Shown one piece after another: positions 1 through 53,493 of a DNA stretch of 53,493 nucleotides. The stretch comes from Salinimicrobium xinjiangense DSM 19287. GTDB lineage: Bacteria; Bacteroidota; Bacteroidia; Flavobacteriales; Flavobacteriaceae. The stretch lies in NCBI RefSeq assembly GCF_000423585.1, contig NZ_KE384055.1, positions 61,672 through 115,164 of the forward strand, in the 5' to 3' direction. Position numbers and translations under genes: made by a program. Below the pieces are notes generated by a model. The model saw only the letters and a program-made list of their open reading frames with translations, made no database searches and was not told the DNA's origin. Every line of letters starts with the position of its first letter. The first letter of the stretch is position 1.

Positions 1-62
1 GCACCAAGCACCAAGCACCAAGCACCAAATTTTGGGTAACAAATTCCAGGCACCAAATTCCA
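1..62. repeat. GCACCAA heptamer tandem repeat
   Basis: Positions 1-28 are four perfect copies of the 7-base unit GCACCAA. Looser variants (caccaaattcca) continue to about 62. The same words recur at 51885-51912 and 52380-52415, so this belongs to the intergenic minisatellite family seen elsewhere in the window. No coding potential was seen. Confidence 0.85.
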
Positions 63-78
63 AGTAGAGACAATAGCT

Positions 79-97
79 GGCGCGGATTTGCAATCTG
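79..97. repeat. Degenerate copy of CGGATT/AATCCG hairpin repeat
   Basis: The segment GGCGCGGATTTGCAATCTG matches, on the opposite strand, the hairpin element found at 44182, 44482, 44764, 51744, 52009 and 52290 (core CGGATT-loop-AATCCG followed by CGCC). Here one arm is mutated. Confidence 0.7.
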
Positions 98-141
98 TTA
101 TCAGTCTGCCCTTGAAGGTTTTTTTAAAAAAAATATCCTTC

Positions 142-155
142 AAAAATGACTTTTT
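142..155. repeat. Imperfect copy of AAAAATGWCATTTTT palindrome
   Basis: AAAAATGACTTTTT lacks one base of the 15-bp palindrome found repeatedly in this window. It has the usual flanks: CTTC on the left and CGAGG on the right. Confidence 0.6.
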
Positions 156-203
156 CGAGGGGCTATTTTGGACTTCTTCTTAGGAGCAGAATTAGTGCTA
201 AAT

Positions 204-236
204 AAAAAATCCCAGCTGAAAAGCCGGGATTTTTTA
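204..236 (-). terminator. Rho-independent terminator of the aminotransferase gene
   Basis: An inverted repeat (AAAAAATCCC-a-GCT, GAAA loop, AGC-c-GGGATTTTTT) lies just 3' of the minus-strand aminotransferase stop. Both sides carry A/T tracts, so it could work in both directions. Confidence 0.85.
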
Positions 237-255
237 TTGGTATTTTTGGATATTA

Positions 256-1446
256 TCAAGCTTCAGAAAGGGCATTTTTGATGCGCTTCATTGCTTCTTC
301 TATTTCGGCTTCACTGGCGGCATAGGAGAACCTAATGCAGTTAGGGCTTCCAAAAGCATCTCCGGTTACAGTAGCAACGAGGGCTCTTTCCAACAGGAAC
401 ATCGAGAAGTCTGTGGCATCCTTTATTTCATATCCATTGATGGTCTTTCCGAAGAAATAGGAAACATCGGGAAATACATAAAATGCACCTTCGGGTTCTG
501 TGATGGCAAAGCCTTCGATCTGAGACATGAGATCGATTATCAATGATCTGCGGCTTTTAAACCTGTCGATCATATACTGGATCTTGCTAACGGGAGCTTC
601 CAGGGCAGTGATCACCGCACGCTGTGCTATACAGTTGGCTCCGCTGGTGATCTGGCCCTGCATTTTGTTACAGGCACGGGCGATTTCGGCAGGAGCTCCT
701 ATATATCCTATCCTCCAGCCGGTCATAGCGAAGGCTTTAGAGACTCCGTTCACAGTGACCACACGATCATACATATCTTCAAATTGAGCCATGGAAGCAT
801 GCTCCCCCACAAAATTGATGTGCTCATATATTTCATCACTTACTACAATGATATCCGGATGCTTTACCAGTACATCGGCCAGAGCCCGCAATTCTTCCTT
901 GCTGTACACCATTCCGCTGGGATTGGATGGCGAGCTGTACCATAACATTCTGGTTTTTGGAGTGATGGCAGCTTCCAGCTGCTGCGGAGTCATCTTAAAA
1001 TCTGATTCCACAGAGGTAGGTACTTCTACAGGAACTCCTTCTGCCAGCTTCACTATTTCGGCATAACTTACCCAGTAAGGGCAGGGGAGGATCACCTCGT
1101 CACCGGGATTCAGCATTACCATCGCAACATTAGCCAGCGACTGCTTTGCTCCGGTAGAAACTACAATCTGAGACCTGTCGTAGGTAAGGCCATTATCTCT
1201 TTTGAACTTGTTTATTATGGCATCCTTTAATTCCACATATCCATCAACAGGGGTATAGGAATTATAGTTGTCATTGATCGCCTGTATGGCTGCTTCCTTA
1301 ATATAATCGGGAGTGTTGAAATCGGGCTCTCCCAAACTTAAGCCTATAATGTCTTTTCCTTCAGCCTTCAACTCGCGTGTTTTGGCAGCCATGGCCAGAG
1401 TTTGCGAGGTGGACATGTTGTTAATACGGTCAGATAGTTTGTACAT
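256..1446 (-). CDS. Class I/II pyridoxal-phosphate aminotransferase, aspartate aminotransferase-like
   Basis: The 396-residue product has the usual length of the cytosolic type Ib aspartate aminotransferase family, which moves the amino group between aspartate and 2-oxoglutarate. Visible PLP-site features are SPSNPSG (Asn175), SDEIYE (Asp204) and the Schiff-base lysine in VSKAFAMTGWRIGY (Lys237). The N-terminal phrase LGEPDFNTP is typical of this family. The gene lies 18 bp downstream of the desaturase gene on the same strand with no terminator between, so the two may be co-transcribed. Exact substrate preference (aspartate, prephenate or other amino acids) cannot be read from sequence. Confidence 0.93.
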   Translation of the reverse strand: MYKLSDRINNMSTSQTLAMAAKTRELKAEGKDIIGLSLGEPDFNTPDYIKEAAIQAINDNYNSYTPVDGYVELKDAIINKFKRDNGLTYDRSQIVVSTGAKQSLANVAMVMLNPGDEVILPCPYWVSYAEIVKLAEGVPVEVPTSVESDFKMTPQQLEAAITPKTRMLWYSSPSNPSGMVYSKEELRALADVLVKHPDIIVVSDEIYEHINFVGEHASMAQFEDMYDRVVTVNGVSKAFAMTGWRIGYIGAPAEIARACNKMQGQITSGANCIAQRAVITALEAPVSKIQYMIDRFKSRRSLIIDLMSQIEGFAITEPEGAFYVFPDVSYFFGKTINGYEIKDATDFSMFLLERALVATVTGDAFGSPNCIRFSYAASEAEIEEAMKRIKNALSEA

Positions 1447-1464
1447 GTGAATTAGGTTGATTTT

Positions 1465-2565
1465 TTATGCTGAAACTGATGGCTTCATTCCCATTTCCTG
1501 CAAGTGACGGAAATGCGCGGCAATGGCAGCCCTGGTGGTTTTGTATTCGTTGTAAGGCAACTGACATTCTTTTGCTGTTTCCTTTACAATTTTAGATAAT
1601 TTACTGTAATGAATATGACTGATGTTCGGAAAAATGTGGTGTTCAACCTGATGGTTTAATCCGCCGGTAAACCAGTTTACGATCTTGTTTTTTGTAGAGA
1701 AATTGACGGTGGTAAAAAGCTGATGAATGGCCCAGGTATTTTTCATGGAGCCGGTATTGTCGGGTAAGGGCATCTGAGTCTTTTCCACCACATGAGCCAG
1801 CTGAAATACCACGCTTAATATTAGTCCTGCAGTATAATGCATTATAAAAAAACCAATCAGGATCTTCCACCAGGAGATTGACAGGATAAGCATTGGAATC
1901 ACAATCCAGATGGATACGTAAATCAATTTTGTGACAGCAATGATACTCCACTGCTTCACCGGATTCGGCATTTTTCCATAGGAAAGTTTCCGGGCCAGAT
2001 ATCTTTTGGTTTGTTTGAAATCTGTTGTAAGGGCCCAGTTAAAGGTGAGCAGGCCATACAGAAATATGGAATAATATTGTTGAAATCTATGAAAGCTGTG
2101 CCACTTCGCATGTTCGCTGAAGCGAATGATCCTTCCGGCATCGAGATCTTCATCATGACCGTGAATGTTAGTATAGGTATGGTGCAGCACATTATGCTGT
2201 ACCTGCCAGTTATAAACATTTCCGGCAAGAACATAGATAGTACCTCCCATCAAATTATTAACCCATTTTTTGGAAGAGTAGGAGCCATGGTTTCCATCGT
2301 GCATGATATTCATGCCCACTCCGGCCATTCCAATCCCCATTACCACGGTTAGTAGCAACATCCACCACTGTGAAATGTCTAAAGTGAGAATAAGAAAATA
2401 TGGAGTCAGGAAGAGAGAAAACATGACTATAGCCTTAAGGTGAAGTTTCCAGTTTCCTGTCTTTGAAAGGTTGTTTTCTTTAAAATAGCTATTAACCCTG
2501 CTATTAAGGGTGCGGAAGAATTTTGCTGAATCTGTCCGGGAAAAACGTACTGTAGATGTGTTCAT
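1465..2565 (-). CDS. Membrane fatty-acid (acyl-CoA/lipid) desaturase
   Basis: A 366-residue integral membrane di-iron desaturase that introduces double bonds into acyl chains. The three histidine clusters are present: HDGNH (89-93), HNVLHH (124-129) and HQVEHH (305-310). Several hydrophobic segments lie between them. The third box, HQVEHHIFP, is of the type seen in front-end/linoleoyl-CoA-type desaturases; no cytochrome b5 domain is fused. An in-frame TTG 24 bp upstream (2589) is unlikely to be the start because it falls inside a perfect TAnnTTTG promoter box at 2587-2594. The ATG at 2565 is therefore chosen. It probably serves cold or salt adaptation of membranes, but regiospecificity is unknown. 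Confidence 0.92.
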   Translation of the reverse strand: MNTSTVRFSRTDSAKFFRTLNSRVNSYFKENNLSKTGNWKLHLKAIVMFSLFLTPYFLILTLDISQWWMLLLTVVMGIGMAGVGMNIMHDGNHGSYSSKKWVNNLMGGTIYVLAGNVYNWQVQHNVLHHTYTNIHGHDEDLDAGRIIRFSEHAKWHSFHRFQQYYSIFLYGLLTFNWALTTDFKQTKRYLARKLSYGKMPNPVKQWSIIAVTKLIYVSIWIVIPMLILSISWWKILIGFFIMHYTAGLILSVVFQLAHVVEKTQMPLPDNTGSMKNTWAIHQLFTTVNFSTKNKIVNWFTGGLNHQVEHHIFPNISHIHYSKLSKIVKETAKECQLPYNEYKTTRAAIAAHFRHLQEMGMKPSVSA

Positions 2566-2586
2566 TAAAAAGTTGTAAGTAAATGA

Positions 2587-2594
2587 CAAAGGTA
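2587..2594 (-). promoter_or_regulatory. -7 promoter box of desaturase gene
   Basis: On the minus strand the bases read TACCTTTG, a perfect match to the Bacteroidota -7 consensus TAnnTTTG. They lie about 20 bp before the ATG at 2565. No clear -33 TTTG is visible. Confidence 0.6.
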
Positions 2595-2650
2595 TAAGAT
2601 TAATATTCTCTGTGAGTATACCCTCTCACAAATAACTACTCTAAATTAAT

Positions 2651-2658
2651 TACTTTTG
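2651..2658 (+). promoter_or_regulatory. -7 promoter box of rsmG
   Basis: TACTTTTG matches TAnnTTTG and lies 16 bp before the TTG start codon of rsmG. A -33 element is not obvious. Confidence 0.55.
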
Positions 2659-2674
2659 CTGAAAAATAAGAAGT

Positions 2675-3304
2675 TTGGAGCTCATCGAAAAATATTTTCC
2701 CAATCTAACCGAAGATCAGAAGAGTAAATTTTCTAAACTGCAGGAACTGTACCACGATTGGAATTTAAAAATTAATGTGGTGTCAAGGAAGGATATTGAT
2801 GAATTATACCTGCGTCATGTCCTGCATTCCCTGGGTATCGCCAAAGTGCAGCGTTTTCTGCCTGATGCTTCCATTCTCGATGTAGGTACCGGGGGAGGTT
2901 TTCCCGGTATTCCATTAGCTATTCTTCATCCCGAAACCAATTTTCACCTGGTGGACAGTATTGGGAAAAAGATAAAAGTGGTCAATGAAGTTACTGAAGG
3001 TCTGGGATTAAAAAATGTCCACACTACTAATGCCAGAGTGGAGGAGATCCCCGGCCACTATGATTTTATTGTAAGTCGTGCAGTAGCTGCCATGCCCACT
3101 TTTGTTCACTGGACCAAAGGAAAGATCGCAAAAGAAAGCAGACACGAACTCAAGAATGGAATTTTATACCTCAAAGGCGGAGATCTTTCAGAAGAACTGG
3201 CTGAATACCGCAATGCTGTGATCTATGATCTACCCAATTTTTTTGAGGAGGAATTCTTCGAAACCAAGAAGGTGGTGTACCTGCCTGTAAAATTCAGGAA
3301 GTAG
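2675..3304 (+). CDS. rsmG: 16S rRNA (guanine(527)-N(7))-methyltransferase RsmG
   Basis: The 209-residue product matches the size and sequence pattern of RsmG/GidB, which methylates N7 of G527 in 16S rRNA using S-adenosylmethionine. The SAM-binding motif ILDVGTGGGFPGIP is at 67-80, and the family-typical DWNLKINVVSRKD precedes it at 28-40. The start codon is TTG: it gives the usual MELIEKYFPNL N-terminus and sits just downstream of a -7 box. The gene converges on the first giant surface-protein gene, with a shared terminator hairpin between them. Confidence 0.95.
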   Translation: MELIEKYFPNLTEDQKSKFSKLQELYHDWNLKINVVSRKDIDELYLRHVLHSLGIAKVQRFLPDASILDVGTGGGFPGIPLAILHPETNFHLVDSIGKKIKVVNEVTEGLGLKNVHTTNARVEEIPGHYDFIVSRAVAAMPTFVHWTKGKIAKESRHELKNGILYLKGGDLSEELAEYRNAVIYDLPNFFEEEFFETKKVVYLPVKFRK

Positions 3305-3310
3305 TTCTTC

Positions 3311-3345
3311 AAAAAAAACCAAAGAGCCGGATCAAATCCGGCTCC
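3311..3345 (-). terminator. Terminator between rsmG and giant gene 1
   Basis: A 9-bp perfect stem, GAGCCGGAT/ATCCGGCTC with a CAA loop (3324-3344), is followed on the minus strand by an eight-T run. It clearly serves the minus-strand giant gene and may also stop rsmG transcripts, although the plus-strand T-tract is weak. Confidence 0.85.
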
Positions 3346-3352
3346 TTAGTCT

Positions 3353-6300
3353 TTACTCTACTATGAATTTATACTGTTTTGTTGAATCCTTTAGATGTAC
3401 AATTGTAAAATATACACCAGTACTTGGTACCTCAACAGGCAGCTTGATGAGATTCTGGTCGCTAATGCTGAGATAGGTGTAGATGTGCTGGCCCAGTGAA
3501 TTATACAAAACGACCTTACTTACCGATTGCATATCAGGATTTTTAATTATAAGGTTTTTGGCATCATTGGAATACAAGATCTCCAGATCTGCAGGCGGAG
3601 TAGGTTGTGGTTGTTCAGGATTGTCGACCAAATCCCCGTCTTCCCCATCTCCTTCTCCGGGATTTATCTCTTCCTCTTCTCCCTCACCCGGTTCATGATC
3701 TTCGGTGCTGAATACCAGGGCGTATCGCTCATGCATTTTTCCTTCTACTGCAGTTCCTTGAAACTCAGTTTCCCTGAGGTCATGGTAGGTGCCGTTTTCA
3801 ATATCTTTTATATATATAGTGAAGTCATCATCAATATTTTCCAGCTCATCGATGGCAATAGTAAAATCTCCACCTTCTACAGTTTTTATTCCCAAAGGTA
3901 ATATTCTGTCAGCGTTGAAGTCGGGAACTCCCTGTATTACCAGAGCGACTTCATCCAGCATCCAGTACATATCTTCCTTATTGTTCTCAATCAGTGAAGC
4001 ATCGTACCCAAGATCAAATCCCAAAGTCGCATTTTTATCGGCAGTAACAAGGAGTTGGCGGTGATAGCCTTCAGGAGATCTGAATTTTATCCAGATCCTT
4101 TGTCGGGTTTCCTCTTTTGTATCATTAGTAGAAGATTTCCAGCCTTTTCTCTCTTGTGAATGATATACTGATTTAGTTTTGTCTATTTCGGTCACAAAGA
4201 ATCGCTGACTGTTCTTGAAAAGAATATCGCCCCCATGGATTGTAATGTTCGATTGAGTTGTAATGGATTCGTCCAGAACAGTGTTCACGAAGAAAGCCTG
4301 ACCCACCGGAATAAATTGTTGAGGTCTTTCTCCCCCTTCTTCTAATGTCGCGTTAACTCTTTCATCGTTTGCAATTGCTTTAATTCCTCCGGAAAGATTG
4401 TAAACAGCATAACCACCCACATAATATTGCAGGTAATGTGTATAACCCGAGAAATGTGACCAGAAGTAGATAGAACCATTGAAAACATTAGTGCCGTCCC
4501 TTCTCTCCCCAAGATTGTCACGGATAAACTCATTGGCATCAATGGCCGAAGGATACGGATTACCTACCAGATAATTTTTTCCTGTGCTAATGTTCAGCGG
4601 AATAGTACCGTTATTAGGCATGCCGGTAAAAATATAATTCTGCAGGTCAAGAATATTTTTAGAGCCTGAAGAACCTTTCATGGAAAAACCTTCTCCGGAT
4701 TTTAATAGACTTGATTTAGCGTCAATTCTCTCCCATTGACTGTACTCATTGGCATCCCCAAAGAATTTGTGGAGCCAGTAACCGCTTATTTTTATAGGAG
4801 TGGCGAGAGGCCCGTCGGCATGGCGAAAATTAATATCAAAATTGATATCTCGTGGAGTAACAGGATCAGTTCCGTCTTGCATTACAGAAAAGATCTTATA
4901 ACCTGTATTCTGAGAATTTCCGCTGATGCTAACAGGTGAAGTCCAGTAGTTATAATTATAACTACTGGCCGTACCCTGCTGATCCCTTTGAACATTTCCG
5001 TTGCCTACCAGGATACTACCTTCTGTCTGGATCAACTGAGACTCTCCGTTAAGATCAATAAAGCCTCCCAGATCAAGATAGGTGGTGATGGTAAGACCAT
5101 TCCCCGATCCCGGCTGAATTCCGGTAGTAGTCCTCACCGGATTTGAACCCAACATGTCCAGTTTTCCTCCGTTAAGCAGGAATCCGAGCAGGGTAATATT
5201 TTGATTTCCGGAGTTGTGATCATGGGTTAAATAAGCTATGTTCCAGTCAATACTAGTTCCGTTGATCCCTGTATCATTAGGCCAGGTCCAGAAATTCTCA
5301 CCTTCACTTCCAATGCTGATATCCCAGGCGCCTCTTGTTTTCCAGGCTCCGTTAGCTTCTGAAATGTAAGGCAGGGGAGCTGTGTTTTTTTGAAGTGTTT
5401 CAATATTTCTAAGATGGCCATCCACTCCGTTATTAGCCCTGTCTACTGCTATTCCGTTTGCCACCTGGGCATCTTCGGCTATCAGCCTGTAATAGCTCAC
5501 AAGAGATGCCCATTGCAATTCCCCTGGGACATCAAGAGGGAGAATTTCACCTCTTACCGCAGTACCATTTGCATCAATACGCTGATTCATCATAAAGCGT
5601 ATCTGATCCACATTAAGAGCCGAATTCCACACCCGCAGCTCTTCAATCCATCCTTCAAAATAATTTTGAGGGACTTCCGGTTCATTAGCGTTGTACATAG
5701 CACCGATCAGGAACGGAGATGAATTGGAAACCGGCTTTGATCCGGTTGAGTTTCCTACTTTGATCCCGTCAACGTATAACTCCACTGCAGTGCCGTTGAA
5801 AATAACTGCAAGATGATACCAGCGATCTGTGCCCACTTTATGAGAAGTTGATACAGAATTCCCGTTCCACCTGAAAGTGGGAGCACCATTATTAATGATC
5901 AGGTCATATCCTGCCGAGGTAAGATTTGCTGTATTCCGTTTGGAAATAACTGTTCGAATTCCGGTAACAGATTCCGGTTTTACCCAAACTTCCAGACTGA
6001 AATCTGAGGAAGGAAAATTGTTTCGGTCACCTATAAAGACATAGTCATCCACTCCGTCAAAATCTAACGTGCTGCAATCCCCTTTAAAGTTGATGACCAT
6101 ATCGCTGGAAGTACCGCAGGAGCCGTCGGCATGTGCAATTGTCCATCTTAAAGTATAGGTTCCGGCGGGTGCATTAAAGGCTGAAGCCGGATTATTAGGC
6201 TCGGCCAATTCCCAGTTGGTATTTGGAGCATCAACTACAGTCCAGGTTCCAACCCCCGTTTCCGGGGTATTAGCTTCGAGGTAAGTGTTGAAAAACCCAC

Positions 6301-9300
6301 AACCAAAACTTTGATCGGGTCCTGTTTCAGCGACGGTAAGCTGTTCAGGTTCTGTAATGATAACGGCTTCTATTGTTTGACAGCCGTTCGCATCAATAAC
6401 TGTTACTGTATATTCTCCTGCGGGAAGATCGACTGCGGTAGCAGTGGTTTGTTCCTTAGGATCATTCCATAGGTATTGATATGGTTCTCCTGTAGTAAAA
6501 GGTGTACCAATATTGTCCTCGTCTATTTTGACTGTAGCACTTCCTGTTTCTCCAAAGCAGAGTGGATTGATGGGTTCTACTGTTGCAGAAACGGAAGTTT
6601 CAGGTTCTGTAATGGTTGCTGTAACTGTAGTTTGTTCACCTGCTGAATCCTGCACGTATATGGTATATGTTCCCGCGATGAGGCCTACAAATTGGTTGCT
6701 GGTTTGTGAAGTAGCAGATGAGGATAACCTGTAGGAGTAAGGAGCAAATCCTCCCGAAGCTTTTACAGTTATAGTGCCTGTGTTGTCACCTTTACATAAG
6801 ATGTGGGTTGGAGTTGCTTCTGCTCTTAATTCGGTGGGGACGTGCAAAGGTTCATTTGTAGACCAACAGAATTTGTTGTTATTTGCACCACATTCTTTTT
6901 TCGAAACGTTGGTCCATGTGATATAAAAAGTATCAATGTTCAAATTATCCCCACAACTAAAATTAATAGGATTTTTTGTTAGTTTAATGAATTCCCCGAC
7001 ACGGTTATCTTGATTTACGGTTAGGTTTTCATCAATATCTTCTTTTTCCCTGCATCCATCGGCATAATAAACATTAGATTCATCTTTAATCGAATTTGAA
7101 ATAATAAAGGTTAACTCGATATAGGGATTATAAATATTGGCACTCTTGTCAACACCAAGAAAAATGAATTTCTCAACTTCGGGATCACAGTAGTCCTCAC
7201 TGGTTTTATCTATGCGGGTACCGTCTGCATATCCCATGTAGATATTATTGGGGTCAAAATCAATATTGCTGGATTTTCCGCAGGGGTTATAACATTTTCC
7301 AATATACTGCTCCTGTGTGGTGGTATAAGTCTCTCCGGTACTGTCAGTAACTGTGAGCGTAATCACTTTATTTCCTATAGTGGAATAATCCACCCAGAAT
7401 TCTCCAATACCAGTGCGTTGGCGTCCTACTGCACCTTCACCAAAGTCCCAGGAATATGTGTATGGCCCCACACCTCCATAGGCTGTTTCGTCTTCAACTA
7501 TATAATGAAATGTTCTAATAGCTTCTACGTCTCCTTCAATCTCACAGGTACTTCTTGTTAGGATGAACGCTTGAATGGCATCAATAATTTCGACCTCTAC
7601 GACCAGGATACAACCTTTCGAGTCGATAACCGTCACCTCATAAAAACCTGCTGCTAAATTTTTAGCCGTTTTTGTAGTCTGAAGCACAATGCCTTCTCCT
7701 TTTCTTCGCCATTCATAAGTATATCCAGGAGTTCCTCCGGAAGCATTTACGGTAGCCGATCCTGTCGCTGTGCCATAAGTAGTGGTCCTTGTTGTTGTGA
7801 CTTCTGCAGTTACCGCAGCATTAGGTTGTGTCAGAACATAAGCAGAATTGAGAACAGTAGCACAGGTGGGGTATGCCGCATCCCTTACCGAAACAGAATA
7901 TGTCCCGGCGGTAAGTCCGCTAAACGTAGAAGCAGATTGCCAGCTCGTTCCATCGATACTGTATTCAAAAGTGCCGTGTCCTCCCGAAGCAGAAGAAACA
8001 GTTATGGTACCATCGCTACCTTCAAAGCAGCTCACATTAGTTTTGGTAAGATTACCGGTCAAAGCCTCGGGCTGCGTTACCGTTACCGGAACCTGTAAGG
8101 CACAATTGTTAGCATCTTTAACAAAGATGGTATGATTACCTGCACTTACACCTTCAAAGAGGCTTGTGGAGTAGAAGTTGACGTTGTCTGTTGAATATTC
8201 AAAGGGAGCAGTACCTCCCGTCACGTTCCCGGCAGTTATAGTGCCGTCACTTCCACCGTGACAGGTTACTGCCGTAGTTGAAGGAGTAGCCATGGAAAGT
8301 CCTGCAGGTTCTGTGATGACGAAGCTCTCTTCCAACAGACAAGAGTTCTGATCTTTTACAGTGAAGGTATAGGAGCCCGGTGCCAGATTAGTGAATTCCT
8401 TTGATGACTGCAAAGCCCGACCGGTGACCTGATACTGGTAACCGCCAACTCCGCCCGTCACATCTCCTCCAATAACAGATCCGTCTGCTGCCCCGTTACA
8501 GGTAACATTATTAATCTGCAGGGAGGTCATCGTTATTTGTGTTGGTTGGGTAAGGGTAATATCCAAAGGAGCTGCTTCACAGCCATTGCTGTCCTTGACA
8601 GTAACCGTATATGTTCCTGCAATGAGACCGGTTTTAGTTGCACCGGTACCCTGGCTGTTCCAGGTATAGGTATAAGGTCCTACTCCTCCGGTTGCACTAA
8701 TGCTGATTTCTCCTGTCGCGGCTCCATGACATAAAATGTCCACTTTAGTGGAAGTTACCTGCACAGGTGAAATTGTAACTGTCTGTTGAGCAGTTGAACT
8801 ATTACCCGCAGCATCTGTAAAGGTCCAGGTTATCATGCCCGAGCTGCTGAAGGTAGTGGATCTGTTTGCCGTTGCTGTAATGGTACCCGAGCAGTTATCA
8901 CTTGCTGTTGGAACTGCTACAGTGTAGGTACAGCCCCAGGTAATATCTGATAGTTGAGGTGCTACAGGAGCTTCTTTATCCTCTATAATAATATTTTGAG
9001 TGACTGAGACAGCTTGGTTGCCATTCTCATCTGTAACATTCCACGAGATTGTCGTGGTACCTACAGGATAAGGATCAGTAAGAGGTTTATTGTCATCCCT
9101 CGTACCTGTTGGCGCACCTACTCCGCAATTGTCCGTAACTCCGGGTGCAGTAATATTTACCTGTGCAGTGCAGGTGCCGCTGTCGCTGCTTTGGGTGATA
9201 TCGGCAGGGGTAGAGATAACAGGCTTCTGAGTGTCTGTGATAGTCACTGTTTGAGTTGCAGTTGCTGAATTATTAGAATCGTCTGTCACCGTCCATGTCA

Positions 9301-10609
9301 CTGTGGTTGTTCCCAGAGGAAAACTGGAAGGCGCATCATTTGTTGCCTCTTTGACACCACAGTTATCTGCAGTCGTGGGAGTTCCTAGTGCAACTCCCGA
9401 AGCGATACAGCTGTTGGTATCCGTTGAAATTGTAACATTTGCCGGAGCAGTAATAGTTGGATTCTGGTCATCTGTAACGGTCACTGTTTGAGTTGCAGTT
9501 GCTGTATTATTAGAATCATCTGTCACCGTCCATGTCACTGTAGTTGTTCCTAATGGAAAAGTGGAAGGGGCATCATTTATCACACTTTTGACGCCGCAGT
9601 TGTCGTCAGTATTAGCTGTGCCCAGAGCCACACCCGAAGCGTTACAGCTGTTGGCGTCTGTGGAAAATGAAACATTTGCCGGAGCGGTAATAGTTGGATC
9701 CTGGTCATCTGTAACGGTCACTGTTTGAGTTGCAGTTGCTGTGTTATCAGAATCGTCTGTCACCGTCCATGTCACTGTGGTTGTCCCCAGAGGAAAACTG
9801 GAAGGCGCATCATTTGTCACACTTTTGACACCGCAGTTATCATCAGTAGCAGGTGTACCCAAATCCACACCCGAAGCGACACAGCTGTTGGTATCCGTTG
9901 AAACTGAAACATTTGCCGGAGCAGTAATGGTTGGATCCTGGTCATCTGTAACGGTCACTGTTTGAGTTGCAGTTGCTGTGTTATCAGAATCGTCTGTCAC
10001 CGTCCATGTCACCGTGGTTGTCCCCAGAGGAAAACTGGAAGGCGCATCATTTGTCACACTTTTGACACCGCAGTTATCATCAGTAGCAGGTGTACCCAGA
10101 GCCACACCGGAAGCTGTACAGCTGTTGGCGTCTGTGGAAACTGAAACATTTGCCGGAGCAGTAATGGTTGGATCCTGGTCATCTGTAACGGTCACTGTTT
10201 GAGTTGCAGTTGCTGTATTTTCAAAATTATCAGTAACTGTCCAGGTCACCGTTGTTGTTCCCAGTGGAAAAGTTGAAGGCGCATCATTTGTCACACTTTT
10301 GACGCCGCAGTTATCGTCAGTAGCAGGTGTCCCCAAAGCCACACCCGAAGCGGTACAGCTGTTGGAATCCGTTGAAGCCGACACATTTGCCGGAGCAGTA
10401 ATGGTTGGATTTACGGTGTCTTCGGTACAATTATCGAAAGCTACAGCAAAGATTCCCATAGGGGAATCGTACCAGTTGGTTTGGATTTCGACTTCATGTT
10501 TAGGGTAAACATAAGTTTCAGATGCCGGATAATCCCAATAGGAAGTCAGTGCTGTAGTGAGCAATATGAATAATCCGGGAAGTGTCAGAGAAGTGTAAAT
10601 TTTTCCCAT
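3353..10609 (-). CDS. Giant T9SS-exported surface protein with HYR and SprB-type repeats and LamG domain
   Basis: A protein of about 2418 residues. After a signal sequence (MGKIYTSLTLPGLFILLTTA...) come five nearly identical 79-residue HYR repeats from about residue 69 to 464. Two divergent HYR-like repeats, about five SprB-type repeats (pattern ...GGxxPYxYxW...LxAGTYTVTVxDxxGC), a PKD-like domain and two more SprB-type repeats follow. A LamG/concanavalin-like domain starts near 1513 (LDFDGVDDYV), then a long tail module, an acidic Pro/Glu linker (EPGEGEEEEINPGEGDGEDG) and a type A T9SS sorting domain ending YKFIVE. The family is used for adhesion, sugar binding or gliding; the ligand is unknown. 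An in-frame TTG at 10642 is rejected as start because it lies in the -7 promoter box. The tail is homologous to that of the adjacent giant gene. Confidence 0.92.
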   Translation of the reverse strand: MGKIYTSLTLPGLFILLTTALTSYWDYPASETYVYPKHEVEIQTNWYDSPMGIFAVAFDNCTEDTVNPTITAPANVSASTDSNSCTASGVALGTPATDDNCGVKSVTNDAPSTFPLGTTTVTWTVTDNFENTATATQTVTVTDDQDPTITAPANVSVSTDANSCTASGVALGTPATDDNCGVKSVTNDAPSSFPLGTTTVTWTVTDDSDNTATATQTVTVTDDQDPTITAPANVSVSTDTNSCVASGVDLGTPATDDNCGVKSVTNDAPSSFPLGTTTVTWTVTDDSDNTATATQTVTVTDDQDPTITAPANVSFSTDANSCNASGVALGTANTDDNCGVKSVINDAPSTFPLGTTTVTWTVTDDSNNTATATQTVTVTDDQNPTITAPANVTISTDTNSCIASGVALGTPTTADNCGVKEATNDAPSSFPLGTTTVTWTVTDDSNNSATATQTVTITDTQKPVISTPADITQSSDSGTCTAQVNITAPGVTDNCGVGAPTGTRDDNKPLTDPYPVGTTTISWNVTDENGNQAVSVTQNIIIEDKEAPVAPQLSDITWGCTYTVAVPTASDNCSGTITATANRSTTFSSSGMITWTFTDAAGNSSTAQQTVTISPVQVTSTKVDILCHGAATGEISISATGGVGPYTYTWNSQGTGATKTGLIAGTYTVTVKDSNGCEAAPLDITLTQPTQITMTSLQINNVTCNGAADGSVIGGDVTGGVGGYQYQVTGRALQSSKEFTNLAPGSYTFTVKDQNSCLLEESFVITEPAGLSMATPSTTAVTCHGGSDGTITAGNVTGGTAPFEYSTDNVNFYSTSLFEGVSAGNHTIFVKDANNCALQVPVTVTQPEALTGNLTKTNVSCFEGSDGTITVSSASGGHGTFEYSIDGTSWQSASTFSGLTAGTYSVSVRDAAYPTCATVLNSAYVLTQPNAAVTAEVTTTRTTTYGTATGSATVNASGGTPGYTYEWRRKGEGIVLQTTKTAKNLAAGFYEVTVIDSKGCILVVEVEIIDAIQAFILTRSTCEIEGDVEAIRTFHYIVEDETAYGGVGPYTYSWDFGEGAVGRQRTGIGEFWVDYSTIGNKVITLTVTDSTGETYTTTQEQYIGKCYNPCGKSSNIDFDPNNIYMGYADGTRIDKTSEDYCDPEVEKFIFLGVDKSANIYNPYIELTFIISNSIKDESNVYYADGCREKEDIDENLTVNQDNRVGEFIKLTKNPINFSCGDNLNIDTFYITWTNVSKKECGANNNKFCWSTNEPLHVPTELRAEATPTHILCKGDNTGTITVKASGGFAPYSYRLSSSATSQTSNQFVGLIAGTYTIYVQDSAGEQTTVTATITEPETSVSATVEPINPLCFGETGSATVKIDEDNIGTPFTTGEPYQYLWNDPKEQTTATAVDLPAGEYTVTVIDANGCQTIEAVIITEPEQLTVAETGPDQSFGCGFFNTYLEANTPETGVGTWTVVDAPNTNWELAEPNNPASAFNAPAGTYTLRWTIAHADGSCGTSSDMVINFKGDCSTLDFDGVDDYVFIGDRNNFPSSDFSLEVWVKPESVTGIRTVISKRNTANLTSAGYDLIINNGAPTFRWNGNSVSTSHKVGTDRWYHLAVIFNGTAVELYVDGIKVGNSTGSKPVSNSSPFLIGAMYNANEPEVPQNYFEGWIEELRVWNSALNVDQIRFMMNQRIDANGTAVRGEILPLDVPGELQWASLVSYYRLIAEDAQVANGIAVDRANNGVDGHLRNIETLQKNTAPLPYISEANGAWKTRGAWDISIGSEGENFWTWPNDTGINGTSIDWNIAYLTHDHNSGNQNITLLGFLLNGGKLDMLGSNPVRTTTGIQPGSGNGLTITTYLDLGGFIDLNGESQLIQTEGSILVGNGNVQRDQQGTASSYNYNYWTSPVSISGNSQNTGYKIFSVMQDGTDPVTPRDINFDINFRHADGPLATPIKISGYWLHKFFGDANEYSQWERIDAKSSLLKSGEGFSMKGSSGSKNILDLQNYIFTGMPNNGTIPLNISTGKNYLVGNPYPSAIDANEFIRDNLGERRDGTNVFNGSIYFWSHFSGYTHYLQYYVGGYAVYNLSGGIKAIANDERVNATLEEGGERPQQFIPVGQAFFVNTVLDESITTQSNITIHGGDILFKNSQRFFVTEIDKTKSVYHSQERKGWKSSTNDTKEETRQRIWIKFRSPEGYHRQLLVTADKNATLGFDLGYDASLIENNKEDMYWMLDEVALVIQGVPDFNADRILPLGIKTVEGGDFTIAIDELENIDDDFTIYIKDIENGTYHDLRETEFQGTAVEGKMHERYALVFSTEDHEPGEGEEEEINPGEGDGEDGDLVDNPEQPQPTPPADLEILYSNDAKNLIIKNPDMQSVSKVVLYNSLGQHIYTYLSISDQNLIKLPVEVPSTGVYFTIVHLKDSTKQYKFIVE
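9230..10420 (-). repeat. Five ~237-bp direct repeats encoding HYR domains
   Basis: Within giant gene 1 a 237-bp unit (79 codons) recurs with high nucleotide identity. For example, the word catctgtaacggtcactg recurs near 9470, 9705, 9942 and 10179. This is a recombination-prone array that could vary in copy number or be mis-assembled. Confidence 0.85.
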
Positions 10610-10639
10610 AGGCCTAATAATTAGAAACTTAGTAGCCTT

Positions 10640-10647
10640 CAAAAGTA
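10640..10647 (-). promoter_or_regulatory. -7 promoter box of giant gene 1
   Basis: The minus strand reads TACTTTTG, a perfect TAnnTTTG, 30 bp upstream of the ATG at 10609. It overlaps the alternative TTG codon at 10642 and therefore argues for the ATG. Confidence 0.6.
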
Positions 10648-10754
10648 GGAAAAATTATTACATTATATTAGTTTTAAGAAAAATTTAAACGTTTAAGTGT
10701 CAATTAATTCGGATAAAAGGCATTAAATCGGCTGTTCCGGGAGGAGGTACTCAA

Positions 10755-10779
10755 CAAAAAAGCCCCTCGAGGAGGGGCT
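10755..10779 (-). terminator. Terminator of giant gene 2
   Basis: AGCCCC/GGGGCT arms (10761-10779) enclose a short loop and are followed on the minus strand by a run of T (complement of 10755-10760). This lies 22 bp 3' of the stop of giant gene 2 and separates the two giant genes transcriptionally. Confidence 0.85.
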
Positions 10780-10801
10780 TTAATTCTAATTTTTTGGAAT
10801 A

Positions 10802-13800
10802 TTATTCCAGGATCACCTTTTTGGTAAAGACACCTTTTTCAGAATGAACCTTAACAATATACACTCCTGCACTAAAGCGACTAACAGGTAACTCAACTTC
10901 TCTTTCGAGTGGTACATCATAATAAACATGTACCTGCTGACCCAGCATGTTGTTCAGGTAAACTCTGCTTACGTCAATAAGCTCCGGATTCCTCAACATG
11001 ATATTTCTGGTGCCGTTGACGTACAGGATCTCAAAAGGACCTTCTTCAATAACTACAGGATCTTCAGGTTCTACGGTTGGAGTCTTATCCTGGAAGACAA
11101 GTTTAAATCTGTCGGTAAACACCCCGGCTTCAGACTCTGCTTCATACGGTCCTACTCTTAAATCATGTACTACCTGTAGTAGGCTATCTGCCAGGAAAAT
11201 ATTCATTTCATCAGGAATATTTTTGAGGTCATCAATAGAGATTTTAAAGGTCCCTTTCTCTTTAACTTTTATGCCAAGATCTAAAACCCTTTCAAGATCA
11301 AAGTCCGGCACCCCCTGTATCACGAACTGGTAGTTACTGAAATACCAGTACATATCCTCTACATTATCCTCTATAAGAGGGGCGTCATAACCAAGATCAA
11401 AATTATCCGTAGTTCTTGGATCAGCGGTGACCAGAATCTGCCGGTGATAGCCTTTTGGAGATCTGAATTTTAGCCAGATGCGCTTCTGTTCAACATCCTC
11501 TGCAGAACTGCTATTTTTTGCTGCAGGCGCAACATCTTTTCTTTCCTGCGAGTGGAATACTGATTCACCCGACTCCGGATCGCTATTCTCTCTTCGATAG
11601 ATTCTTTGGCTATTTTTGAAGGTGACTGCGCCCCCATTAATAGTCACCCCAGTAATTGCAGGGTCCAGACCGGTATTGATAAAAAAGCCCTGACCTACAG
11701 GAATATATTTTCCGGGTCTTTTTGAACCTTCATCCAGGTTGGCATTAATTCGTTCATCTATTGAGACAGCTTCAATTCCTCCTAATTTGGTGTAATATGC
11801 ATAACCACCTATATACTCCTGAAGGTAATGTGTCATTCCTGAAAAGTGATCCCAGAAATATAAGGTGCCATTAAAGATGTTTTTGCCTCCTGCTATGTTA
11901 TCATCAATAAACTGATCAGCATTAATAGCTGAAGGGTATGGATTTCCTATTAGATAATTCTCTCCCGGATCTGCTGCCGACATGTTTGCCATTGTTATGG
12001 TGCCATTGTTTGGAAGACCCTTGAATGTATAATTTTGAGTTTTACCAGTTGTAATATCCACAGCCTCCGTTCCTTTCATACTATAGCCTTCGCCTACATT
12101 TAATTCCCCATCTGCACCGATCCACTCCCAGGAGAAATAATTATTTGCTGTGCCATGAAATTTGTGAAGCCAATAGGTGCTTATCTTTCGAGGATTTGAT
12201 TCACCTCCATCTGCGTATGCATACGGTGCACCAAAATCTAACCCTTTTGGAGTAGAAGAGTCCGAACCATCTAACATAACAGATTTTACAGTGTAGGGTG
12301 CATTATCCGATCCCGGACTTACCGGAGAGGACCAGTAGTTGTAATTAAAACTACTTGCCGTTCCCTGTTGATCCCGTTCAAGAGCACCTGCGCTGGAACC
12401 CACTATACTACCCATAGGTTGTAGTAGCTGGGATTCTCCTGTTAGATCAAGTAATCCATCTATTTTTAGGTAATGAGTGACTTCAAGTCGTTGGCCGCTA
12501 TTGGTTTCGTCGTGCGCACCAGAGGGGCTTAAAATATCTAATTCATTTGATTCCACAATAAGGCCGAGTACAATTATGTCTTTCGCCCCCGATTCCACAT
12601 AATTGGATGTCTTAACGATATTCCAGGTAATTGGAGTACCATTGATTCCATTGGCGTGGGGAATATCCCAAACATCCCAATTGGTCCATGGTCCTGCTTC
12701 TCCTTCATCTGTCCATAAATAATTGTCTCTGGCAGTGGTGTAAGGCAGAGGAGCAGTATTTTCCTGGAAGGTCTCCATATTTCTCAATTTTCCATTTACG
12801 GCAGAGGTAGCGAGATCCGTGGTATATCCACCGTTCAAAATGTTGTCAGCAAGTAATTGATAATATCCTGCCAGGCTGCCGTAAGCCAATCCCGGTGCGG
12901 GCAGTGGTATTTCTACTCCAATATTTCCTGCATTCTGCAGGCGTTGATTCATTAGGAACTGTATTTGCTCCTGGGCGATATTACCATTCCAGATCCTTAC
13001 TTCCTCGATCCAGCCTGAGAAATGATTTTCAGCATTAGGAGAGTTCCATCTGGCACCTATAAAGGCTCTAGCAGTACCTGTTGTTGAAATTGTAGTACCG
13101 GTAGCAATACCATCCACATATAATTTACCATCGGAATCAACAGCAATGTGATACCACCGTGTATCTGGAGTTATTGCATTCGGAAGATCTTCCATGTTAA
13201 TTTCTAGCTGCGGAGTACTTATAATTGTTCCTGTTGATGCTTCTGGTCTTATCCAGGCTTCAATACTATAATCTCCAGTGTAATCTTCTCCCAGATCCAC
13301 ATAGTCGTCTACTCCGTCAAAGTCGAGAGCGGTACAATCCAAAATGGAAAAAGAGACATTATTGTATGTAGGAGGACAGGTTTCGTTGGCTAACGATTTT
13401 CCATCTGCACCAACAGCAGAAGTTGAAAGCACCCAGCGTAAGGTGAAATCTCCGGAAACTCCCGGGGTGAAAATTGCGGCTGGATCTTTAAGAGGATCTA
13501 ACTCATTATTGTCGTTGCTGAAATGTGTAGTACTAAAACTATAACCAGATGGGCCTGAAACAACTTCCCACTCTCCTTCATAGCCATCCAGTGTTTTTGT
13601 TCCTGCCACGTCTACCTCCTGACTATTCAATACTTCAGCAGTTAATGGGACACTGCTTGCACCGCAAGAACCTGCAACAGCGGTAGCCGTAGAAGTATAT
13701 TGATCAAATACGAATACGCTGATGGTTTTCCAATTCACTAATGTATCACATTGCTGTCCGGTACTGTCAAAGGTGAGTTTAGTTCTTATTTCGAAATCAT

Positions 13801-16800
13801 TCCAACCGATCAATTTTGGAGTCCATTGTTCGGAGGTGTTTTTTCCGATCACTACGGGATTTTCAGGATCTGTATAATCAGTCCATGTGAGGTCGACATT
13901 GGTAGGTTCAACAGGAAGGCTAATCGCGTCTACAGCCCACACATCACCATCTCTGGTTCCTTCATATCTGAATCTTATTCTTAAATTATCTAAACCTGCA
14001 AATTCCGTTAAATCAAGCTCCATTTTATTCTCTGCATTTGCATCGTCATCTCCAAAACTGTCATAGTTTCCACTGGATCCATCATCGGGATCTGTAGCTA
14101 TTAATTCAAACAAAGGTACAGGATTGTAAGTTGCGCCACCGTCGGTAGATATGTCTACATAAATTGCTGAACCCGGGGTAAGATTGTAGGCCTGATCAAA
14201 AGTGAGCACAGGATTATCTACTGCGAAGAGATTAAACACAGAAGTTTCTAAAGTTGACTGATTTGGTCCTGAAACTACCGCAAAACCTTTGTTTCCTTCA
14301 TCCCCTGCACTGGAATCCCAGTTGCTGTAAGTGTATGTGCTGTAAGGAGAGGTTAGGTTTGCAGTTGTCAGAGGTAAAGGATTGGTCCTTAGCCATATTG
14401 CAGCAACTCCGTTGTCGGCACTTGAATCAAAATTAGAGTAATTACCTTCATTATCGGTTATTCTCCAACCTTTGTTCGTAATTGAGGAATAATCAAAAGC
14501 CCCTGCTTCCATTCCGGGGCCGGTGCCATAACCTGTGCTACCACTAAGCGTGACTTCTTCTCCAAGACAGACTACACCCGGAGTGACCTGGACAGGGTTG
14601 GGAGCAATGTCTGAAGAGAGAATACTGAGAGTAGCATTTTGAGAAATTGCATTTGGAGTACAGGCTCCGCTTCCTATTTCTACTTCAAAAATGGTGGATT
14701 GATTGATACTAAGGCTTCTTATTAGTTCCGGACTAAGTGTAGTGCCGGTGAAATAGTCGCTTCCCTCTTCAACATATGACCAATCTGTGGCAGCACCTTC
14801 TTTATATCTCCAACGTACAACATCACCGGTTTGACCTGACAAAGACAGTGAAACATTAAAATCGGATCCAGGGTTTGAGCAGGTCTCCAGAATTCTGCCG
14901 ATACCATCAAAGGCTAATTCGCCGCCAATAGGTAAAGGATCAATAGTTACTTCCGCTGCAGAGGAATAGGCTTCATCACAGACTCCATTTTTAACCACAG
15001 CTCTGAACTGGGTTTGAGCTGCAAGATTCTGAAAAGTGTACTCTGCCGAAGTTTCTGAAATTGCTGTCCAGGTAGTTCCATCTGTGGAGCTTTCCCACCG
15101 TACAATTTCTCCTAAATAATTACTGACGGTAAGGGTTCCGCTATTTTCTCCGGTACATACCGAAGAAGGACCTGTTAACTCTCCACCATCCGAGGGGGTT
15201 TCAACATCAATAATAATTTCATTGGTATTAACACAGCCAAAAGTATCTGTGCCGGTCACTTTATATGTATAGGAACCTGCAGCCTCTGGAGTTATAGTAA
15301 TGTCTGCAGTAGTTCCAATCTCGTTCCCATCCAGGCTCCACACGTAGGTTTCGGCACCTGTAGCGTATAGAGTTGTAGAGCTTCCTTCACAAATATCCTG
15401 ACTGTCCGCTGTGACGACTAATTCCGGGAGTGGTTTTACAGTCACCACAATCTCCACAAGCTCACTTTCACAATCTCCTATAGACTGGCTTACCCAATAT
15501 TTAGTATTTCCTGTACTGGTTGTTAAAGGTGTTGGAGCTGCAGATAAGGCCACCGTAGAATCGTCTGGGCCATACCAGTTGATGACAGAATTGGCATCGG
15601 TTCCTGTTGCCGTAAGAGCTGCTACATCTTCTTCTTCAAAACAATAAATGACAGCTTCCTGTGTGGTTGGCACAGCAGGAGTCGGATTAACTGTTACCAC
15701 AAGTTCAGTCGGATTACTCTCACACACGTCTGTAATTTGAGTAACAAAATAGGAGGTGTTTCCTGCATCAACTGTAGAAGGAGTCGGAACACCATTTATC
15801 GGCTCCATGGCCGCATTATACCATTTAAAAGTTGCGCCGGTAACCCCTGAAGCACTTAAAGGCTCTGCGGTTTCTCCCTGGCAGAGAACAACAGGTTCTG
15901 TAGTAGGCGGCTCAGGAAGAGGAGTAACATTTAATGTAAAAGTTTTAGAAGTTGCGTCTGAACAGGTGAAGTAATCCGGACCACTAATTCTCACAGCATA
16001 CACCCCATTGTCTGCCGGATTAGGGCCTGAAATGGTCATAGTGCCCGAATATTCTCCATTATCACCTGATGGTCCGGTTGTGGTGAAGGAATACCTGTCT
16101 GAAGTGGCATTCGAAATATCGGCACCGTCTTTTATCCAGGTAAAAGTGAGAGCTGCTCCGTTAGCATGCGCAATGTATTCAAAAGTTACACCTTCTCTTT
16201 CCTGATCACAGAAAGTAAGATCTTCGGTGGGTTTAATAATTACAATATTTTCGTCCACGTTCAAGGTAACAGGGTCGGAGTTGGCCGGAGTACATGGTGA
16301 GGATCCTGTAATCTCCACAAAATATTCCCCTGCATTGGTGGCAGTTGCGTTATTAAAGGAGAGTTTTGCTGTATTTATCCCAGTGGCATTAGTAATAGCA
16401 GCTCCATCTGTCCGCTTCCATTCATAGGCTAAATTGTCTCCGGAAGCGACGACCTCAAAAGAAGCCGGTTCGGTTGAACAAATACCGACGTTTACAGGCG
16501 GAGAGGTTATTACTACCTGTTCGAAGATTTCGACATCAGTAGTAACTTCTACAGGTCCGCAGCCGTTGGCTTCCGGAGTGGTGTATGTAATTGTATGAAT
16601 TCCGGGAGTACTGTTGGCCGCTATTATATTTCCTTCACTATCTATGGCTAAGCCTGAGGTAGCGGTAAACGTTCCACCCTGATAAGCTCCTTGAACATTT
16701 GAAAAAGTAACGGGATATGCTACAGTATCTGAAGTACAGAGAGGGGTAGTGTAGCTAATATCTAATTGTGGTGCCTGGGTAATAGTAACACTGGTTGATA

Positions 16801-19800
16801 TTTCTGATGTGCCGCAACCTTCACCTGCCGGAATTTCATAAATTACTGTATAGGTATTTGGACTGCTGTTGTTTGCATTTATTGCTCCTGTTGAAGTGTC
16901 CAAAGACAAACCATCGGGGGTTGATCGAAATACACCTCCCTGATAAGCGCCTACCGAGTTTGTAAAAGCCGGTACATGAGCAGTGGCATCTGATGTGCAG
17001 TAAGGACCGGAATAGCTTATTTCTGCTGATGGGGTTTCAGTAATGGTGATGCTGGTTGTAGCTGTCACTTCCCCACAACCGTCTGAAGCAGGAGTGGTAT
17101 AGGTAATCTCATAAGTTCCCGGAGTACTGGAGGCCGGGGTAATGGCTCCACTGGAAGCATCAATGCTCACACCCGAAGGAGCTTTGAAATCTCCTCCCAA
17201 GAATGCTTCGGCCACAGCCAAAGTCACTTCCTTAACTGAGGTGTCTGAATGGCAGAAGGGTGTACCTTCATAATTAATGCTTGGAGTTGGTGCCTCTGTA
17301 ATAGTTACTTCTGTAGTGGCTGGAACAGGGGAACATCCTCCTGCTTCGGGAGTTTGATAAGTCACTGTATAAGTGCCGGCTGTACTGCTGCTAGCTGTTA
17401 TTGCACCCGTATCGGTATCAATCGTTAATCCTTCCGGTGCAGAAAATGTACCTCCTGTATAATTGTCTGTCCCTTCAAGAGTAACAGGTTTTGCATCGGA
17501 ATCTGAAGTACAAAATGGGGTGCCGGAATATGAAATAGTTGCTGTTGGTTCTTTTGTTATAGTAACTTCTGTGGTGGCAATAACTTCTTCGCATCCTCCT
17601 GCAGCCAGGGTTTTATAGGTGACGGTATAAGTTCCCGGAGTACTGGTGGAAGGAATGATTGCACCGGTAGAAGCATCAATGGTAAGGCCTGTAGTGGAGG
17701 AGTAAACACCGTCATTATAGGCTCCGGTTCCGGTAAGTGTCGGATCTTGACCTGTAGTCAAAGAAGTACAAAATGGAGCTCCTGAATAAACAATCTCGGC
17801 CGTAGGTCTAGGAGTTATTGTAACTGTCGCCGATTCGCTAAGTGTGTTTGAACAGGCAGGTGTATCCAGATTTACCGAACTTACTAAAGTATATGTGGAA
17901 TTAGCAGTTAAAGCTGCTGTAGTAACAGTAGCTGTACCTGAAGATCCTATGTCAACAGTTTGATTTGTCCCACTCGGTAATTTATAGGTGACCCGGCTGT
18001 TTGGAGTGCCAGTGAAAGTTAAAACAGAGGTATTGCCGCTACAAACCGGCGACGTCGCTGTAATGGTCACTGTTGGAAGAGGCTTGAAAAAGATAATCAT
18101 TTCATCCTTTCCGGTACCGCAGGAAGTTGTATTCCCCTGAGTGATCTGCGGTATGGTCATGGTAATCTTTACCTGCCCAAGATCGTAATCCGCTTGTGTA
18201 GGAGTATAATTTACGGTAAAATTTCCCTTTTTGTTAGTAGGAATGTTTTGAAAAGTACCAGAACCTGAAGTTGTAAACTGGGGACTTAAATTAGCATTTC
18301 CGAAACTCATATTGCCGTTAAGAGTGAGCTGCGGGATGGGATTAATTTTTTTGCATATTGTCTGGTCCGGTCCTATGTCAGCAATGATATAGTTATCAAG
18401 GTAAATTTCCTGGGATGTGCTTGTTCCGCTTTCACCACAAATATTTTTTGCTTTCACTGTTACAGTCGTGGGGCTTTGATAGGATTGAGCAGCGGTGATA
18501 TTTACTGTTATAGATGATGTATTTGCTCCTGAAGTTATTTCCCAACCGGTAGGAAGTGTCCAGATATAGCTGCTAGCACCATCGACAGGAGTAACGCTAA
18601 ATGTCTGATTGCTCAAAGGAGGACAAATTGCGGTTGAAGGTAAGCTGGTGGTAATCTCTCCGGGAGTGACAGGTTTACCTGTTGTTGAGGTTACCGGGAA
18701 ATTGGCAGAGGCGGCGCTGTCTCCACAGGTATTTTTGGCAATAACAAAAATATTTCCACTGGTTGAAGATGCACTAACGGTGATTGAATTAGTTCCAGAT
18801 CCCGCAGTTATATTCCATCCCGTAGGAAGGTTCCATTCATATTCAGTGGCATTTGTAATGGCTGGAATAGAATATACTAATCCTGTAGCCGTAGAGCAAA
18901 CTTCTGAGTCTCCGGTTATAGTACCAGTCATAATGGGAGCAGGCTTATCTACAGAAACAGAAAAACTTGCAGCCGTACTTGTGCCACAGTCATTTTTTGC
19001 TTTGACAGTTATATTGCCGCTACCAGAGTCTCCTGTGGTTACAGTTATTTCTTCCGTAGTACTACTGCCACTCCATCCACTGGGCAAAGTCCAGATATAT
19101 TCTGTTGCTCCGTCTAAAGGTGTGACAGAATAGGTTTCAGAAGTTCCGGGGCAAACTATGTCTGAACCTGATATTGCTCCCGGAGTTGCAGGAGTGCCTG
19201 GTTTGACTGTCACAGCAAAGATTTGTTCAGTGCTGGTGCCGCAATCATTGATGGCTTTTACAGTGATGTTCCCATCTGTTGTGCCGGTAGTAACTGTAAT
19301 AGAATTAGTGGTGCTTGTTCCCGTCCAGCTGTTGTCGGGAAATGTCCATTCGTAAGAAGTTGCGCCTGTAACTGCAGTTATAGAATATGTCTCTGAAACT
19401 CCCGGACATACAGCTGCTATTCCTGAGATTGTTCCCGGTTGTACCGGTGTTCCCGCTTTCACAGAAACAGCCAAAGTTTTAGCGGCGCTTGTACCGCAGT
19501 CGTTTTTCGCCTGAACAGAAATACTCCCTGAGCCGGAGGTGCCGGTAGTTACAGTTATTGAATTTGTATTGCTTGTTCCAGACCATCCGGATGGTAAAGT
19601 CCAGATATATTCAGTGGCATCATTGACAGCTGCTATGGAATACGTTTGCTCTACGCCAGGACAAACTGCTGTTTCCCCAGTGATATTCCCCGGAGTTGCT
19701 GGAGTTCCCGCTTTTAAGGTAATGGACAGATTTTGAGCTTCACTGGTGCCGCAATCGTTAATAGCTTTTACCGAAATCGTACCGCCGGAGGTCCCAGCAG

Positions 19801-20587
19801 TGGCATTTATTGAAGTAGAGGTGCTACTTCCGGTCCATCCAGATGGAAGAGTCCATTGATATGAGGATGCTCCTTCAACAGCTGAAATGGAATATGTCTG
19901 GGAAGTTCCCGGACAAATTTCAGTACCTATGGAAGTGGCAATAGTGCCGGGAACTGAAGGTGTTCCCGCCCTAACTGTAATGTTATTAGAAAAAGCTTCC
20001 GCAGTGTCTGATGTAGTACATTCAACGCTGCTGGTAAGAACTACCCGTATGCGATCTCCATCAATTAATGATGTAGTATTAAATTTATTTGAAGAACCAG
20101 TTTGAAGAGCTGAAGTTCCGTTATTCAGAAAAAAGGAGTATTGCGGACTTGTTCCTCCATTTGTATTGGAAGCGGTAAAAGTGACACTATCTCCCGGACA
20201 GATTGAGGTTTTATTAGCTGTTATAGAAACTGTCGGAGTTTTATTAGAATTCACAGTCATTGTATACTCACTGCTCGTTGTGCTACATGAGGTGTCATCA
20301 GACGAGGTGACAGTAAGTGTCACGTTGTCTCCATTCTCTAAATTTGAAGTAGAATAGGTATTGCTGTCTGTGCCAATGTTTGCTCCGTCTATTTTCCATT
20401 GATAAGAAAAGGTTCCAGTGCCTCCATTAATAGTGGCTGTAAAAGTTACAGGTGTTCCCTCACAAATAGTTTTCCCTGTATCAGCAGAAATGCTCACAGA
20501 AGTCGGACAGGCCTGCCCCCACCCCAAAGCAGAGGTCAGTATAAGAGCCCAAAAAGTAATTACTTTGAAGAGTAGTTTTTTAACCAT
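10802..20587 (-). CDS. Giant T9SS-exported surface protein with PKD/Ig-like repeats and LamG domain
   Basis: A protein of about 3261 residues. Signal peptide MVKKLLFKVITFWALILTSA is followed by Ig-like domains, about six or seven PKD-like repeats of about 86 residues (CPGxxxTYSxxxVxGAxxYxWTLPSGWxG..., encoded about 18400-19975), and five repeats of about 80 residues (YxGxxFCxS...SSTPGTYxVTY, about 16520-17815). Further Ig-like repeats follow (about 15200-16500). A LamG domain begins near residue 2417 (LDFDGVDDYVDLG), then a tail module and a type A T9SS sorting domain ending TKKVILE. The in-frame upstream start at 20644 would put 19 residues before the signal peptide, so the ATG at 20587 is preferred. 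From LamG onward it is clearly paralogous to the neighbouring giant protein. Role inferred as a cell-surface adhesin; ligand unknown. Confidence 0.92.
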   Translation of the reverse strand: MVKKLLFKVITFWALILTSALGWGQACPTSVSISADTGKTICEGTPVTFTATINGGTGTFSYQWKIDGANIGTDSNTYSTSNLENGDNVTLTVTSSDDTSCSTTSSEYTMTVNSNKTPTVSITANKTSICPGDSVTFTASNTNGGTSPQYSFFLNNGTSALQTGSSNKFNTTSLIDGDRIRVVLTSSVECTTSDTAEAFSNNITVRAGTPSVPGTIATSIGTEICPGTSQTYSISAVEGASSYQWTLPSGWTGSSTSTSINATAGTSGGTISVKAINDCGTSEAQNLSITLKAGTPATPGNITGETAVCPGVEQTYSIAAVNDATEYIWTLPSGWSGTSNTNSITVTTGTSGSGSISVQAKNDCGTSAAKTLAVSVKAGTPVQPGTISGIAAVCPGVSETYSITAVTGATSYEWTFPDNSWTGTSTTNSITVTTGTTDGNITVKAINDCGTSTEQIFAVTVKPGTPATPGAISGSDIVCPGTSETYSVTPLDGATEYIWTLPSGWSGSSTTEEITVTTGDSGSGNITVKAKNDCGTSTAASFSVSVDKPAPIMTGTITGDSEVCSTATGLVYSIPAITNATEYEWNLPTGWNITAGSGTNSITVSASSTSGNIFVIAKNTCGDSAASANFPVTSTTGKPVTPGEITTSLPSTAICPPLSNQTFSVTPVDGASSYIWTLPTGWEITSGANTSSITVNITAAQSYQSPTTVTVKAKNICGESGTSTSQEIYLDNYIIADIGPDQTICKKINPIPQLTLNGNMSFGNANLSPQFTTSGSGTFQNIPTNKKGNFTVNYTPTQADYDLGQVKITMTIPQITQGNTTSCGTGKDEMIIFFKPLPTVTITATSPVCSGNTSVLTFTGTPNSRVTYKLPSGTNQTVDIGSSGTATVTTAALTANSTYTLVSSVNLDTPACSNTLSESATVTITPRPTAEIVYSGAPFCTSLTTGQDPTLTGTGAYNDGVYSSTTGLTIDASTGAIIPSTSTPGTYTVTYKTLAAGGCEEVIATTEVTITKEPTATISYSGTPFCTSDSDAKPVTLEGTDNYTGGTFSAPEGLTIDTDTGAITASSSTAGTYTVTYQTPEAGGCSPVPATTEVTITEAPTPSINYEGTPFCHSDTSVKEVTLAVAEAFLGGDFKAPSGVSIDASSGAITPASSTPGTYEITYTTPASDGCGEVTATTSITITETPSAEISYSGPYCTSDATAHVPAFTNSVGAYQGGVFRSTPDGLSLDTSTGAINANNSSPNTYTVIYEIPAGEGCGTSEISTSVTITQAPQLDISYTTPLCTSDTVAYPVTFSNVQGAYQGGTFTATSGLAIDSEGNIIAANSTPGIHTITYTTPEANGCGPVEVTTDVEIFEQVVITSPPVNVGICSTEPASFEVVASGDNLAYEWKRTDGAAITNATGINTAKLSFNNATATNAGEYFVEITGSSPCTPANSDPVTLNVDENIVIIKPTEDLTFCDQEREGVTFEYIAHANGAALTFTWIKDGADISNATSDRYSFTTTGPSGDNGEYSGTMTISGPNPADNGVYAVRISGPDYFTCSDATSKTFTLNVTPLPEPPTTEPVVLCQGETAEPLSASGVTGATFKWYNAAMEPINGVPTPSTVDAGNTSYFVTQITDVCESNPTELVVTVNPTPAVPTTQEAVIYCFEEEDVAALTATGTDANSVINWYGPDDSTVALSAAPTPLTTSTGNTKYWVSQSIGDCESELVEIVVTVKPLPELVVTADSQDICEGSSTTLYATGAETYVWSLDGNEIGTTADITITPEAAGSYTYKVTGTDTFGCVNTNEIIIDVETPSDGGELTGPSSVCTGENSGTLTVSNYLGEIVRWESSTDGTTWTAISETSAEYTFQNLAAQTQFRAVVKNGVCDEAYSSAAEVTIDPLPIGGELAFDGIGRILETCSNPGSDFNVSLSLSGQTGDVVRWRYKEGAATDWSYVEEGSDYFTGTTLSPELIRSLSINQSTIFEVEIGSGACTPNAISQNATLSILSSDIAPNPVQVTPGVVCLGEEVTLSGSTGYGTGPGMEAGAFDYSSITNKGWRITDNEGNYSNFDSSADNGVAAIWLRTNPLPLTTANLTSPYSTYTYSNWDSSAGDEGNKGFAVVSGPNQSTLETSVFNLFAVDNPVLTFDQAYNLTPGSAIYVDISTDGGATYNPVPLFELIATDPDDGSSGNYDSFGDDDANAENKMELDLTEFAGLDNLRIRFRYEGTRDGDVWAVDAISLPVEPTNVDLTWTDYTDPENPVVIGKNTSEQWTPKLIGWNDFEIRTKLTFDSTGQQCDTLVNWKTISVFVFDQYTSTATAVAGSCGASSVPLTAEVLNSQEVDVAGTKTLDGYEGEWEVVSGPSGYSFSTTHFSNDNNELDPLKDPAAIFTPGVSGDFTLRWVLSTSAVGADGKSLANETCPPTYNNVSFSILDCTALDFDGVDDYVDLGEDYTGDYSIEAWIRPEASTGTIISTPQLEINMEDLPNAITPDTRWYHIAVDSDGKLYVDGIATGTTISTTGTARAFIGARWNSPNAENHFSGWIEEVRIWNGNIAQEQIQFLMNQRLQNAGNIGVEIPLPAPGLAYGSLAGYYQLLADNILNGGYTTDLATSAVNGKLRNMETFQENTAPLPYTTARDNYLWTDEGEAGPWTNWDVWDIPHANGINGTPITWNIVKTSNYVESGAKDIIVLGLIVESNELDILSPSGAHDETNSGQRLEVTHYLKIDGLLDLTGESQLLQPMGSIVGSSAGALERDQQGTASSFNYNYWSSPVSPGSDNAPYTVKSVMLDGSDSSTPKGLDFGAPYAYADGGESNPRKISTYWLHKFHGTANNYFSWEWIGADGELNVGEGYSMKGTEAVDITTGKTQNYTFKGLPNNGTITMANMSAADPGENYLIGNPYPSAINADQFIDDNIAGGKNIFNGTLYFWDHFSGMTHYLQEYIGGYAYYTKLGGIEAVSIDERINANLDEGSKRPGKYIPVGQGFFINTGLDPAITGVTINGGAVTFKNSQRIYRRENSDPESGESVFHSQERKDVAPAAKNSSSAEDVEQKRIWLKFRSPKGYHRQILVTADPRTTDNFDLGYDAPLIEDNVEDMYWYFSNYQFVIQGVPDFDLERVLDLGIKVKEKGTFKISIDDLKNIPDEMNIFLADSLLQVVHDLRVGPYEAESEAGVFTDRFKLVFQDKTPTVEPEDPVVIEEGPFEILYVNGTRNIMLRNPELIDVSRVYLNNMLGQQVHVYYDVPLEREVELPVSRFSAGVYIVKVHSEKGVFTKKVILE

Positions 20588-20620
20588 AAGTAGCAGCGTT
20601 AAGAGTAGGGGGACTCGTTG

Positions 20621-20636
20621 GCTCCGACGGGAGCCG
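20621..20636 (-). other. Leader hairpin upstream of giant gene 2
   Basis: GGCTCC/GGAGCC arms with a 4-base loop form a perfect 6-bp stem 34 bp before the ATG at 20587. No T-tract follows, so it is more likely an mRNA leader structure than a terminator. Its function is unknown. Confidence 0.4.
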
Positions 20637-20770
20637 TTTAACAAGCTAATTTAAGGTTTATTAATGTTAATGCATTGATTTTTAGACAAGTGTAGCATAT
20701 TTGCCGATAAACTACACATTTTAAGAAGATTTTGTGAGTAATTAAGAGCGGCTGAAGGAATATTTATCAT

Positions 20771-20822
20771 AAAAAAAGGAGCTAAATGTTAAAAGATTAC
20801 CACATCTTTAACTTTTAGCTCC
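20771..20822 (-). terminator. Rho-independent terminator of pruA
   Basis: A long imperfect stem begins GGAGCTAAA (20778) and ends TTTAGCTCC (20822). On the minus strand it is followed by seven T (complement of 20771-20777). A second inverted repeat (GTTTATCGCCTGGA with TCCAGCGATAAC, 20827-20873) lies between it and the pruA stop. Confidence 0.8.
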
Positions 20823-20883
20823 CTGCGGTTTATCGCCTGGACCTCCCTTGTAGGAAATTTCCAGCGATAACTTTATAGGAATT

Positions 20884-22512
20884 TTACTTTTCTCCCAGGA
20901 ACGGATATCTGTAATCTGTCGGGGTGACAAAGGTTTCCTTGATCGTTCTTGGGGAGATCCAGCGATAAAGGTTCAGGATCGATCCTGCCTTGTCGTTGGT
21001 TCCGCTTCCGCGGGCTCCTCCAAATGGCTGCTGACCAACAACTGCGCCGGTAGGCTTGTCATTGATATAGAAGTTTCCGGCGGCATTCTGAAGTGCTTTG
21101 GTAGCTTCGGCAGCTGCGTAACGATCTCTCGAAAGTATAGCTCCTGTTAAGGCATATTCAGAATCATCAACCAGTTTCAAAGTTTCATTCCACTGGTTAT
21201 CTTCATAGAGATAAATAGTCACTACCGGTCCGAATAATTCAGTACACATAGTACTGTACTTCGGATTATCGGTAAGAATGACCGTAGGTTCAATGAACCA
21301 GCCTTTAGATTTGTCGTAATTTCCACCTGCTACAATTTCAGCGTCGCTGTCATTTTTTGCAGCATCAATGAATTTCGCCAGTTTGTCAAAAGAACCTTCG
21401 TGAATAACGGCAGTAATGAAATTACCCATGTCCTCGGGTGATCCCATTTTGAACGACTTAAGATCTTCAACCACATATCCTTTTACTTCTTCCCACATGC
21501 TCTTCGGAATATAAACCCTCGAAGCTGCGCTACATTTTTGTCCCTGGAATTCAAAAGCTCCCCGGGAAATTGCAGTGGCAACCTGCTTTGGATTAGCACT
21601 TGGATGTGCAAGAATGAAATCCTTTCCTCCTGTTTCGCCAACTATGCGAGGATAAGACCTGTATTTGTGAATATTTTCTCCAATTTGTTTCCAGAGATTT
21701 TTGAAAACAGTTGTACTTCCTGTAAAGTGGATTCCGGCGAAATCTCTGTGTTCCAGAATGACATCAGTGATCATTTTTGGATCTCCCATTACCATATTTA
21801 TAACTCCGTCGGGAAGTCCGGCTTCCTTGAAAACTTCCATGATCACCTGTGCAGAATATACCTGGGAATCACTTGGCTTCCAGATTGCCACGTTCCCCAG
21901 CATTGCAGGAGCCGATGGCAGGTTTCCGGCAATAGCCGTAAAATTAAATGGAGTTACTGCGTAGACAAAACCTTCGAGCGGACGATACTCCAGTCTGTTC
22001 CATGCTTCCGAAGAAGATTCCGGTTGCTCTTCATAGATCCTGGTCATGTACTCCACGTTGAACCTTAGGAAATCAATTAACTCGCAAGCTGCATCAATTT
22101 CAGCCTGGAAAATATTTTTCGACTGCCCGATCATGGTAGCAGCATTGATCTTGTAGCGGTAAGGTCCTGCAATGAGTTCAGCAGCTTTCAAAAATACTGC
22201 GGCACGCTGTTCCCATTCAAGATTAGACCATTTTTCACGCGCTTCCAAAGCAGCTTCAATAGCTTTTTCCACATGCTCTTTTGAAGCCTTGTGGTAATCT
22301 CCCAAATGATGCTGGTGATCGTGCGGCGGATTCATTGGTGCGGTATCACCGGTCTTTATCTCTTCGCTGCCAATGTAAAGCGGCACCTCGATCTTCTTGT
22401 TGTACATTTCTTTATAGACCTTCAAAACGGCCTCTCTTTCGGGTGTTCCGGGAGCATATGACTTTACGGGTTCATTTACTGCCTGCGGAACCTGGAATAC
22501 ACCTTTTCCCAT
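20884..22512 (-). CDS. pruA: L-glutamate gamma-semialdehyde dehydrogenase (1-pyrroline-5-carboxylate dehydrogenase)
   Basis: The 542-residue aldehyde dehydrogenase oxidises glutamate-gamma-semialdehyde to glutamate with NAD+, the second step of proline catabolism. The general base Glu293 (GETGGKDF) and catalytic Cys327 (FQGQKCSAASR) are present. The whole sequence follows the stand-alone (eukaryotic-type) P5C dehydrogenase pattern rather than the bifunctional PutA, and length is normal. It is monocistronic here with its own terminator. No proline dehydrogenase gene is in the window. The start MGKGVFQVPQAVNEPV is typical of Bacteroidota homologues. Confidence 0.95.
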   Translation of the reverse strand: MGKGVFQVPQAVNEPVKSYAPGTPEREAVLKVYKEMYNKKIEVPLYIGSEEIKTGDTAPMNPPHDHQHHLGDYHKASKEHVEKAIEAALEAREKWSNLEWEQRAAVFLKAAELIAGPYRYKINAATMIGQSKNIFQAEIDAACELIDFLRFNVEYMTRIYEEQPESSSEAWNRLEYRPLEGFVYAVTPFNFTAIAGNLPSAPAMLGNVAIWKPSDSQVYSAQVIMEVFKEAGLPDGVINMVMGDPKMITDVILEHRDFAGIHFTGSTTVFKNLWKQIGENIHKYRSYPRIVGETGGKDFILAHPSANPKQVATAISRGAFEFQGQKCSAASRVYIPKSMWEEVKGYVVEDLKSFKMGSPEDMGNFITAVIHEGSFDKLAKFIDAAKNDSDAEIVAGGNYDKSKGWFIEPTVILTDNPKYSTMCTELFGPVVTIYLYEDNQWNETLKLVDDSEYALTGAILSRDRYAAAEATKALQNAAGNFYINDKPTGAVVGQQPFGGARGSGTNDKAGSILNLYRWISPRTIKETFVTPTDYRYPFLGEK

Positions 22513-22653
22513 ACTGTTGTAAGATTTTTTTGATTTCTAAAATGAATGGTCGTAAAGGTAAAAAAATTAAAAGAATTTTACTTCCCTCAAATTTTCCTGA
22601 ACTTTACATAATTACAGGAGCTAAATGATTAGAAATCTTAATTTTTTCACAAA

Positions 22654-23412
22654 ATGTGCACAGTCACCATCACTCCTTTAAAAGGGGGAAAGTCCTTTGT
22701 TCTTACTTCAAATCGCGATGAGGCACCGGGACGCGAAACCCTGCCTCCAAAGGTGTATGAAATAAATGGCTTAAAAATGGCATTTCCCAGGGATGTTTTA
22801 GCAGGAGGTACCTGGTTAGGAGTCAGTGAACGGAAGAGGATAATCTGTTTGCTGAATGGAGAATTCAAAAAGCACGTGAGAAAACTGCCTTACGCAAAAA
22901 GCAGGGGAGTGGTGGTCAAAGATCTTCTTGCTGCGGAAAATTTCAATAATGCTGCGGATGCCTATGATCTCTCTGAAGTTGAACCTTTCACCATAGTAGC
23001 GGCCGACTGGCAGCAGGATCTGTTTTTTGCTGAATTCGTCTGGGACGGAAGCAATAAACATTACAAGGAACTACCCCAGAAGTCTCACATCTGGTCCTCA
23101 AGTCCGTTATATTCTCCTGAAATGAAACGGCTGCGGGAGGAGTGGTTTGCACAACTTCAAAAGGAAAACGAATTAACGCCTGAAGCTTTATTGGAATTTC
23201 ATTTATCGGCAGGAAAGGGAGATTTTGATACCGGCGTAATCATGGATCGCGGATTCGTGAAGACGGTGAGTGTATCGCAGGTTGTTTTTTCTAAAGGCCG
23301 GGTCGAATTTTATTACAGGGATTTGTCTACAGGAGAAGAGTCGGAAATTGATGATTTGAGAATATGCCAGACCTGCCAGGCAAACTTATCCTCGAGCGCC
23401 GGTCTACGGTAG
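22654..23412 (+). CDS. NRDE/TANGO2-family protein
   Basis: A 252-residue member of the NRDE family (named for the Asn-Arg-Asp-Glu motif; animal member TANGO2). The N-terminus MCTVTITP with Cys2 and the motif SNRDEAPGR are visible, and the fold is presumed Ntn-hydrolase-like with Cys2 as candidate nucleophile. TANGO2 has been linked to haem and lipid handling, but the bacterial role is not established. The last 20 or so residues (IDDLRICQTCQANLSSSAGLR) are unusual: their DNA matches the intergenic repeat that follows (GATTTGAgaat...CCAGACCTGCCA and GAGCGCC...GGTAGG). The natural stop codon may therefore have been lost and replaced by repeat sequence. Confidence 0.85.
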   Translation: MCTVTITPLKGGKSFVLTSNRDEAPGRETLPPKVYEINGLKMAFPRDVLAGGTWLGVSERKRIICLLNGEFKKHVRKLPYAKSRGVVVKDLLAAENFNNAADAYDLSEVEPFTIVAADWQQDLFFAEFVWDGSNKHYKELPQKSHIWSSSPLYSPEMKRLREEWFAQLQKENELTPEALLEFHLSAGKGDFDTGVIMDRGFVKTVSVSQVVFSKGRVEFYYRDLSTGEESEIDDLRICQTCQANLSSSAGLR

Positions 23413-24174
23413 GCAGGGAATCGAGTCAACCGCTGTCAGGGTTCAAACCGCTGAAAGGGTTACAGAGGTGTTAAAAATGACATTTTTGGCGGTAATTTGA
23501 AGATGAGTTGATTTGATGATTTGAAATGATAATCAGATTTGCCAGGAAATGTAATGTTGAGCGCCTGCCTGTGGTAGGAAGGGAGTCGGGCCAACCGCTT
23601 TCAGGGTTTAAAACCGCTGAAAGGGTTGCAGAGGTGTTAAAAATGGGATTTTTCGAAGTAATTTGAGGATGTGGTGATTTGAAAATTTGAAGATACCCAG
23701 ACCTGCCAAAGTTTTTAATCATGAGATCCCGGAAGATTAAAAACTATTCGGTAAGCTTATTAAAGGATTCTTTGGTAGGTCTTGATTCTGTAAAAGAGAT
23801 GTCCAAAATGACATTTTAGAGTGGTGAGTAGGGAGAGGATAAAGAGCAGAGTGTTATGAAAAAACTTTCTCTTCTAGCTTAAGCCAACCGCTGTCAGGGT
23901 TTAAAACCGCTGACAGGGTTGAAGAGGTGTCAAAAAAGGCATTTTTAGAGGTGATTTTAGGATTTGGAGATTTGAGGATTCGAAAATTTTCCAGGCCTGC
24001 CAAAAAAATATTTCCTGGAGAGGAGTGAGGTTTTGTCTTAAATTGGTTCTCGTGATTCAAAACAGGCAACAGGAAACTGGCAACAATTAAACCGCAACCC
24101 GCATCAGAAATTATGCAGTATCCAGTCCTCAGTGGGCAGTAAAAGACTTTGAATTTTAAATCTTGAACCTTGAA
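23352..24174. repeat. Repeat-only intergenic region with four composite repeat units
   Basis: There is no credible gene between 23413 and 24174. The region is built from units containing CCGCTGWCAGGG doublets, the word GAGGTGT, then an AAAAATGWCATTTTT-type palindrome, and then GATTTGA-rich sequence ending CCAGACCTGCCA. Palindrome copies sit at 23473-23487 (perfect), 23639-23653, 23805-23817 and 23932-23946; the first three are exactly 166 bp apart. GAGCGCC starts units at 23394 and 23559. The last 110 bp are low-complexity words such as caggcaacaggaaactggcaa and the gtcctcagtgggcagt type. Confidence 0.85.
23473..23487. repeat. Perfect AAAAATGWCATTTTT palindrome
   Basis: AAAAATGACATTTTT is flanked by GAGGTGTT and GGCGG. 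It is one of four perfect copies in the window (others at 33501, 42401 and 45690). Confidence 0.85.
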
Positions 24175-24561
24175 TTAATTTAGTGCAAAAGGTGCACTCA
24201 GTTTAAAGGAGGGAATTGCTACTCTGAATTTCCTTGTAGAAGTGAAATTGATCATGCTGTAGAAGCCACTCATGGAACCAAAAGGAGAGGTGAGCAAACA
24301 GCCGCTTTTGTAGGTGTGGGATTCTCCGGGTTTTATCACCGGTTTTTTTCCAATCACGCCTTCACCTTCCACAATTTCTGTCCGGTTCAGAGCATCCTTG
24401 ATCTTCCAGAATCTTGAGGTGAGCTGGACAGAGTCTTTGCTCTGGTTTTCAATGGTTATCTGGTAGCCAAAGGCGAAGTGGACCCTATAGTTCTTATAGA
24501 AGGTTCCTTCAAAATTCGTCTCAATGGAGATTTTAATGCCTCTGGTTACTTGTTGTATCAT
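24175..24561 (-). CDS. apaG: ApaG domain protein
   Basis: The 128-residue protein matches full-length ApaG, a small fibronectin-III-like beta-sandwich once linked to Co2+/Mg2+ resistance. It carries the family glycine motif GEGVIGKKPVI and the C-terminal SPFGSMSGFY block. The biochemical role of ApaG remains uncertain. The gene starts one base after the stop of the DUF3667 gene and is the last of a minus-strand cluster with DUF3667 and the T9SS plug-family gene, suggesting co-transcription. Confidence 0.93.
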   Translation of the reverse strand: MIQQVTRGIKISIETNFEGTFYKNYRVHFAFGYQITIENQSKDSVQLTSRFWKIKDALNRTEIVEGEGVIGKKPVIKPGESHTYKSGCLLTSPFGSMSGFYSMINFTSTRKFRVAIPSFKLSAPFALN

Positions 24562-24562
24562 C

Positions 24563-25657
24563 TTAATAGATAGCGAATGACGCCAGTACAGAAAATACGG
24601 CCGCTATTATGGCTAAAATAAAGAATATAAAATTGATTATTATAAACTTTAAAAGGGTTTTAACTCTTCCCTGGCCGTAGAATCTTCGGAAAGCTTTATA
24701 CAGGTAAAACAGGAATAAGCCTGCAGCGATCCAGGAAAAGAGATTTGTGCCCATAACCGCATCCAGATTGATGGAGATCCCAAAGAGGATAAACCAGGTT
24801 GTTTGGTTGTGGAAAGTAAAAATCAGGTGTTCCATATAAGTAAAAGGTCGGCGCAGGTAAAGCAACCAGATAAAAAGAGCAAAAACCGGAAGATAGAAGA
24901 AGATGATGAATGGAACCTTACCATAAAAGTAATTCCAGAACAGATCTGAATCTGAACTGAAGCGTTCTGCATCAACGGTTTTTTTATAAAACCATTGATT
25001 AAAACTTGTGTCCGCATAGTTGAGACTGTCCATAGCCACATGCGGATTCCTCATTTCGGTTTTTTTATAATGATCTGAAAATACCTTCCAGCGTGTAGTT
25101 ACAGCCTGCGCAAAACCCATGGTGTCAAGGGCAGCTTCAGGAACATAAGACTCTTTTGCTATAGTGTCTGTAGCTGTTGCAATGGGATCTAATATCACTC
25201 CCAGCTGCGGATTGGTTTCCCTTGTGGCGGCAAGAATAGAATCTGCCTCCATGCGTTCCTGCTCTGTTACCTCACGATTTACTTGAACGGGTGGTTCGAC
25301 TTCATGGGTGAGACTCCAAATAAGGAAAAAAATAATGGAAGCACTAAGATAAAACCTGTAGGGATTCGCATATCTTACCCGCTTTCCTTCAATATAATCT
25401 TTGGAAATTTTCCCCGGCTTAAAGAGAAGCACGCCCAGTGTTCTGTAAAATCGGGAGTCATAGGCAAAAATTCCGGCGAAAAATTCATTGAAAAAATCAT
25501 TAAAAGCCAGTTTTTTGGTGCTGTTCAGCTGACTGCAGTTAGGGCAATATTGATCACTAATGTCAAGAGGATGATGGCAGTTGAGACATTCTGTAGTGCG
25601 GTACTTTAGCTTGTGCCGCTCGTTGTGAATAACAGGTAGATTCTCGTCTCTTTTCAT
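24563..25657 (-). CDS. DUF3667 membrane protein with N-terminal zinc ribbon
   Basis: A 364-residue protein. The N-terminus has a zinc-ribbon pattern CLNCHHPL...YCPNCSQ (two CxxC pairs), followed by the DUF3667-like block FFAGIFAYDSRFYRTLGVLL and PGKISKDYIEGKRVRYANP. Then come a first membrane segment, a long polar region and about three or four further membrane segments near the C-terminus. The function of this Bacteroidota family is not known. It lies 16 bp after the plug-family gene and 1 bp before apaG. Confidence 0.85.
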   Translation of the reverse strand: MKRDENLPVIHNERHKLKYRTTECLNCHHPLDISDQYCPNCSQLNSTKKLAFNDFFNEFFAGIFAYDSRFYRTLGVLLFKPGKISKDYIEGKRVRYANPYRFYLSASIIFFLIWSLTHEVEPPVQVNREVTEQERMEADSILAATRETNPQLGVILDPIATATDTIAKESYVPEAALDTMGFAQAVTTRWKVFSDHYKKTEMRNPHVAMDSLNYADTSFNQWFYKKTVDAERFSSDSDLFWNYFYGKVPFIIFFYLPVFALFIWLLYLRRPFTYMEHLIFTFHNQTTWFILFGISINLDAVMGTNLFSWIAAGLFLFYLYKAFRRFYGQGRVKTLLKFIIINFIFFILAIIAAVFSVLASFAIY

Positions 25658-25673
25658 GAGAAACCTAAGAAAA

Positions 25674-26924
25674 CTAATTAGTGATATTTAAAGAATTGGC
25701 GTGCCCTACTCCAATGATCCTGGTGTATCTTCCCCCCGGAGGTAAATAATAAATAAGAACAGAATAATCATTTTCTGTACTCACAAAATTTCCGCTTATA
25801 AAACCTTCATCCAGAACTCCGTCATTCCTTAGGAAAACATATTTATAATCGTAATAACCCTGTTTAAATAAACGTGCCGTTTCATAGCTGCCGGTTTGGT
25901 AGTTAAAACTGAGCCTGGTGGATTCGTCCAACTGAAAATTATTAAATTCTCCGTACAAGTGTAATTCTCCGTCTTCAAGGGGCTCCAGGGTTTCGAGGGA
26001 AAAATGAGTCCACACATATCCGGCTTCAATATCATCATCCTGCGCCTGAAAATTTCTTACTACAAATTTTCCATTGATATCAGGATTATAGGTGTAAGGC
26101 TGAAAAGCACGAATTCGGTCTTTAAATAGATAATGATGATATAACTCCTGTACATCAATATACCTGATCTTTACCGTCGCGGCCCGAAGGTCTTTACTGT
26201 CAAAGTTGAGGTATTCGTTCCCCGCCCAAAAGGAGGTTAATTGGTCAAATTTGTAGACCAGGGTAGTTCCTATGTGGTATTGGGGGCGAATATTGAAAAT
26301 AGCGGTTTTGAGATTGTTATTCTGAAGAATGACAGCCCAAACAGATTCTTCGGGCGTGCGAATTATAAAATCGGGTGAATGAACTTCAAAATTGATCACC
26401 TGCCTGGTTTGGATAAATTTCACATCCCGGGATTTTCTTACAGTGACTGCTACCTGGGAGAGCGGCTCATAAACCATGAACTTTCTTGAAAAAACAAGTT
26501 CCTTTTCCTCGTTAAAGACCTTAAGAAGGTAATTTCCGCTTACCTTTAGTCCGCGGGTATCTTCATTGGGAATATTTAGTTCATAGTGGGAATAGAGCTG
26601 CAGGGTGTTAAAAGAGTTTCTATAGTCGGTTATCCTAACATTGTCAAAACCTTCCAAAAATTCATTTTTTAATAATTCTGAAGGGGACCAGTCGTAGTTG
26701 AAATGTTCAAGGGTGTAATAGTAATTAGCTTCATCCCCAATGATATCATCGAATTTAAGGATTAAAGGTTCCCCCAACCTAATTACAGGAACGCCACTGT
26801 GACTATCGGGTCCACTAAAAATAACACTGCGTATGTAATTGGGAGGGGCTGTCTCTACAACCGCTTGTGCAGAGGTTGTAAGGAAACAGGTAAGAAAAAA
26901 GGAGAGGGAGAAAAATAGCTTCAT
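25674..26924 (-). CDS. DUF5103 protein, type IX secretion system plug-family
   Basis: A 416-residue secreted protein with an N-terminal signal peptide (MKLFFSLSFFLTCFLTTSAQA). The pattern (PPNYIRSVIF...PVIRLGEPLILKFDDI...YYYTLEHFNYDW) matches the DUF5103 family. A member of this family was seen as the Plug that closes the periplasmic side of the SprA translocon of the T9SS in a Flavobacterium structure. That assignment is by family resemblance only. It is consistent with two T9SS cargo genes in the same window. A TATTTTTG box lies only 5 bp before the ATG, suggesting a very short leader or an unrelated match. Confidence 0.8.
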   Translation of the reverse strand: MKLFFSLSFFLTCFLTTSAQAVVETAPPNYIRSVIFSGPDSHSGVPVIRLGEPLILKFDDIIGDEANYYYTLEHFNYDWSPSELLKNEFLEGFDNVRITDYRNSFNTLQLYSHYELNIPNEDTRGLKVSGNYLLKVFNEEKELVFSRKFMVYEPLSQVAVTVRKSRDVKFIQTRQVINFEVHSPDFIIRTPEESVWAVILQNNNLKTAIFNIRPQYHIGTTLVYKFDQLTSFWAGNEYLNFDSKDLRAATVKIRYIDVQELYHHYLFKDRIRAFQPYTYNPDINGKFVVRNFQAQDDDIEAGYVWTHFSLETLEPLEDGELHLYGEFNNFQLDESTRLSFNYQTGSYETARLFKQGYYDYKYVFLRNDGVLDEGFISGNFVSTENDYSVLIYYLPPGGRYTRIIGVGHANSLNITN

Positions 26925-26928
26925 GCAC

Positions 26929-26936
26929 CAAAAATA
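26929..26936 (-). promoter_or_regulatory. Possible -7 box of the DUF5103 gene
   Basis: The minus strand reads TATTTTTG, a TAnnTTTG match. It lies only 5 bp upstream of the ATG at 26924, which would give an almost leaderless mRNA. It may be a chance match. Confidence 0.35.
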
Positions 26937-27017
26937 AATTTAAAGATACTGAAAAACTGATTAGAATCATTATTTGGTTACTTTAACAAATATGGCAGGG
27001 AATTAATTTGCTTTTCA

Positions 27018-27050
27018 TTGGGAAGTATCATCCAGTTTTGAGTAAATTTG
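27018..27050 (+). promoter_or_regulatory. Promoter of the nqr operon
   Basis: A -33 TTG (27018-27020) and a perfect -7 TAAATTTG (27043-27050) are separated by 22 bp. The inferred start of transcription lies about 30 bp before the nqrA ATG. Confidence 0.65.
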
Positions 27051-27084
27051 CCCGATTTTAAACGAAATTTTAACACTCCATCCT

Positions 27085-28419
27085 ATGTCAAAAGACATTA
27101 GAATTAAAAAAGGACATACGCTGCGCCTAAAAGGGGAGACGGAAAAAACCTGTGTTGACGCACCGCGTTCGGGGACTTTCGCCGTAAAACCGCCAGATTT
27201 TCATTCGGTAATCCCAAAAATGGTAATAAAGGAAGGTGCCCGGGTAGAAGCCGGAGATGAACTTTTCTTTTCAAAATATTCAGAAGAAGTGAGATTTACT
27301 TCTCCTGTGAGCGGAACCTTGAAAGAGATCAAAAGAGGTGAGAAGAGACGAATCATGGAGGTGATCATTGATGCAGATCCATCTGACACCTACAGGGAAT
27401 TCGGAACTATGGACCCTCTTTCGGCCGATGCTGAAGCTGTGAAGAACAGGATCCTTGAAAGTGGGTGCTGGGCTTTTGTAAATCAGCGGCCATACGATAT
27501 TGTAGCAGATCCAAAAGACAGTCCTAAAGCTATCTTTGTTTCGGCATTCAATACAGCGCCTCTTTCTCCCGATGTGGAATTTATTCTGAAGGATAAAATG
27601 GATGCTTTCCAGGCGGGACTTAATGCATTGGGCCGTATGGCGAAAGTGCATTTATGTGTAGCGCATGATAGTTCTTTGTTTGGAACTGTGAAAAATGTGG
27701 AGCTTCACAAAGTTTCCGGACCGCACCCGGCATCAAATGTCGGAGTTCAGATCCATCACATCGATCCTATCAATATGGGAGAGCGCGTATGGACTGTAAA
27801 GCCTGAAGATGTGGCAATTATTGGGGAGCTTTTTATGACCGGTAAATATAATGCTGTTCGCACTATTGCCGTTGCAGGAAGTGAAGCTGAAAACCGTAAA
27901 TACTTCAGAACAAAGATCGGAGCTAACGTAACTGATATTGTGGGCACGGTTGGGAATGATGTAAGAATTATTTCCGGCGATGTGCTTACAGGTCAAAAAC
28001 TTACCAATGGACAATATGTAGGTTTCTTTCCAAACCTCATTACTCTGATTCCTGAAGGTAACAAATATAGAATGTTCGGTTGGTTGCCTTTTACCTATAA
28101 TGATATTCCTTCGAAATCCCGTACAAACTTATCCTGGATGTTTCCGAAGAAAAAATATACCGTCAACACCAATTTGCACGGCGAAGTAAGAGCTTTGGTA
28201 GTCACCGGAGAGATGGAAGAGGTGATGCCAATGGATATATTTCCTATGCAGTTGATAAAGGCTTGTATGGCCGGAGATATTGAGAAAATGGAAAATCTTG
28301 GGATCTATGAAGTGGCTCCGGAAGATTTCGCACTCATCGATTATGTGAATACTTCTAAGATCGAAGCGCAGGAAATTATACGATTAGGTTTGGATTTAAT
28401 GATTACCGAAGTAGGTTAA
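27085..28419 (+). CDS. nqrA: Na+-translocating NADH:quinone oxidoreductase subunit A
   Basis: The 444-residue peripheral, cofactor-free subunit NqrA is the first gene of a full six-gene nqr operon. The start MSKDIRIKKGHTLRLKGE and the later blocks VGVQIHHIDPI and EVMPMDIFPMQLIKACMAGD are typical of the family. The complex oxidises NADH, reduces quinone and pumps Na+ out across the inner membrane. Spacing to nqrB is 12 bp. A promoter lies directly upstream. Confidence 0.97.
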   Translation: MSKDIRIKKGHTLRLKGETEKTCVDAPRSGTFAVKPPDFHSVIPKMVIKEGARVEAGDELFFSKYSEEVRFTSPVSGTLKEIKRGEKRRIMEVIIDADPSDTYREFGTMDPLSADAEAVKNRILESGCWAFVNQRPYDIVADPKDSPKAIFVSAFNTAPLSPDVEFILKDKMDAFQAGLNALGRMAKVHLCVAHDSSLFGTVKNVELHKVSGPHPASNVGVQIHHIDPINMGERVWTVKPEDVAIIGELFMTGKYNAVRTIAVAGSEAENRKYFRTKIGANVTDIVGTVGNDVRIISGDVLTGQKLTNGQYVGFFPNLITLIPEGNKYRMFGWLPFTYNDIPSKSRTNLSWMFPKKKYTVNTNLHGEVRALVVTGEMEEVMPMDIFPMQLIKACMAGDIEKMENLGIYEVAPEDFALIDYVNTSKIEAQEIIRLGLDLMITEVG

Positions 28420-28431
28420 ACAGCGTTAACT

Positions 28432-29613
28432 ATGGAATGGATTAGAACAAAATTAGATAAATTAAGAGAGCCCTTTAACCAGGGTAAGAAATACGAAAAG
28501 TTTGCGCCGGCTATTAACGCTTTTGATACGCTGCTTTTTACTCCCAATCATACTACCAGTAAAGGAGCGCATATTAGAGATGCAGTAGACCTCAAAAGGG
28601 TGATGATCACTGTAGTGCTTGCTCTGGTTCCGGTTTTATTGTTCGGGATGTGGAATACAGGTTATCAATACCTGTCGCAAATACAGGCCGAAGTTGGATT
28701 CTGGGAAGCTTTTGGGCATGGAGCCCTAAAGATCCTTCCAATGGTCGTGGTGTCTTATGCAGTGGGACTGGGAATTGAATTTGCCTTTGCTATTTTTAGA
28801 GGACATGAAGTAAACGAAGGATACCTGGTAACGGGATTATTGATCCCAATGATCATGCCGGTCGATCTTCCGCTTTGGATGTTAGCAATATCTGTTGTTT
28901 TTGCCGTATTGATCGGGAAAGAAGCATTTGGAGGAACAGGAATGAATATTTTAAATCCGGCGCTTACAGCCCGTGCTTTTGCATTCTTTGCTTATCCTAC
29001 TTATATGTCCGGTAACCAGGTTTGGGTGAGTGAAGCGAGTAATCTGGATGCAGTTTCGGGAGAAACTATATTAGGAACGCTTGCTGCAGGCCAGCAACCA
29101 GAATATAGCTCTATGGATATGTTCCTGGGAATAATCCCGGGATCCATAGGAGAAACTTCTATGGCTCTTATCCTGCTCGGTGCACTTCTGCTTATCTTTA
29201 CAAAAGTTGGTAGCTGGAGGATCATGCTTAGCTGTTTTATTGGAGCTGCTGTTATGGGACTTATTTTCAACGCACTTCCTTCAATGGGAATTGCCGGAAA
29301 TGAATTGACCAACTTCCCATGGTATGAGCATTTATTGGTGGGAGGTCTTGCCTTTGGTATTGTTTACATGGCTACAGATCCTGTATCAGCTTCACAAACC
29401 ACAAAAGGAAAATGGATCTATGGTTTCCTCATTGGTTTCTTCTCGGTAATGATCAGGGTATTCAACCCCGCTTATCCTGAAGGGGTGATGCTGGCAATTC
29501 TGTTGATGAACGTATTCGCGCCTACCATTGACCACTACGTGATTCAGGCAAGCGTATCGCGCAGAAATAAACGAAAAAAGGGAATTAATCCGCAAATTAA
29601 TACAGCAGTTTAA
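28432..29613 (+). CDS. nqrB: Na+-translocating NADH:quinone oxidoreductase subunit B
   Basis: A 393-residue integral membrane subunit with many hydrophobic segments. The covalent FMN attachment motif S-G-x-T is present as SGET with Thr212 (LDAVSGETILG). FMN is attached there by phosphodiester linkage by the ApbE flavin transferase, whose gene is downstream. NqrB also carries riboflavin and the quinone site in characterised complexes. The gene is 2 bp from nqrC. Confidence 0.97.
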   Translation: MEWIRTKLDKLREPFNQGKKYEKFAPAINAFDTLLFTPNHTTSKGAHIRDAVDLKRVMITVVLALVPVLLFGMWNTGYQYLSQIQAEVGFWEAFGHGALKILPMVVVSYAVGLGIEFAFAIFRGHEVNEGYLVTGLLIPMIMPVDLPLWMLAISVVFAVLIGKEAFGGTGMNILNPALTARAFAFFAYPTYMSGNQVWVSEASNLDAVSGETILGTLAAGQQPEYSSMDMFLGIIPGSIGETSMALILLGALLLIFTKVGSWRIMLSCFIGAAVMGLIFNALPSMGIAGNELTNFPWYEHLLVGGLAFGIVYMATDPVSASQTTKGKWIYGFLIGFFSVMIRVFNPAYPEGVMLAILLMNVFAPTIDHYVIQASVSRRNKRKKGINPQINTAV

Positions 29614-29615
29614 TT

Positions 29616-30350
29616 ATGGAAGAGAAAGGAATTAATAAGACGAACACCAACTCATACACCTTTATATTCGCTATAGTGATGGTGGTGATAGTTGGTAGTG
29701 TTCTGGCTTTCGCAGCGACTTCACTGCAGCCAAGGCAGTATGAGAACATGCGTATCGACAAAATGCAGAGCATTCTTGCTACTGTTGGCGTCCAGGCTGG
29801 TAAAGAAGAAGCTCAGCAATTATACGACCAGTATATTACAGAACAAATTGTTTTGGATAGCCAGGGTGAGGAGAAAGAAGGTGTAAATGCCTTTGATGTA
29901 GATCTTGCCAAGGAATTAAAAAGATCTCCCGACGAACAGAATTTTCCACTTTACATTGCTAATGTAGATGGTGAACAATATTACATTGTTCCCTTGAGAG
30001 GAAACGGATTATGGAATGCAATCTTTGGATACATTTCCCTAAAGGAGGATATAAATACTGTCAAAGGTGCTACTTTTGATCACCTCGGGGAAACACCGGG
30101 ATTGGGAGCACTTATTACAGAGCAGTGGTTTAGAGAACGCTTTGCAGATAAACAGATCTTTGACGACACCGGGAACCTGGTTGGTGTATCTGTAGTAAAA
30201 GGCGGCGCTCAGGGAGATCCCAATAAAGTAGATGCTATTTCCGGATCAACTATTACAGGTGATGGTGTTACCGATATGATTTCAGAAAGACTTAATCGTT
30301 ACCTGCCTTTTTTCAAAAAGCAGGAAGGTTTTAATGTGACAAATAATTAA
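29616..30350 (+). CDS. nqrC: Na+-translocating NADH:quinone oxidoreductase subunit C
   Basis: A 244-residue subunit with one N-terminal membrane anchor (about residues 14-36) and a periplasmic FMN-binding domain. The attachment motif reads SGST with Thr212 (DAISGSTITGDGV). The phrase GATFDHLGETPGLGA is conserved in NqrC proteins. Spacing to nqrD is 5 bp. Confidence 0.96.
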   Translation: MEEKGINKTNTNSYTFIFAIVMVVIVGSVLAFAATSLQPRQYENMRIDKMQSILATVGVQAGKEEAQQLYDQYITEQIVLDSQGEEKEGVNAFDVDLAKELKRSPDEQNFPLYIANVDGEQYYIVPLRGNGLWNAIFGYISLKEDINTVKGATFDHLGETPGLGALITEQWFRERFADKQIFDDTGNLVGVSVVKGGAQGDPNKVDAISGSTITGDGVTDMISERLNRYLPFFKKQEGFNVTNN

Positions 30351-30355
30351 TTGCT

Positions 30356-31123
30356 ATGGCACAGGAAATAACAAACAAACCTGAGCACGGAGCTGAGGTA
30401 AGCAACGAAGAAAAGGAAGCGAAAAGACAAGCCCTTGTATTATTTCTTTCTGGTTCTGAAGAAAAGGAGAGTCTCTTTTCAAAGAGGAACAGGAAGCTTC
30501 TGCAAGATCCTTTAAATGATGATAACCCAATCACCGTTCAGGTATTGGGAATATGTTCTGCTCTTGCAATTACAGTTCAATTGGAACCTGCGGTGGTGAT
30601 GACCTTTGCCGTAGTATTTGTGATGGCATCCAGTAACGTGATCATTTCATTATTGAGAAATATGATCCCAAGCCGAATCAGGATCATTGTGCAACTTGTA
30701 GTAGTTGCATCACTGGTGGCCCTGGTTGACCAGGTTTTAAAAGCATATGCTTATGATGTGAGCAGGCAGCTTTCGGTTTTTATCGGTCTTATTATTACAA
30801 ACTGTATTGTAATGGGACGTCTTGAGGCATTCGCATTAGGAAATAAACCCTGGAGGTCCTTTCTTGATGGTATAGGAAACGCTGCGGGATATGGATTGAT
30901 CCTGGTAATTGTGGCTTTCTTCAGAGAACTACTCGGAGCCGGAAAATTGTTCGGTTATGAAATTCTTGGACATAAAGGAGCGACTATTGCCGAATCGACC
31001 GGTCTTTATGCCTTAGGTTATGAAAACAACGGTTTGATGTTGTTGTCACCTATGGCCCTTATTGTGGTAGGATTGATCATCTGGGTACAAAGATCCAAAA
31101 ACAGGAAACTAATTGAAGCCTAA
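30356..31123 (+). CDS. nqrD: Na+-translocating NADH:quinone oxidoreductase subunit D with N-terminal extension
   Basis: A 255-residue membrane subunit. The two cysteines that, with two in NqrE, hold the intramembrane 2Fe-2S cluster are Cys67 (LGICSAL) and Cys150 (IITNCIVMG), spaced 83 residues as in Vibrio NqrD. Compared with the roughly 210-residue Vibrio subunit there is an extra, highly charged N-terminal stretch of about 40 residues (EVSNEEKEAKRQALVLFLSG) with no internal Met, Val or Leu start candidate that would remove it cleanly. It is therefore probably translated. Confidence 0.95.
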   Translation: MAQEITNKPEHGAEVSNEEKEAKRQALVLFLSGSEEKESLFSKRNRKLLQDPLNDDNPITVQVLGICSALAITVQLEPAVVMTFAVVFVMASSNVIISLLRNMIPSRIRIIVQLVVVASLVALVDQVLKAYAYDVSRQLSVFIGLIITNCIVMGRLEAFALGNKPWRSFLDGIGNAAGYGLILVIVAFFRELLGAGKLFGYEILGHKGATIAESTGLYALGYENNGLMLLSPMALIVVGLIIWVQRSKNRKLIEA

Positions 31124-31147
31124 TCTATAACAGCAAAATAAATCACT

Positions 31148-31762
31148 ATGGATTATATAAATTTATTTGTCAGAAGTATTTTCATCGAGAACATGGTTTT
31201 CGCCTACTTCCTTGGAATGTGTTCCTATCTGGCAGTATCAAAAACAGTGAAAACAGCAGTTGGATTAGGAGCTGCGGTTATATTCGTTCTTACGATGACC
31301 GTACCTATCAACTTCCTGCTTGATAACTACCTGCTACAACCCGGAGCTTTAGCCTGGTTGGGTGCAGAATATGCTACTATTGACCTGAGTTTCCTTAGCT
31401 TCATAATGTTCATTGCAGTAATTGCTGCGATGGTACAACTGGTGGAAATGATGGTGGAGAAATTCGCTCCGGCTCTTTATGGAGCTCTTGGAATATTCCT
31501 CCCGCTAATTGCCGTAAACTGTGCGATTTTGGGTGGATCTCTTTTCATGCAACAAAAAGCCTTTGGGGGAATTAGTGAGGCGGTTACCTACGGATTTGGT
31601 AGTGGAATCGGATTTTTCCTTGCGATCCTCGGAATTGCTGCGATTAGGGAAAAAATTACTTATTCAAATATTCCGGGACCATTAAAAGGATTGGGAATTA
31701 CTTTCATCATCACCGGACTTATGGCTTTAGGATTCATGAGTTTTATGGGAATTAAAATATAG
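31148..31762 (+). CDS. nqrE: Na+-translocating NADH:quinone oxidoreductase subunit E
   Basis: A 204-residue membrane subunit paralogous to NqrD. The cluster cysteines are Cys25 ([11 protein letters not shown]) and Cys125 ([10 protein letters not shown]). Six hydrophobic segments are visible. It sits 24 bp after nqrD and 7 bp before nqrF. Confidence 0.96.
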
Positions 31763-31769
31763 AGAAGTT

Positions 31770-33059
31770 ATGACAGTTATTATAGCAAGTGTAATTGTAT
31801 TTTTAGTATTGATCCTCATCCTGGTGAGTGTCCTGTTGACAGCCAAGGCTAAGCTTGTGCCATCGGGTCCCGTGACGATCAATGTGAACGGAGAAAGAGA
31901 TCTTGAAGTGGGTTCCGGCGGAACTTTACTTACCACTCTTGGAGATAACAAACTTTTCTTACCCTCAGCTTGTGGAGGTGGTGGTACCTGTGTTCAATGT
32001 AAATGTATTGTTTCTGAAGGAGGAGGGACTATCCTTCCTACCGAAGAGCCTCACTTTACAAGAAAAGAGATCGCACAGGGATGGCGTCTTGGATGTCAGG
32101 TAAAAGTTAAGCAGGACATGAAGATCGAAATTCCTGAAGAAGTCTTCGGAATTAAGAAATGGACTGCAACAGTAGTTAGTAATTACAACGTTGCTTCCTT
32201 CATCAAGGAATTCGTAGTGGAGATCCCTGAAGACATGGATTACAAAGCAGGGGGGTATATTCAGATTGAGATCCCAAAGTGTGAAGTGAAATATGAAGAT
32301 ATGGATATCACTGCACACCCTGAAGAACATCCGGGAGAACCCGATAAATTCAAAACCGAATGGGACAACTTTAACCTGTGGCCTTTAGTGATGAAGAACG
32401 TTGAAACTGTAGAGCGTGCTTATTCGATGGCTTCTTATCCTGCCGAAGGTAGAAGGGTCATGCTAAACGTTCGTGTGGCTACTCCGCCATGGGATAGAGC
32501 TAAGAACGGTTGGATGGATGTAAATCCGGGAATTGCTTCTTCTTTTATATTCAATCAGAAACCGGGTGATAAAGTTGTCATTTCAGGACCTTATGGTGAA
32601 TTCTTTATCAATCATAGTGATGCAGAAATGCTTTATGTTGGAGGTGGAGCCGGAATGGCACCAATGCGTTCACACTTGTACCACCTTTTCAGAACATTGA
32701 AAACAGATAGAAAAGTTACTTACTGGTATGGAGGACGTTCTAAAAGAGAATTGTTCTATGTAGATCATTTTAGAGCCCTTGAAAAAGATTTCCCTAACTT
32801 CAAATTCTATGTGGCTCTTTCTGAACCATTGGAAGAAGATAATTGGAAAGTAAAAGACGGTATCGAGGGTGAAGGTGATGGATTCGTTGGGTTTATTCAC
32901 CAGGTGGTAATTGATAATTATCTTAACCACCACGAGGAACCTGAAGATATAGAATTCTATTTCTGTGGACCGCCGCTAATGAACAAAGCGGTTGAGAAAA
33001 TGACCGAAGATTTTGGTGTGCCACCTGAAAATGTAAGATTCGATGACTTTGGAGGTTAA
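31770..33059 (+). CDS. nqrF: Na+-translocating NADH:quinone oxidoreductase subunit F
   Basis: The 429-residue NADH-oxidising subunit. It has one N-terminal membrane anchor (about 3-25), a ferredoxin-like domain with 2Fe-2S ligands Cys68, Cys74, Cys77 and Cys109 ([13 protein letters not shown]...GCQVKV), then FAD-binding (RAYSMASYP) and NADH-binding regions ending with FYFCGPPLM. It is the last nqr gene and is followed by a strong terminator hairpin. Confidence 0.97.
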
Positions 33060-33075
33060 TCGAAAATAAAATAGG

Positions 33076-33104
33076 AAACAGCTGCTTTTGCAGCTGTTTT
33101 TTTG
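33076..33104 (+). terminator. Terminator after nqrF
   Basis: AAACAGCTGC-TTTT-GCAGCTGTTT followed by further T residues is a classical rho-independent terminator. It lies 17 bp after nqrF and separates the operon from the 118-residue gene and apbE, which may be reached by partial read-through. Confidence 0.88.
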
Positions 33105-33145
33105 GTTAGAGGTAGCACGTAAGCCTGAATTATATAAATTTACCT

Positions 33146-33502
33146 ATGGCGGAATTATCAGACCAGGAGTTGCACAATCTGGCAATGAATATTGTAGGGA
33201 AGGACCTGGAGGATCAGGGATATGAATTTCTCGGGATAAACAGCGAATTCAAAAAGGACCCGCAATTTGTGGCCCTTAAAGACAAAAAGCTGCATTTCGT
33301 TATCGTGAGAGCAATAGAATATCCGTATGATCCCGCAGAGATCCCAATGATATTTCTCGAGACAATTAAACAACATGCATTAAAATTCAATGCCCGTACA
33401 TTTTATGCAGGTGTGGGTTTGGCTAATTCAAAGGATTATGAATTACCGGTGTCCAGTTCAGAAGATTATGTTGTGAACTACCCGGGGTTAAAAGAGATCT
33501 AA
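33146..33502 (+). CDS. Small conserved-looking protein of unknown function between nqrF and apbE
   Basis: A 118-residue, probably cytosolic protein without signal peptide or membrane segment. Sequence pattern: LSDQELHNLAMNIVGKDLE at the N-terminus, a central hydrophobic-strand phrase KLHFVIVRAIEYPYDP, and a C-terminal FYAGVGLANSKDYELPV. I recognise no catalytic motif. In related flavobacteria this position often holds a gene labelled as an extra NqrF, but it has no ferredoxin or FAD motif, so that label would be wrong. Its stop is 2 bp before the apbE ATG, so the two are surely co-transcribed. A role in Na+-NQR maturation or flavin transfer is an inference from context. Confidence 0.8.
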   Translation: MAELSDQELHNLAMNIVGKDLEDQGYEFLGINSEFKKDPQFVALKDKKLHFVIVRAIEYPYDPAEIPMIFLETIKQHALKFNARTFYAGVGLANSKDYELPVSSSEDYVVNYPGLKEI

Positions 33503-33515
33503 AAATGACATTTTT
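33501..33515. repeat. Perfect AAAAATGWCATTTTT palindrome covering the apbE start codon
   Basis: AAAAATGACATTTTT spans the intergenic junction and contains the ATG of apbE at 33505. It supplies the first codons (ATG ACA TTT TTG). The right flank GAGAC is shared with the copy at 42401-42415 read on the minus strand. Confidence 0.85.
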
Positions 33516-34518
33516 GAGACCTGTTCTTTCTATTTTCTTAGTTGCTCTTTTCCTGTCCTGTTCTCAAACTGACAAGGGAAGAACATCTTACGGAGAAGCT
33601 TTGGGAACGACTTACAGTATTAAGTATTATTCTGAAGATATTATTCCTATGGATAAAGCTCTCGATTCAATCTTTGAAAAAGTTAATCAATCCATGAGTA
33701 CCTATAGAGAATCTTCAGATATCTCCAGACTTAACAGAGGGGATACTCTGGTACGTGTCGATTCACTTTTTCAGGAGGTTTTCAGGTTGTCCAGACAGGT
33801 TCATAATGAGAGCGGTGGCTATTTTGATCCTACGGTGGGAGACCTTGTAAATCAGTACGGTTTTGGACCAGAATCCGGCCCCAAGGTGATTGACTCTGTT
33901 ACGATAGATTCTCTTATGCAATTTGTAGGATTTCAGAGATTAAAACTGGAGAATGACCGTGTGGTTAAGGAATTTCCGGAGATCTATTTAGATTTTAATG
34001 CCATAGCCAAGGGCTATACTGTTGATCTCATTGGACATTACCTGGATTCGAAGAATGTTGAAGATTATCTTATTGAACTGGGAGGGGAATTGTTGGCCAG
34101 AGGTAAAAATCGTGAAAAGGAAGCATTTTGGACAGTCGGGATAGATGATCCGCAACAGGAAGAGGGACAAAGAGAACTGACTGCTGCAATTGAGCTGAAA
34201 AACAGGGCTATGGCCACCTCTGGGAATTATCGTAAATACAGTACGAATCCTGAAACAGGAGCAATGTATGTGCATACAATAAATCCTCTTACGGGATTTG
34301 CTGAACAAAGTGATCTTTTAAGCGTGACCATTCTGGCCGAAAATTGCGCTCTTGCTGATGCCTATGCTACTGCCTTTATGGCCATGGGCTATGATCTTTC
34401 CAAAATAATCCTGAACAAACTCGACAATGTAGACGCATATTTGATCTACGCTACCAATGATGGGGCAATTGGAGAATATGCCAGTCCGGGATTTGAAGAG
34501 GTAATGAAGGAGTTTTGA
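33505..34518 (+). CDS. apbE: FAD:protein FMN transferase ApbE (lipoprotein)
   Basis: The 337-residue ApbE-family flavin transferase attaches FMN from FAD to threonine in S-G-x-T motifs of NqrB and NqrC, both encoded just upstream. The N-terminus is a lipoprotein signal ending LFLSC (Cys19), placing it at the periplasmic face. Family blocks include TTYSIKYYSE, DFNAIAKGYTVDLIG, YLIELGGELLARG and the metal-binding ALADAYATAFM. The start codon lies within a repeated palindrome, so the first four residues (MTFL) are repeat-derived. Confidence 0.95.
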   Translation: MTFLRPVLSIFLVALFLSCSQTDKGRTSYGEALGTTYSIKYYSEDIIPMDKALDSIFEKVNQSMSTYRESSDISRLNRGDTLVRVDSLFQEVFRLSRQVHNESGGYFDPTVGDLVNQYGFGPESGPKVIDSVTIDSLMQFVGFQRLKLENDRVVKEFPEIYLDFNAIAKGYTVDLIGHYLDSKNVEDYLIELGGELLARGKNREKEAFWTVGIDDPQQEEGQRELTAAIELKNRAMATSGNYRKYSTNPETGAMYVHTINPLTGFAEQSDLLSVTILAENCALADAYATAFMAMGYDLSKIILNKLDNVDAYLIYATNDGAIGEYASPGFEEVMKEF

Positions 34519-34853
34519 AGTAGAGAATTACGAAGTTAGATTTTAGAAGTTAGAGGTACAAGAGTTTTTCTTAATCACCACTAAGCCAATAGAAACTACT
34601 AACTATCAACTTGAGAAGGCAGAGGGCAGAGGACAGTGGGTAGTAAGATTCCGATGTGACTAATTAACCAATCACCAATCACCAATCTTTAATCGCCAAT
34701 TACTAATCACTAATCACTAATCACCCTTGAACCGAGAGGACAGTGGGCAGTGATCAGTAATCAGTAGCGGTCTGTTTTACAGTATTCACCAGTAAACCTT
34801 TTAACTAATCCCCAATCACCAGTCACCAATCACCAATAACTAATAACTAATAA
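34519..34853. repeat. Intergenic heptamer-phrased minisatellite region
   Basis: There is no gene in this 335-bp gap. It contains runs of the 7-base units CCAATCA and CTAATCA (about 34661-34726 and 34804-34857) and words such as aggacagtgggcagtgatcagtaatcagtag. Similar words occur at 50590-50639, 51480-51560 and 53405-53493. Confidence 0.85.
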
Positions 34854-35621
34854 CTACTTCCTCGCTACAGGGATGATCTCTCCTTTGGCCAACCTGAATT
34901 TTTCTACCAGACCTGGATCCATTGTAGCAGTAAGATCCACTTCTTCAACTTTAAACCCGATATTTCTCAAACGGTCGAAGTAATCTCTCCCGTATACACG
35001 TACGTGATCATACTGGCCAAAGATCTTAGCCCTTTCTTTAGCATCGGTTATGGAATCGTCTTCAAAAGTCTTTTCCCGCTGTAGATCCTGGGGAATTTGG
35101 AGTATTGCTGTCCCCCCGGGTTGAAGGATACGATATAATTCCTGCATTGCTTTTACATCATCAGGGATATGCTCCAGGACGTGGTTACACAGAATAAAAT
35201 CGAAAGAATTATCTTCAAAGGGTAAGTTGCAGATATCCGCTTTTACATCTGCAAGCGGTGAATTAAGATCGGTCGTTGTATAATCGAGGTTTTTTAATTT
35301 CCGGAATCTTGAATAAAAAGCTTGTTCCGGCGCAAAATGCAGGACATTATGAGGTGCGGTAAAAAAATCGGTATGATCTTTTAAATATAGCCACAATAAT
35401 CGATGGCGCTCCAGCGAAAGCGTGGAGGGGGAGAGCACATTTTCTCTTTGTTGTTCGTAACCGTAGGGGAGAAATTTTGAAAAGCTTCGGCCGTCTATGG
35501 GATCGGTGTATTTATTTCCTTTAAGACTTAAGAGAAGTAGGGGCTTTGCGACATAACTGAGTCGTATAAGCAGAGGCCGGGGAACAGTATTCAGTAGTAA
35601 CTTAAAAGCCTTCCTGATCAT
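34854..35621 (-). CDS. Class I SAM-dependent methyltransferase
   Basis: A 255-residue protein with a methyltransferase-11-like core: VLHFAPEQAFYSRFRK as motif I region, TTTDLNSP, then CNLPFEDNSFDFILCNHVLEHIPDD and RILQPGGTAILQIP. The N-terminal 40 residues are basic and hydrophobic. The substrate is unknown. The start codon overlaps the stop of the NUMOD4 gene by 4 bp (ATGA), so translation is probably coupled. It is the last gene of the gpmI-map cluster. Confidence 0.9.
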   Translation of the reverse strand: MIRKAFKLLLNTVPRPLLIRLSYVAKPLLLLSLKGNKYTDPIDGRSFSKFLPYGYEQQRENVLSPSTLSLERHRLLWLYLKDHTDFFTAPHNVLHFAPEQAFYSRFRKLKNLDYTTTDLNSPLADVKADICNLPFEDNSFDFILCNHVLEHIPDDVKAMQELYRILQPGGTAILQIPQDLQREKTFEDDSITDAKERAKIFGQYDHVRVYGRDYFDRLRNIGFKVEEVDLTATMDPGLVEKFRLAKGEIIPVARK

Positions 35622-36181
35622 ACTTTGATGTCTCCCCAGTTTTCTCCCGACTTAATACGATAGAGTTGCATTTCTGAAACTCCAAATTGTTTTGCTAATA
35701 CCCGTATGCGGGTTTTCCGGTTTGGATCAAGTAATTTTTTCTTCAGAATTGTGGCTTGCGCGTATGAAAGTTTGGAATAACATTTAATGGTACCCAATTT
35801 ACGCTTGATCTTGTTTTCCTTTACCTGCGGATTATTCTGTTGATGAGCCACCCATTCTTTTTTACTCACCCAGGCAAGGTTGCTCACCCGGTTTTCGGTC
35901 TTATTGTAGTTCTTATGGATCACATATTCATCTCCTTCCTTTCGGGCAAGAAAGAGTTCGGCAACTACGCGATGGATGTAACAGGCCTGTTTCTTGCCTG
36001 TCTTTAAATTTGCAACGAAGGTTAAAAAGCCCTGGGATTTACCTCCTTTTAAAAGTTCTCCGTCAGGATTTTTAACGTAGCTCACGACCCGTCCATAGTT
36101 TGAGACAGCATACCTGAATCGGCTTTGCCAGGTCTCTCTATAGTAAGGAAGCCACTTCTCCTGTCGAAAATTTTTAATCAT
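35618..36181 (-). CDS. NUMOD4/HNH-like DNA-binding protein
   Basis: A 187-residue protein. The N-terminal NUMOD4-like block includes WLPYYRETWQSRFRYAVSN and YGRVVSYV. It is followed by an HNH_3-like region with YIHRVVAELF and VIHKNYNKTENRVSNLAWV, where the usual HKDGN core is changed to HKNYN, and a C-terminal helix-turn-helix (IRVLAKQFGVSEMQLYRIKSGENW). Such architecture is typical of phage or homing HNH nucleases. Here it sits in a housekeeping operon, overlapping map by 8 bp and the methyltransferase by 4 bp. It may be a domesticated, possibly non-cleaving DNA- or RNA-binding protein. Confidence 0.8.
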   Translation of the reverse strand: MIKNFRQEKWLPYYRETWQSRFRYAVSNYGRVVSYVKNPDGELLKGGKSQGFLTFVANLKTGKKQACYIHRVVAELFLARKEGDEYVIHKNYNKTENRVSNLAWVSKKEWVAHQQNNPQVKENKIKRKLGTIKCYSKLSYAQATILKKKLLDPNRKTRIRVLAKQFGVSEMQLYRIKSGENWGDIKV

Positions 36182-36998
36182 TAAAATTTATGGTTTGAGC
36201 TCTGAATTCTTCTTCTTCGTCACTCTGGATTCCGAGAGCCTGATAAATGTAGTGAAAAGTTGATAGAAGTTCAGGTTTTCCATCAATTAAAGCTACGTCA
36301 TGCTCGAAGTGGGCACTCGGTTTATTATCGGCGGTGAGAATGGTCCAGCCGTCCTTCAGTTGTTTAATGCGATGCGTGCCTGCGTTGATCATAGGTTCAA
36401 TGGCTACAACCATCCCTTCAATGAATTTTTTCCCGCGACCCCGCTTCCCATAATTCGGCATTTCGGGATCTTCATGCATTTTTGCTCCAAGGCCGTGACC
36501 TACCAGTTCCCGCACAACTCCAAATCCGTGTTTTTCGGCATACTGCTGAATAGCAAAGCCTACATCTCCAACCCGGTTTCCTATTTTGAATTCCCTGATC
36601 CCAACGTATAGTGACTCTCTGGTCACATCAAGTAGTTTTTGGGTTTCGTCATCAATGTCTCCAATGGGAAAAGTATAGGCATGGTCTCCATAGAAACCGT
36701 TTTTCAAAGCACCACAATCTATAGAAATTATATCCCCTTCCTTTAAGGGCTCACTATTCGGAATTCCATGCACCACCTGAGCATTGGGGCTCATGCAAAG
36801 AGAATTGGGAAAATCATACATTCCCAGAAAACCTGGTTCGGCACCATGATCACGTATAAATTCTTCAGCCATTTTATCGAGCTGCAGGGTGGTGACTCCG
36901 GGTTTTACTTCCGAAGCCAGCATTCCTAAAGTTTTAGACACTATTAAAGCACTTTCGCGAATGAGTTCGATTTCTTCTCTCGTCTTCTGAATGATCAT
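36174..36998 (-). CDS. map: Type I methionyl aminopeptidase
   Basis: The 274-residue enzyme removes N-terminal methionine from new proteins. The five metal ligands are visible in context: Asp in ISIDCGA, Asp in YGDHAYTF, His in ELVGHGLGAKMHEDP, Glu in AIEPMI and Glu in FEHDVAL. There is no zinc-finger N-extension. The C-terminus carries an extra acidic tail (SDEEEEFRAQ) longer than the roughly 264-residue E. coli enzyme. The gene overlaps the upstream HAD gene by 4 bp. Confidence 0.96.
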   Translation of the reverse strand: MIIQKTREEIELIRESALIVSKTLGMLASEVKPGVTTLQLDKMAEEFIRDHGAEPGFLGMYDFPNSLCMSPNAQVVHGIPNSEPLKEGDIISIDCGALKNGFYGDHAYTFPIGDIDDETQKLLDVTRESLYVGIREFKIGNRVGDVGFAIQQYAEKHGFGVVRELVGHGLGAKMHEDPEMPNYGKRGRGKKFIEGMVVAIEPMINAGTHRIKQLKDGWTILTADNKPSAHFEHDVALIDGKPELLSTFHYIYQALGIQSDEEEEFRAQTINFND

Positions 36999-37411
36999 TT
37001 TAATTTTTTAAAAATTTTCAATAGCCCCGACTCTCTCTTCGGAAGATTGGGTCCTGCATTCTTGTTTGCTGCAATCTGATGATAAATTTCTCCCCAGGGC
37101 GGTAATCCATTGATATTGCGGTCGTCAATAAATATATCTGCCAGGATCTTTCTGCTCATAAAGCTGTCGAATTCTTCTTCGGGATAACTTTTATTTACAG
37201 CGTAAAAACGAATGCCTTTGTTTTCACAAAATGCTACAGCTTCGTCAAGTTTTTCACCACACCTGTAGGTCCACAAAATGATTTGATGCCCATCCTGCTG
37301 AAGCTTTTTCAGCGTTTCAAAGGCAAACATAATAGGTTTTCCAATCTTTGGGTACCGGTTCTCTACCAGTGTTCCGTCAAAATCTACGGCTATAGTCAAC
37401 AATTTGGGCAT
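36995..37411 (-). CDS. HAD-superfamily phosphatase, BT0820-like
   Basis: A 138-residue small HAD protein. The nucleophile motif is AVDFDGTLVENRYP at the N-terminus, motif II is ILWTYRCGE, and the metal-binding motif IFIDDRNINGLP is near the C-terminus. The size and pattern resemble the Bacteroidota BT0820-type HAD phosphatases, whose substrate is not established. It overlaps map by 4 bp and is 36 bp after the thioredoxin-like gene. Confidence 0.87.
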   Translation of the reverse strand: MPKLLTIAVDFDGTLVENRYPKIGKPIMFAFETLKKLQQDGHQIILWTYRCGEKLDEAVAFCENKGIRFYAVNKSYPEEEFDSFMSRKILADIFIDDRNINGLPPWGEIYHQIAANKNAGPNLPKRESGLLKIFKKLK

Positions 37412-37447
37412 AATGCAAAAGTAACAAGAATAGAAGAATTATTGTTT

Positions 37448-37996
37448 CTATTGATAGGGATGTTTATATGCCTGTCCTGAGACTATCTTGGCAACATCTA
37501 TTTCCAATTCCTCCTGTGCATATTCTACGAATCTTCCTGCTTCTTTTCCATCTTTTATAAAAATAATAGTAGGAACATAGGTGACATCATAATCTTTCTG
37601 CCTGTCATTAGGTAAGGTTTTGTCTTCGGTTACTGCCCTCACTTCCAGATTATCGGTATTAAAATTACTTAGGTCCAAAAGTTTGTAAAATTTCGGCACT
37701 TCCAGCTGACTGTCGGCACACCAGGTTCCCATGAAAATTTTAATTTCATAGTCATTAATATGTTCTTTTATGGTTTCCAGGGCTGCAGCATCAGGTTTGT
37801 ATGACTGGTACATGGGATCAAACCAGGCGGCATGGGGAGCCTGTTCCAGATCTTTCCTGTCTATGCTGCCTACCAGGACCTCATTTTGTTCTTGAACAGG
37901 CTCTGTTGTCGGTTGGGAATTATTCTTCTCTTGTTGCTGCGCGCTTCCACAGTTCGCTGCCGTGATGAACAGCAATAAATACATGAATATTTTCAT
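37448..37996 (-). CDS. Thioredoxin-fold lipoprotein with a WCADS active-site variant
   Basis: A 182-residue envelope protein. The N-terminal hydrophobic signal ends AANCGS, giving a lipid-attachable Cys16 with an atypical Asn before it. The thioredoxin-like domain contains IKIFMGTWCADSQLEVPKFY and the cis-Pro region VTYVPTIIFIKDGKEAGRFV. The second cysteine of the usual CxxC is Ser, so it cannot act as a two-Cys disulfide oxidoreductase. The gene begins 2 bp after gpmI, indicating one operon. Confidence 0.87.
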   Translation of the reverse strand: MKIFMYLLLFITAANCGSAQQQEKNNSQPTTEPVQEQNEVLVGSIDRKDLEQAPHAAWFDPMYQSYKPDAAALETIKEHINDYEIKIFMGTWCADSQLEVPKFYKLLDLSNFNTDNLEVRAVTEDKTLPNDRQKDYDVTYVPTIIFIKDGKEAGRFVEYAQEELEIDVAKIVSGQAYKHPYQ

Positions 37997-37998
37997 AT

Positions 37999-39516
37999 TT
38001 ATACTAAAGGATTTTGAGTCATTAATTCGGGTTTTTCAATTCCCATGAGTTTCAAAATAGTAGGTGCAATATCACCAAGTATGCCATCTTTTACACTCCT
38101 GATATCTTTATCGACCAGGATAAAGGGTACCGGGTTGGTAGTATGAGCGGTATTTGCACTTCCGTCTTCATTGATCATGTATTCGCTGTTTCCGTGGTCT
38201 GCTATGACAAGCACGCTGTAATCATTTTCAATTGCTGCTTCAACCACTTCTTTTGCACATTTGTCCACAGTTTCACAGGCTTTTACCGCTGCCTCAAAGA
38301 CTCCTGTATGTCCAACCATGTCCGGGTTGGCATAATTGAGACAAATAAAATCTGCCGACTTCTTTTTGATTTCGGGAACGATCTCATTGGTTACCTCAAA
38401 TGCACTCATTTCGGGTTGAAGATCGTAAGTTGCTACTTTAGGGGAATTCACCATGATGCGACGTTCGCCATGAAAAGGTTTCTCTCTTCCCCCTGAAAAA
38501 AAGAAGGTTACATGAGGATACTTTTCAGTTTCTGCAATCCGGATCTGTGTTTTTCCGGCTTTTTCAAGCACTTCTCCAAGAGTAGCTTTTATGTCTTCTT
38601 TGCTAAAAACAACATTAATGTTTTTGAAAGTCTCGTCATATCGCGTAATAGTCACATAATACAGAGGTAAAGGCTTCATTCCCTGTTCAGGAAAATCCTG
38701 CTGTGATAATGCCTGAGTGAGTTGTCGGCCGCGATCTGTTCTAAAATTAAAGAAGATCACTACTTCTTCTTCCTTTAAAGTAGCCACAGGATTACCAGAT
38801 GCATCGGTCATTACTATAGGTTTGATGAACTCATCTGTTATTCCATTCTCATAACTTTTTTGAATGGCTTCGGAAGCATTGGTATACTTTTCTCCTGTTC
38901 CGTTAACGATAAGGTCATAAGCCAGTTTGGTTCTTTCCCATCGTTTATCCCGATCCATGGCGTAATATCGGCCAATAATGGAAGCGAGCTTTGAACCAGT
39001 TTTTTCCAAATGTGGTTCCAATTCTTCAATAAAACCTTTGCCTGAATTTGGATCAACGTCACGGCCGTCTGTAAAGGCATGAACATATTTTTCAGAAATA
39101 CCAAATTCCTGAGCGGCGGTGAGGAGACCTTTAAGATGATTAATGTGCGAGTGCACTCCACCATCACTTAGAAGCCCCGTAAAATGGATGGGCTTGTTAT
39201 TTTGTTTGGCATAATTGAATGCCTGTTCGAGAACGGGTTCTTTGCCCAGGCTATTATTCTGTACTGCAAGATTGATCTTTGCCAGGTCCTGGTAAACGAT
39301 TCTTCCGGCACCAAGATTCATATGTCCCACTTCGCTGTTACCCATTTGTCCTTCGGGCAAGCCAACGTTCATTCCGTCGGTACGCAAGGTGCTGTGGGGA
39401 TATTTTTTATATAAAGAATCTATGAAGGGAGTATTTGCTTTGTCAACGGCCGATTTTTCAGGATCATTGCTGATTCCCCAGCCGTCCAGTATCATGAGTA
39501 TAACTTTTTTATCCAT
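37999..39516 (-). CDS. gpmI: 2,3-bisphosphoglycerate-independent phosphoglycerate mutase
   Basis: The 505-residue metal-dependent mutase interconverts 3- and 2-phosphoglycerate in glycolysis. The start region has ILMILDGWG (Asp11), the phospho-serine is Ser61 in GQMGNSEVGHMNLGAGR, and later metal-ligand blocks include LNYANPDMVGHTG, VIADHGNSE and AHTTNPVPF. Full length. It heads a minus-strand cluster reaching the methyltransferase gene at 34854. Confidence 0.97.
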   Translation of the reverse strand: MDKKVILMILDGWGISNDPEKSAVDKANTPFIDSLYKKYPHSTLRTDGMNVGLPEGQMGNSEVGHMNLGAGRIVYQDLAKINLAVQNNSLGKEPVLEQAFNYAKQNNKPIHFTGLLSDGGVHSHINHLKGLLTAAQEFGISEKYVHAFTDGRDVDPNSGKGFIEELEPHLEKTGSKLASIIGRYYAMDRDKRWERTKLAYDLIVNGTGEKYTNASEAIQKSYENGITDEFIKPIVMTDASGNPVATLKEEEVVIFFNFRTDRGRQLTQALSQQDFPEQGMKPLPLYYVTITRYDETFKNINVVFSKEDIKATLGEVLEKAGKTQIRIAETEKYPHVTFFFSGGREKPFHGERRIMVNSPKVATYDLQPEMSAFEVTNEIVPEIKKKSADFICLNYANPDMVGHTGVFEAAVKACETVDKCAKEVVEAAIENDYSVLVIADHGNSEYMINEDGSANTAHTTNPVPFILVDKDIRSVKDGILGDIAPTILKLMGIEKPELMTQNPLV

Positions 39517-39533
39517 GTTAAATAAAATTTCGG

Positions 39534-39541
39534 CAAAGATA
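39534..39541 (-). promoter_or_regulatory. -7 promoter box of gpmI cluster
   Basis: The minus strand reads TATCTTTG, a perfect TAnnTTTG, 17 bp upstream of the gpmI ATG. No clear -33 element. Confidence 0.55.
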
Positions 39542-39719
39542 CAAAATATGGGGGCGGGAAGAGACGATTTTGGTAATAACTGAAGCGAAAAAGACTTGAA
39601 AATCCTCTAACAAAATTTTAACAACAAAAGGTTTCTGCAGCACAATAATTTTACCTTTTATGAGTTTATATTAATGGGCTTGAATTGTGTTAAAAGTCTC
39701 ATTTTAACTGAATTAATTG

Positions 39720-39748
39720 TGTTGTTTGATACTTTGGTACGACCTTTG
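39720..39748 (+). promoter_or_regulatory. Possible promoter of the YkuD_2-type L,D-transpeptidase gene
   Basis: GACCTTTG (39741-39748) matches the -7 box at all but the first base, and a TTG at 39717-39719 is about 21 bp upstream. The rest of the 269-bp gap after gpmI shows nothing else. Confidence 0.3.
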
Positions 39749-39785
39749 GATTATTATAGGCAACTAATCATTTTAACAAAACACT

Positions 39786-40529
39786 ATGATAAATAAATTA
39801 ACTGTATTGGCTGTTTTTGTAACCGCCTCTTTTGCCTTCACTACCTACGAACCTACTGTAAATACTCCTGCCGAACCAACCTCTGAGGAACCGGTTGAAG
39901 TAAAGGCTGAACCAACTGCCGAAGAAAAAATTAACCTTTTATATGAAGAATTTGCTGCTGTAAATGCAGATATGCCTTCCCGTGTTTCCTTTACTTATGC
40001 TCTTACCGGATATAACAAACTTGAAACTGAAAATAAGATTGAAAACAAGCTCTTGACTATTGTGGATTTTAGTTTGCCTTCAACCGAAAAAAGAATGTGG
40101 ATCCTGAATATGGAGGATCAGAGTATTCTTTATCACACTTATGTTTCTCATGGGCAAAATACCGGCGGAAACATGGCTACTAAATTCTCCAATACTCCTA
40201 ACTCCCTTCAGAGTTCTTTAGGATTCTATGTTACTGCTGAAACCTACTATGGAAAAAACGGTCTTTCCCTGTTCATTGATGGAATGGAAAAGGAATTTAA
40301 TTCTAAGGCTCGTGAAAGGTATGTAGTGATCCACGGAGCAGATTATGCAAAAGAAGAATCCATAAAAAGACTTGGAAGACTTGGTAGAAGCTATGGATGT
40401 CCTGCTGTTCCCTCCGAAATTTCCATAGACTTAATTAACACTATTAAAGGTGGATCTGCACTGTTCATCTATCACACCAATGAAGATTACATTGCAAAGT
40501 CTACTTACCTGAACAGTAAGACAGTATAA
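39786..40529 (+). CDS. Secreted murein L,D-transpeptidase catalytic-domain protein (YkuD_2 type)
   Basis: A 247-residue exported protein with an N-terminal signal (MINKLTVLAVFVTASFAFTT), a Pro/Glu-rich linker (TPAEPTSEEPVEVKAEPTAE) and a catalytic domain. The active-site signature is a conserved HG (YVVIHGADYA) followed by the Cys motif GRSYGCPAVP. The family links or anchors peptidoglycan. It converges on a second, unrelated-type L,D-transpeptidase gene with no gap between their stops. Confidence 0.88.
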   Translation: MINKLTVLAVFVTASFAFTTYEPTVNTPAEPTSEEPVEVKAEPTAEEKINLLYEEFAAVNADMPSRVSFTYALTGYNKLETENKIENKLLTIVDFSLPSTEKRMWILNMEDQSILYHTYVSHGQNTGGNMATKFSNTPNSLQSSLGFYVTAETYYGKNGLSLFIDGMEKEFNSKARERYVVIHGADYAKEESIKRLGRLGRSYGCPAVPSEISIDLINTIKGGSALFIYHTNEDYIAKSTYLNSKTV

Positions 40530-42146
40530 TTAATTACCTGCCAGTTTTGAATAGATCTTTTCATCAAGATCGTAGACGTCACTGGTAAATACAGTTTCAC
40601 CACCGGCCCGCCAGGCAGTCCAATAGAAATGATGGACCTGGATGGGCCGGTCGACTTTCACGACAGTAGTCTTTCCAGATCTTATAATATCCTCAATTCT
40701 TTCCCGGGAATACTCATCTTGATTTTCCACCACATAAGATGCCAGATCAATAGCATTTTCTACCCGCACACAACCCGAACTTTCTGCTCTTTCGGTCTGA
40801 TTGAAGAGGGCCTGCCCAGGAGTGTCGTGAAGATAAATGAGATATTGATTTGGATACATGATCTTCACCCGTCCCAGAGGATTGGAAGGTCCAGCCCGCT
40901 GTGTGAAAGTATAATTCATGGCTTCGCTGCTATTCCAGTCAACAGACGACGGATTCACTTTTTCTCCATTTGGGCCCGTAACAGTCATATTATTCCTGCT
41001 CACGTAAGAAGGATCTGCAGCAACTTTAGGTAAAATATCTTTGGCTTTAATTGTAGGAGGTACTGTCCAGGTAGGATTGATCTCCAGGTGATTGATTGTG
41101 TCGCTGAAAATGGGTGTTTGTCTGTCTCTTGATCCTGCAATTACATTATGCTCTCTAATTGTATCTCCATCCTTTACCACAGCGAGTTTAAAATTCGGAA
41201 TGTTGATAAGGATATAGTGATCTCCAAGGTCTCTTGGATACCAGCGCCACCTTTCCAGGTTGGCGAGAATTTGCCTGTACCTGTCTTGCGGACCTTTGTT
41301 AAGCTCTGCAATTGTAGCATTTCCAATAATGCCATCTGTCTGAATACTTTTGCTCTGCTGAAATTCCCTTACAGCTTCCACCAGTTCCTCTGTATAGGTA
41401 CTGTCAATAGAAGTAGTATCTGCCTGAAATTTTTGCAGGGACATCAGCCTTTTGGCAATAGCCGGAATTCTGGCGTCTTTATCTCCCGGATTAATAAGTT
41501 CTCCCGGTTGTAATTCTCCTAAAGGGCCTTCATCCTCCTTTAGCTCTTCATATTCGGCAAGGCTTTTCTTGAGGTCGTGATACACCTGATGGTTAGGTCT
41601 CAGTTCATCAAAAATCGACTGAAAATCTCCATCGTTAACCCCTTTCAGAAGGAGTTCTGCAAAATCTTTTTCTTTTCTGCTAATTCCCCAAAATTCATTT
41701 AGTTCTGTAGGATCCAGTTTTCCGTAGTAAAGATGCCGGGCATAAGTAAGAAAAGCGTCAGAAAGCAAAAGATCGAGCCGCGCTGCCTCGTCAGAAGATA
41801 GATCGCTCATGGATAGCAAACGGTCAATTTCTTCTCCGTGGTAGTCTTTTAGGTCAAGTCCCTCTTTATTAGCACCGGTGAGGCTGCTGTAAAAAGAAAA
41901 CAGAACATCCCCGTCTCTCCAAAGAGATCTGTATTCCCTTTGGCTATAAATTTCTTCGAGAGTACCCCCCTCAAAAATGTCATTTTGAGCGGATATTTCT
42001 GTTTTGATACCATCGGGGGAGGCTTCAGCAATTTGCTTTGAAGCCAGGTCCGATGAAGCTTTGCTTCGGGGATCATTACTATCTCCCTTACAGGCATTAA
42101 GGCTAATAAAAACTATTAATATCGGGTATAAAAAGCTCTTTTTCAT
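40530..42146 (-). CDS. L,D-transpeptidase of the YcbB/LdtD type
   Basis: A 538-residue lipoprotein-like enzyme (signal ...VFISLNACKG with a lipobox Cys19). It has an N-terminal scaffold region, a peptidoglycan-binding-1-like segment (AVREFQQSKSIQTDGIIGNATIAELN), and a YkuD catalytic domain with IYLHDTPGQALFNQ and the nucleophile motif AESSGCVRVENAIDLA. It forms 3-3 cross-links in peptidoglycan. Near the N-terminus the peptide AQNDIFEGG is encoded by a copy of the dispersed palindrome (41973-41986), in the same frame as in the GNAT pseudogene next door. Confidence 0.92.
   Translation of the reverse strand: MKKSFLYPILIVFISLNACKGDSNDPRSKASSDLASKQIAEASPDGIKTEISAQNDIFEGGTLEEIYSQREYRSLWRDGDVLFSFYSSLTGANKEGLDLKDYHGEEIDRLLSMSDLSSDEAARLDLLLSDAFLTYARHLYYGKLDPTELNEFWGISRKEKDFAELLLKGVNDGDFQSIFDELRPNHQVYHDLKKSLAEYEELKEDEGPLGELQPGELINPGDKDARIPAIAKRLMSLQKFQADTTSIDSTYTEELVEAVREFQQSKSIQTDGIIGNATIAELNKGPQDRYRQILANLERWRWYPRDLGDHYILINIPNFKLAVVKDGDTIREHNVIAGSRDRQTPIFSDTINHLEINPTWTVPPTIKAKDILPKVAADPSYVSRNNMTVTGPNGEKVNPSSVDWNSSEAMNYTFTQRAGPSNPLGRVKIMYPNQYLIYLHDTPGQALFNQTERAESSGCVRVENAIDLASYVVENQDEYSRERIEDIIRSGKTTVVKVDRPIQVHHFYWTAWRAGGETVFTSDVYDLDEKIYSKLAGN
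41973..41986. repeat. AAAAATGWCATTTTT palindrome copy inside L,D-transpeptidase gene
   Basis: AAAAATGTCATTTT is 14 of 15 bases of the dispersed palindrome. On the coding strand it reads as QNDIF. Flanks are CCTC and GAGCGG. Confidence 0.75.
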
Positions 42147-42205
42147 AATTCAGTAGGATTTTTGCACATCACTAAATGCATGCACACGTTTGGGATCATA
42201 AAAGG

Positions 42206-42585
42206 TTAGCTAATGGTCTTATAACCGTACCTGCGGTAGAAATCTACAGCTACTCCCCGGGCATTAAACCATAATAAAGGTTCAGGTTTATTCTTCTTTA
42301 ATATTTCTTCTCCTCTAAAAAGGAGTTTTTCACCAGTCTTTTTATTCCGGTGTTTCGGCAGTACTGCCATTCCCCGCAACTGAAATTGGAAAGGAGTCTC
42401 AAAAATGTCATTTTTGGCGGAACAAAAGTTGCCACTCCAACCAGATCCTTTCCTTCGAAATATCCGGGGTGAAAAGTTTCCGGCTCCAGGTCTCTCTCAA
42501 AAAAGCATTCCCGAAGCGGTCTTCCGGGAGGCAACACCTGCTGTCGCACCCTTTAAGTTTCCTTTGCTAAAATTTCGTTGATCAA
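42206..42585 (-). pseudogene. Decayed GNAT acetyltransferase gene
   Basis: Reading from a TTG at 42585 gives MINEILAKET, then an in-frame TAA (42553-42555) where a Tyr codon is expected, and then VRQQVLPPGRPLRECFFE and GYFEGKDLVGVATFVP. Near 42421 one base is missing. In the next frame the protein resumes as AKNDIFETPFQFQLRGMAVL and GEKLLFRGEEILKKNKPEPL, then WFNARGVAVDFYRRYGYKT, ending in TAA at 42206. The intact ancestor would be about 126 residues with a normal GNAT acetyl-CoA-binding loop. A perfect palindrome (42401-42415) lies next to the frameshift. Confidence 0.85.
42401..42415. repeat. Perfect AAAAATGWCATTTTT palindrome in GNAT pseudogene
   Basis: AAAAATGTCATTTTT on the plus strand, reading as KNDIF on the coding strand. 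It is flanked by GGCGG, as at 23473, and, on the other side, by GAGAC (minus strand), as at 33501. Confidence 0.85.
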
Positions 42586-42599
42586 AAATCAGGTATTGA

Positions 42600-42896
42600 T
42601 TATTCTTCGGTAGCCTGTACCTCCCGGTATTCTTCATGCCGCTCGAATTGAGCTGCCGCATAACGACAAAGAGGATCGATCTTTATATCTTTTTCCCTGG
42701 CGTAATCTACACTGTGTTTTACCAGACTGCTCGCAAAACCTTCTCCTTCAAACTTTGGATCGGTTTCAGTATGATCAAGAGTCATAATATTGTTGTCCTG
42801 AAGAGTATAGGTGAGTTCAGCAACAATATCCCCGTCTTTTTCAATGTAAAACATTCCTTTTCCGTCTGTCTCTTTATGCTGAATATCTTTATTCAT
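42600..42896 (-). CDS. Small GNAT-type N-acetyltransferase (YjdJ-like)
   Basis: A 98-residue protein of the minimal GNAT-like family (COG2388 type). Visible features are GMFYIEKDGDIVAELTYTL, DHTETDPKFEGEGFASSLV for the acetyl-CoA loop, and the C-terminal KIDPLCRYAAAQFERHEEY. The substrate is unknown. It starts 1 bp after the clpP stop on the same strand, suggesting co-transcription with clpP. Confidence 0.88.
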   Translation of the reverse strand: MNKDIQHKETDGKGMFYIEKDGDIVAELTYTLQDNNIMTLDHTETDPKFEGEGFASSLVKHSVDYAREKDIKIDPLCRYAAAQFERHEEYREVQATEE

Positions 42897-42897
42897 T

Positions 42898-43455
42898 TTA
42901 TCCTTTTTTAAGTACGTCGTCCACTATTCCGTAATCAACAGATTCTGTTGCGTCCATCCAGTAATCACGATTGAAATCTTTTAGAACCCGCTCGTATTCC
43001 TGCCCGCAGTTTTCTGCCAGTATTCTTGCACTAAGGTCTTTAACTTTAAGTATTTCGGCAGCCTGGATTTCTATATTGGAAGCCTGTCCCTGTGCGCCAC
43101 CGCTCGGCTGATGGATCATCACTTTAGCATGAGGCTGAATAAACCTGCGACCTTTGGCGCCGGCCGATAGCAGGATAGATCCCATTGAAGCGGCGAGACC
43201 GGTACAGATTGTAGAAACCGGACTGTTGAGGCCCAACATGGTATCGTAAATTGCAAAACCGGAAGTTACATAACCTCCCGGGCTGCTTATATAAAATTTT
43301 ATTTCTTCGTCTCCGATAGAATCGAGGTACAGCATTCTTTCAATAAGATGTTTCGCTGTTTTTTCATTTACTGTTCCCCAAAGGAAAATTTTTCGTTCAT
43401 TGAGCAGGGAGCGTTCGATTTGATCCTGAAGTTTTCCTTTATCTGTGTCTTTCAT
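42898..43455 (-). CDS. clpP: ATP-dependent Clp protease proteolytic subunit
   Basis: A 185-residue ClpP-family serine peptidase with the complete triad: Ser90 (GLAASMGSIL), His115 (MIHQPSGG) and Asp164 (NRDYWM). It lacks the longer N-terminal propeptide of the E. coli enzyme, and no clpX or tig gene is next to it. It could therefore be a second ClpP paralogue rather than the main one. It is divergent from the GNAT gene at 43514. Confidence 0.9.
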   Translation of the reverse strand: MKDTDKGKLQDQIERSLLNERKIFLWGTVNEKTAKHLIERMLYLDSIGDEEIKFYISSPGGYVTSGFAIYDTMLGLNSPVSTICTGLAASMGSILLSAGAKGRRFIQPHAKVMIHQPSGGAQGQASNIEIQAAEILKVKDLSARILAENCGQEYERVLKDFNRDYWMDATESVDYGIVDDVLKKG

Positions 43456-43491
43456 GTTTTGTTTTGAGTATTAAGTAGCTAAAAATATGAC

Positions 43492-43499
43492 TATTTTTG
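43492..43499 (+). promoter_or_regulatory. -7 promoter box of the 43514 GNAT gene
   Basis: TATTTTTG matches TAnnTTTG. It lies downstream of a possible ATG at 43487, so that ATG would not be on the mRNA; the ATG at 43514 is favoured. Confidence 0.5.
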
Positions 43500-43513
43500 C
43501 AGAAAAGAAGAGG

Positions 43514-43939
43514 ATGAACCTTGCATTTAACAAGATTTTAAAGGAAGAAATTCCGCAGATCCTGCCACTTATCCAGCAGTTAATGGGTAATACTTTTTCG
43601 AATGAGATCCTCACACAACGTTTTGAGGAAATGTTTACCCAGAATTACGAATGCTTCGGAATTTTTCTCGACAAGGAACTGGTAGGGGTCTTTGGATTGT
43701 GGTTTATGACGCGGCATTATGCCGGTCGCTCCTGTGAGCCAGATCATATCTATATTTTAGAGGAGCATCGCAACAAAGGTCTTGGTAAAAAATTGTTTGA
43801 ATTTATTTACAGTTATGCAGAGGAAAGAGGCTGTGAAACCTCAGAGTTAAACTCTTATGTGAGCAACTATCGCAGCCATAAATTCTATCTTAATGAAGGT
43901 TACGAGATCAAGGGATATCATTTTCTAAAAAACCTGTAA
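43514..43939 (+). CDS. GNAT family N-acetyltransferase
   Basis: A 141-residue GNAT protein. The acetyl-CoA loop is in DHIYILEEHRNKGLGKKLFEF, with CETSELNSYVSNYRSHKFYLNEGYE at the C-terminus. The substrate is unknown. The start is placed at 43514 because a perfect -7 box (43492-43499) follows the upstream in-frame ATG. The gene lies divergent to clpP and upstream of tRNA-Gly. Confidence 0.85.
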   Translation: MNLAFNKILKEEIPQILPLIQQLMGNTFSNEILTQRFEEMFTQNYECFGIFLDKELVGVFGLWFMTRHYAGRSCEPDHIYILEEHRNKGLGKKLFEFIYSYAEERGCETSELNSYVSNYRSHKFYLNEGYEIKGYHFLKNL

Positions 43940-43945
43940 ATATTT

Positions 43946-43977
43946 TTTGAGCAATAAAAACTTTCAATATATATTTG
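43946..43977 (+). promoter_or_regulatory. Promoter of the tRNA-Gly transcript
   Basis: A -33 TTTG (43946-43949) and a perfect -7 TATATTTG (43970-43977) are separated by 20 bp. The inferred transcript starts about 43984, before a tRNA 5'-half fragment (43993) and the intact tRNA (44065), so both would be on one primary transcript. Confidence 0.65.
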
Positions 43978-43992
43978 CAGAGCAATACTAAT

Positions 43993-44032
43993 GCGGGAGT
44001 AGCTCTCCCGATAGCTATCGGGAGGTAGAGCG
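43993..44032 (+). other. tRNA-Gly 5'-half fragment with 18-bp palindrome in the D-loop
   Basis: GCGGGAGTAGCTC (43993-44005) and GGTAGAGCG (44024-44032) are identical to bases 1-13 and 18-26 of the intact tRNA-Gly at 44065. The four D-loop bases AGTT are replaced by the perfect palindrome TCCCGATAGCTATCGGGA (44006-44023). After the D-arm the similarity stops; there is no anticodon arm. Confidence 0.85.
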
Positions 44033-44064
44033 TAAGTTTCCTTCTTTTTCTAAAATCTACTAAC

Positions 44065-44137
44065 GCGGGAGTAGCTCAGTTGGTAGAGCGTCAGCCTTCC
44101 AAGCTGAATGTCGCCGGTTCGAACCCGGTCTCCCGCT
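44065..44137 (+). tRNA. tRNA-Gly (anticodon UCC)
   Basis: The 73-nt cloverleaf has acceptor stem GCGGGAG/CTCCCGC, D-arm GTAGCTCAGTTGGTAGAGCG, anticodon stem CAGC/GCTG with loop CTTCCAA (anticodon TCC), T-arm with GGTTCGAACC, and discriminator T. CCA is not encoded. A terminator hairpin follows directly. Confidence 0.95.
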
Positions 44138-44138
44138 C

Positions 44139-44168
44139 AAAGCCTCGTCGAAAGATGGGGCTTTTTTT
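44139..44168 (+). terminator. Terminator after tRNA-Gly
   Basis: AAAGCC-t-CGTC, GAAA loop, GATGGGGCTTT followed by a T run. It lies 1 bp after the tRNA. Confidence 0.85.
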
Positions 44169-44179
44169 ATGTGCTAACA

Positions 44180-44860
44180 TCGGCACGGCTTGTAAATCCG
44201 CGCCAACGATTTTCTTGTCCTGGGACAACATATCGGTAGAAAAAAGCCATACCCTTTGATCATTGTCCTGTAGGGACAACATCTAAAGACCCGCGGAATA
44301 AACCGCTGTCAGGGCGTCAAGCCGCTGACAGGGTTGGTCTTAGGGTTAGTACATCGGTGCATCTTCACCGAATAGAGCCTGAAGGGCTCCAACAACAAAG
44401 CCCGGGGCAACGCCCCGGGAAAAAATCCCCACATGTTTCACCAGCCTGAAGGGCTGGTACATATTCGGAATGAATTTTTCTCGGCACGGATTTCAAATCC
44501 GCGCCAGCTTTCTTCTGTCCCGTTAGGACAACATATCGGTAGAAAAAAGCCATACCCTTTGATCATTGTCCTGTAGGGACAACATCTAAAAAACCCGCGG
44601 ATTACCCGCTGACAGGGTTGTTCGCAGAGATAGGAAATGAATACATCTCCACCAAATAGAGCCTGAAGGGCTCAAACAACAAAGCCCGGGGCAACGCCCA
44701 GGGAAAAAATCCCCACATGTTTCACCAGCCTGAAGGGCTGGTACATATTCGGGATTAATTTCTCGGCACGGATTACAAATCCGCGCCAGCCTTTGCAGGA
44801 TCCAAACCTCACAGGTTTTAAAACCTCGTTAGGTTTAGTACAGAAAGATCCCACGACGCT
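44180..44860. repeat. Composite ~300-bp tandem repeat block
   Basis: There is no credible gene between 44169 and 44996. Two full units and the start of a third begin with the CGGCACGG hairpin element at 44181, 44482 and 44764. Each unit holds a paired GTCC/GGAC hairpin module (GGACAACATATCGGTAGAAA), a CCGCTGACAGGGTTG element, GCCTGAAGGGCTC, then AAGCCCGGGGCAACGCCC, and AGCCTGAAGGGCTGGTACAT. The first two units are nearly identical over long stretches. A further inverted-repeat element (aacctcacaggttttaaaacc) follows at about 44807-44835. Simple words (tgttaattgctcattgct) fill 44875-44930. Confidence 0.88.
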
Positions 44861-44996
44861 TTGTTTTCCCCCTGCTAACTGTTCATTGTTAATTGCTCAT
44901 TGCTCACTGTTAATTGTTAAATCTTTCTTTACAACAGCAGCTTCCCACCCCGATCTTTGTACCTTAATTCAAGTATTCACCCTAAAATACTGCGGA

Positions 44997-45194
44997 ATGA
45001 AAAAAATTAATCCATTTTTTATCATTGGTACCCTTGGAATGTTACTTACTTCCATGCTTCACATTTTAATGGCTGCCATAACCTCTGAAGAAGCAGCTTC
45101 TGCTTCCTTCTGGATGCTGTATCCCGGTTTTCTTGCCTTTCTCATTCTTGGAACTGTGATTATGGCCAAAAGAGAGCGGCTTAGCAAAGAATAA
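44997..45194 (+). CDS. Small membrane protein of unknown function
   Basis: A 65-residue protein, MKKINPFFIIGTLGMLLTSM..., with two hydrophobic segments (about 7-28 and 38-56) and a charged C-terminus AKRERLSKE. I do not recognise the family. The frame remains open upstream into repeat sequence (to 44793), but the ATG at 44997 gives a normal membrane-protein N-terminus and lies after the repeats end. Confidence 0.65.
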   Translation: MKKINPFFIIGTLGMLLTSMLHILMAAITSEEAASASFWMLYPGFLAFLILGTVIMAKRERLSKE

Positions 45195-45207
45195 ATTCCG
45201 TTAATTT

Positions 45208-45226
45208 GGATCAAATTTTTTGATCC
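45208..45226 (+). other. Hairpin abutting the GTG start of the GNAT gene
   Basis: GGATCAAA-TTT-TTTGATCC is a perfect 8-bp stem ending at the base before the GTG start codon at 45227. It could occlude ribosome access or be a weak terminator of the small membrane protein gene. No T-run follows. Confidence 0.5.
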
Positions 45227-46042
45227 GTGAAAATAAAAGATCTCTCATCTACTCCTTTTGAGGAGATTATTACTTGTTTTCTTAAAGCCTTTGAAGGTTA
45301 TTTTGTTCAACTTCCGGAAGATATCGTATACTGGAGATCCCGCTTTATTATTGCCCGTGTAGACTGGAGTCTTTCTTTCGGCATGTTCGATGGAGATAAG
45401 CTTGTCGGTTATATCATAAACGGAATCGATCAGCACAACGGAAAACTCACCGCCTACAACACCGGCACAGGTGTTTTAGCTGAATACCGCGGAAAAGCTA
45501 TTGTAGACCAGCTTTATGATCATGCGGTGCCATTACTTAAGGACCGGAAGATTGAAAAATGCTTGCTCGAAGTGATCTGTGAAAATGAAAGAGCCATAAA
45601 AGTATATGAGCGAATTGGTTTTAAAATAATCCGGCATCTGCGTACTTTCAGCGGTAATCTTCCTGAAACAACTTCAGAGAACAGGTTCCAAAAATGTCAT
45701 TTTTCGCAGGTATTAAATTCCGGACTTTATAAGCCCGAACATTATGCCTGGGATAATTCTGCGGAAGCAATAAAAATGTCAGATAATATCCGGACTTTTT
45801 GTTTAGGGAAAACAAATTCACCCGAAGCTTACTTTTCAATCGATCCTGCAGGAAATGTAATTCAGCTGGAGAGTACAAACGCGGACTATGAGTATCTTTT
45901 GGGTGCTTTAGGGAATGTTGCCGGGGAGGTGAAGCTAAAAAACCTTGATGCCCAGAGAAGTCAGCTTATAAAGGCCCTTCAAAAACTGCATTTTTCGAAT
46001 CCCGTCAATCAATACGAAATGGAAATGCTATTAGAGAATTGA
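45227..46042 (+). CDS. GNAT family N-acetyltransferase with C-terminal extension
   Basis: A 271-residue protein. The N-terminal GNAT domain covers about residues 1-145 (YNTGTGVLAEYRGKAIVDQLYDH as acetyl-CoA loop, CENERAIKVYERIGFK as the C-terminal core). A second half of unclear fold follows. The start codon is GTG; no other start fits. Two copies of the dispersed palindrome are read in the same frame in the second half, giving QKCHFSQ (45690-45704) and QKLHFSN (45981-45995). These are likely repeat-derived insertions or captured sequence. Confidence 0.85.
   Translation: MKIKDLSSTPFEEIITCFLKAFEGYFVQLPEDIVYWRSRFIIARVDWSLSFGMFDGDKLVGYIINGIDQHNGKLTAYNTGTGVLAEYRGKAIVDQLYDHAVPLLKDRKIEKCLLEVICENERAIKVYERIGFKIIRHLRTFSGNLPETTSENRFQKCHFSQVLNSGLYKPEHYAWDNSAEAIKMSDNIRTFCLGKTNSPEAYFSIDPAGNVIQLESTNADYEYLLGALGNVAGEVKLKNLDAQRSQLIKALQKLHFSNPVNQYEMEMLLEN
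45690..45704. repeat. Perfect AAAAATGWCATTTTT palindrome inside GNAT gene
   Basis: AAAAATGTCATTTTT, coding for K-C-H-F in frame. The right flank is CGCAGG. Confidence 0.85.
45981..45995. repeat. Degenerate palindrome copy inside GNAT gene
   Basis: AAAAACTGCATTTTT differs from the consensus in the centre. The flanks CTTC and CGAA match those of other copies, and the reading frame (QKLHFS) matches the perfect copy 291 bp upstream. Confidence 0.6.
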
Positions 46043-46069
46043 GGTTTAACTGTTTCCGCGAAAAGGAGG

Positions 46070-46837
46070 TCATAAATGATTTTGGACTGACCTAAAACTC
46101 AGGTCATTTACTACATGCACCTCCCGTTTTTCAAGGGAATCCATAAGCCGGTTCCGGTGATTGGCCCCTACTAAGATCAAAATTTTATTTCCGGGATATT
46201 CCTCCACAAGTTCAAGAGCTTTTAAAGTTATCTGAAGATCTCTTTGGTTGTTAAAGACAGGATAAGCGGCATAAAGGCTGTTGTTGAAAAGGCTGTCTTC
46301 AATTTTATATTGTCGTCCCGTTATGCTGTCGTATTCACCCTTTAATAATTCTTCGGCAGAATAAGTTAAAGCTATTTCCCGCTGCTTTTCCTGGATCTTC
46401 GGAAGATCGGTTGCCTCGTATTTTGCGACAAAAGCAGAATCTAACCTCATATCCTGCATTATCCTTTTGATCCTGTACATTTCTGAAGTAGTATCTGAAA
46501 ACATCTCCCTGCTCACCCTCATATTCTTGGTGCTTTCACTATAATAGTCAATTCCGCGAACCATTCCGGGGAAAGAATCCCGCACCATGATCATTTCAAG
46601 AGGATAGAAAAGATCAAGGGAATCAGATTCCATATCAAAATCCTCCGGTCTTATTTCGACCCCAATTACATCGGGATCATAAGCTTTCACCAGCTCCAGC
46701 AGATCTCCATATGTGTAGTTTTCATTAGTTTCATGTGCTCCATGAATAGTGGGTAAAACAAGTACCTGAGTTTTTTCCCCATTTTCGCAAGAGACGAGAA
46801 TTAAAAGCAGGAAGTTTAGCAGGACAAATTTTTTCAT
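46070..46837 (-). CDS. DUF5694-like lipoprotein (TraB/ChaN-like pattern)
   Basis: A 255-residue lipoprotein with signal MKKFVLLNFLLLILVSC and Cys17. The motif VLVLPTIHGAHETN near the N-terminus, GVEIRPEDFD, and the later LILVGANHRNRLMDSL resemble the H/E/H pattern of TraB/ChaN/TIKI-type putative metalloproteins, and the overall layout fits the DUF5694 family. Activity is unknown. It overlaps the S41 peptidase stop by one base (TAATG), so the two are translationally coupled. Confidence 0.78.
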   Translation of the reverse strand: MKKFVLLNFLLLILVSCENGEKTQVLVLPTIHGAHETNENYTYGDLLELVKAYDPDVIGVEIRPEDFDMESDSLDLFYPLEMIMVRDSFPGMVRGIDYYSESTKNMRVSREMFSDTTSEMYRIKRIMQDMRLDSAFVAKYEATDLPKIQEKQREIALTYSAEELLKGEYDSITGRQYKIEDSLFNNSLYAAYPVFNNQRDLQITLKALELVEEYPGNKILILVGANHRNRLMDSLEKREVHVVNDLSFRSVQNHL

Positions 46838-48168
46838 TACCTGAGCATTTTTAGAGCTGCTTCAAAAGCTTCGTCCTTTCCGGAAAGAAAAGCTTTTAAA
46901 GTAGGTTTCACTTCAATATCGGGAGAAATGCCCACTCCGACAAATTCTGTTCCATCGGGCAAAACGTCTCTTTTAGCACAAACGATCCCGAGACCTCCAA
47001 ACGGGAGTTGAAACATAAGTGGCTGGCCTGTGCTCCCGCCCGTTGCTTGTCCTACTACGGTTCCCCGTTTAAGATTTTTGAATGCAGATAAAAAATCTTC
47101 AGCGGCCGAATAAGTATCCGGGCCGGCCAGAACCACAACGTTCCCGGTGAAAACCGGTGTTTTGTAAGGCTTCCATGTGTAATTTCCAACTTCCAGAACA
47201 TCGGGTTCTCCACCCCAGGCCCGTTGTACCGGTTTGTACCTGCGCATCACCTGCATGCTCATGGGAAATCCTTCACTTGTGAGATAGCCAATTAATTCGA
47301 ATCCGTTATTTCCGTTTCCTCCACCGTTGTTACGAATGTCGATAATGAGATTCCTGGGCAGCGGAGTCTGGAAAAGGCTGTCATAGAATTTTACAACATC
47401 AGAATCATTGAAGGTGTTAATGGTAAGAAGTCCGGTGGAGTTATTTATCGGTTTATAGGAGAACCCTGAGGAGGCCGGGAATAACTGGTCACGGCTTTCT
47501 CTTATAAAGCTGTGAGTGATCTTTTTACCTTTTGGTGTTTCCATTTCCAGAACCAGGGGTTCCTTCAAACTGCCGTGGGTAAGAAAGTAGGAATATAGTC
47601 TTGCCGTAAGATCGTGAGCTGTACTTGCAGAGACATAGGGCGCAACATACTTTTCCGCATATTCCTTAGCCGGTATACCGTTGATTTTGTTAATGATACT
47701 GCGCGGTTGTAATAATTCATATTCAGGTTTGTTGCTCTGCAACCCGGTAATTACTACCCTGTCCTCAATGAGTTGTGCTCTAATGGGAAGTGAAGCCATA
47801 AATTCGTTCCAGAGTTCTTTAGGAGGGACAATAAGGCTGTGACCATCATTTAGGTGAGTGTAGAACTCTTTAAGAAGGGTGTAATATTCTTTCCTGTCAC
47901 GGCTGTCTATAACTTTTGGTATGTAAGCATTATAAATGCTGTCCCAGTTGACGGCGGGGATAAGGTCAAAATTGGCAAAATTGTATTTCGCCTCAGCCCA
48001 AGCGGTACTCAGTCCGGCTATCTTTGTATCGGTTGTAAGACTATCTCCAAAAGCTGTTTTTTCAAAATGAACTTTATAAGCCGCTTTGTAGGCGGTAGTG
48101 TCAAATTGTTGTGCTTTCCCGGAGCTGAAAACCATAAAGCTCAACAGGAGAAAAAAGATTTTTTTCAT
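46837..48168 (-). CDS. S41 family (C-terminal processing type) peptidase
   Basis: A 443-residue exported peptidase with signal MKKIFFLLLSFMVFSSGKAQ. The peptidase S41 core includes NLIIDIRNNGGGNG, VVLAGPDTYSAAEDFLSAF (candidate nucleophile Ser in TYSAAE) and VVGQATGGSTGQPL. No clear full PDZ domain is seen, as in tricorn-like S41 members. An upstream in-frame start (48201) would place 11 residues before the signal peptide and precede a perfect -7 box, so the ATG at 48168 is chosen. Confidence 0.9.
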   Translation of the reverse strand: MKKIFFLLLSFMVFSSGKAQQFDTTAYKAAYKVHFEKTAFGDSLTTDTKIAGLSTAWAEAKYNFANFDLIPAVNWDSIYNAYIPKVIDSRDRKEYYTLLKEFYTHLNDGHSLIVPPKELWNEFMASLPIRAQLIEDRVVITGLQSNKPEYELLQPRSIINKINGIPAKEYAEKYVAPYVSASTAHDLTARLYSYFLTHGSLKEPLVLEMETPKGKKITHSFIRESRDQLFPASSGFSYKPINNSTGLLTINTFNDSDVVKFYDSLFQTPLPRNLIIDIRNNGGGNGNNGFELIGYLTSEGFPMSMQVMRRYKPVQRAWGGEPDVLEVGNYTWKPYKTPVFTGNVVVLAGPDTYSAAEDFLSAFKNLKRGTVVGQATGGSTGQPLMFQLPFGGLGIVCAKRDVLPDGTEFVGVGISPDIEVKPTLKAFLSGKDEAFEAALKMLR

Positions 48169-48188
48169 TATCTTAAATATAAACTGTC

Positions 48189-48196
48189 CAAAATTA
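48189..48196 (-). promoter_or_regulatory. -7 promoter box of S41 peptidase gene
   Basis: The minus strand reads TAATTTTG, a perfect TAnnTTTG, about 20 bp before the ATG at 48168. Confidence 0.55.
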
Positions 48197-48267
48197 CTCA
48201 AAAGAAGGATTGCTGCTGAAGAAGCTGAAAATTTTTTCCGGTTTCTTCTGAAAAAGTCTTAACGTCT

Positions 48268-48867
48268 ATGAATTATCCGCAAAATATTTTGCCTTTAGAA
48301 GGCGAAGCATGGTACTTCGGAAAAATCTTTCCTGCAGCTGAAGCTGAAGCATACTTTCAGAAATTGCTTGATAAAGCAAACTGGCAACACGACGAGGTAA
48401 TGATGTATGGAAAAAGGATCATTACCGCGAGAAAAACAGCCTGGTACGGGGAAGAGGAGTTCGAATATACCTATTCCAAAATCACACGAAAGGCCGGGCT
48501 TTGGATTCCGGAATTACTTCCGCTGAAGGCAAAGGTGGAGGAGGTGACCGGACTCAAATTCAATTCCTGTCTGCTTAATCTCTATCATTCCGGCGAAGAA
48601 GGAATGTCCTGGCACAGCGACGCAGAAGCCGAACTCGGGAAAGAACCCGCAATTGCTTCCGTCAGCCTGGGGGCACAAAGAAAATTTGTTATGAAGCATA
48701 AAGCTTCCGCAGAAAAAATAGAACTGCAACTAGAACCGGGAAGTTTACTGCTCATGGCAGGGGAAACTCAGCAGCACTGGCTGCACAGCCTTCCGAAGAC
48801 GAAGAAAGTGAAGGAGCCGAGGATCAATCTTACTTTCAGAAATATTAAAAAATGGAAAAGCCGGTAA
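48268..48867 (+). CDS. alkB: Alpha-ketoglutarate-dependent dioxygenase AlkB-like
   Basis: A 199-residue Fe(II)/2-oxoglutarate dioxygenase that repairs N-alkylated bases. Iron ligands His116 and Asp118 (WHSDAE) and His173 (WLHSLPK) are present, and the 2-oxoglutarate-binding pair Arg185/Arg191 is in EPRINLTFR. The N-terminal region has the ALKBH2/3-like nucleotide-flipping layout. The last 23 bp overlap the 3' end of glsA on the other strand. Confidence 0.93.
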   Translation: MNYPQNILPLEGEAWYFGKIFPAAEAEAYFQKLLDKANWQHDEVMMYGKRIITARKTAWYGEEEFEYTYSKITRKAGLWIPELLPLKAKVEEVTGLKFNSCLLNLYHSGEEGMSWHSDAEAELGKEPAIASVSLGAQRKFVMKHKASAEKIELQLEPGSLLLMAGETQQHWLHSLPKTKKVKEPRINLTFRNIKKWKSR

Positions 48868-49774
48868 GAGTGGTAAGCCGTTCCAGAGAAGCCATGCCTA
48901 AAGCAGAATTTCCTTTTGGATTCAACGGCGGACTCCACACTGCTACTGCAAACCTGTCGGGATGAACTGCAACGATTCCGCCGCCTACACCACTTTTGCC
49001 AGGTAAACCAACTTCAAAACTGAATTCCCCGGCTTCGTCGTAAAAACCACAGGTCTGCATGAGCGCATTGATCCTTTTAACCTGCCTGCCGGTTAAGAAT
49101 TCCCGATCAGATCCTATGACGGTTCCGTTATTTGCAAAAATGATAAAAGCGTTTGCGAGTTCCCTGCAGGACATGGCTAGAGAACATTGGTGGAAATAGA
49201 AATCGAGTACATCCTCGACATCATTTTCAATATTACCAAATGACTTCAGGTAATTGACCATGGCGTAATTACGATAGCCCTCAGACTGTTCGGAAGCTGC
49301 AACCACAGAATCATAATCTATGCTGTCATTCCCCGTGATCTCATGCAGGAAGGCGAGCAGGGCAGCTTTCGGATTGCTAAAGTAGGATACCAGCACATCG
49401 GCCACTACCAAAGCACCTGCATTGATAAAGGGATTCCGAGGAATTCCTGAGTCGTTTTCCAGCTGGGAGAGCGAATTGAAAGGATCGCCTGAAGGTTCCA
49501 CCCCCACCCGGTTCCAGAGTTTGTCTCCTACTACTTTCATGGAAAGAGCCAGGGTGAAGACCTTCGAGATCGACTGAATGGAAAAACGTTCATTACTGTC
49601 CCCGAAACAATAATTATTGCCGCTAAGATCATACAGATGCATCCCATATTTATCTGAAGGAACTTTTGCAAGTTCGGGAATATAAGATGCCACCTTTCCG
49701 GAACGTGGCTTATCGTCGAATTCCCGGCTTATTTGATTGAGGATCTTCTGGTAGTCGATATTATGTGAGGTCAT
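48845..49774 (-). CDS. glsA: Glutaminase A
   Basis: The 309-residue serine-dependent glutaminase converts glutamine to glutamate and ammonia. The catalytic S-x-x-K is Ser68-Ile-Ser-Lys71 (FSIQSISKVF). Other family blocks are GVEPSGDPFNSL, NPFINAGALVV and GLPGKSGVGGGI. Full length. It overlaps the upstream pepE gene by 14 bp, so the two probably form one operon in amino-acid salvage. Confidence 0.96.
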   Translation of the reverse strand: MTSHNIDYQKILNQISREFDDKPRSGKVASYIPELAKVPSDKYGMHLYDLSGNNYCFGDSNERFSIQSISKVFTLALSMKVVGDKLWNRVGVEPSGDPFNSLSQLENDSGIPRNPFINAGALVVADVLVSYFSNPKAALLAFLHEITGNDSIDYDSVVAASEQSEGYRNYAMVNYLKSFGNIENDVEDVLDFYFHQCSLAMSCRELANAFIIFANNGTVIGSDREFLTGRQVKRINALMQTCGFYDEAGEFSFEVGLPGKSGVGGGIVAVHPDRFAVAVWSPPLNPKGNSALGMASLERLTTLTGFSIF

Positions 49775-50468
49775 TGAGCAGGGTTTCCGGTTCTACTTCA
49801 TAAGCTTCTTTTCCGGCCTCAAAAATTCTTGCAAGAGGTTCTCCTTTGAGCCTTATATCCTTTCCTTTCACCTCCAGCCAGCTGCCTTCCCGTAAACCTA
49901 TCACCGGCGGAGTATTGAATTGGTGAAACTCTTTGATCCTGGTCTCACGGGTTTCTCCTTTATGGGTTGAATCAGGATCGGGATCCAGGTAATGCGGATT
50001 AATATTAAAAGGTACCAGGCCGAGAGTATTGAAAGAAGGCGGATAAACTATAGGCATATCGTTGGAGGTCTTCATGGTTAGTCCGGCAATATTTGTACCT
50101 GCACTGGTTCCCAGATAGGGAATTCCCTTTTCCAAAACCTCTTTTAAAGGAGTGATCAAGTTTTGGGAATGGAGTTGCTGAACCAGTAAGAAAGTGTTTC
50201 CACCCCCGGTGAAGATCCCTTTAGCTTTTTGAATGGCAACGCGAGGTTCACTGAATTCATGCAGCCCTTTTATTTTTAATCCTGCTTTATCAAAAGCCCT
50301 GGCAGCTGTACTGGTGTATTCTTCATGAGAAATTCCGCCGGGACGGGCAAAGGGAATAAAGAGCACCTCGCTGCAACCTGAAAAATGGGATCTTAGAAGC
50401 GGGATTAGATATTCAAGATATTCCTGGCCGTGCAGGGTGGAAGTACTGGCAAGGATGAGGTTTTTCAT
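49761..50468 (-). CDS. pepE: Dipeptidase E (peptidase family S51)
   Basis: The 235-residue cytosolic serine peptidase cleaves Asp-X dipeptides. The nucleophile is Ser122 in YLGTSAGTNIAGL, preceded by FTGGGNTFLL. The PHYLDPDPDS and IGLREGSWL regions are also typical. Its 3' end overlaps glsA. Confidence 0.94.
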   Translation of the reverse strand: MKNLILASTSTLHGQEYLEYLIPLLRSHFSGCSEVLFIPFARPGGISHEEYTSTAARAFDKAGLKIKGLHEFSEPRVAIQKAKGIFTGGGNTFLLVQQLHSQNLITPLKEVLEKGIPYLGTSAGTNIAGLTMKTSNDMPIVYPPSFNTLGLVPFNINPHYLDPDPDSTHKGETRETRIKEFHQFNTPPVIGLREGSWLEVKGKDIRLKGEPLARIFEAGKEAYEVEPETLLNDLT

Positions 50469-50589
50469 GCTTTTTAATTGTTTTCTATGTAAAATTAAGA
50501 AATCTGCAGGAGGGAGGTTTTAAATTTAGCCTAATTCTCTGAAGCGGTTCAAAATTTAAAGTTCAAGGTCATGTCGCCGGTTGCGAGTC

Positions 50590-50639
50590 TAATTAATTAA
50601 CCAATCACTGATCCCCAATTAACTAATCCCCAATTCCAC
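50590..50639. repeat. Heptamer-phrased intergenic words
   Basis: taattaaccaatcactgatccccaattaactaatccccaatt-type sequence resembles the minisatellites at 34661-34857 and 51510-52130. The rest of the 245-bp gap (50469-50713) shows nothing clear. Confidence 0.7.
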
Positions 50640-50713
50640 CTTTAACTAAAATTTAGTCGGGGATTACGACTTTTTAAACAATTGATTTTGTTTCTTTAAG
50701 AAAAGCAGTAATT

Positions 50714-51499
50714 ATGAAAACCTTTCTTATTACAGTATTATTGTTAGTTTCAGGAAACCTTATGGCCCAGGATAGAGTTGTGATCAATGGAACGATCACC
50801 CCGCCGGTGAGGGAAAGTGCAGAGGGAATTTCTGTGGTTAACCGCACTGCAAAGACCGCCACAATTTCCAATGAAGCCGGAAATTTCACTATCCGTGTGG
50901 CGGCTGGAGATACGTTGACTTTTAATGCTTTGCAATATGAAGATTTTTCGGTGATTGTGGATAAAGGAGTAGTAGAAAACAGGCAGCTCAACGTCTTTAT
51001 CAAAGAATCTGTGACTGAACTTCCCGAAGTTGTGGTCACTCCGTATGATCTCACCGGTAATGTGGAAGTGGATGTGCGACGCATCCCAACAGTCGAAACC
51101 GATTTACCTGCTCAAACCGCAGCCGAAATAAATGATTACGAGCACACCTTCAGACCAGATTCACTTGTTTCCCCGCAGAACGCTGCCATGCGGACGGCGA
51201 TGATAGAAAGCGGAGCCAATTTTGCCAATATTTTCAGGACTATCTTTACTTCCAGAAGAATCACTACTAATGTTGGGGGTAGTGAAGATATTGATGATCA
51301 GGTAAAGCAGCTCTATGATGACGAATTCTTTGTTGATCAGCTCAATATTAGAAGGGAAAATATTAACGAATTCATTCTTTTTGCCGAAGACAACGGGTTG
51401 AATCCCTCCATGCTGGAGCCGGAAAATGAAATGGCCCTAATCGAATTCCTTGTCGCGCAGAGCCAGAAATATAAGCAGAGAAAGCTTAGTGATCAGTGA
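50714..51499 (+). CDS. Secreted carboxypeptidase-regulatory-like domain protein (paralogue A)
   Basis: A 261-residue exported protein with signal MKTFLITVLLLVSGNLMAQ. A CarboxypepD_reg-like beta-sandwich follows (VVINGTITPP...GISVVNRTAKTATISNEAGNF...GDTLTFNALQYEDF...LPEVVVTPYDLTG), then a helical C-terminal half containing YDDEFFVDQLNIRRENINEF. It is clearly paralogous to the gene at 52594. No TonB-dependent receptor barrel is attached. Function unknown. The last codons (AAGCTTAGTGATCAGTGA) run into the agtgatcagtgatcag repeat. Confidence 0.85.
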   Translation: MKTFLITVLLLVSGNLMAQDRVVINGTITPPVRESAEGISVVNRTAKTATISNEAGNFTIRVAAGDTLTFNALQYEDFSVIVDKGVVENRQLNVFIKESVTELPEVVVTPYDLTGNVEVDVRRIPTVETDLPAQTAAEINDYEHTFRPDSLVSPQNAAMRTAMIESGANFANIFRTIFTSRRITTNVGGSEDIDDQVKQLYDDEFFVDQLNIRRENINEFILFAEDNGLNPSMLEPENEMALIEFLVAQSQKYKQRKLSDQ

Positions 51500-52593
51500 T
51501 CAGAGGTCAGTGGGGTTAATTGGTGAATTGGTTAATTAGGGATTGGTTAATTGGGGAATAGGATTGCGCTGAATCTTTCGATTAGATAAAAGTACAGCGA
51601 TTTCTTTTGTCCCGTAGGGACAGCATATTGGTAGAAAAATATATCACCAGGCTTTAAATGTCCCGTAGGGACAAAAGATTGGTAGAAAATGAAAACCCCG
51701 CAACATAAAGTCCCGTAGGGACGACAGATTTATTGGCTCGTCACGGATTACAAATCCGCGCCAACGGTTTGGTGAATGGTTAATCTGGGATTAGTTAATT
51801 GGTGAATGGTTAATCGGGGAATGATTAATTGGGGAACGGTTAATTTTGGAAGAAATCTATCCGTGCATCTGTGGCATGTTTCTCAAGCACCAAATTCCAG
51901 GCCCCAAATTCAACCAAAGATGTCCCGTAGGGACAAAAGATCGGTAGAAATAAATTTACCCAATGACGCAAAAAGTCCCATAGGGACGACAGATTTATTG
52001 GCTCGTCACGGATTACAAATCCGCGCCAACGGTTTGGTGAATGGTTAGTCGGGGAATGGTTAATTGGGGAATGGTTAATTGGGGAATGGTTAATTGGGGA
52101 ACGGTTAATTGGGGAACGGTTAATTGGGGAAAAAATCAATCCGTGAATCTGTGGCATTTTTTTCAAGCCCCAAATTCCAGGCTCCAAATTCAACCAAAGA
52201 TGTCCCGAAGGGACAAAAGATTGGTAGAAACAAATTACCCTGAAACCTAAAAAGTCCCGAAGGGACGATAGATTTATAGCTGCTCGTCTCGGATTGCAAA
52301 TCCGCGCCAACGGGATAGTTATTGATTAATAGGGGAAGGGTTAATGGGAAGAAAATAAACGAGCATCTGTGGCTTTTCAAGCACCACATTCGAAGCACCA
52401 AGCACCAAATTCCAACCAAAGATGTCCCGTAGGGACAAAAGATTGGTAGAAAAGGACAACCCTTCAACATACAGTCCCGTAGGGACGACAGATTGGTCCT
52501 CCTCACGGATTGCAGATCTGGTTACTCTGGTGCCGGCTTTCAAGAAAATATCTTGTAGGAAATAATTCTTACAATTCTACGTTTGTTGAAAAG
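51500..52593. repeat. Composite tandem repeat region with paired hairpins and minisatellites
   Basis: No real gene. Units begin at about 51710, 51975, 52254 and 52474. Each holds GTCCCGTAGGGAC-type hairpins, the CGGATT-NNN-AATCCG hairpin (51744, 52009, 52290, 52506), the word CCAACGGTTTGGTGAATGG, a minisatellite of 15-bp period (gttaattggggaatg, five copies near 52054-52130), a CCGTG...ATCTGTGGCA word, and CAAGCACCAAATTCCA. Hairpins occur in pairs at 51609/51659, 51659/51710, 51921/51975, 52201/52254 and 52423/52474, with 50-54 bp between starts and unrelated spacer sequence. Confidence 0.88.
52553..52585 (+). promoter_or_regulatory. Promoter of paralogue B gene
   Basis: A TTG (52553-52555) and a perfect -7 TACGTTTG (52578-52585) are separated by 22 bp. 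The ATG at 52594 is only 8 bp downstream, giving a very short leader. Confidence 0.5.
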
Positions 52594-53403
52594 ATGAACA
52601 AACTTTTACTATCCATCCTTTTTATTTCTTTAATTGTTTTTGGCGCAAGATCTCAGGAGAGAGTTGAGATCTCCGGAACCATAATTGTTCCTGCAGGTTA
52701 TACCTCCAGCGGCGTCCATGTTTATAACAAATCTTCAGGTAAAGGGAATGTTTCAGATTCTAAAGGCAATTTTGAGCTAAGGGTAAAGGAGGGAGATTCT
52801 GTTTATTTTACAGCACTTCAGTTTAAAGAACTTTTAGTAGTCATTGATGGCGGAATAGTAGAAAAGGGACGGCTTGTAGTGGAAATATTTGAAGGGGTAA
52901 ACACATTGCCCGAAGTGGTGGTGCGTCCTCACGACCTCACCGGCAGCTTGGATATAGACGCAAAGAATATTAAAACCGAAATACTCGATTTGCCTGCAAT
53001 GACCGCCTTCTCCATAAATGATTATGACTGGGAATGGAGACCCGACGGTCAAACGGCAGTGACTAACAGTGCAATGAATCCGGGTGCCGGAATGGTAAAT
53101 GGAGCAGACCCTCTCGCTATCCTCAGCGGAATAATTGGAGTGATCTTACCTCCTAAAAAAGCAAAAAATAAGCCTCCTTCCCCAAGAACTCAAATAGGCC
53201 TTATTAAACTGGAAAGGGAGATCAGAAGCCGGTATGATGATGAGTTTTTCATGGAACAACTGCAGATACCTCCCTCAAAGATAGCAGATTTCATTGCTTT
53301 TCTGGAAAACGGGAACTTTCCCGACGACCTGCTTAACAAAGAGCGGGAAATGGACCTTTTGCAATTGATGTTTAACCGGAGTGAAGAGTTTCTGAAGCAA
53401 TAG
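52594..53403 (+). CDS. Secreted carboxypeptidase-regulatory-like domain protein (paralogue B)
   Basis: A 269-residue exported protein with signal MNKLLLSILFISLIVFGARSQ. The layout matches the gene at 50714: VEISGTIIVP...GVHVYNKSSGKGNVSDSKGNF...GDSVYFTALQFKE...LPEVVVRPHDLTGSLDID, then a C-terminal half with YDDEFFMEQLQIPPSKIADF. Function unknown. The frame is open upstream into repeats, but the ATG at 52594 gives the signal peptide and follows a promoter box. Confidence 0.85.
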   Translation: MNKLLLSILFISLIVFGARSQERVEISGTIIVPAGYTSSGVHVYNKSSGKGNVSDSKGNFELRVKEGDSVYFTALQFKELLVVIDGGIVEKGRLVVEIFEGVNTLPEVVVRPHDLTGSLDIDAKNIKTEILDLPAMTAFSINDYDWEWRPDGQTAVTNSAMNPGAGMVNGADPLAILSGIIGVILPPKKAKNKPPSPRTQIGLIKLEREIRSRYDDEFFMEQLQIPPSKIADFIAFLENGNFPDDLLNKEREMDLLQLMFNRSEEFLKQ

Positions 53404-53404
53404 T

Positions 53405-53493
53405 TTTAGTTAATGGTTATTTGGGATTAGTTAATTGGTGAATGGTTAATCGGAATCTGGGAATGGTTAATTGGGGAACGGTTAATTGGGGAA
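53405..53493. repeat. Minisatellite at window end
   Basis: ggttaattggggaacg-type 15-bp repeats restart directly after paralogue B and run off the window edge, the same family as at 51510-52130. Confidence 0.85.

Follow-up and report, generated by a model that had tools for sequence, protein, structure and literature searches.

In Salinimicrobium, a genus of marine bacteria, we identified a palindromic DNA motif with hundreds of nearly identical copies in each carrier genome, both within genes and in the spacers between them; what is conserved is the DNA sequence, not the protein. The motif is very probably a DNA recognition sequence of some kind, dispersed and specific to the clade. By analogy with known systems, its role would most probably be that of an uptake signal sequence, a reading to which we give about an even chance. 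Among the roles offered in a first-pass annotation of this DNA, that of a recognition site, whether for uptake or for a chromosome-organising protein, gave the best fit.

The genome of Salinimicrobium xinjiangense (Flavobacteriaceae; 3.76 Mb; G000 below) contains 67 exact copies of the core, AAAAATGWCATTTTT, compared to 0 exact sites for the backwards-read control pattern. When Markov models (orders 1 to 5) were fitted to 453 kb of G000 sequence, they predicted 0.11 to 0.28 copies per genome. The observed count thus far exceeds the fifth-order value (0.28), the level at which the first-pass annotation would have given up the motif. Allowing up to two mismatches, AAAAATGNCATTTTT had 682 matches in G000 compared to 111 for the reversed pattern. 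On unbiased genome samples, CAAAAATGNCATTTTTG with up to three mismatches occurred 66 times per 400 kb in G000 (200 permuted-arm palindromes: mean 5.5, most 19), 63 times per 200 kb in the complete congener G158 (mean 2.0, most 10) and 7 times per 200 kb in G149 (mean 2.8, most 15). In addition, CAAAAATG was the most over-represented 8-mer in G158 (109 vs. 29.9) and ranked third in G000 (123 vs. 47.9). The 15-bp core AAAAATGNCATTTTT forms the middle of an extended palindrome whose consensus spans roughly 35 to 37 bp and runs from AA at -10/-9 through mixed R and S, pyrimidines and a C to the core and then its mirror image; past this consensus, the flanks differ between copies. A weight matrix for the extended consensus, applied to the very G000 and G158 samples that had served to train it and with shifted overlaps of one site counted once, gave about 190-275 excess sites per Mb in G000 and 355-455 in G158. 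Its best-conserved positions are two A/T tracts, about a helical turn apart.

In the window, which is the whole 53,493-nucleotide stretch analyzed, we observed 18 matches with up to three mismatches, compared to 6.24 ± 2.35 in 100 dinucleotide shuffles, none of which reached 18. The weight matrix found 14 window sites above 16 bits and 0 in the reversed window; though the window lies outside the training samples, it is only a partly independent test of the matrix, whose starting set included the window's four exact copies. These four copies, compared to 0.95 from the genome mean, are all the exact copies of the contig (C4). The perfect copies previously claimed at 23473, 33501, 42401 and 45690 were all recovered, and so were the degenerate ones, except that one lay a base off (23804, not 23805). 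The list of at least ten copies was real and incomplete, as it lacked 265, 22773, 26656 and 42317. The central base, previously given as W, is N, many exact genome copies being centred on C or G, while direct reading bore out that five of the six reading frames are stop-free.

Along the window (no strand assigned), a copy at 142-156 (31.5 bits) adjoins an aminotransferase gene (256-1446, minus strand), which itself contains a degenerate copy at 265-279 (21.8 bits). Another degenerate copy (22773-22787, 21.8 bits) lies within a TANGO2-like gene (22654-23412, plus strand), and an exact copy (23473-23487) follows in the convergent spacer 3' of that gene, in a repeat of roughly 105 nt present three times. 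The second copy of this repeat carries degenerate AAAAATGGGATTTTT (23639-23653, 20.8 bits) and the third AAAAAAGGCATTTTT (23932-23946, 29.5 bits); degenerate CAAAATGACATTTTA is at 23804-23818 (20.8 bits). A weak copy (26656-26670, 17.8 bits) lies within gene 25674-26924 (minus strand). The exact copy at 33501-33515 spans a possible start codon (33505) of an ApbE-family gene (33505-34518), and G158 has an exact copy at the orthologous place (L129). Copy AAAAATGTCATTTTG (41973-41987, 24.0 bits) is within an L,D-transpeptidase gene (40530-42146, minus strand); the spacer between this gene and 42600-42896 holds a weak copy (42317-42331, 17.8 bits) and an exact one (42401-42415), for which the orthologous place in G158 has a C/G-centred exact core (L128). 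Finally, a GNAT acetyltransferase gene (45227-46042, plus strand) contains an exact copy read as QKCHF (45690-45704) and degenerate AAAAACTGCATTTTT (45981-45995, 21.5 bits). Rfam and tRNA searches of the window returned one tRNA-Gly only.

The exact core was present in 10 of 12 Salinimicrobium genomes, at 12-103 copies each. The two basal members of the genus, G149 and G156, had 0 exact cores and fall outside the carriers' clade (support 0.995), and each of the 147 other genomes of the family had at most 2. In a genome-contig collection, all 23 of the 23 matches to CTCAAAAATGWCATTTTTGAG were from Salinimicrobium. In genome G007, the core genome gave a weak signal (22 vs. 6 above 16 bits in 180 kb), and exact copies were mostly on short AT-rich contigs; arrays (longer local repeats) were also seen in G007. 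When a dialect of the motif was sought in G149, G156, G007 and five near genera, no comparable word was found among the top 8- and 10-mers (samples of 44-200 kb each). The existence of two motif-less congeners makes the role of the motif testable by comparison.

To compare orthologous genes with and without the motif, as the first-pass annotation had proposed, we used 8 genes, corresponding to 8 of the 22 G000 copies in or touching genes (67 orthologue rows, 28 with an exact core). The copies arose through substitution in place, with codons kept in the carriers. In 3 of the 67 rows, all from the two motif-lacking genomes, there was a gap no more than two codons away from the motif, and these genes yielded no pair of filled and empty sites that differed by the length of a unit. 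The motif codons were conserved at synonymous sites: with the own genome left out, same-residue codon pairs were identical in 659 of 809 motif cells (0.81) compared to 2894 of 5679 flank cells (0.51); restricted to the residues KNIFVDTS, the counts were 645/787 and 1374/2327. At most of these places, the residues differ in G149 and G156 while the carriers keep the same codons, so that the motif residues are not conserved for protein reasons, a concern raised at the outset. Among 29 genic copies, the extended consensus was retained (C at -1 in 72%, Y at -2 in 89%, A at -9 and -10 in 67% and 58%) and the arms were unpaired.

Of the exact copies in G000, 22 lie in genes or touch them; the others are tandem (22), convergent (21), divergent (1) or unclassed (1). 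In G158, 4 of 23 classed intergenic exact sites were divergent. The suggestion of a regulatory site, in the sense of a promoter operator, is disfavoured by the exact G000 copies, which are not concentrated upstream of genes; this case is weaker at the matrix level, where divergent spacers were only mildly depleted. With our own gene finder, matrix sites above 16 bits occurred at 0.15 per kb in coding DNA and 0.30-0.51 in spacers of G000, and at 0.22 and 0.70-1.27 per kb in G158. The 83 exact copies in G158, tested without ori or ter positions as GC skew, taken over 20 stretches, was too weak to show where ori lies, were spaced like random points (CV 0.96, KS p 0.65) and showed no circular clustering (R 0.136, p 0.21). 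This spacing lends no support to a macrodomain type of the segregation signal proposed earlier, nor to a nucleoid-occlusion site clustered by ori or ter.

The main rival explanation, possible if on the unlikely side, is that the motif is bound throughout the genome by a cytoplasmic protein, either nucleoid-associated or chromosome-organising, and is kept by selection for this binding. A palindrome whose conservation is strongest in phased A/T tracts and whose copies are conserved as DNA in genes and spacers is consistent with such a protein. The A/T tracts are equally explicable by a DNA-bending protein, which counts against the uptake reading. However, the motif is clade-limited, and its random spacing in G158 is unlike that of macrodomain and nucleoid-occlusion sites. 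The sites of MatP (matS), Noc (NBS) and SlmA (SBS) are also palindromes dispersed in genes and spacers, but each of these sets comprises tens of sites positioned by reference to ori or ter, whereas the Salinimicrobium copies number in the hundreds. A slim chance goes to a HIP1-like iterated palindrome, which methylation or repair, and not binding for uptake, would maintain. The abstract of PMC4390886 describes HIP1 of cyanobacteria as a lineage-specific palindrome iterated through genes and spacers, as is our motif. In contrast, HIP1 is an 8-bp, GC-rich sequence (GCGATCGC) linked to methyltransferases that act on it, while the Salinimicrobium motif is AT-rich, with a degenerate consensus of about 35-37 bp.

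An RNA-level element, such as a terminator module in which the tip of the hairpin is conserved, has a very slim chance as the explanation of the motif. In its favour, 21 of the 67 exact copies top terminator-like hairpins (outer arms scoring at least 7, A and T tails), three folded examples had z of -5.6, -6.6 and -9.6, and the stems vary and covary between orthologous sites around a fixed core (e.g., L070/L047, L092/L115 and L086/L114). The latter comparison, with the motif masked, used 20 pairs from 16 of the 67 own loci with a flank match among 77 other loci, some pairs being one place fetched twice. However, 46 of the 67 exact copies are without such arms, three genic copies folded no better than shuffles (z of -0.02, -0.15 and -1.01), and in genic copies the extended consensus persists although the arms do not pair. 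A stem alone does not require a fixed tip either; intrinsic (Rho-independent) terminators resemble the motif where it caps a stem with A and T tails, but its tip is invariant and also occurs stemless inside genes. We rejected a pure terminator or RNA element as the full account. The minimal mobile palindrome put forward earlier, REP- or MITE-like with decaying copies, is almost negligible in probability: the motif is dispersed and palindromic, and some copies sit in longer local repeats (23424-23987 in the window, and the G007 arrays), but the eight genes examined point to substitution and not insertion, and the flanks past the extended consensus are not shared. On these genes, the mobile element was rejected.

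For the uptake signal reading, the host genes provide a necessary condition only: ComEC is open (648-690 aa) in 10 of 10 carriers, and DprA was found in 11 of 12 Salinimicrobium genomes, including all 10 carriers. ComEC is decayed at its syntenic place in motif-less G149, and the match between ComEC and motif amounts to one phylogenetic contrast because G149 and G156 both lie outside the carriers' clade. G156 says little, as this genome is 74% complete and had no DprA match. The presence of DprA in G149 counts against the uptake reading, as does G007, where ComEC is intact yet the core signal is weak. Under an uptake role, a DNA-binding component of the competence machinery would prefer motif-bearing DNA, motif-bearing fragments from relatives would be preferentially taken up and recombined, and motif-creating substitutions could thereby spread via molecular drive; in spacers, the palindrome may have been reused as an intrinsic-terminator tip. 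More tentatively, Bacteroidota would have evolved, independently of the two known cases, a third DNA self-recognition system for natural transformation, its uptake word being a palindrome of roughly 37 bp with phased A/T tracts.

Two families, Pasteurellaceae and Neisseriaceae, are named in the portion of PMC7811141 consulted as having sequence-specific DNA uptake. A third case, in a distant phylum and with a palindromic signal, would bear on what is general about such systems and would show whether drive alone builds them. It would likewise supply a reason for the preference for own DNA in Flavobacteriaceae, where R. columbina prefers its own DNA, without a convincing motif according to the excerpted text of PMC7965970. 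If the role differs, the motif points to a new protein reading hundreds of sites per genome and changing protein sequences to keep them.

The described uptake sequences, USS of Pasteurellaceae (e.g., Haemophilus) and DUS of Neisseriaceae (e.g., Neisseria), are not known to be palindromic. Each is a directional word, whereas the Salinimicrobium motif, with a putative uptake role, is a single long palindrome of different sequence in a different phylum. It nevertheless shares with them over-representation, point-mutation origin, rarity in coding DNA, use in terminator hairpins and a host with ComEC and DprA. In the sections of PMC1852404 and PMC7811141 used here, USS and DUS are likewise clade-specific, number hundreds to thousands of copies, arose by point mutation, are under-represented in coding DNA and are reused in terminators, and USS has flanking AT tracts. 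In terminators, USS and DUS sit as inverted pairs (PMC1852404, in the part cited), whereas one palindrome is found at that place in Salinimicrobium.

The first-pass annotation had claimed four exact copies of the palindrome AAAAATGWCATTTTT in the window, and all four are present; the degenerate copies that it listed are also present, one of them a base away from its given position. With up to 3 mismatches, we observed 18 matches in the window compared to 6.24 +/- 2.35 in shuffles. In the whole Salinimicrobium xinjiangense genome (G000; 3,764,506 bases, 45 contigs), we found 67 exact sites compared to 0 for the pattern read backwards, with 0.11 to 0.28 expected from Markov models of order 1 to 5. 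Therefore, the excess of the motif is real and genome-wide.

The motif as first described was borne out, but it proved wider and more degenerate. The centre base is C or G in many exact copies, and AAAAATGNCATTTTT with at most 2 mismatches gave 682 sites versus 111 for the reversed control. In unbiased samples, CAAAAATG was the top over-represented 8-mer in the complete congener G158 (109 versus 29.9 expected) and the third in G000 (123 versus 47.9 expected). With up to 3 mismatches, CAAAAATGNCATTTTTG occurred 66 times per 400 kb in G000 and 63 times per 200 kb in G158, compared to means of 5.5 (maximum 19) and 2.0 (maximum 10) for 200 permuted-arm palindromes. We then counted sites above 16 bits with a symmetric weight matrix of 18.2 bits, refined by iteration and trained on the same G000 and G158 samples, after removing shifted overlaps of one site: G000 had 80 (400 kb; reversed control 5), G158 had 72 (200 kb; control 1) and the congener G149 had 6 (200 kb; control 3). 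At the 13- and 16-bit cuts, the excess per Mb was about 190-275 sites in G000 and 355-455 in G158, on which the matrix was trained, extrapolating to the order of 700-1,000 and 1,250-1,600 per genome, respectively. A second over-represented word family in the unbiased samples (G000, G158, G149 and G007), TTCNGAA / CTTCGGAA, is also found in the motif-less congener and probably corresponds to ordinary terminator loops.

The core forms the tip of a longer stem in 21 of the 67 exact copies (outer-arm score of at least 7), typically as an A-tract, a variable G+C stem, the core, the matching stem and a T-tract; no such stem is found at the remaining 46. In three stem-borne examples, folding is far more favourable than in shuffled sequences (z of -5.6 to -9.6), and in orthologous spacers (e.g., the locus pairs L070/L047, L092/L115 and L086/L114) the stems vary yet remain paired around a fixed core. 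From sequence, the stem-borne copies look like bidirectional intrinsic terminators, with predicted termination. The extended consensus is nevertheless kept in 29 fully genic copies of G000 and G158, few of them with paired arms: their half-sites carry C at -1 (72%), Y at -2 (89%), G or C at -5 (63%) and -6 (75%), and A at -9 (67%) and -10 (58%). Hence the consensus belongs to the DNA and not to a hairpin.

Using gene calls from a purpose-made hexamer gene finder, we placed 22 of the exact G000 copies in or touching genes, 21 in convergent, 22 in tandem and 1 in divergent spacers, with 1 unclassed. Of these 22, 18 lie wholly within genes and read KNVIF or KNDIF (13), KMTFL or KMSFL (4) or QKCHF (1). 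The exact spacer copies of G158, a set including a few from the unbiased sample, were 14 tandem, 5 convergent and 4 divergent, so the scarcity in divergent spacers seen in G000 does not hold generally. Matrix sites per kb in divergent spacers, other spacers and coding sequence were 0.30, 0.48-0.51 and 0.15 in G000, and 0.70, 0.96-1.27 and 0.22 in G158, where the 83 exact copies are spaced as random points.

We selected eight genic copies in recognisable genes, which we take to encode TrmH-, KduI-, RibD-, BioF-, HisC-, QueG- and exonuclease-III-like proteins and one small membrane protein. The exact core was present in 28 of 67 orthologue rows. Gaps within 2 codons of the core occurred in 3 of the 67, all from G149 or G156, the two congeners without the motif; apart from these, carriers and non-carriers align without insertion. 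For example, KNVIF of the TrmH-like protein aligns to EKVEF of G149, and GKMSFLE of the QueG-like protein to GEMRYME, also of G149. Leaving out the own genome, same-residue codon pairs were identical in 659/809 motif cells versus 2894/5679 flank cells (645/787 versus 1374/2327 for the residues KNIFVDTS only). The motif was the most conserved 5-codon window in 4 of 6 testable genes, and was outscored by 3/17 and 2/17 windows in the other two. All these figures are descriptive, as comparisons between related genomes lack independence and each gene was chosen for the copy that it carries in G000.

A scan of genome_contigs with CTCAAAAATGWCATTTTTGAG returned 23 stretches, all titled Salinimicrobium. 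A family-wide search of 149 genomes gave a match in 19, with more than 2 copies only in G000 and G007. Exact counts in the 12 Salinimicrobium genomes (G000, G007, and G149 to G158 in order) were 67, 12, 0, 28, 103, 60, 22, 37, 53, 0, 47 and 83, and no comparable signal was found in samples of five near genera or of G149. A tree was built on 740 alignment columns of six proteins after the motif columns had been taken out; in it the ten carriers group in a single clade (support 0.995) that excludes G149 and G156, while its other nodes are uneven and its outgroups rest on one protein.

In G007, two short AT-rich contigs (L330, C15, 15.1 kb; L331, C8, 10.2 kb; 33% GC versus 44% in the core) carry runs of small unrelated same-strand genes with repeats between them, a motif copy at many junctions and an IS110-like frame at one end; we take them to resemble gene-cassette arrays whose repeats are attC-like. 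In the window, a spacer repeat of roughly 105 nt, in which AACCGCTGTCAGGG palindromes are linked to a motif copy, occurs three times at 23424-23987; AACCGCTGTCAGGG is found again at 44301. At 51519-53493, a 15-bp unit (like GGTTAATTGGGGAAT) forms arrays interspersed with GTCCCGTAGGGAC hairpins and with a CACGGATTACAAATCCGCGCC element that is itself repeated; the arrays recur as larger blocks that surround short genes arranged in tandem. More copies of the ATCCGCGCC element and the GTCCTGTAGGGAC hairpin lie at 44176-44793, directly after tRNA-Gly (44065-44138). Two adjacent very large frames lie on the minus strand (3353-10642, 2429 aa; 10802-20644, 3280 aa), the first with five internal repeats of 237 nt.

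The motif is very probably a DNA-level recognition signal. Taken together, its origin by substitution in place, conservation at the DNA level, scarcity in coding sequence, random placement, restriction to one clade and reuse in terminators make up the signature of uptake signal sequences (USS), which, in the part of PMC7811141 consulted, evolve via point mutation rather than insertion and are under-represented in coding sequences; an excerpt of PMC1852404 describes terminators containing USS in Neisseria and Pasteurellaceae. The phased A/T tracts of the motif recall the AT tracts beside the USS core, thought to be important via DNA shape in the section of PMC7811141 that treats them. We put at about even the chance that the motif serves DNA uptake as a candidate USS. 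All ten carriers have ComEC (PF03772) as an open frame of 648-690 aa. In G149, which is 99% complete, comEC has decayed in place, with only fragments in several frames and 4 stops between conserved neighbours (L332, G149:C11:27001-40000, about 5955-6564). In G156 there is a ComEC fragment below the cut-off, but this genome is 74% complete. DprA was found in 11 of the 12 genomes. In the relative R. anatipestifer, transformation requires ComEC, DprA, ComF and RecA, according to an excerpt of PMC8459023; for R. columbina, the portion of PMC7965970 consulted reports a preference for own DNA and proposes only A-rich words as candidates.

Against uptake, however, the contrast in ComEC counts as a single event on the tree, and the core-genome signal in G007 is weak despite an intact ComEC (22 versus 6 sites above 16 bits in a 180-kb sample). 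A nucleoid protein would also suit as reader of the motif, since most of the matrix information sits in the A/T tracts. No mention of the exact 15-mer was found in the literature searched. The palindromic form of the Salinimicrobium motif also speaks against uptake, being unlike USS and the DUS of Neisseriaceae, which are directional words.
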